From: Betaproteobacteria bacterium
GTDB lineage: Bacteria; Pseudomonadota; Gammaproteobacteria; Burkholderiales; Thiobacillaceae
NCBI GenBank assembly: GCA_016219425.1
Contig: JACRNB010000003.1
Span: 1-43,513, forward strand
Direction of reading: 5' to 3'
DNA: 43,513 nucleotides
Of this stretch, positions 1-43,513 are shown in pieces (position 1 is the stretch's first letter; every line of letters begins with the position of its first letter). The position numbers and the translations under genes were made by a program. A model generated the notes under the pieces. The model was not told where the DNA came from and made no database searches. It worked only from the letters and a program-made list of their open reading frames with translations.

Positions 1-1
1 C

Positions 2-151
2 ATCGAGATGGCCAACGCAGCCCTGATCGCCCAACAGGTAGACCTGCTGATTCAAGACATGGCCAGCTACGCCCCGCCCCCCATGCATGAAACCAGCCTG
101 CCGGCGCAGTACCGGCCCATTTATGAAAGCGTGCTGGCGGTAGGGCTGTGA
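2..151 (+). CDS. 3' end of an unidentified protein (partial)
   Basis: An open frame enters from the left edge and stops at TGA 149-151, giving 49 residues that end in ESVLAVGL. It has no internal stop, and its composition (IAQQVDLLIQDMA, then a proline run and a final YRPIYESVL) looks like genuine protein. I do not recognise the family. The REP array starts only 12 bases after the stop, a common position for REPs, which supports this being a real gene end. Confidence 0.5.
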   Translation: MEMANAALIAQQVDLLIQDMASYAPPPMHETSLPAQYRPIYESVLAVGL

Positions 152-163
152 TGAGCGCGACAC

Positions 164-891
164 CTGTAGGAGCCCGGCTGTGCCGGGCGATCAACGTTGC
201 GCCCGTGCGCGCCGGCTTATCGCCCGGCGCAGCCGGGCTCCTACGAAAACAAGGTCTGCGCCTTCATCCGCATGGCCGGCGCATGACCACGCGCCGGCAA
301 CAGAACCGAAACGAGCGCGACACCTGTAGGAGCCCGGCTATGCCGGGCGATAGCACCCTGCGGCCAGAGCGGGCCGGCTTATCGCCCGGCGCAGCCGGGC
401 TCCTACAACAACAAGGTCTGCGCCTTCATCCGTGTGGCCGGCGTATGACCACGCGCCGGCAACAGAACCGAAACGAGCGCGACACCTGTAGGAGCCCGGC
501 TGCGCCGGGCGATAGCAACCTGCGGCCAACGCGAGCCGGCTTATCGCCCGGCGCAGCCGGGCTCCTACGAAAACAAGGTCTGCGCCTTCATCCGTGTGGC
601 CGGCGCATGACCACGCGCCGGCCACAGAACCGAAACGAACGCGCCCCCTGTAGGAGCCCGGCTGTGCCGGGCGATAGCAACCTGCGGCCAGCGCGCGCCG
701 GCTTATCGCCCGGCGCAGCCGGGCTCCTACGACAACAAGGTCTGCGCCTTCATCCGCATGGCCGGTGCATGACCACGCACCAGCGGCAAAACCGAAACGA
801 GCGCGCCCCCTGTAGGAGCCCGGCTGTGCCGGGCGATAGCAACCTGCGGCCAGCGCGGGCGGCTTATCGCCCGGCGCAGCCGGGCTCCTAC
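164..891. repeat. Tandem array of five paired REP hairpins, ~162-bp period
   Basis: Five units begin at about 164, 324, 486, 648 and 810 (spacing 160, 162, 162, 162). Each has a left hairpin with a GTAG head (GTAGGAGCCCGGC, three-base loop, GCCGGGC), about 20-25 variable bases, and an inverted right hairpin ending GCCGGGCTCCTAC. A near-constant linker of about 75 bases follows, and the last unit lacks it. GTAG-headed hairpins in inverted pairs are the known form of REP/BIME elements. Copy 1 differs most in its centre and copies 3-5 are nearly identical, as expected for recent tandem duplication. The rest of the 825-base stretch up to the next gene (892-976) holds nothing recognisable except the GGAG ahead of the next start. 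Confidence 0.9.
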
Positions 892-976
892 GCGCCGGAT
901 GGAGATCGCCGCGGGGGAAGCCCGTGCGGGCCGGAGGGAAACCGCCGGGTGAAATCAATGTATCGGAGATGCTTTC

Positions 977-1450
977 ATGAAGATCAGGCTTGCTGAAAAG
1001 GCGGACGCAGCCGCCGTTCTCGCTCTGGGGCGGTTGATGCATGAAGAATCCAGGTTTCGGGCGTACCCGCTGAATCCGGTGAAGTCCATGCAACTGTTCG
1101 ACGAACTGCTTGGCCATCCCGGACGGGCGATCCTGCTGCTGGCCGTGCAAGAAGATGGCGCGGTGACGGGGATGCTGGGGGGGTATCTCACCGGCCTGTT
1201 CTTTGCGGATGCAGTCGTGGCGCAGGAGCAGGTGTTCTATGTGCATCCCGAGGCGCGCGGGGGGGCTGCGGCCCTGAAACTGCTGCTCGCCTTCCGCGCC
1301 TGGACGGAGAAGCAGGGCGCGGCGGAGATCCATATCGGGGTCAGTTCCGGCATCGACCTGGACCGTTTCGATCGTCTCATGCAGCGCCTGGGATTCACAT
1401 GCAGCGGTTCCAACTACGCTCTGGCGCTGGGAGGCGCCAGGGCTGCATAA
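977..1450 (+). CDS. GNAT family N-acetyltransferase
   Basis: A 157-residue protein of normal size for a single GNAT domain, which transfers acetyl from acetyl-CoA to an amine. The acetyl-CoA-binding loop is visible as VHPEARGGAA at residues 89-98 (motif A, Q/R-x-x-G-x-G/A type). The preceding strand EQVFYV and the following helix ALKLLLAF fit the fold. The substrate cannot be told from sequence. ATG 977 has GGAG at 964-967. The gene lies directly after the REP array and converges on the AarF-family gene with a three-base gap. It could equally acetylate a small molecule, a peptide or a protein terminus. Confidence 0.8.
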   Translation: MKIRLAEKADAAAVLALGRLMHEESRFRAYPLNPVKSMQLFDELLGHPGRAILLLAVQEDGAVTGMLGGYLTGLFFADAVVAQEQVFYVHPEARGGAAALKLLLAFRAWTEKQGAAEIHIGVSSGIDLDRFDRLMQRLGFTCSGSNYALALGGARAA

Positions 1451-1453
1451 CGC

Positions 1454-3133
1454 TCAGTCCCGCCCCGATCTCCAGATGGAGAGGATGATCCAGACGCTGT
1501 TGAAGAAGGCGATGAGGAACCCAAGCAGGCCGAACAGGGGCAGGCCGAACAGGGTGGGGCCGGCGTCCACGGTCATGACGATGCTGGAACCCACTACCAG
1601 GGAGGCGGTGAGGATGCCCATCGTCAGCCGGTTGCTGGCATGCACCAGTTGCTGGCCGAAGTGGTCCAGCCGTTTCAGGTCCAGGTCGATGCGCAGCCGG
1701 CCTCGGCGGGCCTGACGGAACAGGCGCGCCACGTCGCGCGGCAACCCCACGAGGATCTCGGCCATCTCCTTCAGCCCTTTGCCCGCGCGCTTGGCCAGGG
1801 CCTGCGGTGCGTAGCGCTGTTCCAGCAGGCGGGCGACGAAGGGGGTGAGGTTGTCCACCATGTGGAAGTCCGGGTCGAGCTGATGGCCCAGGCCTTCCAG
1901 GGTGATGAGGGCCTTGAACAGCAGGGTGAGGTCCGGCGGCAGGGAGAGGTTGTTGTCCCGCATCATCGCCGCCACTTCGGATAGCAGCGGCCCTACCTTG
2001 ATGTCCTTGAGGGAGAGGTTGTCGTAGCCGAACACCAGTTCCGAGATGTCGTAGGCGAGGTGGTCCTCGTCGATCTCGGCATCCCCCGCCCATAGGGTGA
2101 GGACGTTGAGCATGCCGGATTCGTCCTTTTGGATCAGGGCCTGGAGGAAGTCGATGAGTTGGTCGCGGCGGGTGTCGGTGATGCGCCCCACCATGCCGAA
2201 ATCGAGCATGCCCACGCGGTTTCCGGGCAGGAATACCACGTTGCCGGGATGCGGATCGGCGTGGAAATAGCCGTCCATGAGGATCATCTTGAGCACCGCA
2301 TGGCCGCCCCGCGCCGCCAAAAGCTGGAGGTCCAGACCCTCGGCGCGGGCGCGGGCGGTGTCGGAACCGGGCACGCCCACCAGTTCTTCCTGCACGATCA
2401 CCCGTTCATTGTTGAACGCGGTATGGACATGGGGGATGTGGACGGTGTCGTCCTGCGCGAAGCGCTGGGCGAAGGCTTCCATGTTGCGGGCCTCTTTCAC
2501 CAGGTCCAGTTCCCGCATGAGGGAGCGGCGCAACTGGCCGACGATCTGTACCGGGTGGTAGCGCCGCACCTCTTCCAGTTCGAACTCGGCCAGTTTGGCG
2601 ATGTGGGTAAGGATGCGCAGGTCCGCTTCGATCTTGGGCAGGATGCCGGGACGGCGCACCTTCACCACCACCGGGGTGCCGTCGCGCAGGCGCGCTCGGT
2701 GCACTTGGGCAATGGAGGCGGCGGCAAAGGGGGTCTCGTCGAAACTGTCGAACAGTTCCAGCAGGGGCTGATGCCAAGCGGCCTGGAGCTCCGGCAGGAT
2801 CTGGTCGAAGGACACCGGCGGCACCTGGCTGTGAAGCTGCTCGAATTCGGCGATCCAGGAGGGGGGGAAGACGTCCACGCGAGTGGAGAGGATCTGCCCC
2901 AGCTTGACGAAGGTGGGCCCCAGTTCGGTGAGGGCGAGGCGGATGCGCACCGGCAGGTCCAGTTGCGCGATCTCGTTGGAGGAGTGCCAGTGCAACAAGC
3001 GCCCGGCCCGCTCCAGCAGGCCGGCGATGCCGATGAGGCGCACCACATCGCCCCAGCCATAGCGGATCAGGACGACGGCGATCTCATGCAGGCGCGGGAG
3101 ATCCCGCACCATGGACAGGGTGGCGCGCAGCAT
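1454..3133 (-). CDS. AarF/UbiB (ABC1) family atypical kinase
   Basis: A 559-residue member of the ABC1/UbiB atypical kinase-like family. Family hallmarks are KLGQ at 77-80 (the inhibitory KxGQ motif), the alanine-rich loop AAAS at 137-140, VVVKV with Lys158, HADPHPGN at 290-297 (catalytic loop) and DFGM at 310-313. About 40 hydrophobic residues at the C-terminus (from ~511) form one or two membrane helices, as in UbiB. UbiB supports ubiquinone synthesis. Here the usual ubiE/ubiJ neighbours are absent, so I do not assign ubiB; it may be a paralogue acting on membrane lipids or quinones. It starts 6 bases after the helical DUF protein and probably shares its transcript. An internal ATG at 3112 is an alternative start. 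Confidence 0.85.
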   Translation of the reverse strand: MLRATLSMVRDLPRLHEIAVVLIRYGWGDVVRLIGIAGLLERAGRLLHWHSSNEIAQLDLPVRIRLALTELGPTFVKLGQILSTRVDVFPPSWIAEFEQLHSQVPPVSFDQILPELQAAWHQPLLELFDSFDETPFAAASIAQVHRARLRDGTPVVVKVRRPGILPKIEADLRILTHIAKLAEFELEEVRRYHPVQIVGQLRRSLMRELDLVKEARNMEAFAQRFAQDDTVHIPHVHTAFNNERVIVQEELVGVPGSDTARARAEGLDLQLLAARGGHAVLKMILMDGYFHADPHPGNVVFLPGNRVGMLDFGMVGRITDTRRDQLIDFLQALIQKDESGMLNVLTLWAGDAEIDEDHLAYDISELVFGYDNLSLKDIKVGPLLSEVAAMMRDNNLSLPPDLTLLFKALITLEGLGHQLDPDFHMVDNLTPFVARLLEQRYAPQALAKRAGKGLKEMAEILVGLPRDVARLFRQARRGRLRIDLDLKRLDHFGQQLVHASNRLTMGILTASLVVGSSIVMTVDAGPTLFGLPLFGLLGFLIAFFNSVWIILSIWRSGRD

Positions 3134-3139
3134 CCGGGC

Positions 3140-3781
3140 TTACTTGCGGAACTGGGCGTCGAGCACGTCCGCCATGCCGCGCAGGATGCCGGAGGCCATC
3201 TCGGACAGGCGGCTGGTCAACTGCACGGCATCCTTCCGGGCGTCCGCCATCGCCCCCAGGGAGGCGCTCAACAGGCGGCTGTTCATCTTTTCCATGACGC
3301 CGCGCACCTGCATGCCGGTGTCCGTGCCGGCCCGGCCCATGTGCTCGCTCAGGGAAGTCAGCTCATTGCGCAACCAGCCCTGGGACTGGGCGGCGGAATC
3401 CCGCAGGGTTCCCAGCAGGTCGTTTTCCAGCCCCTTTACCGCTTCGGCGGTGGCCTTGAGGTCGGTTTCCGCAAAGCGCCGGGTGCTGCCCCAGGATTCT
3501 TCCAGCGCCATCTGCACGGCGTAGACCGAGCGCGCCACGGCCTCGTCCATGCCCTGCACCGCTTCCTTGAGGGCGCCGCCGGCATCCGTGCCGCGTCGCG
3601 CCAGCCCGGCCCCCACGCCTTCCAGGGTCAGCCGCATGACCTCGCGCATGCCTTCCGGGTCCAGCGCCCGCTGGGTCAGGGCGCGCACCACCAAGCCGCG
3701 AACCCGCTCGCGCAGCCCCTCGTCATCCGCCACCGCAGCCTCAATGTCAGACAGCATTTCTTCTTTATTATTCAATGACAT
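3140..3781 (-). CDS. Predicted all-helical protein, possibly DUF6781-like
   Basis: A 213-residue, Ala/Glu/Arg-rich protein with no signal peptide or membrane segment. It is built almost wholly of amphipathic helices, resembling phasin-like or coiled-coil proteins. I think it belongs to the DUF6781 group but cannot confirm that. The start is set at 3781 rather than the upstream in-frame ATG at 3802, because AAGGAG at 3789-3794 lies seven bases before it. The following AarF-family kinase begins 6 bases downstream, so the two are likely co-transcribed, and this protein may be a structural or regulatory partner of the kinase. No enzymatic motif is visible. Confidence 0.7.
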   Translation of the reverse strand: MSLNNKEEMLSDIEAAVADDEGLRERVRGLVVRALTQRALDPEGMREVMRLTLEGVGAGLARRGTDAGGALKEAVQGMDEAVARSVYAVQMALEESWGSTRRFAETDLKATAEAVKGLENDLLGTLRDSAAQSQGWLRNELTSLSEHMGRAGTDTGMQVRGVMEKMNSRLLSASLGAMADARKDAVQLTSRLSEMASGILRGMADVLDAQFRK

Positions 3782-3881
3782 GGCAAGTCTCCTTAAAGTC
3801 AAATATCAAACAACTTACTTTCATACTAGACAAGAAGTATCCACCGCTGGCCTAATCGGCCAAATTTTCTTTTCCGGCTCT

Positions 3882-4355
3882 ATGCGACATCTCCCCATTG
3901 CGGCCCTGTTCCTGGCCCTTGCCATGACCAGCCAGGCCGGCGCCGAAGAAAGCCTGTCCGAGGACATGGTGCAAACGGCCCAGCCTCTGCTGAAGGCTCT
4001 CAGTCTCATCGGAACCCCCTACAAGTTCGGCGGACGCGACCCTCAGAAGGGCCTCGATTGCAGCGGGCTGGTCAAGCATGTGTACAAGGAATCCGCCGGG
4101 GTGGAGCTTCCTTCTTCGGCCCGGGAAATGAGCAAACAGGGTGAGCAGGTGGCCAGGGAAACGCTGCGCCCCGGCGATCTGGTGTTCTTCAATACCCGCA
4201 AAAAGCCGCATTCCCACGTCGGCATCTACAAGGGCGAGGGCGAGTTCGTACACGCCAGCAGCAACCGCCACAAGCAGGTCACGGTTTCGCGCATGGATGA
4301 CAAGTACTGGTCCAGGCACTTCGACGGAGCCCGGCGCCTGTTCAAGGGCGAGTAG
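3882..4355 (+). CDS. Secreted NlpC/P60 (C40) cell-wall hydrolase
   Basis: A 157-residue precursor with a signal peptide (residues 1-21, hydrophobic core ALFLALAMT, cleavage after SQA/GA). A single NlpC/P60 domain follows. The catalytic Cys60 sits in LDCSGLVKHVY, the catalytic His112 in HSHVGIY, and a third polar site is near His124 (FVHASS). Enzymes of this family cut the D-Glu-meso-DAP bond in peptidoglycan stem peptides in the periplasm. The length matches the small Spr/MepS-like class. It is divergent from the helical DUF gene across about 100 bases. No clear ribosome-binding site precedes ATG 3882. The AT-rich gap holds a short palindrome (TGGCC, five bases, GGCCA) at 3848-3862. Confidence 0.88.
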   Translation: MRHLPIAALFLALAMTSQAGAEESLSEDMVQTAQPLLKALSLIGTPYKFGGRDPQKGLDCSGLVKHVYKESAGVELPSSAREMSKQGEQVARETLRPGDLVFFNTRKKPHSHVGIYKGEGEFVHASSNRHKQVTVSRMDDKYWSRHFDGARRLFKGE

Positions 4356-4411
4356 TAAGTCGAACGGCCTGCCTCGGGGATAATGGCGGCCCTTTCCGTA
4401 GTCCGCCGTCC

Positions 4412-7400
4412 ATGTCCTCTGTCTTTCCGCCTCCTGGCCAGCGCCTGCGCCTTGTTCTTCCCCCCGGTTCTGCCGACAGCCTGCAACTCGCCGGCCTGGC
4501 GCGCAGCAAACGTCTTCTCATCCTCACCGGCAACGCTCAGGACGCCGCCCGTCTGACCGAGGAGATGGCCTGGTTCGACCCCGCCCTTTCCGTGCGCCTG
4601 TTCCCGGACTGGGAAACCCTGCCCTACGACCCCCTCTCGCCCCATCCGGACATCGTTTCGGAGCGCCTGGCCACCCTTTGGCTGGCCCACGACGCACGGG
4701 TGGACGCGCTCATCGCCCCCGCCGCCACCGCCATGCAGCGCCTGTGTCCGGCGGACTACCTCAACGCCCACGCCTTCCTGCTCAAGGAGAAGGATCGGCT
4801 GGACGCCGAGCGCCTGCGCGCGCGCCTCACGGCAGCGGGTTACAGCGCGGTATCGCAGGTGTTGAGTCCGGGCGAGTTCGCGGTGCGCGGCGGCCTGCTT
4901 GACCTGTACCCCACCGGCAGCGCCCTGCCCTACCGCATCGACCTGTTCGATGACGAGATCGAGTCCATCCGCACCTTCGACCCGGATACCCAGCGCACCC
5001 TCTACAAGGTGGCGGAGATTCGCCTGCTGCCGGCGCGGGAGACGCCCCTGGACGAGGCGGGTGTGACGCATTTCCGGCAAAGCTTCCGCGAGCGCTTCGA
5101 GGGCGACCCGTCCAAGAGCCAGGTCTACAAGGATGTCTCCAACAAGCTCGCGCCGGGGGGCGTGGAGTACTACCTGCCCCTGTTCTTCGACGCCACCGCC
5201 ACCCTGTTCGACTACCTGGGGCCGGATACCGCCCTGGTGTTGCACGGCGATGTGCAAACGGCGGTGGAAGGCTTCTGGAGCGACACCCAGAGCCGCCACC
5301 GTCTGATGCAGGGCGACAAACACCGCCCCCTGCTGCCGCCGGGCGACCTGTTTTTGATGCCGGATCAGTTTTTTGGAGCGATGCGGCCTTATGCGCGGGT
5401 GGAGCTGAGCGGCGCCCGTAGCCCGGATGCAGGCCCAAGGCCGGAATCCGGGGAGCCTGCCGAGGCCCCGGATTCCGCTGCGCTCCATCCGGGCTACGCC
5501 GCTTCGAGCGGCCCCGGCATGCAGGCCGGGGCGCGCCCTGCAAGGGAGGGAGCCCGGTTCGCGAAGGCAATCGTTGCTCCCTCACCCCAAACCCCTCCCC
5601 CGGTGGGGGAGGGGCTTCACTATCTCCCCGCCCCCGCCGTGGAGGTGGACCGCAAGGCGGATAACCCCTACGGTCGCCTGCAAGTCCATCTGGACGGTTT
5701 CCAGGGCGCCACCTTGCTGGTGGCGGAGAGCCTGGGCCGGCGCGAGACCCTGGCCAATGCGCTGGGGGAGTACGGGCTCAAACCAACGCTGGCGGAGGGC
5801 TGGCCTTTACCCCCCTCCCCCTTCGGGGGAGGGGCGGGGGGTGAGGGAGCAACGGTGGCTTTGGCAAAGGGTGTTCCCTCACCCCTGACCCCTCCCCCGG
5901 GGGGGGAGGGGAATACACAAGGGCGCTTCACCCTCACCACCGGCCCCCTGGCCGCCGGCTTCATCGACACCGCCGCCCGGCTTACGGTGCTGACGGAGAC
6001 CGAGCTCTACGCCCGCACCGCCGCCACCCGCCGCCATCGGGAGAAGCGCGCCAGCACCGCCGAGGGCCTGCTGAAAGACCTGGCGGAACTCAAGATCGGC
6101 GACCCGGTGGTGCATGTGCAGCACGGCATCGCGCGCTATCTGGGCCTCACCGGCATGGACATGGGGGTGGGCGAGGAGGAGTTCCTCACCCTGGAGTTCG
6201 CCGGCGGCGACAAGCTCTATGTGCCGGTGGCGCATCTGCACCTGATTGCCCGCTACCTGGGGGGTGACCCGGACGCCGTGCCGCTGCACCGCCTGGGCAG
6301 CGGCCAGTGGGAGAAGGCCAAGCGCCGCGCCATGGAAAAGGCGCGCGATTCGGCGGCGGAACTGCTCAACCTCTACGCCCAGCGCGCCGCGCGCGAGGGC
6401 CACGCGTTCGAGATCAGCCCGCACGAACTGGACGCCTTCGCCGCCGGTTTCGGCTTCGACGAGACGCCGGACCAGCAGGCCGCCATCGACGCCGTCATCG
6501 CCGACATGACCTCGGGCCGGCCCATGGACCGCCTGGTGTGCGGCGATGTCGGCTTCGGCAAGACCGAGGTGGCCCTGCGCGCCGCCTTCGTTGCGGTTTC
6601 GGGCGGGCGTCAGGCGGTGGTGTTGTGCCCCACCACCCTGCTCGCGGAACAGCACTTCCAGACCTTCTCCGACCGTTTCGCCGATCTGCCGGTGCGCATC
6701 GCCGAACTCTCCCGCTTCCGCAGTCCCAAGGAGGTGAGCGCGGCCATGGCGGGGCTGGCGGCGGGCCAGATCGACATCGTCATCGGCACCCACAAGCTGT
6801 TGCAGAAGGACATGGTGTTCAAGCGTCTGGGGCTGGTGATCGTGGACGAGGAACACCGCTTCGGCGTGCGCCAGAAGGAGCGCCTGAAGGAGATGCGCGC
6901 CGAGGTGGACGTGCTCACCCTCACCGCCACCCCCATCCCGCGCACCATGGCGATGTCGCTGGAGGGCATCCGCGACTTCTCCGTGATCGCCACCGCGCCG
7001 CAGAAGCGCCTGGCGATCAAGACCTTCGTGCAGCCCTACAGCGCCGGCCTGATCCGCGAGGCGGCCCTGCGCGAGCTGAAGCGCGGCGGCCAGATCTACT
7101 TCCTGCACAACGAGGTGGAGACGATAGGGAATATGCGCGAGACGCTGGAAAAGCTGCTGCCGGAGGCGCGCATCGGCATCGCCCACGGCCAGATGCCGGA
7201 ACGCGAACTGGAGCATGTGATGCGCGACTTCACGCACCAGCGCTTCAACCTGCTCTTGTGTTCCACCATCATCGAAACCGGCATCGACGTGCCTACCGCC
7301 AACACCATCCTCATGCATCGCGCCGACAAGTTCGGCCTGGCGCAGTTGCACCAGTTGCGCGGGCGCGTCGGACGCTCGCACCACCAGGCCTACGCCTACC

Positions 7401-8092
7401 TGCTCACGCCGCCGGACGGGGTCAAGGTCAGCCCCGGCGCCCAGAAGCGCCTGGAGGCGATCCAGGCCATGGAGGAACTGGGTTCCGGCTTCTACCTCGC
7501 CATGCACGACCTGGAGATTCGCGGCGCCGGCGAGGTGCTGGGGGAGAGCCAGAGCGGCGAGATGCAGGAGGTGGGCTTCAACCTGTTCAACGACATGCTG
7601 AAGATGGCGGTGAAGTCCTTGAAGGAAGGCCGCGAACCGGACATGGACGCCCCGCTGGCCGTCACCGCCGAGATCAACCTGCACACCCCGGCCCTGCTGC
7701 CGGAGGCGTACTGCGAGGACATCCACGAGCGTCTGGTGCTCTACAAGCGCCTCGCCAACTGCGAAAGCGCCGCGGAACTGGATGCCTTGCAGGAGGAGTT
7801 GATCGACCGTTTCGGCCTGCTGCCCGAAGCCGGGGAGGCCCTGATGGCGGTACACCGCCTGCGCCTGCAAACCAAACGCTACGGCATCGCCCGCCTGGAA
7901 GCGGGGCCGGATTCCACCAGCATCCAGTTCATCCCCAACCCGCCGGTGGAGCCCATGAAGATCATCAAACTGATCCAGACCCGGCGCGACTACAAACTCT
8001 CGGGCCAGGACCGGCTGCGCATCGAACGCCCCTGCCCCACCCTGGAAAAACGGCTGGCGCTGGTGACGGAGTTTCTGAGGGAGATTGGCTGA
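4412..8092 (+). CDS. mfd: Transcription-repair coupling factor Mfd, with repeat-derived inserts
   Basis: A 1226-residue DNA translocase that removes RNA polymerase stalled at lesions and recruits UvrA. The N-terminal UvrB-like part is intact. The RNA-polymerase-interacting domain lies around 560-640 (VHVQHGIARY). The translocase has GDVGFGKT at 711-718 (Walker A), DEEH at 812-815, and RGRVGRS from 983. The C-terminal TRCF domain ends at 1226. Mfd is usually about 1130-1160 residues; the excess is explained by two blocks, residues ~334-405 and ~467-500. Their DNA consists of palindromic repeats (listed separately) translated in frame. They fall before and within the small domain preceding the RID, so the core motifs are untouched. 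The start is ATG 4412. Confidence 0.97.
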   Translation: MSSVFPPPGQRLRLVLPPGSADSLQLAGLARSKRLLILTGNAQDAARLTEEMAWFDPALSVRLFPDWETLPYDPLSPHPDIVSERLATLWLAHDARVDALIAPAATAMQRLCPADYLNAHAFLLKEKDRLDAERLRARLTAAGYSAVSQVLSPGEFAVRGGLLDLYPTGSALPYRIDLFDDEIESIRTFDPDTQRTLYKVAEIRLLPARETPLDEAGVTHFRQSFRERFEGDPSKSQVYKDVSNKLAPGGVEYYLPLFFDATATLFDYLGPDTALVLHGDVQTAVEGFWSDTQSRHRLMQGDKHRPLLPPGDLFLMPDQFFGAMRPYARVELSGARSPDAGPRPESGEPAEAPDSAALHPGYAASSGPGMQAGARPAREGARFAKAIVAPSPQTPPPVGEGLHYLPAPAVEVDRKADNPYGRLQVHLDGFQGATLLVAESLGRRETLANALGEYGLKPTLAEGWPLPPSPFGGGAGGEGATVALAKGVPSPLTPPPGGEGNTQGRFTLTTGPLAAGFIDTAARLTVLTETELYARTAATRRHREKRASTAEGLLKDLAELKIGDPVVHVQHGIARYLGLTGMDMGVGEEEFLTLEFAGGDKLYVPVAHLHLIARYLGGDPDAVPLHRLGSGQWEKAKRRAMEKARDSAAELLNLYAQRAAREGHAFEISPHELDAFAAGFGFDETPDQQAAIDAVIADMTSGRPMDRLVCGDVGFGKTEVALRAAFVAVSGGRQAVVLCPTTLLAEQHFQTFSDRFADLPVRIAELSRFRSPKEVSAAMAGLAAGQIDIVIGTHKLLQKDMVFKRLGLVIVDEEHRFGVRQKERLKEMRAEVDVLTLTATPIPRTMAMSLEGIRDFSVIATAPQKRLAIKTFVQPYSAGLIREAALRELKRGGQIYFLHNEVETIGNMRETLEKLLPEARIGIAHGQMPERELEHVMRDFTHQRFNLLLCSTIIETGIDVPTANTILMHRADKFGLAQLHQLRGRVGRSHHQAYAYLLTPPDGVKVSPGAQKRLEAIQAMEELGSGFYLAMHDLEIRGAGEVLGESQSGEMQEVGFNLFNDMLKMAVKSLKEGREPDMDAPLAVTAEINLHTPALLPEAYCEDIHERLVLYKRLANCESAAELDALQEELIDRFGLLPEAGEALMAVHRLRLQTKRYGIARLEAGPDSTSIQFIPNPPVEPMKIIKLIQTRRDYKLSGQDRLRIERPCPTLEKRLALVTEFLREIG
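5418..5497. repeat. REP pair translated inside mfd
   Basis: GTAGCCCGGATG at 5418-5429 is matched perfectly by CATCCGGGCTAC at 5486-5497. Inside it CGGAATCCGGGG (5442-5453) pairs with CCCCGGATTCCG (5466-5477). This is a head-to-head pair of GTAG-headed hairpins, related to the single copies at 31171-31207 and 29145-29180. It encodes mfd residues ~336-362 without a stop. A further GGCCCCGGCATGC-type hairpin follows at about 5510-5530. Confidence 0.9.
5572..5614. repeat. Half of a C-rich composite repeat inside mfd
   Basis: This is the right-hand module of the composite repeat: CGTTGCTCCCTCACCCC, a short link, then the hairpin CCCCTCCCCC/GGGGGAGGGG. It is read in frame as mfd residues ~387-401 (VAPSPQTPPPVGEG). 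The matching left module is absent or decayed; only GGGAGGGAGC near 5544 resembles it. Confidence 0.8.
5811..5911. repeat. Complete C-rich composite repeat inside mfd
   Basis: The left module (5811-5854) is a CCCTCCCCC hairpin followed by GGTGAGGGAGCAACG. After an 18-base spacer, the right module (5872-5911) is TTCCCTCACCCC followed by a second C/G hairpin. The two modules are inverted copies of each other. It is translated as mfd residues ~467-500, Pro/Gly rich (PPSPFGGGAGGEGAT, then PSPLTPPPGGEG). Confidence 0.85.
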
Positions 8093-8132
8093 TCCAGCCG
8101 TGAAAATCAGCGCATCCCGATTACAAATGCTC

Positions 8133-8190
8133 GTAGGTGCGAATTCATTCGCACAATCAATTGGTTATGTGCGAATGAATTCGCACCTAC
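8133..8190. repeat. Perfect 22-bp inverted repeat (REP-type hairpin pair)
   Basis: The 224-base gap after mfd contains two perfect 22-base arms, 8133-8154 and 8169-8190, separated by 14 AT-rich bases. Each arm starts or ends with GTAG/CTAC and is itself a small hairpin (GTGCGAA...TTCGCAC). It could fold into a very stable stem in mfd mRNA and protect or attenuate it. The rest of the gap (8191-8316) is AT-rich with a possible -35 (TTGACG at 8231-8236) but no convincing -10. Confidence 0.88.
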
Positions 8191-8316
8191 TCAGGGCGCA
8201 CGCGGGGAACAAAAAATCAGCAAATCCTAATTGACGCAGCGCAAGATAAAATTATTGAAACCATTTTCTAATCGCGCCGATAAGCCTTTTATCGACCTCG
8301 CGTCAGAACGGACTCC

Positions 8317-8544
8317 ATGACTTCTTCTTATGTATTGCTGCTGTGGCTCACCCTGGCGAGCGGCCAGAGGCAGATCCTGTCGCACCAGAATTTCCCCTCG
8401 GAGCCGGCCTGCAAGGCCGCTGCCGTCACCCAGGTGGAAAAGCTGACGCAGCCGGGGAGAACGGTCCACTTCCAATGCCTGATCTCCCATGAAGAAGTGA
8501 CCGACGACCGGCTCGACGCCGACGGCAACCTCATTCAGAAATAG
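8317..8544 (+). CDS. Small uncharacterised protein
   Basis: A 75-residue protein with a hydrophobic start (SYVLLLWLTLASG). It has two Cys residues (in EPACKAA and FQCLIS) about 22 residues apart and an acidic tail. The Cys pair and hydrophobic N-terminus suggest an exported or membrane-anchored protein with a disulphide, but there is no clear cleavage site. I do not recognise the family. The ATG at 8317 has no strong Shine-Dalgarno. It sits alone between mfd and smc and converges on smc with a 12-base gap. The frame is free of repeats and has normal codon use, so it is probably real. Confidence 0.55.
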   Translation: MTSSYVLLLWLTLASGQRQILSHQNFPSEPACKAAAVTQVEKLTQPGRTVHFQCLISHEEVTDDRLDADGNLIQK

Positions 8545-8556
8545 GCCCTCTGGCGG

Positions 8557-11500
8557 TCACACCGCCATCCGCACCGCATCCTCCACATCCACCGCCACCG
8601 GGCGCGAGACGCCGGGCTCGGGCATGGTGACGCCGACCAGATGGGTGGCCATCTCCATGGTGATGCGGTTGTGGGTGATGAACAGGAACTGGGTCTGGTC
8701 CGACATCTTCTTCACCATGGCGCAGTAGCGCTCGGTATTGCTGTCGTCCAGAGGGGCGTCCACCTCGTCCAGCAGGCAGAACGGGGCGGGGTTGAGGCGG
8801 AAGAAGGCGAACACCAGCGAGAGCGCGGTCAAGGCCTTTTCGCCGCCGGAGAGCAACTGGATCGAGGCGTTCTTCTTGCCCGGCGGCTGCGCCATGACGG
8901 TGAGGCCGGCGTCCAGGATCTCCTCGCCGGTCAGCATGAGTTCCGCGTGGCCGCCGCCGAACAACTCCATGAACAGGCTCTGGAATTCGCGGCTGACCTT
9001 GTCGTAGGTGGCCCTCAGACGCGCGCGGGTCTCGGCGTCGATGCGGCGGATGGCGTCTTCCAGGGTATTGGCGGCGGTCTCCAGGTCGGCGGACTGGGCG
9101 TCGAGGTACTGCTTGCGTTCGTCGGCGACCTTGAGTTCGTCCAGGGCGGCCATGTTGACCGGACCCAGTTCCGTGATGCCGCGTTCCAGGCGATCCAGTT
9201 CGCCGCGCAGCCAGACGTCGCCGCGCGCGGTGATGCCGGCCTGCTCCGCCTGCGCCGCCAGGGCGGTCTCGTCCACGCCTTCCAGTTCCTCGTGGTAGCG
9301 GGCCTCTGAGAGGCGCGCCTCCTGGAGCTTGAGTTCCATGGCCTGAAAACGCTCGCGCAGGGGCTCCAGGGCATGCTCGATGCGCAGGCGTGCGGCGTCC
9401 TGTTCACGCAGGTTGAGGTTGGCGCCTTCCAGGCGTTCCCGCGCCGCGGTGAGGGCGGTCTCGGCAACGCGGCGTTGCGCCAGGGCGGCTTGCAGGGTGT
9501 CCTGGATGGGGGCCTCGTGCGCCTGTTCCAGTTCGGCTTGCAGGCGCGCCTGTTCCCGCGCCAGGTCTTGCAGGGACTGCTCGCCGCGCGCGGCGCGATC
9601 CGCCAGTTCCTGGATGCGGTTGCCCAGGGCGCGCACCTGGAAGGCGGCCTCTTGCGCCTCGCGCTCGGCGCTGCGCTGGGCCTCGCGCGCGGCCTGTACG
9701 CGCTGGTCCAGGGTCTGGCGCTTCTGGCGCGCCGCGTCCAGGCGTTCGCGTGCGGTTTCGAGTTGTTGTTCCGCGTCGTACTGGCGCTCGCCGGCCTGGT
9801 TCCAGGCGTCTTCCTCGGCGGCCATGAGGTCGTAGATCTCGTCCAGTTCCTTCTGCACCTGGGCGCGCCGTTCCGTCACCCGTTTCAGCGCCTCCTGGCC
9901 GCGCGCCACCTCGGCGCGCAACTGGCCGGCCTGGGCGTGGGCCTGCTGGATCTGCACTTGCAGGGCGTCCACCTGGCGGCGCGCGGTCTGGAGGGCCTCT
10001 TCGGCGCGCTGCACCTCGACGCTGGCCTGTTCCTGGCGGGCGCGGGCCTGGTCGCTTGCCTGTTCCAGGCGTTCGATCTCACGCGCACGGGCAAGCAGGC
10101 CGTGGTGGCCCTTCTCCGGGGCGTTGAAGGTGAGGGTGTCGCGGCTGACCCGGTGGCCTTCCCGGGTGGCGAAGTAGCCGCCGGGTGGGAGTTCTGTACG
10201 TCGCGCCACGGCGTAGGCCAGGGTGTCGGCGGCAAAGACCAGGGCGAGGCGGTCCGCCAGCAGGCGGACGACGAGGGCGGGGGTGGCGTGGATGAGGCCG
10301 GTGAGGGAGCGGAGGTTTTCTCCCTCCCCCCCCGGGGGAGGGCCGGGGTGAGGGAGCAACGGCGGCATAGTGGAGGGAGCGGCTATTGCATACGTCGCTC
10401 CCTCACCCCCAACCCCTCCCCCGGTGGGGGAGGGGAGCAGAAACTCAAACCTTCCTTCCGGCGGCTGCTCCAGCCACTCGTCGTGCACCTCCGCCGCCAG
10501 GGCGGCCATGGATTCGCCCAGCGCCGCCTCCACCGCCGTCTCCCAGCCCGGCTCGACGCGTAGCGTCTGCCACAGGCGTTGCACCCGTTCCAGGCCGGCG
10601 CGGGCAAGCCAGGAGGCGCCTTCCGACTCCTTCGCCTGGGCGGTCTCCTGCATACGTTTCAAGGCCGCGAGTTCGGCGTCGATGCGGTGCTGGTCGCGGT
10701 TGGCGTTGTCCAGGGACTGACGCGCCTGACGCAGGGCGATGTCCCGATCCGGCAGCTGGCTGCGGGCGTTGTCCAGGTACTCCTCCAGGCTGGCGGCGCG
10801 TTCTTCCAGGGCCTCCAGGTCCATCTGCTGGCGCTCCACATGGCTGAGATCCTGCGCGGCCAGCGCCTCCTTTTCCTGCATCAGACGCAGTTCGCGCGCC
10901 TTGTGCTGATCCAGCACCCGTTCGGCATGGGCGCGATGGGCGTCTTCCACCTGCATGGCCTGCTCGAACTGGGCCATCTCGCGCTGCACCACGGCCACGG
11001 CGGCCTGCGCCTCGCGCCAGGCGGCGTCGATCTCGGGGAAGGCCTCGCCCGCCATGGCGGCCCGTTCAGACAGGATCTCGGCCTGTTCCTCGGCCTGGGT
11101 CTGTTCCTCGCGGCGCTGGGCGGCCTCGGCGTGGAGCGCGGCGATCTCGTCCTGCACCGCCTGCCGGCGTCCGCCGTTGAGCCCGATTTCCTGCGCCAGA
11201 CGGTCGCGCGTGACGCCCAGGTGCTTGAGCTCCTGTTCCACCCGCGCCACCTCGGCGCTGGCCTCGTAGAACCCGGCCTGGGCGGTGTTGAGCCCTTCCG
11301 TGGCCTCGAACTGGGCCAGGCGCTGGGCCTCCAGTTCCGCCTCCAGGCGGCGCAGGTCGGCGGTCTTGGCCTCGATCTCGTTACGCGCCGCTTCCAGTTG
11401 CCGTTCCAGGTCCGCCTGGCGCACCTGGGCGTCGCGCCGGCGCACCAGCGAGAGGAAACGGGTCTTGAGGGTGCGATCCGCATCCAGGGCGAAGTAGCGC

Positions 11501-12147
11501 CGCGCCACCTCCGCCTGCACCGTGAGCTTTTCCAGTTGCCGCGCCAGTTCTTCGCGGATGTCGGCAACGCGGGCAAGGTTTTCGCGCGTGTCGCGCAGGC
11601 GGTATTCCGTCTCCTTGCGCCGTTCCTTGTACTTGGACACGCCCGCCGCCTCTTCCAGGAAGCCGCGCAGCTCCTCCGGCTTGGCGTCGATGATGCGGGA
11701 GATCATGCCCTGCTCGATGATGGCGTAGGCGTCGCCCCCCAGGCCGGTGCCCAGGAACAGGTCGGCCATGTCCTTCTTGCGCACCTGCACGTTGTTGATG
11801 TGGTAGCTGGAATCGCCCTGGCGCGTCAGCACGCGCTTGACCGAGATCTCGGCGTAGTGCGACCACTGGCCGGGGGCCTTGCCGTCGGTGTTGTCGAACA
11901 GAAGTTCCACCGAGGCGCGGGACGCCGGCTTGCGCCCGACCGAGCCGTTGAAGATGACGTCCTGCAAGGTCGCCCCGCGCAACTCGCGCGCCTTGGATTC
12001 ACCCAGCACCCAGCGCACGGCGTCGATCACGTTGGACTTGCCGCAGCCATTGGGGCCGACCACGCCGGTAAGCTGCGCGGTGGCGGGAATGGTCACCGGG
12101 TCCACGAAGGATTTGAAGCCGGCGATGTGGATGTGCTTGAGGCGCAA
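8557..12147 (-). CDS. smc: Chromosome segregation protein SMC, with a repeat-derived hinge insert
   Basis: A 1196-residue ATPase that condenses and organises the chromosome with ScpA/ScpB. The Walker A motif GPNGCGKS is at 31-38, long coiled coils flank a hinge at about 490-680, and the ABC signature LSGGEK is at ~1099-1104 with the Walker B/DEVD aspartate ~1127. I place the start at TTG 12147, giving MRLKHIHIAGFKSF as in other SMCs. An ATG-started version would add 33 residues and run into queF on the other strand. Residues ~571-609 lie in the hinge and are encoded by a C-rich composite repeat. They are Pro/Gly rich and absent from ordinary SMCs. No good ribosome-binding site precedes the TTG. 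Confidence 0.95.
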   Translation of the reverse strand: MRLKHIHIAGFKSFVDPVTIPATAQLTGVVGPNGCGKSNVIDAVRWVLGESKARELRGATLQDVIFNGSVGRKPASRASVELLFDNTDGKAPGQWSHYAEISVKRVLTRQGDSSYHINNVQVRKKDMADLFLGTGLGGDAYAIIEQGMISRIIDAKPEELRGFLEEAAGVSKYKERRKETEYRLRDTRENLARVADIREELARQLEKLTVQAEVARRYFALDADRTLKTRFLSLVRRRDAQVRQADLERQLEAARNEIEAKTADLRRLEAELEAQRLAQFEATEGLNTAQAGFYEASAEVARVEQELKHLGVTRDRLAQEIGLNGGRRQAVQDEIAALHAEAAQRREEQTQAEEQAEILSERAAMAGEAFPEIDAAWREAQAAVAVVQREMAQFEQAMQVEDAHRAHAERVLDQHKARELRLMQEKEALAAQDLSHVERQQMDLEALEERAASLEEYLDNARSQLPDRDIALRQARQSLDNANRDQHRIDAELAALKRMQETAQAKESEGASWLARAGLERVQRLWQTLRVEPGWETAVEAALGESMAALAAEVHDEWLEQPPEGRFEFLLPSPTGGGVGGEGATYAIAAPSTMPPLLPHPGPPPGGEGENLRSLTGLIHATPALVVRLLADRLALVFAADTLAYAVARRTELPPGGYFATREGHRVSRDTLTFNAPEKGHHGLLARAREIERLEQASDQARARQEQASVEVQRAEEALQTARRQVDALQVQIQQAHAQAGQLRAEVARGQEALKRVTERRAQVQKELDEIYDLMAAEEDAWNQAGERQYDAEQQLETARERLDAARQKRQTLDQRVQAAREAQRSAEREAQEAAFQVRALGNRIQELADRAARGEQSLQDLAREQARLQAELEQAHEAPIQDTLQAALAQRRVAETALTAARERLEGANLNLREQDAARLRIEHALEPLRERFQAMELKLQEARLSEARYHEELEGVDETALAAQAEQAGITARGDVWLRGELDRLERGITELGPVNMAALDELKVADERKQYLDAQSADLETAANTLEDAIRRIDAETRARLRATYDKVSREFQSLFMELFGGGHAELMLTGEEILDAGLTVMAQPPGKKNASIQLLSGGEKALTALSLVFAFFRLNPAPFCLLDEVDAPLDDSNTERYCAMVKKMSDQTQFLFITHNRITMEMATHLVGVTMPEPGVSRPVAVDVEDAVRMAV
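10322..10436. repeat. Complete C-rich composite repeat inside smc
   Basis: It has the same architecture as the element at 5811-5911: a C/G hairpin plus GGGGTGAGGGAGCAACG (10322-10361), a ~31-base spacer, then CGTCGCTCCCTCACCCCC and a second C/G hairpin to 10436. Read on the minus strand it encodes SMC residues ~571-609 (LPSPTGGGVGGEGAT ... LPHPGPPPGGEG). Confidence 0.88.
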
Positions 12148-12167
12148 GGGTTTTTGGGCGGGGTCCG

Positions 12168-12173
12168 TATAAT
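12168..12173 (+). promoter_or_regulatory. Possible -10 box for queF
   Basis: A perfect TATAAT lies 32 bases before the queF start codon, in the short divergent gap with smc. No good -35 hexamer is found at the right spacing, so this is only a candidate. Confidence 0.35.
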
Positions 12174-12205
12174 CCGCCGCGATTCTAACTGCCCCTTCCG
12201 CCGCC

Positions 12206-12625
12206 ATGCCGAGCCAGCCTTCCAAGCAACTGGAGACCTTCGACAACCCCCAGCCGGGCCGCGATTACCACATCCACATGGAGATCCCGGAGTTCACCTG
12301 CCTGTGCCCCAAGACCGGGCAGCCGGATTTCGCGGTGCTGTTCCTCGACTACATCCCCGACCAGCGTTGCGTGGAACTGAAGAGCCTCAAGCTCTACATC
12401 TGGTCGTTCCGCCAGGAAGGCCATTTCCACGAGGACGTCACCAATCGCATCCTGGATGATCTGGTGCGCGCCACCGAACCCCGCTTCATGCGCCTGACCG
12501 CCAAGTTCTATGTGCGCGGCGGCATCTTCACCAACGTGGTGGCGGAACACCGCAAGCCGGGCTGGGAACCCGCCCCCCGCGTGGAATTGACGCAGTTCGC
12601 GCAAAACTCCAACACGCGCGGTTAG
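12206..12625 (+). CDS. queF: NADPH-dependent 7-cyano-7-deazaguanine reductase QueF
   Basis: A 139-residue short-form (YkvM-type) QueF. It reduces preQ0 nitrile to preQ1 amine in queuosine biosynthesis, a tRNA wobble modification. The nucleophilic Cys34 lies in [10 protein letters not shown] together with Asp41. The QueF signature ELKSLKLY is at 57-64, followed by the conserved [10 protein letters not shown] segment. The length is normal for the unimodular class. It is divergent from smc, and no other queuosine genes are in the window. ATG 12206 lies 58 bases from the chosen smc start, leaving room for a divergent promoter. Confidence 0.96.
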
Positions 12626-12691
12626 CGCGTTACGGTCAACGCCCGCCCCTCTCCATCCGTTTCGCAGGCCATCCCCTCCTCCCGGCGCCCC

Positions 12692-13708
12692 ATGACCTTC
12701 CTTGTGCGATTCCCGCTCATCCTGGCCTGCTTCTTCTGCCTGCCGGCCCATGCCGGGCCGGCCCTGAGCCCGCTCACGGAAAGCATCCTGCGCGGCGATG
12801 TGGCGGGGGTGCGCCAGGCCCTCGACGCCGGCGCCTCCCCCAATGCCCTGGACCCGGTACTGCGGCGTCCGCCCCTGATGCTGGCGGTCAGCCCGAGTTC
12901 CCATCCCGTGCCGGAACTGATAGACCTGCTTGCGGCGCGGGGAGCGAACCTGGAATACCGTGACCCGGACACCGGCCTTACCCCCCTGCTCGAATCCATG
13001 AACACCGGCAAGAATCGGGGGGTGTATGTGGATACGGACCTCCAGAGCGTGGCCGCCGTGGTGGCCCGCCTGCTGCGGCTGGGGACCAACCCAAACCAGG
13101 TTGATCTGAGGGGCCGCACCCCGCTGATGCAGGCCGCCCTGCTGAAACGCCCGGAAGTGGTGAGTGCGCTGCTCAAGGCCGGGGCGAAGGTGCAATCAGC
13201 GGACCTGGAAGGGGACACCGCGCTGATGTTCGCCGCCGCGGCGGACGATGCCGCCGCCGTGAAACTGCTCCTGGCCCAGTGCGAACGAACCGGCAACCGA
13301 CAATTGGCCGGGGTGCGCAACCTGCGGCGCGCCACCGCCCATCAGGTGGGGGTCAACACCGGCGCTTCGCAGGAAGTGCTGGCCTTGCTGACGGACCCCG
13401 CCGCCGCCGCTGTTCCGACGGACCCATCGGGCCGCGCGGTCCACCCGGCGGCGGCGGCGGAACCCAATCCTGCCGGCCCCGCCCGCAACAAATGGCTGAC
13501 CTCCGGACTCACCTCCGTGGCGGCCATCATCGGCGCGGCGGCCCATTCCCTGCATTCCGGCGAGCCGCGCCCGCGCAAACCCTTGCCCGCCGTTCCCGCC
13601 GCCGCCCTCCCGCCTGCGGCCACGCCAACGCCCCTGCCACCCCCCCCCGTCGTCCCCGCCCCTGCACGCAAACCCAATGGCGGCAAGGGCGACGCCCCCG
13701 CTCCCTGA
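12692..13708 (+). CDS. Exported ankyrin-repeat protein
   Basis: A 338-residue protein with a signal peptide (hydrophobic FLVRFPLILACFFCL, cleavage near PAHA/GP at ~20). At least four ankyrin repeats follow between ~30 and 200. Repeat signatures are GDVAGVRQALDAGASPNA, the TPLLESM segment, and RTPLMQAALLKRPEVVSAL. Residues ~215-338 are Ala/Pro rich with long proline runs and no recognised domain, probably a disordered tail. Ankyrin repeats bind proteins; the partner is unknown. A periplasmic location is predicted. The sugar kinase starts 9 bases downstream, so the two are probably co-transcribed. Confidence 0.85.
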   Translation: MTFLVRFPLILACFFCLPAHAGPALSPLTESILRGDVAGVRQALDAGASPNALDPVLRRPPLMLAVSPSSHPVPELIDLLAARGANLEYRDPDTGLTPLLESMNTGKNRGVYVDTDLQSVAAVVARLLRLGTNPNQVDLRGRTPLMQAALLKRPEVVSALLKAGAKVQSADLEGDTALMFAAAADDAAAVKLLLAQCERTGNRQLAGVRNLRRATAHQVGVNTGASQEVLALLTDPAAAAVPTDPSGRAVHPAAAAEPNPAGPARNKWLTSGLTSVAAIIGAAAHSLHSGEPRPRKPLPAVPAAALPPAATPTPLPPPPVVPAPARKPNGGKGDAPAP

Positions 13709-13717
13709 CCGACCCCC

Positions 13718-14986
13718 ATGTACCTCGGCCTGGATTTCGGCACCACCGGCGCTCGCGCCTGCGTCATCGCCCCCGGCGGCCAGATCGAGGACATGGCCCG
13801 CGTCGATCTCGGCGTTCTGCCTGAACACGAGGCCGCCGCCGCCTGGCGCGAGGGCCTGTTCAGCCTGATCGCCCAGATCCCGTCCGGCATGCGGCGACGC
13901 CTGGAGGCCCTGGCCATCGCCGGCACATCGGCCACCGTGCTGGCCTGCGACGAGGCCTTCAACTGCCTCCACCCCCCCCTGCCCTACCACGATGCCCGCG
14001 CCGCGGCGGAAGTCCCCGCCATTGCACGGGCCGCAGGTGCGGCCCACCCGGCGGCCATGGCCGCTTCCGGTCTGGCCAAGATCCTCTGGCTGAAGCGGCA
14101 TCTCGGCCCTGGTCGCGCCCGTCTGTTCCTGAATCAGGCCGACTGGCTGGCGGGCCTGCTCTCGGGTCGGGCCGCGAGCGATTGCCACAACGCCCTGAAG
14201 ATGGGCGTGGACCCGGAAACCTGCACCTGGCCGGAATGGGCGGCCTGGCTGGCGGACATCGACACCCTGCCCACCCCCGTGCGGCCCGGCGCGGGCCTGG
14301 GCCTGCTGGAGCGGCCCCGCGCACGCGAGCTGGGGGTGAACCCGGATTGCCTGGTGCGCGCGGGAACCACCGACAGCATCGCCGCCTTTCTCGCCACCGG
14401 CGTCAGCCAGCCGGGGGAGGCAGTGACCTCACTCGGTTCCACCCTGGTGTTGAAACTGGTCTCATCCACGCGCGTGGATGACGCCCGCCACGGCGTTTAC
14501 TCCCACTGGTTTGGCAGGCTGTGGCTGACCGGGGGGGCGTCCAATGCAGGCGGCGCGGTGCTGCGGCAGCACTTCAGCGACGATGAACTGGCGCAGCTCG
14601 CACACGAGATCGACCCGAGGCGCGACTGCGGGCTGGACTACTACCCTCTACCCCGCCCCGGCGAGCGTTTTCCGGTCAACGACCCGGCCCTGCCGCCGCG
14701 CCTGGAACCGCGCCCGCCGACGCGGGCCGAGTTCCTGCACGGCATGCTGGAGGGTCTGGCGCGCATCGAGGCGCGCGGCTATCGCCTGCTGGCCGAATTG
14801 GGGGCCACCCCCGCGACGCAGGTCGTCAGCGCCGGCGGCGGCGCCCGCAACCCCGCCTACACCCGCCTGCGCGAGCGCCTTCTGGGCGTGCCCGTGCGCG
14901 CGGCGCAGGAGCATGAAGCCTGCTATGGCGCGGCGCGGCTGGCGCGCCATGGAACCGATCTGTTTTCGGGAGAGCGCGATGTCTGA
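13718..14986 (+). CDS. FGGY-family carbohydrate kinase (D-ribulokinase-like)
   Basis: A 422-residue kinase of the FGGY/actin-fold family, shorter than xylulokinase or glycerol kinase (about 500). The phosphate-1 loop LDFGTTGAR is at 5-13. The catalytic base candidate is Asp219 in RAGTTDSIAA, and the adenosine site GGGARNP lies near 370. The small size and the motif spacing resemble the D-ribulose kinase group described in cyanobacteria and plants, but the sugar cannot be fixed from sequence. It overlaps the next gene by 8 bases and follows the ankyrin gene, so it lies mid-operon. Confidence 0.85.
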   Translation: MYLGLDFGTTGARACVIAPGGQIEDMARVDLGVLPEHEAAAAWREGLFSLIAQIPSGMRRRLEALAIAGTSATVLACDEAFNCLHPPLPYHDARAAAEVPAIARAAGAAHPAAMAASGLAKILWLKRHLGPGRARLFLNQADWLAGLLSGRAASDCHNALKMGVDPETCTWPEWAAWLADIDTLPTPVRPGAGLGLLERPRARELGVNPDCLVRAGTTDSIAAFLATGVSQPGEAVTSLGSTLVLKLVSSTRVDDARHGVYSHWFGRLWLTGGASNAGGAVLRQHFSDDELAQLAHEIDPRRDCGLDYYPLPRPGERFPVNDPALPPRLEPRPPTRAEFLHGMLEGLARIEARGYRLLAELGATPATQVVSAGGGARNPAYTRLRERLLGVPVRAAQEHEACYGAARLARHGTDLFSGERDV

Positions 14987-15482
14987 ACTGTGCTGCGAGT
15001 GCCGCGCGCCCTGTTCCTGGTCGCCGGATACCGGCGATGCCGCCGCAAGGCTAACCATGCAGCGCGAGGCAATGCTGGTGCTGAACGCGGTCAACCACAT
15101 GGAAGGCCAGCGCGAACTGGAATCAGGCGGTGCGGAGAATCGGCGGCTGGAGCGGGTGGAGGCGAAACTGGATCTGGCGCTGTACCTGCTGGCCAGGGGT
15201 CTGGCGGCTGGCGCGCCCGCCACGCCAAGACCGATACGGCTGGAGGCGTCGAAGGTGGAGTGGGAAGACGCCTCGCCCCCGGCCATGGGGGCTGCGGTGG
15301 TGCTGGAAGTGGTCTTGTCGGACAGCCTGCCCTTGCCGGTGCGTCTGCCCGGCGAGGCCTCGGCGGCGCGGGACGGTGTGGCGCGGATGCGGTTTTCCGG
15401 CTTTATCCCGGAACTGGAAGATGCCCTGTACCAGTTCATCTTCCGACGGCATCGCCAGGCGATCCGCTCCCGCGGCAACTGA
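14979..15482 (+). CDS. Atypical PilZ-domain protein (cyclic di-GMP receptor family)
   Basis: A 167-residue protein. The N-terminus carries several Cys residues (ELCCECRAPC), followed by a helix (residues ~30-75). The C-terminal ~95 residues fit the atypical PilZ fold: a PIRL strand, strands around VVLEVVLSDSLPLPVRL, and a final helix EDALYQFIFRRHRQAIR. Atypical PilZ proteins often lack the usual RxxxR c-di-GMP site, and I see no clear RxxxR/DxSxxG pair, so binding is uncertain. Its ATG lies inside the kinase gene, an 8-base overlap implying translational coupling. The Cys-rich N-terminus could bind metal. Confidence 0.7.
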   Translation: MSELCCECRAPCSWSPDTGDAAARLTMQREAMLVLNAVNHMEGQRELESGGAENRRLERVEAKLDLALYLLARGLAAGAPATPRPIRLEASKVEWEDASPPAMGAAVVLEVVLSDSLPLPVRLPGEASAARDGVARMRFSGFIPELEDALYQFIFRRHRQAIRSRGN

Positions 15483-15490
15483 GCGCGTCC

Positions 15491-15557
15491 TGTAGCGCCG
15501 GCATTCTTGCCGGCTCTTTCCGGAGCGCCACATGCCGGCAGGGATGCCGGCGCTACA
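15491..15557. repeat. REP hairpin pair between PilZ gene and rluB
   Basis: GTAGCGCCGGCA...TGCCGGC (ending 15514) faces an inverted copy GCCGGCA...ATGCCGGCGCTAC (15534-15556). It carries GTAG/CTAC ends and two hairpins head to head. It lies between two convergent gene ends and could serve as a bidirectional terminator or mRNA stabiliser. Confidence 0.85.
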
Positions 15558-15561
15558 GCCT

Positions 15562-16494
15562 CTATTCCTTGTCCTCGCGCAAGCGCAGACGGCGGCGGTA
15601 GGGGTGGCCGATACGGGAGGGAGCGGCGCTGCCTTCGGGTTCCGCGCGCTCTTCCGGGTCCGGCATGTCGCGGGGAGGTGCGGAATCCGGCTTCTCCAGG
15701 TTGCACCAGCGCATGAGGCTGTGCACCTCGTCTTCCGGCATCTCTTCGCGCATGCCGCGCTTGAGTCGGGGCGGCAGGGCGACCGGGCCGAAACGCACAC
15801 GGATAAGGCGGCTGACGGTCATGCCGATGGCCTCCATGATGCGACGCACCTCGCGGTTGCGGCCTTCACGGATGACCAGGCGATACCACTGGTTCACGCC
15901 CTCGCCGCCGGCGGGGACGATGCTTTCGATGTTGGCGATGCCGTCATCGAGCTGCACGCCCTTGACCAGGAGGTCCATCTTTTCCGCATCCAGCGCGCCC
16001 AGCAGGCGCACGGCGTATTCCCGTTCCACCTCGTAGCGCGGGTGCGAGAGGCGTTCCGCCAGATCGCCGCTGGTGGTGAAGATGAGCAGGCCTTCGGTGT
16101 TGAAATCCAGGCGACCGACGCTGATCCAGCGCCCGTTGCGCACCGTCGGCAGACCGGCGAACACGGAGGGGCGCCCTTCCGGGTCTTCGCGCGAGACGAT
16201 CTCGCCTTCCGGCTTGTGGTAGATGAGGACGCGCGGAATCTGCTGTTTCCAGGGCAGGCGCACGACCCGACCATTGACCTTGACGAGGTCGGTGGGCTTG
16301 ACGCGGTCCCCCACCTTGGCGGGTTCGCCGTTGATGCTGACGCGACCGGATTCGATCAGGACTTCCATGTCCCGGCGCGAGCCGATGCCGGCGCCCGCCA
16401 ATAGTTTGTGCAGCTTTTCGCTGCGGTCTTCGAGGTCTTCGGGGCGGGTCTTGAGAGGACGACCCAGAAAGGAATAACGAGGCATATCTTTCAC
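15562..16494 (-). CDS. rluB: 23S rRNA pseudouridine synthase RluB
   Basis: A 310-residue enzyme of the RsuA family that converts U2605 (E. coli numbering) of 23S rRNA to pseudouridine. An S4 RNA-binding domain (KLHKLLAGAGIGSRRDMEVLI, ~28-48) precedes the catalytic domain. Catalytic Asp130 is in VGRLDFNTEGLL, and the KPEG and REGRNREVRR motifs follow. The tail is basic and Pro rich, as is common in RluB. The first codon may be GTG 16494 or ATG 16485 (MPRYSF); neither has a strong ribosome-binding site. The usual scpB partner is absent, and the gene instead follows the Crp/Fnr regulator. Confidence 0.92.
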   Translation of the reverse strand: MKDMPRYSFLGRPLKTRPEDLEDRSEKLHKLLAGAGIGSRRDMEVLIESGRVSINGEPAKVGDRVKPTDLVKVNGRVVRLPWKQQIPRVLIYHKPEGEIVSREDPEGRPSVFAGLPTVRNGRWISVGRLDFNTEGLLIFTTSGDLAERLSHPRYEVEREYAVRLLGALDAEKMDLLVKGVQLDDGIANIESIVPAGGEGVNQWYRLVIREGRNREVRRIMEAIGMTVSRLIRVRFGPVALPPRLKRGMREEMPEDEVHSLMRWCNLEKPDSAPPRDMPDPEERAEPEGSAAPSRIGHPYRRRLRLREDKE

Positions 16495-16578
16495 TTAGGT
16501 AGAGCTCTGTTGGCGTTATCGGCGTTCTGCGTAAAAACTTGAACCAATAGATGGGGGTGGTATGACGGGGTTGGCTGC

Positions 16579-16611
16579 CGGGCGGAAGCCAGGGTCTGGG
16601 GACCCCGCCCG
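16579..16611 (-). terminator. GC-rich stem-loop after the Crp/Fnr gene
   Basis: CGGGCGG (16579-16585) pairs with CCGCCCG (16605-16611), with further pairing inside. It lies just after the Crp/Fnr stop and before rluB. There is no U tract, so it may be an attenuator or a Rho-assisted site rather than an intrinsic terminator. Confidence 0.35.
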
Positions 16612-16629
16612 AACGTGAGAGTTCCTTGG

Positions 16630-17316
16630 CTAGTCGATGTTGCTCTGGCGCAGGTGTTCCGGATCGCGGATGTACAGCGTGGAACCCACCAGTTCGATAC
16701 AGCCCTGGTCGGTGAGTTTGTGCAGCAGCCGGGACAGGGTCTCCGGCTTGACGCCGATGCGGGAGGCAATCACCTGTTTGGGCGCTTCCCACTCCACCTT
16801 TTCCCGTCCGGTGTCGTCCGGGTCCGAGTGGTCCAGCAGGTATTGCAACAGACGATCCGCGCCCTTCATCAGGGTCAGACGGTCGATCTCGTTCACCAAC
16901 TTGTGCAGGCGCGCGCTCATGCCGGCCATGAGGCGGAAGCAGCGCTGGGCGTCCTGGGCCAGCCAGTTCTTGAAGGCGTGGCCGTCAAAGGCCACCAGCC
17001 GCGCCGGCCCCTGGGCGGCGGCGTTGACCGGGTAGCGCCCGCCCATGAACAGCACCGCCTCGGCAAACAGGCGGCTGGGGCCGGCGAGTTCGATCACCTT
17101 CTCGTCGCCCTGGGGGGTGGCGCGAAACAGCCGGATCATGCCCTCCGCCACCCAGTAGAACGCGATGACCGGGTCGCCCTGGCTGAACAGCATCTGCCCC
17201 GCGCTGAGATGAATCACGCTGGCATGGCCGGCCACTTCCAGAAATTCGGCGTCTTCCAGACCGGAGAACAGGTAGGCGCGACGAATGGCGTCGAGATCGG
17301 TCTTGTCGATGGTCAT
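16630..17316 (-). CDS. Crp/Fnr-family transcriptional regulator
   Basis: A 228-residue regulator. The N-terminal cyclic-nucleotide-like beta-roll spans ~20-130 (LFSQGDPVIAFYWVAEGMIRLF). The dimerisation helix (~135-160) is followed by a winged helix-turn-helix with recognition helix KPETLSRLLHKL (~195-206). It has no N-terminal Cys cluster, so it is not an oxygen-sensing FNR, and the residues around the roll do not match the cAMP pocket of Crp. The PETLSRLL helix resembles the DNR/NnrR group of nitric-oxide or redox regulators, but this is only a resemblance. Its ATG overlaps the stop of the HAD gene (ATGA), so the two are translationally coupled downstream of rpoS. Confidence 0.85.
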   Translation of the reverse strand: MTIDKTDLDAIRRAYLFSGLEDAEFLEVAGHASVIHLSAGQMLFSQGDPVIAFYWVAEGMIRLFRATPQGDEKVIELAGPSRLFAEAVLFMGGRYPVNAAAQGPARLVAFDGHAFKNWLAQDAQRCFRLMAGMSARLHKLVNEIDRLTLMKGADRLLQYLLDHSDPDDTGREKVEWEAPKQVIASRIGVKPETLSRLLHKLTDQGCIELVGSTLYIRDPEHLRQSNID

Positions 17317-17981
17317 GACGGCATGATCTCCGCAAAACGGCGGATGGCGGCGAAGTCGGCCACATCCTTGTCGGGCTGACGCGTGTCCGGACGCACCACG
17401 GCGCGCAGGAAGCGGATGCCGAACTGACGCGCGGCGCGCAGCACCGGCAGGCTGTCGTCCACCAGCAGGGTGTGCTTGGAATCAAACGGCTCGCTGCCCT
17501 TCAAGGCCGCCCAGAAGGCGGGGTCTTCCTTGGGCAGGCCGTATTCGTGGGAGACGTGCATGGCGTCGAAATGCAGCGCCAGGCCGGTGCGGTCCATCTT
17601 CAGGTTGAGGGCCTTGCGGTGGGCGTTGGTGACCAGCGCCACGCGCTTGCCGGCCCGGCGCAGGGCGACGAGAAAGTCCGTCACGTCCGGGTGCACGGCA
17701 ATGAGGTGGGCCATCTCTTCCTTCAGGCGCACGATGTCCAGTTCCAGTTGCTCGGTCCAGTAATCCACGCAATACCAGTCCAGGGTGCCGGCCTTGGCGT
17801 TGTAGCGGCGGAAGCACTCGGCATGGGCCTCCGCGTACGGCAGAGCGTGGCGCTCGGCGAACTTCTGCGGCACGAACACCTGCCAGAAGTGGTTGTCGTA
17901 GTGCAGGTCCAGCAGGGTGCCGTCCATGTCCAGCAACACGGTGTCGATTTCATCCCAGGGCAGAGAGGCCGCATGGATCAT
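17313..17981 (-). CDS. HAD-family GMP/IMP nucleotidase (YrfG-like)
   Basis: A 222-residue haloacid dehalogenase-type phosphatase. Motif I is LLDMDGTLLD with nucleophile Asp18 and acid Asp20. Motif II is LVTNAH, motif III the Lys in GLPKEDPAFW, and motif IV LLVDDSLPVL. Length and the WYCVDYWTEQL cap region match YrfG, which dephosphorylates GMP and IMP; I infer that function by resemblance. It follows rpoS by 52 bases, a gap holding a miniature GTAG palindrome. Its stop codon overlaps the start of the Crp/Fnr gene. Confidence 0.82.
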   Translation of the reverse strand: MIHAASLPWDEIDTVLLDMDGTLLDLHYDNHFWQVFVPQKFAERHALPYAEAHAECFRRYNAKAGTLDWYCVDYWTEQLELDIVRLKEEMAHLIAVHPDVTDFLVALRRAGKRVALVTNAHRKALNLKMDRTGLALHFDAMHVSHEYGLPKEDPAFWAALKGSEPFDSKHTLLVDDSLPVLRAARQFGIRFLRAVVRPDTRQPDKDVADFAAIRRFAEIMPS

Positions 17982-18006
17982 CGCGCGGCCCCGGATGCCG
18001 ATTCAG

Positions 18007-18022
18007 GTAGCGCAGGCGCTAC
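18007..18022. repeat. Miniature GTAG palindrome between rpoS and the HAD gene
   Basis: GTAGCGC, AG, GCGCTAC: a perfect 16-base palindrome with the same ends as the larger REP pairs at 15491 and 35318. It may be a deleted remnant of such a pair. Confidence 0.6.
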
Positions 18023-18033
18023 GAAGCGGGCCA

Positions 18034-18975
18034 TTACAGCAGCCCGTCCTTGGACAACCCTTTGCGGCGCAGGATGCGGCGCAGCGCCTGAAGCGCCTCG
18101 ACCTGGATCTGGCGCACGCGCTCGCGCGTGACCCCAAGGTGCTCGGCCAGTTGTTCCAGCGTCGAAACCTCCTGGTTGTTGAGGCCGAAGCGGCGCTCGA
18201 TCACCCAGCGGTGCTTTTCCGTGAGCTCGCGCAGCCACTCGTGCACATAGTTTTCCACCTCGGCGATCTGCAACAGGTCTTCCGGGCGCTCGGCGTTCTC
18301 GTCGGCGATGGCCTCGCCGATGGAGAGGCTGGGGTCGATGTCCAGGGGGGCGTCCAGTGACGTGACCCGATCATTCAAGGCCATCACCCGTCGCACGTCT
18401 TCCGCCGGCTTGCCGATGAGGGCGGCGATCTCCTCCACCCCCGCGTCGGTGATCCCATGAGTCTCCAGATGGCGCTTGGCGCGCAGACAGATGTTGAGTT
18501 CCTTGATCACATGCACCGGCAGGCGAATGGTGCGCGACTGGTTCATGATCGCCCGCTCGATGTTCTGGCGTATCCACCAGGTGGCGTAGGTGGAGAAGCG
18601 GAAACCGCGTTCCGGTTCGAACTTCTCCAGCGCGTGCATGAGCCCCAGGTTGCCTTCCTCGATCAGGTCCAGCAGCGACAGGCCGCGGTTGGCGTAGTGC
18701 TTGGCGATGTTCACCACCAGGCGCAGGTTGTGCTCGATCATCTTCTGGCGCGCGTCGAAGTCCCCCGCCCGCGAGAGGGTGGCCAGCCGGCGCTCTTCAT
18801 CCGGACTGAGCAGATGTTCACGCCCGATCTCGTTGAGATAGAGCTGGGTGACGTCCGGCAGCTCGTCGAAGTCGTGCTCGACGTGCTCGCCATGCTCGAC
18901 GACGGGAGGCGCTTCCGCCTCCGCGTCCAGGGGCGGTTCGTCAGGGCCCGACTCGGAAAAATTCTCTTCTTGCAT
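18034..18975 (-). CDS. rpoS: Stationary-phase sigma factor RpoS
   Basis: A 313-residue sigma-70-family factor that directs RNA polymerase to general-stress and stationary-phase promoters. Region 1.2 is [11 protein letters not shown], and region 2 runs from [16 protein letters not shown] through [14 protein letters not shown]. Region 3 is around 175-240. Region 4.2 ends in [19 protein letters not shown]. The acidic N-terminus (residues 1-35) and overall length fit RpoS rather than RpoD. It lies 9 bases after nlpD, the standard order in proteobacteria. In E. coli the main rpoS promoter is inside nlpD, and the same is plausible here. No strong ribosome-binding site is seen before ATG 18975, consistent with leader-based control. 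Confidence 0.96.
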
Positions 18976-18984
18976 GCAATCGTC

Positions 18985-19872
18985 TTAACCGGTTTTCGGC
19001 AGATAACCCAGGGGGTCCACGGGTTTGCCGGATTCGCGTATTTCGAAATGGAGTTTGACCCGATCCGCGTCGCTGTCGCCCATTTCGGCAATGACTTGGC
19101 CTCGCGCCACTTTCTGGCCTTCCGTCACATGGATGCGGGCGTTATGCGCATAGGCGGAGAGCAGGGTCTGACCGTGGCGGATGATGATGAGTTTTCCATA
19201 CCCCCGCAAGCCGGAACCGGCGTAGACCACGCGCCCCGTCGCCGCCGCCTGCACCGGCTGGCCGCCCTTGCCGGCAATGTCGATGCCCTTGCTGAGGCCC
19301 TCGCCATAGCGGATGAGCAGATCGCCGCGGCTGGGCCAGGCCCACACCTCCGGCGCGGCGTCCTGAGGCTCGTTCAACGCCACGGGATGGGACGCGGCCT
19401 GAGCGGTAGGCTCCGCCGGCAGGGGGCGCGGCTCCACCCGCGCCTGGGACGGGACGGGACGGGTGTCCACGGAACGCGCCAACTCCCGGTCCTCCACCCC
19501 CGCCCGTTCCGGCGCGGCGGCGGTGGTGACCACGGCGGCGGGACGGGGTGGCGGGAGTACGCGCAACGCGTCTCCGGCGCGGATGCGGGCGGGGTCCGCA
19601 ATCCCGTTCCAGGCCGCCAGTTGGCGGTAATCCAGACCATGCTCGAAGGCGATCTTGTACAGGGTGTCGCCGGGCTGGACCCGGTGCTGACCCGCCGGAG
19701 CCGGTGCATACGAGGCCTTGGCCGCCTTGCCGGGCAGCGTATCCCGCACCGGGGCCGCCACCTGGCTGGCGCCGCATGCGGACAACAGGAGCGCCAGCAG
19801 GATCACCCCACGCCGCGTCCCCCGAAAAGCGCTCGCAGGTGGATCGGCGCGGTGCACCGCGACGCGCCTCAA
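18985..19872 (-). CDS. nlpD: Lipoprotein NlpD (LysM plus degenerate M23 domain)
   Basis: A 295-residue lipoprotein that in enteric bacteria activates the amidase AmiC at the septum. A basic start and hydrophobic VILLALLL lead to the lipobox LSAC with Cys33. A LysM domain lies at ~63-108 (HRVQPGDTLYKIAFEHGL), then a Pro-rich linker, and a C-terminal M23 domain from ~185. The first metal-binding His is missing (KGIDIAG instead of HxGxD), and LHFEIR lacks the first His of HxH. Both match E. coli NlpD, which is not itself an enzyme. The first codon appears to be TTG 19872, overlapping the pcm stop (TTGA); a GTG a few codons downstream is possible. Confidence 0.92.
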   Translation of the reverse strand: MRRVAVHRADPPASAFRGTRRGVILLALLLSACGASQVAAPVRDTLPGKAAKASYAPAPAGQHRVQPGDTLYKIAFEHGLDYRQLAAWNGIADPARIRAGDALRVLPPPRPAAVVTTAAAPERAGVEDRELARSVDTRPVPSQARVEPRPLPAEPTAQAASHPVALNEPQDAAPEVWAWPSRGDLLIRYGEGLSKGIDIAGKGGQPVQAAATGRVVYAGSGLRGYGKLIIIRHGQTLLSAYAHNARIHVTEGQKVARGQVIAEMGDSDADRVKLHFEIRESGKPVDPLGYLPKTG

Positions 19873-20525
19873 CTGATGCCCGGCAGCAAAGGAACAAAAC
19901 GCACGGACTCCAGCGTCTTTTCGCTGTAGCCGCCCTCGGGCAGCGCTTCCACCAGAATCAGGGACTGCACGTCCCCCGCGCCCACCGGGGCGACCAGACG
20001 CGCGCCGGGCTTGAGTTGCTGCTTCATCTCGTCCGGGATGTAGGGCATGGCCGCCGCCACGACGATGGCGTCATAGGGCGCGCCGGCGGGGTAGCCGAAG
20101 CTGCCGTCGGAGTTCTTCACCACCACGTTGTTGACGCGCAGTTCGCGCAGGCTCTGGCGCGCGCGCCCGACCAGCTTGGTGATGCGCTCCACGCTCACCA
20201 CCTCCTTCGCCAGACGCGAGAGGATGGCAGCTTGGTAGCCGCAGCCGCCGCCCACCTCCAGCACCCGCTCCAGACGCTGGCCGCGGCACGCGAGCTGGCA
20301 GGAAATGGCGACGGTGTAGGGGCTGGAGATGGTCTGGCCCTGGCCGATGGGCAGCGGGGTCTCGTCATAGGCCTGATGCTGGATGCCCTCTTCCACAAAG
20401 ATGTGGCGCGGCACCGCGCTCATGGCCGCCAGCACCTGCGCGTCGGTGATGCCCTGTTCCTTGAGTCGCTCGATCATGCGCGCGCGGGCGCGCTGGGAGG
20501 TCATGCCGAGTCCATGCGGATTCAT
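19869..20525 (-). CDS. pcm: Protein-L-isoaspartate O-methyltransferase
   Basis: A 218-residue enzyme that methylates isoaspartyl residues with S-adenosylmethionine, starting repair of aged proteins. The SAM-binding motif I is [13 protein letters not shown], a little different from the usual EIGTGSGYQ. The active-site segment is ISSPYTVA, and the C-terminal LVAPVGAG motif is present. The start is ATG 20525, because it overlaps the surE stop as ATGA; the frame itself continues upstream through surE. It couples to surE upstream and nlpD downstream. Confidence 0.94.
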
Positions 20526-21268
20526 CGGCCCAACCAATCCTTCACCGGCGCCATCTGGGTGTAACGGGTCAGGTCCAGTTGCAGGGGAGTCACCGAAATG
20601 CAGCCCTGGGCCACGGCGTGGAAGTCCGTGCCCGGCCCTGCATCCTGGGCCGCCCCCGCCGCCCCCACCCAGTACATGGTCTGGTTGCGCGGGTTGACGG
20701 TCTTCACCGTGTCCTGCGCCTTGTGGCGACGTCCCAGGCGCGTGACCTCGACGCCCTGGATCTGATCCGCCGGCAGGTCCGGCACGTTCACGTTGAGCAG
20801 CACCGGCTCGGTAAAGGGGTGCGCCGCAAAACGATCCACCAGGCCGGCGACGAAATCGGCGGCGGTCTGGAAGTGGTCCTGCTGGATATTGGCCAGGGAC
20901 ACCGCCACCGAGGGGATGCCGAGCAGAAAGCCCTCCGTCGCCGCCGCCACGGTGCCGGAATAGACCGTGTCGTCGCCCATGTTGGCGCCGTGGTTGATGC
21001 CGGAAATGACCATCTCCGGCATCTCCGGCAACACGCCGGTGACGGCCAGATGGACGCAATCGGTCGGGGTGCCGTTCACATAATGAAACCCGCCCGGCGT
21101 GGTGCGCACCATCAGGGGGCGATCCAGGGTGAGGGAGTTGCTGGCGCCGCTGCGGTCCCGCTCCGGCGCCACCACGGTGACGACATGACCATGCCCGGCA
21201 AGGGTGGCGGCCAGGACGGCCAGACCGGGGGCGAAATAGCCGTCGTCATTACTGAGGAGGATGCGCAT
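20522..21268 (-). CDS. surE: 5'/3'-nucleotidase SurE
   Basis: A 248-residue metal-dependent survival nucleotidase that dephosphorylates nucleoside monophosphates. The N-terminal [10 protein letters not shown] carries the metal ligands Asp8 and Asp9. The SGAS(N)S loop, the [18 protein letters not shown] motif and VLLNVNVP follow in the family order. The start is set at ATG 21268, because upstream in-frame codons do not resemble the family and overlap the gloB leader. The stop overlaps pcm as ATGA. It is divergent from gloB with 127 bases between them. Confidence 0.95.
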
Positions 21269-21395
21269 GGGAGGCAGGTGGATGAAACGGCGATGATGGG
21301 CGCAAACTCCGCGCGAAGCGGCGCATTTTATGCGGCTACATCCGGAGTGGATAGCCGCGATTAACCCCGGCGACGTTTCAGGGAGCCCCCCCCGC

Positions 21396-22160
21396 ATGAT
21401 CCAGATCACCCCCATCCCCGCCTTTCGCGACAACTACATCTGGGCCATCCACGATGACCGCCATGCGGCGCTGGTGGACCCCGGCGCCGCCGCCCCGGTG
21501 GAAGAGTGGTTGCAGGCCGCCGGCCTCACGGCCTGCGCCATCCTGGTCACCCATCACCATGACGACCACTGCGGCGGCAGCGCAGACCTGGCCCGCACTC
21601 GGGGGATACCGGTGTACGGCCCCGCCGAGGAATCCATCCCCGGAAAAACGCATCCGGTCACGCAGGGAGAGGGGGTGGAACTGCCAGAGCTGGGCCTCTC
21701 CTTCGCGGTTCTCTCCACCCCCGGACACACCCTGGGGCACGTCTGTTACACGGGCCATGGCTGGGCCTTCACCGGCGACACCCTGTTCGCCAACGGCTGC
21801 GGACGCCTGTTCGAGGGAACGCCGGCCCAGATGTACGCCTCGCTGACGCAACTGGCCGCTCTGCCGGGAGACACAAAAATCTACTGCGCCCATGAGTACA
21901 CCCTGGCCAACATCGCGTTCGCCCTGGAGGTGGAAGAGGCGAATCCCGACCTGCTGGCCTGGTTCGAGCGCGCGCGCCGGGAACGCAAGGCGGGACGCCC
22001 CACTCTGCCCACCACACTGGACCAGGAGCGCCGCACCAACCCCTTTTTGCGTTGCCGCCTGGACGCCGTAAAACAGGCGGCTGAAGCCTGGGCGGGACAC
22101 CCCCTGGCGAACGAGGTCGAGGTCTTTGCCAGCCTGCGCGCCTGGAAGAACACCCTCTGA
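21396..22160 (+). CDS. gloB: Hydroxyacylglutathione hydrolase (glyoxalase II)
   Basis: A 254-residue metallo-beta-lactamase-fold thioesterase. It hydrolyses S-lactoylglutathione to lactate and glutathione, the second step of methylglyoxal detoxification. The metal-binding THHHDDH is at 52-58, followed by the STPGHTLGH and FTGDTLF motifs and the YCAHEYT segment typical of GloB. The C-terminal substrate domain ends in [14 protein letters not shown]-type sequence. The start is ATG 21396, with a purine-rich GGGAG at 21381-21385. It is followed by mltD and divergent from surE. Confidence 0.95.
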
Positions 22161-22164
22161 ACGC

Positions 22165-22178
22165 CCCTGACATCAGGG
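22165..22178 (+). terminator. Short hairpin followed by a T run after gloB
   Basis: CCCTG, four bases, CAGGG lies just after the gloB stop, with GGCTTTTTG starting two bases downstream. The stem is short, so termination is probably weak. A further inverted T5/A5 pair (22183-22198) lies before mltD. Confidence 0.4.
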
Positions 22179-22242
22179 TGGCTTTTTGTCGCCAAAAAGG
22201 TTAAATTCCGTTCAATTTCAAGGAATTGCAGCATCTACGCCC

Positions 22243-23601
22243 ATGCATATCAAGCTGATCGCATTCCTCGCCGCACTGTTCCTGAGCACCACTGGACACT
22301 GTGCGGACGAAGCCCCTCAGGGGGATCTCAAGTTCGCCTACACCCTGTCCAACCCGGCAGGCGACCCCTATCAGACGCCGCAAGTCCCGGGCGCAGCCGT
22401 TGCCGCCCAGGCCAACCTGTGGGATCGCATTCGCGCGGGTTTCCTGCTGCCGGAGTCCAACCCCCAGCTCACCCGCACACAGGAACGCTGGTTCGCCGCC
22501 CACCCCGGCTATCTCGACCGGGCCGTGGAACGCAGCCGGCTGTACCTGTTCCACATCGTCGAAGAGGTGGAAAAGCGCGGCATGCCGATGGAGATCGCCC
22601 TGCTGCCCATGATCGAATCGGCCTTCGACCCGCAGGCCCTGTCGCCCATGAAGGCCTCCGGCATGTGGCAGTTCATTCCTTCCACCGGGCGCGTCTACGG
22701 GCTGGAGCAGAACGCCTGGTTCGATGGCCGCAAGGACGTGATCCAGGCCACCAATGCCGCTCTGGACTATCTGCAAAAACTGCACGGCATGTTCGGTGAC
22801 TGGGAACTGGCCCTGGCCGCCTACAACTGCGGCGAAGGCTGTGTGGCCCGCGCCCGCAGCCGGGGCAAGGACGGCGTCGATTACGCCAGCATCAAGCTGC
22901 CGACCGAGACCCGCAATTACGTGCCCCGACTGGTCGCCGTGCGCAATCTGGTGCGTGATCCCGCCAGCTTCGGCATCACCCTGCGCAACATCCCCAGCGA
23001 GCCCTACTTCCTGCGCATCAACCTGGCAAAACCCATGGAAGCGCGTCAGGTGGCCCGTCTGGCGGAGATGAACCTGAATGACTTTCTCGCCCTCAACCCC
23101 GGCTTTCAGCGCCGCGTCATCCACACCGCGAGCCAGGACGTGCTGCTGCTGCCGGTGGATCGGGTGGAGGCCTTCCAGTTCAACCTGCACCGCGAGGGCC
23201 TGGACAAGCTTGCACTCCAGTCCTACAGCGCGCGCAAGGGGGAAAAAGCCAGCGGCATCGCCGCCCGTTTTGGCGTGACCATGCAGTGGCTGAGCGACCA
23301 CAACCCGCTCAAGCTGCGTCGTGGCGAGGTGGCCAACGCCCAGACCCTGATGGTGCCTTCCAACAAGAGCGCGGCCAGGGCGGAAGCGCTCCCGCCGGAG
23401 CCGAAGGAACCCGTCAAGGTGTTCAACGCCAAGGTCTCCAGCAAGGGCACGGTGTTACGCACCCATACCGTGCGCCGGGGCGACACCCTGGACCGCGTGG
23501 CGCGGCTCTACCGCGTGAAGGTGGCGGACCTGCGCCGCTGGAATGTGGACCTGGAACCTCTGCGTCCGGGTTCCAAACTGGTCATCAAGATCACGAGCTG
23601 A
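22243..23601 (+). CDS. mltD: Membrane-bound lytic murein transglycosylase D (MltD-like)
   Basis: A 452-residue periplasmic enzyme that cleaves the MurNAc-GlcNAc bond of peptidoglycan with 1,6-anhydro product formation. A signal sequence (residues 1-20, ending TGHCA) may be a lipoprotein signal with Cys20, though the lipobox is poor. The SLT domain has catalytic Glu125 in LPMIESAFDP, then SGMWQFIP and the YNCGEG motif. Two LysM-type segments follow, one near 330-375 and a clear one at the C-terminus (THTVRRGDTLDRVARLYRV). The start is ATG 22243; AAGGA at 22219 is rather far upstream. The gene ends 11 bases inside the convergent ABC ATPase gene. Confidence 0.9.
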   Translation: MHIKLIAFLAALFLSTTGHCADEAPQGDLKFAYTLSNPAGDPYQTPQVPGAAVAAQANLWDRIRAGFLLPESNPQLTRTQERWFAAHPGYLDRAVERSRLYLFHIVEEVEKRGMPMEIALLPMIESAFDPQALSPMKASGMWQFIPSTGRVYGLEQNAWFDGRKDVIQATNAALDYLQKLHGMFGDWELALAAYNCGEGCVARARSRGKDGVDYASIKLPTETRNYVPRLVAVRNLVRDPASFGITLRNIPSEPYFLRINLAKPMEARQVARLAEMNLNDFLALNPGFQRRVIHTASQDVLLLPVDRVEAFQFNLHREGLDKLALQSYSARKGEKASGIAARFGVTMQWLSDHNPLKLRRGEVANAQTLMVPSNKSAARAEALPPEPKEPVKVFNAKVSSKGTVLRTHTVRRGDTLDRVARLYRVKVADLRRWNVDLEPLRPGSKLVIKITS

Positions 23602-25453
23602 CGCCCGTCAACCCCCGGCCCGGCGCGGATTCCAGCAGCAACCGGGTGTAGTCGCTCACAGGTCGGGTCAACACGGTCTCGACGTCGCCCTCTTCCACGA
23701 TCCGCCCACCCCGCATCACCGCCACCCGATGGGCCAGATAGCCCACCACGGGCAGGTTGTGGGTGATGAACAGGTAGGACAGCCCGCGCGCGGCCTGGAT
23801 ATCCGCCAGCAGGTTGAGGATCTGGGCCTGCACCGAGACATCGAGCGCGCTGGTGGGTTCATCCAGGATCAGCAGCTTCGGCTCCACCGCCAGGGCGCGG
23901 GCGATGGCGATGCGCTGACGCTGGCCGCCGGAGAATTCGTGCGGATAGCGCTGTAGGGCGTCGGCGGGCAGGCCCACCTGGTCCAGAAGTTGGGCGATGC
24001 GGGCGTTGCGGGCGGCGCGATCCAGTTCCGGCAACAGGGCCAGCAGGCCCTCCTCCAGGATGGTCCCCACTTTCATGCGCGGGTTGAGGGAGGAATAGGG
24101 ATCCTGGAACACGATCTGCATCTCGCGCCGCTTGCGCCGCAGGGCCTCGCCGGAGAGATTTTCCAGGGCCTCACCGCCCATCGCCACCGAGCCGCCAGTG
24201 GGCTCGATCAGCCGCAACACCGCCCGCGCCAGGGTGGTCTTGCCGCAGCCGGACTCGCCCACCAGGGCCAGGGTCTCCCCTTGATTCACCGTCAGACTGA
24301 CGCCATCGACGGCCTTGAAGTGGCCCACGGTACGGCGCAGCAGACCCTGGCGGAGGGGGAAATGGACGGCGAGATCGGTCAGCCGCAGGACCACTCCCTC
24401 CCCCTCCGGGGGAGGGCTGGGGTGAGGGAGCGACGGTAAATAGAGCGTGAACGCTTGCGCAGGCGTTGCTCCCTCACCCCCAGCCCCTCCCCCGGAGGGG
24501 GAGGGGGGTGAAAACAGGTGGCAACGCACGGCATGCCCAGGCGCCGTTTCCAGCAACTCTGGCGCTTCGTTGCGACAGCGCTCGAACACCCTCGGGCAAC
24601 GCTCGGCGAAGCGACAGCCGACGATCACCGCATCCGGCGCCGGCACCCGGCCCGGCAGGCTGTCCAGACGCTGGCCGCGCCGTTCCAGCCTCGGCAGCAC
24701 GGCGAACAGCTTTTGCGTGTAGGGGTGATGGGGCTGGGCGTAGAGGCTTGCCCGACCCGCCCATTCCACGATCTGGCCGGCGTACATCACCGCCACCCGG
24801 TCGGCCATGTCGCCGGCCACGTCGAGGTCGTGCGTGATGAGCAGCAGGCCCATGCCCCGGCTTTGCTGCAATGCCTTGAGCAGCTTGAGAATCTGGGCCT
24901 GCACGGTGACGTCCAGGGCCGTGGTGGGTTCGTCGGCGATGAGCACCTCGGGCTCGCCCGCCAGCATCATGGCGATGAGGGCGCGCTGGCGCTGGCCGCC
25001 GGAAAGCTGGAAGGGATAGGCGTCCAGCCGCTCGGTTGGCAGCCCCACGGCTTCGAGCAACTCCCGGCCCACGGCGCTCGCATCCGCCTCGGGGCGGTGG
25101 ACGGCCAGGGTCTCGGCGATCTGCTGGCCCACGGTCATGACCGGGTTCAGGCTGGTCTGCGGCTCCTGGAAGATCATCGCCAGCCGCCCGCCGCGCACGT
25201 CGCGCATGGCGGCCTCGGGCAGGGTGAACAGGCTCTCGCCTTCCAGTTCCAACACCCCTGACGCCACCCGCGCGCCTTCCGGCAGCAGACGCATGAGGGC
25301 CAGGGCGGTCATGGACTTGCCGCAACCGGATTCGCCCAAGAGGGCCACGCATTCATCGCGCCCGATGGCGAGGCTGACCCCGTCCACCGGCGCAAGGCAG
25401 CGGCCTTCGACGTTGATCTCGACGCGCAAATCGGTGAGCGTCAGGGCGCTCAT
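23591..25453 (-). CDS. Fused two-domain peptide ABC transporter ATPase (YejF-like), with repeat-derived linker
   Basis: A 620-residue protein with two ABC ATPase domains in one chain, as in YejF. It powers import of peptides through the two permeases encoded upstream. The first domain has Walker A GESGCGKS at 40-47, LSGGQRQR and LIADEPTTALD. The second has GESGCGKT at about 398, then FSGGQRQR and LILDEPTSALD. Each is followed by an oligopeptide-transporter C-terminal stretch (CRFAERCP after domain 1). Residues ~316-353, between the domains, come from a C-rich composite repeat and are Pro/Gly rich. YejF is normally about 530-550 residues. The start ATGA overlaps the upstream permease stop. Confidence 0.92.
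   Translation of the reverse strand: MSALTLTDLRVEINVEGRCLAPVDGVSLAIGRDECVALLGESGCGKSMTALALMRLLPEGARVASGVLELEGESLFTLPEAAMRDVRGGRLAMIFQEPQTSLNPVMTVGQQIAETLAVHRPEADASAVGRELLEAVGLPTERLDAYPFQLSGGQRQRALIAMMLAGEPEVLIADEPTTALDVTVQAQILKLLKALQQSRGMGLLLITHDLDVAGDMADRVAVMYAGQIVEWAGRASLYAQPHHPYTQKLFAVLPRLERRGQRLDSLPGRVPAPDAVIVGCRFAERCPRVFERCRNEAPELLETAPGHAVRCHLFSPPSPSGGGAGGEGATPAQAFTLYLPSLPHPSPPPEGEGVVLRLTDLAVHFPLRQGLLRRTVGHFKAVDGVSLTVNQGETLALVGESGCGKTTLARAVLRLIEPTGGSVAMGGEALENLSGEALRRKRREMQIVFQDPYSSLNPRMKVGTILEEGLLALLPELDRAARNARIAQLLDQVGLPADALQRYPHEFSGGQRQRIAIARALAVEPKLLILDEPTSALDVSVQAQILNLLADIQAARGLSYLFITHNLPVVGYLAHRVAVMRGGRIVEEGDVETVLTRPVSDYTRLLLESAPGRGLTGVSS
24396..24507. repeat. Complete C-rich composite repeat inside the ABC ATPase gene
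   Basis: C/G hairpin plus GGGGTGAGGGAGCGACG (24396-24435), a ~28-base spacer, then CGTTGCTCCCTCACCCCC and a second hairpin to 24507. On the minus strand it encodes residues ~316-353 in the linker between the two ATPase domains (PPSPSGGGAGGEGAT ... LPHPSPPPEGEG). Confidence 0.88.
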
Positions 25454-26595
25454 GTCTTACCTCCCGCGCGGGGATCGAGCGCATCGCGCACCTTGTCCGC
25501 AAACAGGTTGGCCGCCAGCACCAGCACGAACATGAACACGAAGGCGGCAGCCAGTTGCCACCACACCACCGGCTCCCGCGCCAGTTCCAGGCGCGCGCCG
25601 TTGATCATGTTGCCAAAGCTGTTCATGGCCGGGTCCACGCCCACGCCGACGTAGGAGAGCACCGCCTCCGCCAGCACCAGGCCGGAGAAGTCGAGCACCA
25701 CGGTGATGAGCACCAGATGCATGACGTTGGGCAGCAGATGCCGCGCCAGGATGCGCAGCGGACGCACGCCGAAGGCCCGCGCCGCCTGCACGAATTCCAG
25801 TTCCCGCAGCTTCAGCACCTCGCCCCGCAACAGGCGCGCGAGGCCGGTCCAGCCGGTGAGGCCCATGATGGCGCACAGGGCCAGCAGGCGCACATCGGCG
25901 CGGGCGGCGGCGGTATCGAACAAGGCGGCATGGGCCTCCACCTGCACCTGCACCACCAGCACGGCGGCGGCGATGAGCAGCACGCCGGGGATGGAGTTGA
26001 GGGTGGTGTAGACATACTGGATCACGTCATCCACGCGCCCGCCGAAGTAGCCGGCGGCGATGCCCAGGCCCAGAGCCAGGGGCAGCATGACCAGGGTGGT
26101 CAGAGCGCCGATGAGGAGCCCGGTGCGGATGGACTTGAGGGAGAGGTAGAGCACGTCCTGCCCCACCTTGTCGGTGCCCAGCAGATGGGTTCCGGGGTAT
26201 TTCAGGGGCGGGTAGTCGCGCCGCTCCACGCCGTCCGTGCCCTTCAGTGTCTCCTTGGCGTAGAGGTGGGTGGCCAGGGGGGCGGAGTAGGTCTTTTCCA
26301 CGCGCTCGCGCAGCGGCGTGGCAAGCCAGTCCAGGGCGGAGAGCACCTCGCCGCTGTATTGCGCCGGTTTGCCGGGAACGTCGGGCAGGCGTTCGCGGTA
26401 GTGCAGGGAGTCCAGCAGACCGATGGCGAAAAACGCCGCCAGGATGAGGGCGCTGCCCTGCCCCACCCGGCTCTTCATCACCTGCCGCCAGGGGTCGCGC
26501 AACCAGTCGCGGTGGCGCATTGCCCAAACCAGGATGAAGACCCCCGCCAAGAGCAGGAACAGCAGCGCGTCGGACCAGAGCAGGACGGGGATCAT
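25450..26595 (-). CDS. Peptide ABC transporter permease (YejE/OppC-like)
   Basis: A 381-residue inner-membrane permease. Two membrane helices at the N-terminus (~3-25 and ~50-64) precede a ~90-residue periplasmic segment. Four more helices lie in the BPD transporter domain (from ~170). The EAA coupling motif is visible as ARAFGVRPLRILARHLLPN. It has the long N-terminal extension typical of YejE. Its stop overlaps the ATPase start (ATGA). The 178-base gap to the upstream permease is filled with repeats, unusual for a transporter operon. Confidence 0.92.
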   Translation of the reverse strand: MIPVLLWSDALLFLLLAGVFILVWAMRHRDWLRDPWRQVMKSRVGQGSALILAAFFAIGLLDSLHYRERLPDVPGKPAQYSGEVLSALDWLATPLRERVEKTYSAPLATHLYAKETLKGTDGVERRDYPPLKYPGTHLLGTDKVGQDVLYLSLKSIRTGLLIGALTTLVMLPLALGLGIAAGYFGGRVDDVIQYVYTTLNSIPGVLLIAAAVLVVQVQVEAHAALFDTAAARADVRLLALCAIMGLTGWTGLARLLRGEVLKLRELEFVQAARAFGVRPLRILARHLLPNVMHLVLITVVLDFSGLVLAEAVLSYVGVGVDPAMNSFGNMINGARLELAREPVVWWQLAAAFVFMFVLVLAANLFADKVRDALDPRAGGKT

Positions 26596-26603
26596 TTTTT
26601 ACC

Positions 26604-26765
26604 CCCCCTTTTCCAAAGGGGGAGGCCACGGAGGCCAGGGGTCTCACCTACTCCCCCCTTTCCCAAAGGGGGGCGGGGGGGGATTCCTGAGCCGGTCCGC
26701 TTAGGCACGGTCGTCAAATCCCCCTCATTCCCCCTTTTCCAAAGGGGGAGGCCACGGAGGCCAGG
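26604..26765. repeat. Repeat cluster between the two permease genes
   Basis: Two identical 36-base copies, 26604-26639 and 26730-26765, each start with the palindrome CCCCCTTTTCCAAAGGGGG followed by AGGCCACGGAGGCCAGG. Between them (26650-26683) is a related, more G-rich copy, CCCCCCTTTCCCAAAGGGGGG. This is a third repeat type, different from the REPs and the C-rich composite. It fills nearly the whole gap between the permease stop and the next start, and could form strong hairpins in the operon mRNA. Confidence 0.9.
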
Positions 26766-26773
26766 CCTCTCGC

Positions 26774-27751
26774 TCATTCCAACCTCACCCGCGGGTCAGC
26801 CAGGGTGTAGGACACGTCCGTCAGCATCAGGCCGATGATGTAGAGAAAGCTGCCCAGGAACACCATGGAGCGCACGATGGCGAAGTCCTGAGACTGGATG
26901 GCGTCGATGGTGTAGCTGCCCAGGCCGGGAATGCCGAAGAAGGATTCGATGATGAGACTGCCCAGGAACAGGCGCGGGAGCACCACCACCACGCCGGTGA
27001 GGATGGGGATCATGGCGTTGCCCAGCACATGGCGGAACAGCACCCGCACATCCGACAGGCCCTTGGCGCGGGCGGTGCGGACGTAATCCTTGCCCATCTC
27101 TTCCAGGAACAGGGCGCGGTAGAAACGGGTGGAATCACCGATGCCCGCCACCAGACTCACCACCACCGGCATCGCCAGGAACTTCCAGGCGTCCCCCCCA
27201 GGCTGCCAGCCGGAGATGGGGAACCAGTGCCACAGCTTGCCCATGAGGTACTGGCCGCCGATGACGTAGAACAGGCCGGAGATGGACATCAGCGCCACAC
27301 ACAGGATGACGCCCCCGGCATCCAGCGATGTGCCGCGGAAGAAGGTGAGCAGCAGGGCGAAGCTGATGTAGCTCAACAACCCCACGAAGAAGGTGGGCAG
27401 GGCAATGGCCAGGGAAGGGCCCATCCTGGTCTTGATCTCGCGCGCGATGTCGCGCCCGTCGTCGGAAGCGCCGAAGTCGAACACGAACAATTTGAGGGAC
27501 TTGTCCACGAACAGGGTGTCCGTCACCCGCGCCGCGCCTTCCACTTTCTCATTCAGGAACAAGGGCTTGTCGTAGCCATGCTCAGACTTCCAGCGGGCAA
27601 TGGCCTCGGGCGTCACCCGCTTCACCCCCAGGTGAATGCGCGCCATGTCGTCCGGCGTGTTGACCATGAAGAACAGGGCGAAGGTCAGCAGGTTCACCCC
27701 CAGCAGGATGGGGATGGCGTAGAGCACACGGCGCAGGAGGTAGTTAAGCAT
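26774..27751 (-). CDS. Peptide ABC transporter permease (YejB/OppB-like)
   Basis: A 325-residue inner-membrane permease with the OppB-type start (LLRRVLYAIPILLGVNLLTF, the first helix). About five further helices follow. The EAA motif is TARAKGLSDVRVLFRHVLGNA. The extracytoplasmic loop between helices 1 and 2 is long, as in YejB. It pairs with the YejE-like protein to form the channel. Its start lies inside the end of the PIN-toxin gene (8-base overlap), so translation of this permease is now coupled to a toxin gene. Confidence 0.92.
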   Translation of the reverse strand: MLNYLLRRVLYAIPILLGVNLLTFALFFMVNTPDDMARIHLGVKRVTPEAIARWKSEHGYDKPLFLNEKVEGAARVTDTLFVDKSLKLFVFDFGASDDGRDIAREIKTRMGPSLAIALPTFFVGLLSYISFALLLTFFRGTSLDAGGVILCVALMSISGLFYVIGGQYLMGKLWHWFPISGWQPGGDAWKFLAMPVVVSLVAGIGDSTRFYRALFLEEMGKDYVRTARAKGLSDVRVLFRHVLGNAMIPILTGVVVVLPRLFLGSLIIESFFGIPGLGSYTIDAIQSQDFAIVRSMVFLGSFLYIIGLMLTDVSYTLADPRVRLE

Positions 27752-28178
27752 CCGCGTCCGTCAGAAAGGGGTTGACGATGCGCAGACCCTCCACCTCGAA
27801 ACCATGCTGCAAATCCTCCGTCAGCAGCACGGCGCAGTCGGCGCGGCGAGCGGCGGCGACGATCTGGGCATCCCACCAGGAAAATCCATAGCGATCCGCC
27901 AGACCCCAGGCCGAATCCAGCAACAAGGCGTCCGTCTGGATGGGCTGCCAGGCCAGCAGATTGCGTACATCCTGACGCGCCAACACAGCGGGAAGGCCCG
28001 GTTTCAGCTTCCGGGTGGCGTTGACGTAGTACTCCTGGAGCACCTGAAAGCTGAGACAACCGCGCCGTTCCTGCCAGCACCGCCGCAGCCAGTCCATGGC
28101 CACGGGCTGCTTGACGGGCTGATTGCTGTCCCGGGCGTAGAGCAGGATGTTGGTATCCAGGAAGACCTTATCGTTCAT
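27744..28178 (-). CDS. PIN-domain ribonuclease toxin (VapC-like)
   Basis: A 144-residue PIN-domain protein. The acidic metal-binding residues are in FLDTNILLYARD (first Asp), VLQEYYVN (Glu), WWDAQIVAAA (Asp) and LLTEDLQHG (Asp), all in the expected order, so the nuclease site looks intact. Such toxins cut tRNA or rRNA when freed from their antitoxin. The start is placed at ATG 28178, which overlaps the antitoxin end by 11 bases; a GTG at 28190 is possible. Its end overlaps the start of the YejB-like permease. Confidence 0.85.
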   Translation of the reverse strand: MNDKVFLDTNILLYARDSNQPVKQPVAMDWLRRCWQERRGCLSFQVLQEYYVNATRKLKPGLPAVLARQDVRNLLAWQPIQTDALLLDSAWGLADRYGFSWWDAQIVAAARRADCAVLLTEDLQHGFEVEGLRIVNPFLTDADA

Positions 28179-28398
28179 GCGCTTCGTCACGGTGGGGATA
28201 GCGTGCGCCCGGCTCGGCCAGGGCCATAGGCTGGACCGACAAATAGGCGTTCATGGATGCCGAATAGCGCTCTTCCAACCGCATCTTCTGCGCGAGCAGG
28301 TCGCCCAGCATGCGTGACACGCTGGTCTGGTGCGTGGCAGACCAGACCCGCGCCCAATCGGCGGTCTCGTCGTCCAAGGTAATGGTGACGTTTCTCAC
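28168..28398 (-). CDS. Ribbon-helix-helix-type antitoxin (VapB-like)
   Basis: A 76-residue protein starting with GTG at 28398, preceded by AGGAG about 8 bases upstream. The N-terminus NVTITLDDETADWARVWSA looks like the beta strand and first helix of a ribbon-helix-helix DNA-binding domain (CopG/MetJ type). The C-terminal half would wrap the toxin. It overlaps the PIN gene, the normal antitoxin-first order. A 13-base palindrome lies just upstream and is a good candidate for its own operator. Confidence 0.75.
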   Translation of the reverse strand: MRNVTITLDDETADWARVWSATHQTSVSRMLGDLLAQKMRLEERYSASMNAYLSVQPMALAEPGARYPHRDEAHER

Positions 28399-28410
28399 GG
28401 TCCGCTCCTA

Positions 28411-28423
28411 CACGAAGTTCGTG
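28411..28423. promoter_or_regulatory. Palindromic operator candidate for the VapBC-like pair
   Basis: CACGAA-G-TTCGTG is a perfect palindrome. A third half site, CACGA, follows at 28427-28431. It lies between the predicted -10 box and the antitoxin start, where an autorepressing antitoxin would bind. Confidence 0.55.
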
Positions 28424-28430
28424 GAACACG

Positions 28431-28459
28431 ATATTAGTGCGCAACGGGCGACAGCCCAA
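28431..28459 (-). promoter_or_regulatory. Promoter candidate for the VapBC-like pair
   Basis: On the minus strand TTGGGC (28454-28459) and TAATAT (28431-28436) are 17 bases apart, a good sigma-70 arrangement. It sits in the 3' end of the MazF-like gene, so the second toxin-antitoxin pair can be expressed independently. Confidence 0.5.
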
Positions 28460-28802
28460 GTAATCGATCAAGACGATCACGGACGGCCACCACATCCTCC
28501 GGGGCCAGCCGCCCCAGCACCCCGCGCACCAGGCGCTGGTCCAGGGTGAACAGCTTGAAGCGCACCTTGGAAGGCGCAGGCAGGCCGGCGGCATCCAGGT
28601 TGCGGAGGACGCAATCCAGCGGCCAGGGGGCGTTGGCCTCGGAGGTGATCATCAGCATCACCGCATGCCCCGAGGGCGCGTTGAAGGCGGCGGCGTCCGA
28701 CAGCACCAGGGCGGGCCGGTTCTTCGCCGCCTGCCGGTCGGTGAAAGGAAACGGCACCCGCACCACCTGCCAGGCGGCGAGGCTCAGGTCAGAGCTGGGC
28801 AT
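28434..28802 (-). CDS. PemK/MazF-family endoribonuclease toxin
   Basis: A 122-residue protein with the MazF/PemK barrel signature: VVRVPFPFTDRQAAKNRPALVLSD near the start, then AVMLMITSEA and SKVRFKLFTLDQRLV. MazF toxins cut mRNA at short sequences. The start is ATG 28802, which overlaps the antitoxin end by 14 bases; longer upstream versions of the frame do not fit the family. Gene order antitoxin-toxin is standard. It is somewhat longer than E. coli MazF (111). Confidence 0.85.
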   Translation of the reverse strand: MPSSDLSLAAWQVVRVPFPFTDRQAAKNRPALVLSDAAAFNAPSGHAVMLMITSEANAPWPLDCVLRNLDAAGLPAPSKVRFKLFTLDQRLVRGVLGRLAPEDVVAVRDRLDRLLGLSPVAH

Positions 28803-29019
28803 AGGCCGCCTCATCCTCCGCCCCGGACCATTCGGAAAGGGTTCCTTCGAGGGCGCGCAGGTATTCCAGGTCCAGAGGCTCCACCCGGCGCACACGCACC
28901 TCGCCGTTGCCCAGGTCTTCCCAGGCCAACAGATCGCCCGGCTTTACGTTGAGCAGCGTCCGTATCTCCTGGGGGATGGTGGTCTGGCCCTTGCTGGTGA
29001 TCTTGGCAATGGCGCTCAT
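28789..29019 (-). CDS. AbrB/MazE-type antitoxin
   Basis: A 76-residue protein with the swapped-hairpin DNA-binding motif AKITSKGQTTIPQEIRTLLNV near the start, typical of AbrB/SpoVT and MazE antitoxins. An acidic C-terminal tail (SEWSGAEDEAAYAQL) would neutralise the toxin. The start at ATG 29019 is supported by GGAG eight bases upstream and a promoter further up. It overlaps the MazF-like gene, forming a tight pair. Confidence 0.85.
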   Translation of the reverse strand: MSAIAKITSKGQTTIPQEIRTLLNVKPGDLLAWEDLGNGEVRVRRVEPLDLEYLRALEGTLSEWSGAEDEAAYAQL

Positions 29020-29052
29020 AGTGGCTCCATGTAAGGATTGCATTGATTCCTT

Positions 29053-29088
29053 ACTGTAATGCGGCATTGCATTTAGCGCAACATTACA
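29053..29088 (-). promoter_or_regulatory. Promoter and operator candidate for the MazEF-like pair
   Basis: TTGCGC (29076-29081) and TACAGT (29053-29058) are 17 bases apart on the minus strand. The inverted repeat TGTAATG (29055-29061) / CATTACA (29082-29088) spans the promoter, as an autoregulatory AbrB-type operator would. The upstream edge touches the remnant of the binding-protein gene. Confidence 0.55.
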
Positions 29089-29139
29089 CCGTGGCGCGCA
29101 AGCGTCGCCGGTAGGCCGCCAGCAGCACGGCCAAAGGCC
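29084..29139 (-). pseudogene. C-terminal remnant of a peptide-binding-protein gene
   Basis: Bases 29085-29121 repeat 31205-31241, the 3' end of the peptide-binding protein gene, with one mismatch in 37. On the minus strand the remnant reads in frame as LAVLLAAYRRRLRATV and stops at TAA (29084-29086), against AAYRRRLRATA-TAG in the intact gene. Upstream of ~29139 the frame dissolves into a REP element. It looks like the end of a second or earlier copy of the same gene. Confidence 0.7.
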
Positions 29140-29144
29140 CAAGG

Positions 29145-29180
29145 CCCCGGATTCCGGCCTGCGGCCTTCATCCAGGCTAC
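29145..29180. repeat. Single degenerate REP, left side of the caspase cassette
   Basis: CCCCGGATTCCG (29145-29156) and CATCCAGGCTAC (29169-29180). This is the inverted counterpart of the element at 31171-31207, with one base changed in the head region. It lies between the binding-protein remnant and the caspase gene; 29181-29248 holds nothing recognisable. Confidence 0.75.
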
Positions 29181-29248
29181 GCTCGCTCGTTCATGCCAGC
29201 GTCTTCTCGGGGGTAAAGGGGTAAAGGGAAAGGGGGAGAGCTACCGTT

Positions 29249-30922
29249 TCACGGTAGCGTTCTGGCAGGACGGAAGCCGAGGTTGTCGTACCGGTTCGAC
29301 GGTTCGTACCAGCTGCGGTACGCCGCGCGCGCGCCGCGGGTGGAGCTGTACCAACTACCGCCACGACTCACGCGCCGCGAGCAGTCGCCGTCATAACAGT
29401 CCTGTTGCCATTCCCAGACGTTCCCGCTCATGTCATGCAGCCCATACCCGTTCGCCTGCTTCTGGCCTACAGGATGGGTCTTGTTGCCAGAGTTGGCGTC
29501 GTACCAGCCCACCGCATCCAGGTTGTTGCTGCCGCAGTATTCGTTGTTGCCGCCCCCGTCGCAGGCGTGTTTCCACTCGCTTTCCGTCGGCAGCCGGTAC
29601 TGCTTGCCGGTCATCTGGTTGAGCTTGCTCAGGTACTGCTGCACGTCGTCCCAACTCACTTGTTCCACCGGGCAGTCGTCGCAGCCCTTGAAGTGGCTGG
29701 GGGCGTTCTCCATCACCGAGCGCCACTGCGCCTGGGTTACTTCGTATTTGCCCATCTCGTAGTTGCGACCCGGTATTTGCACCATCTCCGGCTCCAGCAC
29801 CAGCGGGCGTAATTTGCTCTGCTTGAGCTTGGCCAAGGGGGTGTAACGGCCAGCCGGGTAGGCCTTGAGATACGCGCCGTAGCTGGCGTGGCTGTCCTTG
29901 TTCTGCGCTTCGCGCCAGGCCTGGTCTTCCTTCAACTGGGCCTTGGCCGCCTTGTTGCGCTTGTCCCGTTCCAGGTATTCGTTGGCGTCCGCCACATACA
30001 GGCCGTTGGGGTAGGTGGCGAGGTAGGCGGCGTAGCTGTCCGTATCGTCCGCCTTGGTGACTTCCGTCCAATAGGCGGCTTCCACCGGGTCGGCGCTGGG
30101 GGTGGCCACTACCGGGCGCTGCACCGGCGCGGGGATGGGGTCGGCGCTGGTCACGCCAGGGCGGAAGTAGAACTCGCCTTCCAGCAGCCCTTCCATCCAG
30201 GGTTCCTGCCGCCCGCGCGAGCTTTGTTTGACGCCGGAAGCCACCCGTTTCTGTACCTGCTCCACCGTGAGGCCCGGGACGTCCATGGCGGCCAGCAGGT
30301 TGTGGGTGTAGAGGCCGTTCTGGCCGTCGCCGTCCGCGGCGACGCTGCCGGGACGGGTGGCGTAGAAGATGAGGCTGCCCGAGGGGGCGCTGATCTTGGC
30401 CAGGCCTTCCCCCGCCGAACGGAAGCTGCGCGCGTAGGGGTTGTTGCGGCAGGCGTCCAGAAAGACGAGGTTGACCCGGGTCTTGCTGGTCTCCATGACC
30501 TTGAGAACCTTGTCCACGTCGATGGCCTGGGTGGGGACGTCTTCTTCCGCGCCGATGTCGGCATCCACCACCGGTAGGTAGTTGGCGCCACCCACTTGCA
30601 GGCCGTGCCCGGCGTAGAAGAACAACGCCGTGCCGCCGGGGGTGAGCCGGGAGCGGAATTCACTCAGGGTGCGACCGATCTGTTTCTGGGTGAGGTTCTG
30701 CCGTTCAATGACTTCAAAACCCAGGCTGCGCAGTTTGGCGGCCATGGCGCGGGCGTCATTGACCGGGTTTTTGAGGGGGCTTTCCTTGTAGGCAGCGTTG
30801 CCGATGACCAGGGCGACGCGCTTGTCCGTGGGGGTGTTGTCGGCCACGACTTGCAGGGTGCGTTCGGCCTGGACGGCAGCGCTGAGTAGGAGCAGGAGGG
30901 CAAGGGCGAGGAGGCGGGGCAT
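29249..30922 (-). CDS. Exported caspase-like (C14) protein with a pseudo-FGE domain
   Basis: A 557-residue protein with a signal peptide (LLALALLLLLSAAVQA, cleavage ~19). A caspase-like peptidase domain at ~34-250 has the full dyad: His106 in FFYAGHGLQ and Cys158 in VFLDACRNNP. Two related ~40-residue segments follow (around 282-320 and 334-370, each with SYxAYL...YPxGxY). A formylglycine-generating-enzyme/SUMF-like domain spans ~378-557 (KYEVTQAQW, RLPTESEW, MSGNVWEW, RGGSW). The FGE active-site Cys pair is absent (RGGSWYSSTRGARAAYR), and the segment between PGRNYEMG and KYEV is short, so this domain probably only binds. GAGGTG precedes ATG 30922. It is likely periplasmic; substrate unknown. 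Confidence 0.88.
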   Translation of the reverse strand: MPRLLALALLLLLSAAVQAERTLQVVADNTPTDKRVALVIGNAAYKESPLKNPVNDARAMAAKLRSLGFEVIERQNLTQKQIGRTLSEFRSRLTPGGTALFFYAGHGLQVGGANYLPVVDADIGAEEDVPTQAIDVDKVLKVMETSKTRVNLVFLDACRNNPYARSFRSAGEGLAKISAPSGSLIFYATRPGSVAADGDGQNGLYTHNLLAAMDVPGLTVEQVQKRVASGVKQSSRGRQEPWMEGLLEGEFYFRPGVTSADPIPAPVQRPVVATPSADPVEAAYWTEVTKADDTDSYAAYLATYPNGLYVADANEYLERDKRNKAAKAQLKEDQAWREAQNKDSHASYGAYLKAYPAGRYTPLAKLKQSKLRPLVLEPEMVQIPGRNYEMGKYEVTQAQWRSVMENAPSHFKGCDDCPVEQVSWDDVQQYLSKLNQMTGKQYRLPTESEWKHACDGGGNNEYCGSNNLDAVGWYDANSGNKTHPVGQKQANGYGLHDMSGNVWEWQQDCYDGDCSRRVSRGGSWYSSTRGARAAYRSWYEPSNRYDNLGFRPARTLP

Positions 30923-31041
30923 GGGGGCACCTCGGTGTCGGTTGTAGGGGATGGACGGCAGGGTAGCAGAGGGGCGGGAGAGATGGAATTGGGAGGGGAT
31001 GCACTGCGGCTATTGATCCGGCCTGCCACTGCCGCAACTTT

Positions 31042-31070
31042 CTGGATGCCGGCTTTCGCCGGCATGACGG
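31042..31070. repeat. Small palindromic repeat upstream of the caspase gene
   Basis: ATGCCGGC, TTTC, GCCGGCAT forms a perfect 8-bp stem (31046-31065) with conserved flanks CTGG and GACGG. It resembles the anonymous repeat often mistranslated as MPAKAGIQ in bacterial genomes. It lies in the 281-base leader of the caspase gene, which otherwise holds a 12-base palindrome ACCTGGCCAGGT (31085-31096), GGCGGCC-TTT-GGCCGCC (31105-31121) and the two repeats listed next. Confidence 0.75.
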
Positions 31071-31121
31071 TCCCTTCAAACTTCACCTGGCCAGGTCAAT
31101 GAATGGCGGCCTTTGGCCGCC

Positions 31122-31162
31122 CCACCCTCTCCCCGGCCCTCCCCCCTCAAGGGGGAGGGGGG
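31122..31162. repeat. Half copy of the C-rich composite repeat
   Basis: CACCCTCTCCCCGGCCC followed by the hairpin CCCTCCCCCC-TCAA-GGGGGAGGGG. It matches the right-hand module of the composite repeats found inside mfd, smc and the ABC ATPase, but here it is in a non-coding gap. Confidence 0.75.
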
Positions 31163-31170
31163 AACAGCCC

Positions 31171-31207
31171 GTAGCCCGGATGCAGCGCAGCGGAATCCGG
31201 GGGCTAC
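31171..31207. repeat. Single REP overlapping the binding-protein stop codon
   Basis: GTAGCCCGGAT...ATCCGGGG followed by GCTAC. Its trailing CTAC supplies the TAG stop (31204-31206) of the peptide-binding protein on the minus strand. It is the same repeat type as the pair translated in mfd (5418-5497). Confidence 0.85.
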
Positions 31208-33363
31208 GCCGTGGCGCGCAAGCGTCGCCGGTAGGCCGCCACCGCCGGCCATACCGCCGCCGCCAGCAGGGCCAGCGTCACCAACACGGGCCACCACACG
31301 GGACGGTTCCATTCGGTCTGGTAGGCCGTGCGCGCTTTTGCGTCCACGCGGCGGTACTTGAGGATGTTGTGGGCCATCAGGTTGGGTTTCACGTTCTTCA
31401 CCCAGCCGTGGCGCAGGCCGAAGCTCTTGGGGTGGAAGGCGTAGATCCAGGGCGAGTCCGTGCGCGCGAGCTTCACCATGGCGTCGATCAGGGCCTGGCG
31501 CTCGGGCGTGTTGTCCAGATCCTTCATGCGCTCGAACAGGCGGTCGAATTCCGGGTTCTGGTAGTTGGCGGCGTTCTCGCCCCCGGCCCCGGCCTTTTTG
31601 TTGGGGCCGTAGAGCAGGAACAGGAAGTTCTCCGGGTCCGGGTAGTCGGCGTTCCAGCCCCATTCGAAGATCTGCGCGCTGCCCTTGCTCATCTTGTCCT
31701 GGAAGCGGTTGTAGTCGCTGGAGCGGATCACCAACTGGATGTCGAGCTTGGCGAACTGTTTGCGGAACCAGTCCAGGCGGCTCTTGGCCTCGGGACCGCT
31801 GGCGGCGGTGTCGAGGTAGAGGGTGAGGGGCTGGCCCGTGGCGGCGTCGCGGCCATTGGGGTAGCCCGCTTCGGCCAGCAGGCGCTTGGCGTCGGCCAGG
31901 GGACGGCGGCGGGCTTCGTTGCCGTTCCAGGCGAACACCACGGGGTTGATGCCCTTCTCCCCCTCCACATGACCAAAGATGCCCGGCGGCAGCGGCCCCT
32001 GGCCGGGGATGCCGCGCCCGTTGAGGAAGATGGAAATGAATTCGTCGTAGTCGATGGCGATGGAGAGGGCCTGGCGCAGCTTTCTGGATCGCTCCGAGAG
32101 CCCGCCCACCACCGGGTCCAGCATGTTGAAGCCCATGTAACTGAGGCTGGGCCGGGCGGCGGTGCTGAGGGCGATGCCGCGCTTTCGCATCTCGGGCGAG
32201 AGGTCGGGCTTGCCGTCCGCGCCCATGCGGATGGCTTGGTCGAAGCTGTCGGAGCTGATGCCGGAGGCGTCGTAATAGCCCTGGAGGAATTTGTTCCAGT
32301 AGGGCACGTCTTCCTTTTCCAGGGTGTAGATCACCCGGTCCACCAGGGGCAGACGTTGCCCGGCGTCCGCCAGCAGACCCGCTTCCTTATCACCCGGATC
32401 GCCTTCTGCGGGGTAGCGGTCATCGTGGAAATACGGGTTCCTTTCCAGGCGCATGACCCGGTTGGGGTCGTTCTCCGCGAGGTAGTGGGCGCCGGTGCCG
32501 ATGGGCTGCCAATCCAGGGTGAAGTTTTTCTCCTTCATGCCGGGCTGGCGGTAGAACGCTTCCGCCTCCGCGGGCGCCGGGGCGAAGAAGGGCATGGCGA
32601 GCCAGTAAATGAACTGGGGGTACTTGCCTTTGATGCGGATGCGCCAGGTGTATTGATCCACCGCCTCGCACCCCTTGAACGGGAAGGCGTTGAGGTCGAT
32701 GAACGCGCCTTTGGGCGCCGCCTTGGCCGCCTTGCCGATGGCCTGGGCGAGTTCCTTCATGCCGACGATGCTGTCGGCCATGAAGCCGAAGATGGGCGAC
32801 TGCACGCGCGGGTCCGCCAGACGGCGCACCTGGAACACATAGTCGGCGGCGGTCAGTTCGCGCGTGCCGGTTTCCGTGAATTGCTCGAAGCGGTCGATGC
32901 GCGCCAGTTCGGCGGGGTCCAGGGGGAGGTAGCGCGGCTGGCCGTCGGCGCGTTTGGCGAAGGCGGGATGGGGCTGGTAGCGGATGCCGGGCTTGAGCCG
33001 GATTTCGTATTCCGAGAGGGCGATGGATTTCGCCGGGGCGCTGGCGGGTAGCTCACGACCCGCCGCATCCAGGTAACGCACCGTGGGCAGGGTCGCGGCG
33101 GTGAGCGGTTCGAGCTGGTAGGGGCGCTTGAGGTAGTGGTACTGCACCACCGGCTCGTAGATGTTGCCGATGAAGACGTACTCGTTCTCGCTGTAGGAAC
33201 GCGCCGGGTCGAGATGCTTGGGGCGCTCGGAGAAGGCGGAGTAGAGAACGGATTTGCCGTCTTGCTCCGCTGGGTAGGGGCTGTTGCTGGGGCCGGAACA
33301 GGCGGCCAGACAACATGACAGTACAAGCAATCGTCCCAGCCGCCCCATCCCCATCGTCTTCAC
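31204..33363 (-). CDS. Peptide ABC transporter substrate-binding lipoprotein with C-terminal membrane anchor
   Basis: A 719-residue solute-binding protein of family 5 (oligopeptide/YejA-like). A lipoprotein signal ends at LAAC with Cys22. The family core runs from SVLYSAFSERPKHLDPARS through the C-lobe motif around LRQALSIAIDYDEF and GWNADYPDPENFLFLLYG. A C-terminal hydrophobic helix (WWPVLVTLALLAAAVWPAVAAY) followed by a basic tail gives a second membrane anchor. It should deliver peptides to the permeases at 25450-27751, from which it is separated by accessory genes. The first codon is GTG 33363, overlapping the DUF2442 stop (GTGA); ATG 33354 is an alternative. The stop TAG lies within a REP. 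Confidence 0.9.
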   Translation of the reverse strand: MKTMGMGRLGRLLVLSCCLAACSGPSNSPYPAEQDGKSVLYSAFSERPKHLDPARSYSENEYVFIGNIYEPVVQYHYLKRPYQLEPLTAATLPTVRYLDAAGRELPASAPAKSIALSEYEIRLKPGIRYQPHPAFAKRADGQPRYLPLDPAELARIDRFEQFTETGTRELTAADYVFQVRRLADPRVQSPIFGFMADSIVGMKELAQAIGKAAKAAPKGAFIDLNAFPFKGCEAVDQYTWRIRIKGKYPQFIYWLAMPFFAPAPAEAEAFYRQPGMKEKNFTLDWQPIGTGAHYLAENDPNRVMRLERNPYFHDDRYPAEGDPGDKEAGLLADAGQRLPLVDRVIYTLEKEDVPYWNKFLQGYYDASGISSDSFDQAIRMGADGKPDLSPEMRKRGIALSTAARPSLSYMGFNMLDPVVGGLSERSRKLRQALSIAIDYDEFISIFLNGRGIPGQGPLPPGIFGHVEGEKGINPVVFAWNGNEARRRPLADAKRLLAEAGYPNGRDAATGQPLTLYLDTAASGPEAKSRLDWFRKQFAKLDIQLVIRSSDYNRFQDKMSKGSAQIFEWGWNADYPDPENFLFLLYGPNKKAGAGGENAANYQNPEFDRLFERMKDLDNTPERQALIDAMVKLARTDSPWIYAFHPKSFGLRHGWVKNVKPNLMAHNILKYRRVDAKARTAYQTEWNRPVWWPVLVTLALLAAAVWPAVAAYRRRLRATA

Positions 33364-33641
33364 GCTGCGGCTTCCAACGCCTGATGGTGCTCGATGCGGT
33401 TGAGGTAGAGGTCAATCAGGGGAAAACACAGTTCATAGTCCCCCCAGACCAACTCTCCGAACTCGATATGGAATTGGGAAAAACGCTCCTGGCCTGACCA
33501 GGCCCTGATCTCCGGGTGGAGAGAGGCGGTCAGAAAGGGTTTGAAATCAACCACCTGTTCAGTGCCATCATCGAAACGGATGCGTAGCTTGAGTTCCCCC
33601 GCCATCTCAGCGGAGACGATGTTGATCACGCCAGAGTTCAC
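33360..33641 (-). CDS. DUF2442-family protein
   Basis: A 93-residue protein of the DUF2442 family (pattern LKLRIRFDDGTEQVVDFKPFL, then FGELVWGDYEL). The family is uncharacterised, often found beside DUF4160 proteins, and has been proposed as part of toxin-antitoxin-like pairs. It overlaps the DUF4160 stop (ATGA) and the start of the binding-protein gene (GTGA), so three genes are chained by four-base overlaps. No membrane or signal segment is seen. Confidence 0.82.
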   Translation of the reverse strand: MNSGVINIVSAEMAGELKLRIRFDDGTEQVVDFKPFLTASLHPEIRAWSGQERFSQFHIEFGELVWGDYELCFPLIDLYLNRIEHHQALEAAA

Positions 33642-33943
33642 TTGAGCCTCCTTGTGATGTGTTCAGGCCTGACCGGCTTGTGCAACACAAAGAAATCGAT
33701 CCACTTCGCCACGATCTCGTCCGCACGCGCGGATACAAGCTCCTCAAAGTAGCGCATCTCTTGCTGCGAAAGCGGCGCCCTGCCTACCGAAACGTCATAC
33801 CGTACTTCGGCCACCACCCCATTCACCACCACCAGTTCGGCCCGCGCCTCCCGCCCCTGGCATTTGCCGTGAACGTGCACCGGCTCATGCTCGTTGGCGT
33901 AGAACATCACGATCAGGCCGAAATATTCGTAGAGCTTGGGCAT
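33638..33943 (-). CDS. DUF4160-family protein
   Basis: A 101-residue protein of the DUF4160 family, recognised from the start MPKLYEYFGLIVMFYANEHEPVH and the HVHGKCQGREARAEL segment. Function is unknown. The pairing with DUF2442 is a recurrent one, and I infer a two-gene toxin-antitoxin-like module without proof. It lies 38 bases after purA and may be carried on that transcript. Confidence 0.82.
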   Translation of the reverse strand: MPKLYEYFGLIVMFYANEHEPVHVHGKCQGREARAELVVVNGVVAEVRYDVSVGRAPLSQQEMRYFEELVSARADEIVAKWIDFFVLHKPVRPEHITRRLK

Positions 33944-33981
33944 CCCCTGCTCCGGCCTGTGCGCGCTTTACTCGACGCGGT

Positions 33982-36523
<2,542 letters not shown>

Positions 36524-36525
36524 AG

Positions 36526-36723
36526 TTATCGGGCGGACCAGAGCAGGAGCAGGCCAATCAGCATGGAGACCAGCCCCATGAAACGAATCTGCCCGTCCTG
36601 AAGCCGGGTCATGCGCGTGAACGCATCACGCCAGGCGGTGGGGGCAAGGAACGGGAGTGCGCCTTCCATGACCAGCATCAGCGCAAGCGCGGGGAGAAGA
36701 ACATCGCCAAGGCTCACCACCAC
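36526..36723 (-). CDS. DUF2065-family small membrane protein (YjeT-like)
   Basis: A 65-residue protein with two predicted membrane helices (LLPALALMLVMEGALPFL and FMGLVSMLIGLLLLW) and a short loop, matching the DUF2065/YjeT family in size and pattern. It is typically encoded just after hflC, as here (8-base gap), and just before hisZ (2-base gap). Its function is unknown; context suggests a link to the HflKC membrane complex. Confidence 0.85.
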   Translation of the reverse strand: MVVSLGDVLLPALALMLVMEGALPFLAPTAWRDAFTRMTRLQDGQIRFMGLVSMLIGLLLLWSAR

Positions 36724-36731
36724 CCACCCGC

Positions 36732-37610
36732 TTACTTGCCACCGCCACGGGGGGATTTCATGTAGCGGAAGAATTCGGAGTTGGGTTGCAGGACCATGAC
36801 ATCGGTCTTGCTGCGGAAGCTCTGCTTGTACGACTCCATGCTGCGGTAGAAGGCATAGAACTCGGGGTTCTTGCCAAAGGCTGCGCCGTAGATGCCGGCG
36901 GCCTTGGCGTCGCCCTCGCCCTTGGTCTTCTGAGCCTCGCGGTAGGCCTCGGCGATGATCACTTCGCGCTGACGATCCGCGTCGGCCTTGATCTTTTCCG
37001 CCTCGGCGCCGCCGGTGGAACGCAGTTCATTGGCTACGCGCTTGCGCTCCGCATCCATGCGGCGGTAGACGGACTCGCTTACCTCCGTGGGCAGGTCGAC
37101 ACGCTTGATGCGCACATCCATGACTTCGACGCCGTAGCGGCGAGCATCGGCATCGGCGGATTTGCGCAGGGCCTCCATGACGTCATCCCGCTCGCCGGAC
37201 ACGACGTCATGCACGGTGCGCTTGCCAAATTCGGCGCGCATGCCGTCATTGACGGTCTGCGCCAGGCGGTTGCCGGCGCGACGTTCGTCGCCGCTGAAAC
37301 TGACGTAGAACTTCTGCACGTCGATGACGCGCCATTTCACGTAGTAGTCCACCAGGACGTTTTTCTTTTCCGAGGTGATGAAGCGCTCGGGATCCACCGC
37401 ATCCAGGGTCAGGATGCGGGTATCGAAATAACGGATGTTCTGAAGGAAGGGCATCTTGAGGTACAGGCCGGGTTCCTTCTTGATGCCTACCACTTCGCCC
37501 AACTGGAACACCATGGCGGCCTGACGCTGGTCCACGGAATAGACCGACAGGGCCAGCAACAACAGAACAACTACTAGAGAAATGACCAGACTGGCCGGGT
37601 TCTTCATCAT
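36732..37610 (-). CDS. hflC: HflC, FtsH protease modulator (SPFH domain)
   Basis: A 292-residue inner-membrane protein with one N-terminal helix (SLVISLVVVLLLLALSVYSV) and a periplasmic SPFH/prohibitin domain (~20-190). A long Ala/Glu/Lys helix follows (RVANELRSTGGAEAEKIKA). With HflK it forms the cage around FtsH. The start may be either of two adjacent ATGs (37610 or 37607), because the overlap with the hflK stop reads ATGATGA. Confidence 0.95.
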   Translation of the reverse strand: MMKNPASLVISLVVVLLLLALSVYSVDQRQAAMVFQLGEVVGIKKEPGLYLKMPFLQNIRYFDTRILTLDAVDPERFITSEKKNVLVDYYVKWRVIDVQKFYVSFSGDERRAGNRLAQTVNDGMRAEFGKRTVHDVVSGERDDVMEALRKSADADARRYGVEVMDVRIKRVDLPTEVSESVYRRMDAERKRVANELRSTGGAEAEKIKADADRQREVIIAEAYREAQKTKGEGDAKAAGIYGAAFGKNPEFYAFYRSMESYKQSFRSKTDVMVLQPNSEFFRYMKSPRGGGK

Positions 37611-38806
37611 GGCCGCTCCTCCCGCTCGCGGTTGCGCATGGCGTCACGCGAGCGCGAAGGTTCTGTTGGGGCCGCGTGCGATATCGGAGCCGCTTCGACT
37701 ATGACCGGGGAAGACGGGTTGGCCGCACCGGCGGGCTGGGCCATCTGCATCAGCTTGTCCAGGGGCAGATACAGCAGATTGCCGCCCTGTTTGTCGTCCA
37801 CCACCACCTTGGTGATGTTGGACATGATCTGCTGCATGGTGTCCTGGTAAAGACGCTCGCGCGTGACCTGGGGGGCCTTGGAGTACTCCGACAGGACTTT
37901 GGTGAAGCGCACCGCTTCACCCTCGGCCTGTGCTACCACGCGCTGCTTGTGACCATTTGCCTCTTCGATGAGGCGAGCCGCCACGCCGCGCGCCTTGGGG
38001 ATCACATCGTTGGCGTAGGCCTGGCCTTCGTTTTTGAGGCGTTCACGATCCTGGCCGGCCTTCACTGCATCATCAAATGCGGCCTGCACCTGCTCGGGAG
38101 GCTGGGCGTTCTGGAGGTTGACCTTGCTGATGGTGATGCCGGTCTTGTAACGATCCAGCACGCCCTGCATCAGCTTGGTGGCCTTGACGGCAATCTCCGC
38201 GCGGCCCTCGTAGAGCACGAAATCCATCTTGCTCTTGCCCACGATCTCGCGCATGGCGGTCTCCGCCACCTGTTTCACCGCCTCGTCCGGGTCGCGGTTG
38301 GCAAACAGGTAGTCCTCCGGATCCTTGAGGGTGTATTGCACGGAGAACTGAAGATCAATGATGTTCTCGTCGTCCGTCAGCATGAGAGATTCGCCCAGCA
38401 CTTTGGATTTCACGTTGTTGTGATAACCCACTTCCACGGTACGCACCTGCTCCACATTCACCACTTCCGCATCTTCCAGGGGGAACGGCAGATGCCAGCG
38501 GGGACCAGGCATGGTGCTCTCGACATAGGCGCCAAAACGCAAAACCACGCCGCGCTCACCCGCATTCACGATGTAGAACCCAGAGGCCAGCCACACCAGC
38601 ACAACAAGGCCGATGAGCAGGCCCGCGCCGCCGGGAAAGTTGAAGTCGCTGCCGCGACCAGGACCGGGGGGCGCATCGCCGCCGCCCTTGCGTCGGAACA
38701 GTCCGTTGATCTTGGCGTTGAAATCCTTCCAGAGTTCATCCAGGTCGGGAGGGCCGTCGTTCTTACCCTTGTTGCCATTGCCCCACTGGGGGTCGTTCCA
38801 GGCCAT
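37607..38806 (-). CDS. hflK: HflK, FtsH protease modulator (SPFH domain)
   Basis: A 399-residue partner of HflC. The Gly/Pro-rich cytoplasmic start (MAWNDPQWGNGNKGKND, DLDELWKDFNAKI) is typical of HflK. One membrane helix at 62-80 is followed by the SPFH domain, and a Pro/Ala-rich tail ends the protein. I set the start at ATG 38806 by family resemblance. The frame stays open upstream to an ATG at 38917 that would add 37 residues including a hydrophobic stretch and would overlap the hflX stop; this longer form cannot be excluded. Confidence 0.93.
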   Translation of the reverse strand: MAWNDPQWGNGNKGKNDGPPDLDELWKDFNAKINGLFRRKGGGDAPPGPGRGSDFNFPGGAGLLIGLVVLVWLASGFYIVNAGERGVVLRFGAYVESTMPGPRWHLPFPLEDAEVVNVEQVRTVEVGYHNNVKSKVLGESLMLTDDENIIDLQFSVQYTLKDPEDYLFANRDPDEAVKQVAETAMREIVGKSKMDFVLYEGRAEIAVKATKLMQGVLDRYKTGITISKVNLQNAQPPEQVQAAFDDAVKAGQDRERLKNEGQAYANDVIPKARGVAARLIEEANGHKQRVVAQAEGEAVRFTKVLSEYSKAPQVTRERLYQDTMQQIMSNITKVVVDDKQGGNLLYLPLDKLMQMAQPAGAANPSSPVIVEAAPISHAAPTEPSRSRDAMRNREREERP

Positions 38807-38903
38807 GGCAATAGGTTCGCCGCGGCGCACCGCCAAGACGGGCTGAACGATATAGCGCTGTCCGTACCAGACAGCCAGACGCAGCAAGGCATGCAGCAGT
38901 GGT

Positions 38904-40073
38904 TTAAGCAGTCCCATGGAGTTCCGTGTCGGAGATATCTTGGATTGCGTGAGCATCGAGGGCTTCGCTGGTGGATTTGGCACTGCGGGCGAATTCGCCG
39001 AGGGCGCCCCGCAACAGCTCGATTCCCGCACCAGTTCTGGCGGAAAGCCAGACCGCGGCGATCTTACCATACTCGTTCCGAGCCACTTGGGGCGCGGCAT
39101 CGGTGAGATCAGTCTTGTTCATTACCCGAAACTGAGGAACCGCTTCGGCCCCAATTTCCTTCAGCACCTTTTCCACTTCTTCCATCTGGATCTCACGGTT
39201 GGGGCTGGCGGAATCCACCACATGCAGGAGCAGGTCGGCGTGTGCCGTCTCCTCCAGCGTGGCGTGAAAAGCAGCGACCAGGGTATGAGGCAGGTGGGTG
39301 ATGAAACCGACGGTATCGGAAATCACCACTTCCCTCCCCGCTTCCGGCACCCACAGTTTGCGCGAGGTGGTATCCAGGGTGGCGAAGAGCTGGTCAGCAG
39401 CATAGGCGCCCGCACGGGTCAAGGTATTGAAAAGGGTGGATTTCCCGGCGTTGGTGTATCCCACCAGGGATACGGACAGAACACCGCCACGCTGGCGACT
39501 GCGCCGCTGCACCGCGCGGCTGCGGGCGTGCTTATCCAGTTTTCCTTCGATGGTCTTGATGCGCTGGGCGATGAGGCGGCGATCCAACTCCAACTGAGTC
39601 TCGCCGGGGCCGCCGCGCATGCCGATGCCCCCCTTCTGCCGTTCCAGGTGGGTCCATCCCCGCACCAGACGGGTGGCGTAGTGCCGCAATTGGGCGAGTT
39701 CCACCTGAAGCTTGCCTTCGTTGGAGCGGGCGCGCTGGGCAAAGATGTCGAGGATGAGCGCAGTGCGATCCAGCACGCGGCACTGCATGCGCCGTTCCAG
39801 GTTTCGCTCCTGCACCGGAGAAAGCTCGTGATTGAAGATCACAAGCTGGGCATCCGCCATGCGAGCAGCAGAAGCAATCTCGTCCGCCTTGCCTGTGCCA
39901 ACGAACAAACCTGCATCTGGCTTGGGGCGCTTGCCTTCCACCACGCCAGCCACCTCCAAGCCCGCACTGGAGGCGAGCAATCTCAACTCGTCCAGGCTCT
40001 CAACATAGTTCGGCTTGCCGAAATCAAGGGAAGCAAGAATGACCGCCGTCCCCCGTTCGGGGCGTTCAAACAT
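38904..40073 (-). CDS. hflX: GTPase HflX
   Basis: A 389-residue ribosome-associated GTPase that splits stalled or heat-damaged 70S ribosomes. The N-terminal nucleotide-binding domain (GTGKADEI, NHELSPVQERNLE) precedes the coiled region with RGGPGETQLELDRR. The Obg-like G domain has G1 GYTNAGKST (205-213), the G3 motif SDTVGFI, and G4 MNKTDL. It follows hfq by 14 bases, matching the conserved hfq-hflX pair. Confidence 0.96.
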   Translation of the reverse strand: MFERPERGTAVILASLDFGKPNYVESLDELRLLASSAGLEVAGVVEGKRPKPDAGLFVGTGKADEIASAARMADAQLVIFNHELSPVQERNLERRMQCRVLDRTALILDIFAQRARSNEGKLQVELAQLRHYATRLVRGWTHLERQKGGIGMRGGPGETQLELDRRLIAQRIKTIEGKLDKHARSRAVQRRSRQRGGVLSVSLVGYTNAGKSTLFNTLTRAGAYAADQLFATLDTTSRKLWVPEAGREVVISDTVGFITHLPHTLVAAFHATLEETAHADLLLHVVDSASPNREIQMEEVEKVLKEIGAEAVPQFRVMNKTDLTDAAPQVARNEYGKIAAVWLSARTGAGIELLRGALGEFARSAKSTSEALDAHAIQDISDTELHGTA

Positions 40074-40087
40074 GGGATTGGGTCAAA

Positions 40088-40321
40088 TCAGGCGTCTTCC
40101 CCGGCACGTTGAACCGTGATGGGGCGTGCGGGCACTACGGTGGAGATGGCGTGCTTGTAAATCATCTGGGTGACGGCGTTCTTCAGCAGAACCACATACT
40201 GATCAAAACTTTCGATGTGCCCCTGAAGCTTGATGCCGTTCACCAGGTAGATCGAAACCTGCACTTGTTCCTGCCTCAAAGCATTGAGGAACGGGTCTTG
40301 TAGCTGCTGCCCTTTGCTCAT
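40088..40321 (-). CDS. hfq: RNA chaperone Hfq
   Basis: A 77-residue Sm-like protein that pairs small RNAs with mRNAs. The Sm1 motif is [20 protein letters not shown] and the Sm2 motif YKHAIST. The C-terminal tail is short, as is common outside enterics. ATG 40321 is preceded by AAAAGGAAAC, a fair ribosome-binding site. The 114-base gap from the upstream yajQ-like gene is long enough for its own promoter; TAGAAT within it is a weak -10 candidate. Confidence 0.97.
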
Positions 40322-40435
40322 GGTGTTTCCTTTTCAGTCGTTACAGCTTGTTGGGAGCGGCGATTCTAGCCAGTAACCACAGGACCGGCCCGCGATTTCT
40401 CCGCTTCGCCACAAACTCGCTTCCGGCTGTGGCAT

Positions 40436-40924
40436 TCAGTCGCGGAAATTCTGGTACTGCAACGGCGCCTCGGTGATGGACTTGCGCACCAGGGCAATGG
40501 TTTCCTGCAGAACGTCCCGTTTGGCGCCCGAAACCCGCACACTCTCGCCCTGGATGCTGGCGTTGACCTTGAGCTTGGAATCCTTGATCTGTTTGACGAT
40601 CTTCTTGGCAAGATCACTGGCGATACCGTTCTTTACCGTCACCGCACGCTTGACCTTGTTACCGCTGACTTTCTCGATCTTGTCGGCTATCTCCAGAGCG
40701 CGGATATCAATGCCTCGCTTGATGAGCTTACCGTTAAGCACCTCCTGCACTTGGTCAAGCTTGAACTCGTCGTCCGCAAAGACCGTCAGGACAAGCTCCT
40801 TGATCTCGATACGCGCGTCCGACCCCTTGAAGTCAAAGCGGTTGGCGATCTCCTTGTTGGCTTGTTCGATGGCATTGCGGACCTCTTGCTGGTCCACTTC
40901 GGAGACGATGTCGAAAGAGGGCAT
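40436..40924 (-). CDS. YajQ-family nucleotide-binding protein
   Basis: A 162-residue protein of the YajQ family (start [47 protein letters not shown]). Members bind nucleotides, in some species cyclic di-GMP, and influence transcription, but the role here is unknown. The start is ATG 40924, which matches the family exactly; a further upstream ATG is not supported. AGGAAG lies shortly before it, and a TATAAT is about 30 bases upstream. It is divergent from rpoZ. Confidence 0.93.
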
Positions 40925-40953
40925 AAGGCACTTCCTGTCTGAGTTTGACGCCA

Positions 40954-40959
40954 ATTATA
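40954..40959 (-). promoter_or_regulatory. -10 box candidate for the yajQ-like gene
   Basis: A perfect TATAAT on the minus strand lies 29 bases before the start codon. The hexamer 17 bases upstream (TGATTC) is a poor -35. The same divergent gap should also hold the rpoZ promoter, for which TAGAAT at 40975-40980 is a possible -10. Confidence 0.4.
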
Positions 40960-41013
40960 TGTCGCTGGTCGGAGTAGAATCAGGCCGCACCGATTGTTCT
41001 CAAGGAGTTCCAG

Positions 41014-41220
41014 ATGGCCCGTGTAACCGTAGACGACTGCCTCAAGCGCATCCCCAACCGTTTTGAAATGACACTGGCCGCCGCGTACCGCGCACGGCAG
41101 ATATCCACGGGGGCCACCCCGCGCGTTGAACAGGGCAGAGACAAGCCCGCCGTGGTGGCTCTGCGCGAGATCGCCGAAGGGCTGTCGGGGGTGGAAGTAC
41201 TCAAGAAAGCTCCGCACTGA
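41014..41220 (+). CDS. rpoZ: RNA polymerase omega subunit
   Basis: A 68-residue omega subunit that helps assemble RNA polymerase and forms part of the ppGpp site. The family pattern is clear: [30 protein letters not shown] and the later [20 protein letters not shown] lies seven bases before ATG 41014. The spoT gene starts 20 bases downstream, the classical pairing of omega with the ppGpp enzyme. Confidence 0.97.
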
Positions 41221-41240
41221 CCATCTGACCAGAGAGAACG

Positions 41241-43346
41241 ATGGAGGCGAACCTGACCCTCCCTGAGTCGTTCTCTTATCTCAAAGAGGCCGACCTCGAT
41301 TTACTGAAGCTGGCCTACCAGTTCTCCGAACGGGCGCATGCGGGCCAGTACCGCAAGGATGGCGCCCCGTATTTCACACACCCTTTGGCCGTCGCCGAAC
41401 TCCTGGCGGGTTGGCACTTGGATGTGCAAACCCTGATGGCCGCCTTGCTGCACGATGTGGTGGAAGACACCGGTGTACGGCATGCCGACATCGTTGAGCG
41501 GTTCGGAAAACAGGTAGCCACTCTGGTAGATGGGGTGACCAAGCTGGACAAGATCCAGTTCGAAAGCAAGGCCGAAGCCCAAGCGGAGAATTTCCGCAAG
41601 ATGTTGCTCGCCATGGCGCGAGATGTCCGAGTAATCCTGGTCAAGCTAGCTGATCGGCTGCACAACATGCGCACACTGGATGCAATGCGTCCGGAACAGA
41701 TCCATCGTATTGCCCAGGAAACCCTGGAAATCTATGCCCCCATCGCCAACCGGCTCGGCCTCAACAAGGTCTATCAGGAACTGGAGGACATCGCCTTTCT
41801 GCACTTGCATCCCAATCGATACAGGGTGATAGAAAAGGCGGTCAAAGCGGCCAAGGGGAACCGCAAGGAAGTCGTGGAGAAGATTCGGGCAGCCATAGAA
41901 CAGAAGCTTGCCGGTTGCCACATCAACGCTTTGGTAAAGGGTCGCGAAAAACATTTGAACAGCATCTACCGGAAGATGCATGACAAACACTTGAGCTTTT
42001 CCGAAGTGTTCGACATCTACGGTTTCCGTGTGGTGGTGGAGGACATCCCCAACTGCTATCTCACACTGGGTGCATTGCATGGCCTGTACAAACCTATCCC
42101 CGGCAAGTTCAAGGATTACATCGCCATCCCAAAACCAAACGGATACCAGTCCCTGCACACGACCTTGTTTGGCCCCTTCGGCGCCCCTCTGGAAGTGCAG
42201 ATCCGTTCTCAAGACATGCACCGGATCGCCGAAGCGGGAGTCGCTTCCCATTGGCTCTATAAGACCGGGGATGCGCCACTGTCAGACGTACAGCGCAAAA
42301 CGCACCAATGGCTGCAAAGCTTGCTGGACATTCAGGCAGATAGCCGCGACTCCACCGAGTTCCTTGAACACATCAAAGTGGACCTGTTTCCGGATGAGGT
42401 CTACGTGTTCACTCCGAAGGGGCGCATCATCGCTCTGCCCCGGGGCGCCACCGCCGTGGATTTTGCTTATTCAGTGCATACCGATGTCGGCAATCACTGC
42501 GTCGGCGGCAAAATCAACGGGGAGTTCATGCCCTTGTCCACCCCGCTGCGAAATGGAGATCGGGTCGAAATCCTGACCTCCGAATCAGCCCGCCCCAATC
42601 CAGCCTGGGCTCACTTCGCTCATACCGGAAAAGCCCGCGCGCATATCCGCAGCGCCCTCAAAAAAACACACCGACACGAATCCATCAGTCTGGGGGAACA
42701 ACTTCTTGGGCAAGCACTACGGGCACTGGGCGGCGAAGATGCGGCCACCCTCAGCAATGCCCAATGGGAAAAGCTGGCCAAGGAATCCGGTCGACACCAT
42801 GAAGACACACTGTCTGACATCGGCCTCGGCAAAAAATTGGCCTTCGTGGTAGCGCGCCAGTTACTGTCACGTGACAGCGACCAGACAACCCGACGACCCC
42901 ACGGCCCTATGCTCATCCGTGGCGCGGAAGGCGTCGCAGTTCGGCTCGGGAAATGCTGTCACCCCATACCTGGCGACCCCATCATCGGCCAGATCAAAAA
43001 AGAACAGGGACTGGTCATCCATACTCATGATTGTCCTCAGGTCAGGAACTATCGCGCAGACCCTGATCGTTGGGTTGATGTCGCATGGGCAACGGAATTA
43101 GAAAAACTCTTTGACGTCAGCATCCGGGTAACCGTTGCCAACCAGCGCGGCGTATTGGCAAAGGTGGCTGCATCAATATCGAATGAAGGCTCGGATATCG
43201 ACAATGTGCACATGGAAGAAGAAACGGGGAACTACACCAATCTCTTCTTTACCGTCAAAGTACAGAATCGATTACACCTTGCCCGCCTTATGCGGGATTT
43301 GCGTTCCTTGCCCGAGGTAGTGAGGATTCAACGTCTGAAAAACTGA
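41241..43346 (+). CDS. spoT: Bifunctional (p)ppGpp synthetase/hydrolase SpoT
   Basis: A 701-residue RelA/SpoT homologue controlling the stringent alarmone. The HD hydrolase domain has an intact metal site (LLHDVVEDT, His71-Asp72) at ~30-180. The synthetase domain (~220-360) includes KGREKHLNSIYRKM and FKDYIAIPKPNGYQSLHT. A TGS domain (~388-450, VYVFTPKGRIIALP) and a C-terminal ACT domain follow (from ~625). Because the HD motif is intact it should at least hydrolyse ppGpp, unlike RelA. It is co-directional with rpoZ, 20 bases apart. The tail converges on the rRNA operon end. Confidence 0.97.
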   Translation: MEANLTLPESFSYLKEADLDLLKLAYQFSERAHAGQYRKDGAPYFTHPLAVAELLAGWHLDVQTLMAALLHDVVEDTGVRHADIVERFGKQVATLVDGVTKLDKIQFESKAEAQAENFRKMLLAMARDVRVILVKLADRLHNMRTLDAMRPEQIHRIAQETLEIYAPIANRLGLNKVYQELEDIAFLHLHPNRYRVIEKAVKAAKGNRKEVVEKIRAAIEQKLAGCHINALVKGREKHLNSIYRKMHDKHLSFSEVFDIYGFRVVVEDIPNCYLTLGALHGLYKPIPGKFKDYIAIPKPNGYQSLHTTLFGPFGAPLEVQIRSQDMHRIAEAGVASHWLYKTGDAPLSDVQRKTHQWLQSLLDIQADSRDSTEFLEHIKVDLFPDEVYVFTPKGRIIALPRGATAVDFAYSVHTDVGNHCVGGKINGEFMPLSTPLRNGDRVEILTSESARPNPAWAHFAHTGKARAHIRSALKKTHRHESISLGEQLLGQALRALGGEDAATLSNAQWEKLAKESGRHHEDTLSDIGLGKKLAFVVARQLLSRDSDQTTRRPHGPMLIRGAEGVAVRLGKCCHPIPGDPIIGQIKKEQGLVIHTHDCPQVRNYRADPDRWVDVAWATELEKLFDVSIRVTVANQRGVLAKVAASISNEGSDIDNVHMEEETGNYTNLFFTVKVQNRLHLARLMRDLRSLPEVVRIQRLKN

Positions 43347-43378
43347 CGTCTCAGGCAATAATTCTGAGAACACAAAGT

Positions 43379-43406
43379 AAAAAGGCCCGCGGGAGCGGGC
43401 CTTTTT
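43379..43406. terminator. Bidirectional intrinsic terminator between spoT and the rRNA operon
   Basis: AAAAAGGCCCGC, GGGA, GCGGGCCTTTTT: a perfect 12-bp stem with A runs on one side and T runs on the other. It can end transcription both from spoT (plus) and from 5S rRNA (minus). Confidence 0.92.
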
Positions 43407-43415
43407 GGAGGGGGG

Positions 43416-43513
43416 GAGTCTGGCGATGACCTACTTTCGCGAGCGCGGGGCTCACTATCATTGGCGCTGGGGTGTTTCACGGTCCTGTTCGGGAAGGGAA
43501 GGGGTGGTTCCGC
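43416..43513 (-). rRNA. rrf: 5S ribosomal RNA, 3' part (runs off the right edge)
   Basis: The minus strand shows the conserved 5S segments CCCGAACAGGACCGTGAAAC, CGCCAATGATAGTGAG and GCGAAAGTAGGTCATCGCC. The molecule's 3' end lies close to 43416, ten bases from the terminator. About 20 bases of the 5' end are missing. It marks the end of an rRNA operon whose 16S and 23S genes would lie to the right. Confidence 0.93.

What the first reader, a model, noticed from the sequence alone, without database searches (positions are those of the whole stretch)
5811..24507. A composite C-rich repeat is translated in frame inside three conserved genes (mfd, smc, fused ABC ATPase)
The same two-module inverted repeat (101-115 bp) lies at 5811-5911 in mfd, 10322-10436 in smc and 24396-24507 in the ABC ATPase. 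All three keep the gene open and use the same reading frame in the left module, giving PPSPxGGGxGGEGAT, and a similar right part (PPPxGEG). One of the other forward frames meets TGA in GGGTGAGGG, so the frame is at least partly filtered by selection. All inserts fall in linkers or loops: before the Mfd RID, in the SMC hinge, and between the two ATPase domains. This parallels the palindromic elements that Rickettsia carries inside proteins. Similar anonymous repeats are scattered through other proteobacterial genomes, so what may be new is the shared protein-coding behaviour.
Basis: partly seen in the sequence, partly recalled or inferred. Interest (0 to 1): 0.82.

Follow-up and report, generated by a model that had tools for sequence, protein, structure and literature searches.

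The report
Nuclease-linked palindromes translated inside bacterial genes
This bacterium carries dozens of copies of a short mirror-image DNA repeat inside conserved genes, where they are read as what look like flexible protein linkers, and related copies that hold a DNA-cutting enzyme suggest how such repeats spread.

Summary
The three repeats are real. They belong to a family found here as 148 half-modules in 93 clusters of the genome. In 42 of 93 clusters the element is read through in frame, mostly as LPSPxGGGAGGEGAT...LPHPxPPPxGEG, inside conserved genes (PolA, MetRS, LeuRS, RecG, PurL, MetH, HemF and others). Same-genus relatives show empty sites for 11 of the 15 host genes searched. In-frame palindromes are a known kind (Rickettsia RPE; REPs inside genes, PMC3733652).

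The part that appears new is a partner enzyme. DUF559 genes (EDxHD/Vsr-like nucleases, homologous to homing endonuclease I-Bth0305I) have matching palindromic modules on both sides in 64 of 107 loci, against 4 of 420 control placements. Repeat type follows the DUF559 clade. One clade sits mostly in frame inside host genes: RecG in this genome; MetRS, YgiQ, CobT, MnmG and LipB elsewhere. Short copies in this genome's MetRS, YgiQ and CobT start at the same residue as full copies in other genomes. One genus shows full, relic and empty MetRS alleles.

Best reading: DUF559 elements are homing-like mobile elements whose palindromic ends double as protein linkers, so no splicing is needed; the window's repeats are short derivatives. 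Mobility itself is inferred.

The parts
5807..5916 (+). paired inverted C-rich modules (short copy) read in frame in mfd
5570..5619 (+). single half-module of the same family, in frame in mfd (not in the finding)
5413..5498 (+). palindromic repeat of another family (GTAGCCCGGATG...), also in frame in mfd
10316..10440 (-). paired inverted C-rich modules read in frame in the SMC hinge region
24390..24511 (-). paired inverted C-rich modules read in frame between the two ATPase domains of a YejF-like ABC protein
4412..8092 (+). mfd host gene (1226 aa)
8557..12246 (-). smc host gene (1229 aa)
23591..25453 (-). ABC transporter double-ATPase host gene (620 aa)
26604..26790 (.). repeat of the CCCCCTTT/AAAGGGGG type (the type that flanks the second DUF559 clade), between two transporter genes

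Best explanation
The repeats are short copies of a mobile palindromic element. Each module is a hairpin with a G-rich foot, and two modules face each other in inverted orientation. Read in one frame, the modules give a Gly/Pro-rich, presumably flexible linker without a stop. Copies in loops and domain linkers therefore survive as translated inserts, while stop-bearing or frame-shifting copies in genes are lost (frame, orientation and empty-site data shown; loss inferred from what is missing). The likely complete form of the element has a DUF559 gene, an EDxHD/Vsr-like nuclease, between the two modules; in one clade it is mostly in frame inside host proteins, as in this genome's RecG (anatomy shown). 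I infer that the nuclease drives spread in a homing-like way, by cutting empty alleles and being copied in by repair, and that short copies such as those in mfd, smc and the ABC gene are internally deleted, non-autonomous derivatives dispersed by the same or a related reaction. The linker-coding ends take the place of an intein's splicing domains.
For: In-frame: 42 of 93 clusters; 27 of 35 host ORFs have family matches on both sides of or across the insert, by my reading (the second side sometimes only from the count of matched stretches). Empty sites at the joined flanks: HemF in 17 of 22 same-genus genomes, ValRS 17, IleRS 16, LeuRS 14, PurL 18, MetH 19 (lower bounds). Link to DUF559: palindromic modules on both sides in 64 of 107 loci against 4 of 420 controls, and in a phylum sample 11 of 26 against 5 of 102. 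In 7 of 8 loci with a module match of the window's own family on both sides, the nearest two face each other as in the short pairs (L286 is the exception, read by hand). Tree of 107 DUF559: repeat-type labels need 21 changes against 55.9 shuffled (0 of 200 as low); the CCCCCCTTT type falls in one clade of 20 (18 clear labels and 2 mixed; support 100/92) from several host families. 19 intragenic DUF559 need 4 changes against 17.7, and 17 of the 19 match every conserved polar column. Short and full copies share the left junction residue in MetRS, YgiQ and CobT. MetRS in one genus: 3 full, 1 relic, 11 empty, 4 unreadable. The nuclease profile matches I-Bth0305I (E 1.8e-4), and its model matches 3hrl and 3r3p. 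Genomes with A-type DUF559 have more modules (31-146) than the others (0-82), p 0.0016; 0.0023 or 0.011 if one or two doubtful genomes are added.
Against: No movement was observed and no cleavage by these enzymes was tested. 43 of 107 DUF559 loci did not reach the repeat score, and 20 of 109 got no repeat label. The score partly reflects self-complementary hairpins, so it shows modules on both sides rather than their orientation. Closely related rows cluster by themselves, so the label counts overstate independence. G006 has 82 modules but only a B-type DUF559. Relatives are about 80% identical in Mfd protein, so target duplications could not be read. That short copies derive from long ones, rather than the reverse, is not shown. 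A Caulobacter DUF559 protein (VsrA) is proposed to be a repair enzyme (PMC12907096, abstract and passages).
Confidence: 0.6

Rival explanations
1. The short copies are ordinary REPINs moved in trans by a REP-associated tyrosine transposase (RAYT), and DUF559 genes are passengers that the repeats happened to bracket.
For: Paired inverted hairpins with a foot are REPIN-like. The genome has two Y1_Tnp genes.
Against: Neither Y1_Tnp gene has a detected module of this family nearby (nearest about 3 to 4 kb); the one read in full has its own different inverted repeats. GTAG occurs in 1 of 57 half-modules with their 6-nt flanks. Repeat type co-segregates with DUF559 clade across host families. Full and short forms share junctions.
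Confidence: 0.2
2. DUF559 is a Vsr-like repair or restriction enzyme that tends to sit in repeat-rich stretches or targets such palindromes; it does not move them.
For: Caulobacter VsrA is a DUF559 protein proposed to act in mismatch repair and required for a DNA damage response in a methylase mutant (PMC12907096, abstract). Weak similarity of the domain to DpdF.
Against: Control placements in the same loci score in 4 of 420. In-frame DUF559 inside RecG, MetRS, CobT, YgiQ, MnmG and LipB with repeat-coded peptide on both sides is hard to explain as a repair gene's location. Full, relic and empty alleles at one MetRS site within a genus.
Confidence: 0.12
3. The inserts are kept because they do something useful for the host proteins or mRNAs, for example as regulatory hairpins or adaptive linkers.
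For: Copies lie almost only where both flanks code on the same strand (87 to 90 of 93, by flank length; no matched control).
Against: Hosts are unrelated proteins, same-genus relatives with an empty site are common, and unrelated repeat families occupy the same Mfd sites in different species.
Confidence: 0.05

Closest known systems
Rickettsia palindromic elements (RPE)
   Same: Palindromic repeats inserted in frame inside many unrelated, apparently functional proteins (as described in PMC3733652, passages and section 15).
   Different: Another host group, and no RPE sequence was compared here; here a clade of nuclease-bearing copies in the same protein sites is found.
REP/REPIN with RAYT (TnpA-REP)
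   Same: Hairpin plus foot, paired in inverted orientation, with an enzyme gene bracketed by the same repeats (RAYT facts from PMC3733652).
   Different: The bracketed enzyme is an EDxHD/Vsr-like nuclease, not a HUH tyrosine transposase; no GTAG end; 42 of 93 clusters are in frame inside ORFs.
REPs inside genes and CGTC REPs without known transposase (PMC3733652)
   Same: REP dimers inside DNA polymerase I, Uvr, RecBCD and tRNA synthetases; repeat families with no dedicated enzyme. 10 of 57 half-modules here have CGTC just before the foot.
   Different: There the tag is at an end of the stem-loop; here it is separated from the hairpin by the foot. The parts of that paper that I read name RAYT/TIRYT as candidate enzymes and not DUF559.
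EDxHD homing endonuclease I-Bth0305I
   Same: Homologous nuclease domain; present/absent alleles at one site.
   Different: I-Bth0305I is described as a phage-type group I homing endonuclease (PMC3943268, passages; PDB name 'mobile intron protein'); here no intein domain was found in 8 tested hosts and the element is translated as a linker.
Inteins
   Same: In-frame nuclease domain inside a conserved protein.
   Different: No splicing domain in 8 tested hosts; in the hosts compared only short, repeat-coded peptide separates host and DUF559.

Membership tests
REPIN/RAYT | paired inverted hairpin modules, many copies per genome | tested here: met
   46 of 93 clusters are simple inverted pairs
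REPIN/RAYT | GTAG tetranucleotide at one end | tested here: not met
   GTAG in 1 of 57 half-modules with 6-nt flanks
CGTC-tagged REP | CGTC at one end of the stem-loop | tested here: inconclusive
   CGTC directly before the foot in 10 of 57 half-modules, CGTT in 23, CGTG in 9; not next to the hairpin
REPIN/RAYT | RAYT gene flanked by the same repeat | tested here: not met
   2 Y1_Tnp genes, nearest detected module about 3 to 4 kb away; the L093 copy has other inverted repeats
REPIN/RAYT | mainly extragenic location | tested here: not met
   42 of 93 clusters in frame in ORFs
Rickettsia palindromic element (as a kind) | in-frame insertion in unrelated functional genes | tested here: met
Rickettsia palindromic element (as a kind) | sequence homology to known RPE families | not tested
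   no RPE sequence was compared
Homing endonuclease element | nuclease of a homing endonuclease family | tested here: met
   profile match to I-Bth0305I E 1.8e-4; Foldseek match E 5.2e-4, TM 0.68
Homing endonuclease element | occupied and empty alleles of one site in close relatives | tested here: met
   MetRS in one genus: 3 full, 1 relic, 11 empty, 4 unreadable of 19 genomes with a match
Homing endonuclease element | cleaves the empty allele and is copied into it | not testable with these tools
   needs biochemistry or crosses
Intein | protein-splicing domain around the endonuclease | tested here: not met
   no splicing domain in 8 of 8 host ORFs scanned at E 0.01 in Pfam
MITE | terminal inverted repeats shared with an autonomous element | tested here: met
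   same module family flanks DUF559 in L287 and others; same host junctions; that the DUF559 form is autonomous is inferred
MITE | target-site duplication | tested here: inconclusive
   relatives too divergent at the Mfd linkers to read it

The most novel reading that the evidence does not exclude
DUF559 nucleases are the mobility enzymes of a wide superfamily of bacterial palindromic repeats that had no known enzyme. One clade has evolved a splicing-free, intein-like life: the element homes into conserved genes and is simply translated, because its palindromic ends encode stop-free flexible linkers.
Probability: 0.5. Interest if true: 0.92.

Novelty: new variant of a known kind. Interest (0 to 1): 0.84.

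Why it matters
How short palindromic repeats without a RAYT spread is an open question (PMC3733652 states it for CGTC repeats). A nuclease bracketed by the same modules, co-varying with repeat type and found at the same protein positions as short copies, gives a directly testable answer. It would also define a new way for a selfish element to live inside conserved genes without splicing, explain odd Gly/Pro inserts and DUF559 'fusions' in proteins such as MetRS and RecG, and point to natural permissive insertion sites in such enzymes.

Tried and rejected
Chance or low-complexity origin: rejected by the reversed-pattern control (0 against 26). Pure RAYT/REPIN reading: weakened because neither Y1_Tnp gene lies close to a detected module. 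Intein reading: no splicing domain in 8 hosts. Phage origin of DUF559: no tblastn match of P0001 in 50,697 phage records at 1e-10. Exact target duplications from Mfd relatives: the linkers are too divergent. PADLOC gave weak DpdF similarity and, for L294, a weak type II restriction enzyme match. One search also listed toxin subunits and TFB1 at E above 0.2; I take these as noise. Taylor 2011 on I-Bth0305I is not held. My first pattern had the wrong spacer for many copies and was replaced.
Full report
OBSERVATION. The three repeats lie at the stated places and the three genes stay open through them. Pfam and NCBIfam confirm the hosts as Mfd, SMC and a YejF-like double ABC ATPase, with family matches on both sides or across the insert. 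mfd holds two further repeats: a half-module at 5570-5619 and a GTAG-ended palindrome of another family at 5413-5498.

ANATOMY. Each module is a hairpin (CCCCTCCCCC-GGN-GGGGGAGGGG) with a foot GCTCCCTCACCCC joined by a spacer of 2-4 nt (57 distinct halves; 20 of them aligned). The foot is preceded by CGTT (23), CGTC (10) or CGTG (9) in 42 of 57. Two modules face each other around a middle of mostly 24 or about 10-12 nt as measured between model matches. A covariance model of one module found 148 halves at E below 2e-5 in the genome, forming 93 clusters, 46 of them simple inverted pairs. The tool scored only 150 candidates, so weak copies may be missing. The genome is a betaproteobacterium near Thiobacillaceae/Hydrogenophilales MAGs, judged by the titles of close Mfd matches.

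READING FRAME. A codon model trained on window genes, applied to 300 nt on each side, called 42 of 93 clusters in frame with no stop, 26 same strand but other frame, 11 same frame with a stop inside, and 14 with one or no coding flank. Adding the mfd half-module by hand gives 43 copies in 35 ORFs. By motif, 31 of these 43 use the PSPxGGGxGGEG frame. Among the 46 simple pairs, in-frame ones never have the module with the TGA-producing 2-nt spacer at the coding 5' end (0 of 18 determinable of 24, against 9 of 21 determinable of 22 others, p 0.0016), and their core length is 2 modulo 3 in 18 of 24 against 9 of 22 (p 0.035). This is what selection on random insertions predicts. In 87 to 90 of 93 clusters, by flank length, the best coding call is the same strand on both sides; I expected fewer for repeats between genes, but made no matched control.

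HOSTS AND EMPTY SITES. By my reading, 27 of 35 host ORFs have family matches on both sides of or across the insert (in some the second side only from the count of matched stretches); in L214, L221 and L256 the two sides match different models, and 8 ORFs have a match on one side or none. Hosts include PolA, AcnA, LeuRS, IleRS, ValRS, MetRS, RecG, MurD, Mpl, MetH (two copies), HrpA (three copies), CobT, Cas8g, HemF, an ABC-F protein, HypF, AceF, YgiQ and PurL. Joined-flank pieces searched in 22 same-genus genomes gave single matches across the joint with 40 nt or less of surplus in 17 (HemF), 17 (ValRS), 16 (IleRS), 14 (LeuRS), 18 (PurL), 19 and 11 (the two MetH sites), 8 (AcnA), 5 (Mpl), 2 (Mfd), 1 (CobT) and 1 (YgiQ); no PolA, SMC, MurD or MetRS piece passed among the listed rows. 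The listing was cut, so these are lower bounds. Mfd of 20 same-genus genomes shows two sites that hold different in-frame repeats in different species: by eye 5 of 20 at the first site and 7 of 20 at the second, with C-rich, PPLKKGG, HSRESGNP...RLRGND and SPDSAALHPGY peptides; the rest look short or unclear.

DUF559. In this genome's RecG two half-modules flank an in-frame DUF559 domain. I then took DUF559 (PF04480) matches from 41 relatives and 250 genomes of the order (71 with a match at 1e-20), 109 loci in all after the drops told in Tried and rejected. The best inverted alignment between the two 350-nt flanks scored 20 or more in 64 of 107 loci and in 4 of 420 control placements in the same loci. 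Because hairpins are self-complementary, this shows modules on both sides, not their orientation. For the window's own family the nearest modules face each other in 7 of the 8 loci with a model match on both sides (L267, L268, L270-L273, L287; not L286; read by hand). The 107 are not fully independent (for example three near-identical copies in G237). Median distance of the arms from the domain is 45 nt upstream and 17.5 nt downstream. An independent phylum sample (26 of the listed matches, those that came as new loci) gave 11 of 26 against 5 of 102. Three named plasmid records, picked from 15 listed, score 106 (S. meliloti pSymB), 26 (Azospirillum lipoferum) and 21 (Deinococcus).

CO-SEGREGATION. 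Labelling flanks by repeat type and building a tree of 107 DUF559 domains, the labels need 21 changes against 55.9 for shuffled labels (0 of 200 as low). The CCCCCCTTT type falls in one clade of 20 rows (18 clear, 2 mixed labels; support 100/92) drawn from several host families; the C-rich type needs 7 changes. The tree rests on 106 columns, 25 of 104 inner branches are open, and near-copies by themselves make labels cluster. Nineteen DUF559 lie in frame in or at the end of host genes (14 with host matches on both sides, several judged by the count of matched stretches; 5 on one side only: L310, cut by the locus end, L270, L344, L347, L338); this label needs 4 changes against 17.7 (0 of 500). 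17 of these 19 match the consensus at every conserved polar column; L273 has E for D at one and L363 has R for Q at another.

SAME SITES, SHORT AND FULL. This genome's short copies start at the same residue as full DUF559 elements elsewhere: MetRS after ...NK(A/E)SL (L363), YgiQ after ...RHPDPYA (L273), CobT after ...ALHG (L268). On the right side CobT also agrees (before ALRCLGGFEI), MetRS within a few residues, and YgiQ is unclear. In the genus of G112 the MetRS linker is full in 3, holds what looks like a half-module relic in 1, is empty in 11 and unreadable in 4 of 19 genomes with a match; one of the four, G557, has a match to the DUF559 part there. 2 of 21 had no match.

ENZYME. The DUF559 profile matches NGO0050 (3hrl, E 1.5e-38) and the homing endonuclease I-Bth0305I (3r3p, E 1.8e-4). 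A model (mean pLDDT 87) matches 3hrl (E 1.8e-8), 3r3p (E 5.2e-4) and, weakly, E. coli Vsr (E 0.16). One paper already places a DUF559 gene in the EDxHD homing endonuclease family, in a section on inteins (PMC9403480, passage), and Caulobacter VsrA is a DUF559 protein tied to a DNA damage response (PMC12907096, abstract and passages).

COPY NUMBER. Two genomes counted as 'other' are doubtful: G020 (22 modules; its DUF559 flank got no label) and G021 (6; mixed label); adding them gives p 0.0023 and 0.011. G006 has 82 modules with only a B-type DUF559.

WHAT IS KNOWN. REPs inside genes, including repair genes and tRNA synthetases, and in-frame RPEs are in print (PMC3733652; section 15 and passages read). 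[quoted passage not shown] I found no paper linking DUF559 to palindromic repeats in the listings of searches of this library; of the 14 papers holding 'DUF559' I read passages of two and only the listing of the rest. S. meliloti RIME repeats are recalled as similar palindromes; one search gave listings only and I did not compare sequences.

VERDICT. The finding is real, larger than described, and of a known kind as regards in-frame palindromes. Its link to a homing-type nuclease that itself lives in frame in host genes appears new and is testable; the mobility mechanism is inferred.

Noticed in passing
L093 805-2085 - (G000:C4, Y1_Tnp match at 46013-46252): A REP-associated tyrosine transposase ORF lies in frame inside a family-4 uracil-DNA glycosylase gene, bordered by inverted repeats GTAGCGCAGGCGCCCTCGCCTGCAT.
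   Followed up: partly
L092 1250-2100 (G000:C16, Y1_Tnp match at 257861-258166): A second Y1_Tnp gene sits among repeats whose translations read CEFIRTN/GANSFA in several frames.
   Followed up: no
window 114-977: Array of about five 162-bp units built on the palindrome GTAGGAGCCCGGCTGTGCCGGGCGATA.
   Followed up: no
window 5413-5498, 29145-29186, 31170-31205: GTAGCCCGGATG/CATCCGGGCTACG palindromes, one of them in frame in mfd.
   Followed up: partly
Mfd of same-genus relatives (L063-L082, L085): Two Mfd linkers hold at least four different repeat-coded peptides in different species, all read in frame.
   Followed up: partly
L228 12891-14189 - (G000 CobT): The CobT insert is a tandem of two inverted pairs with what looks like a duplicated piece of host sequence between them.
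   Followed up: no
L237 11058-15131 - (G000 HrpA): Three separate in-frame copies within one RNA helicase gene.
   Followed up: no
P0001 (RecG DUF559 of G000): Weak similarity of the nuclease domain to DpdF of a candidate defence system in PADLOC (E 1.4e-6).
   Followed up: no
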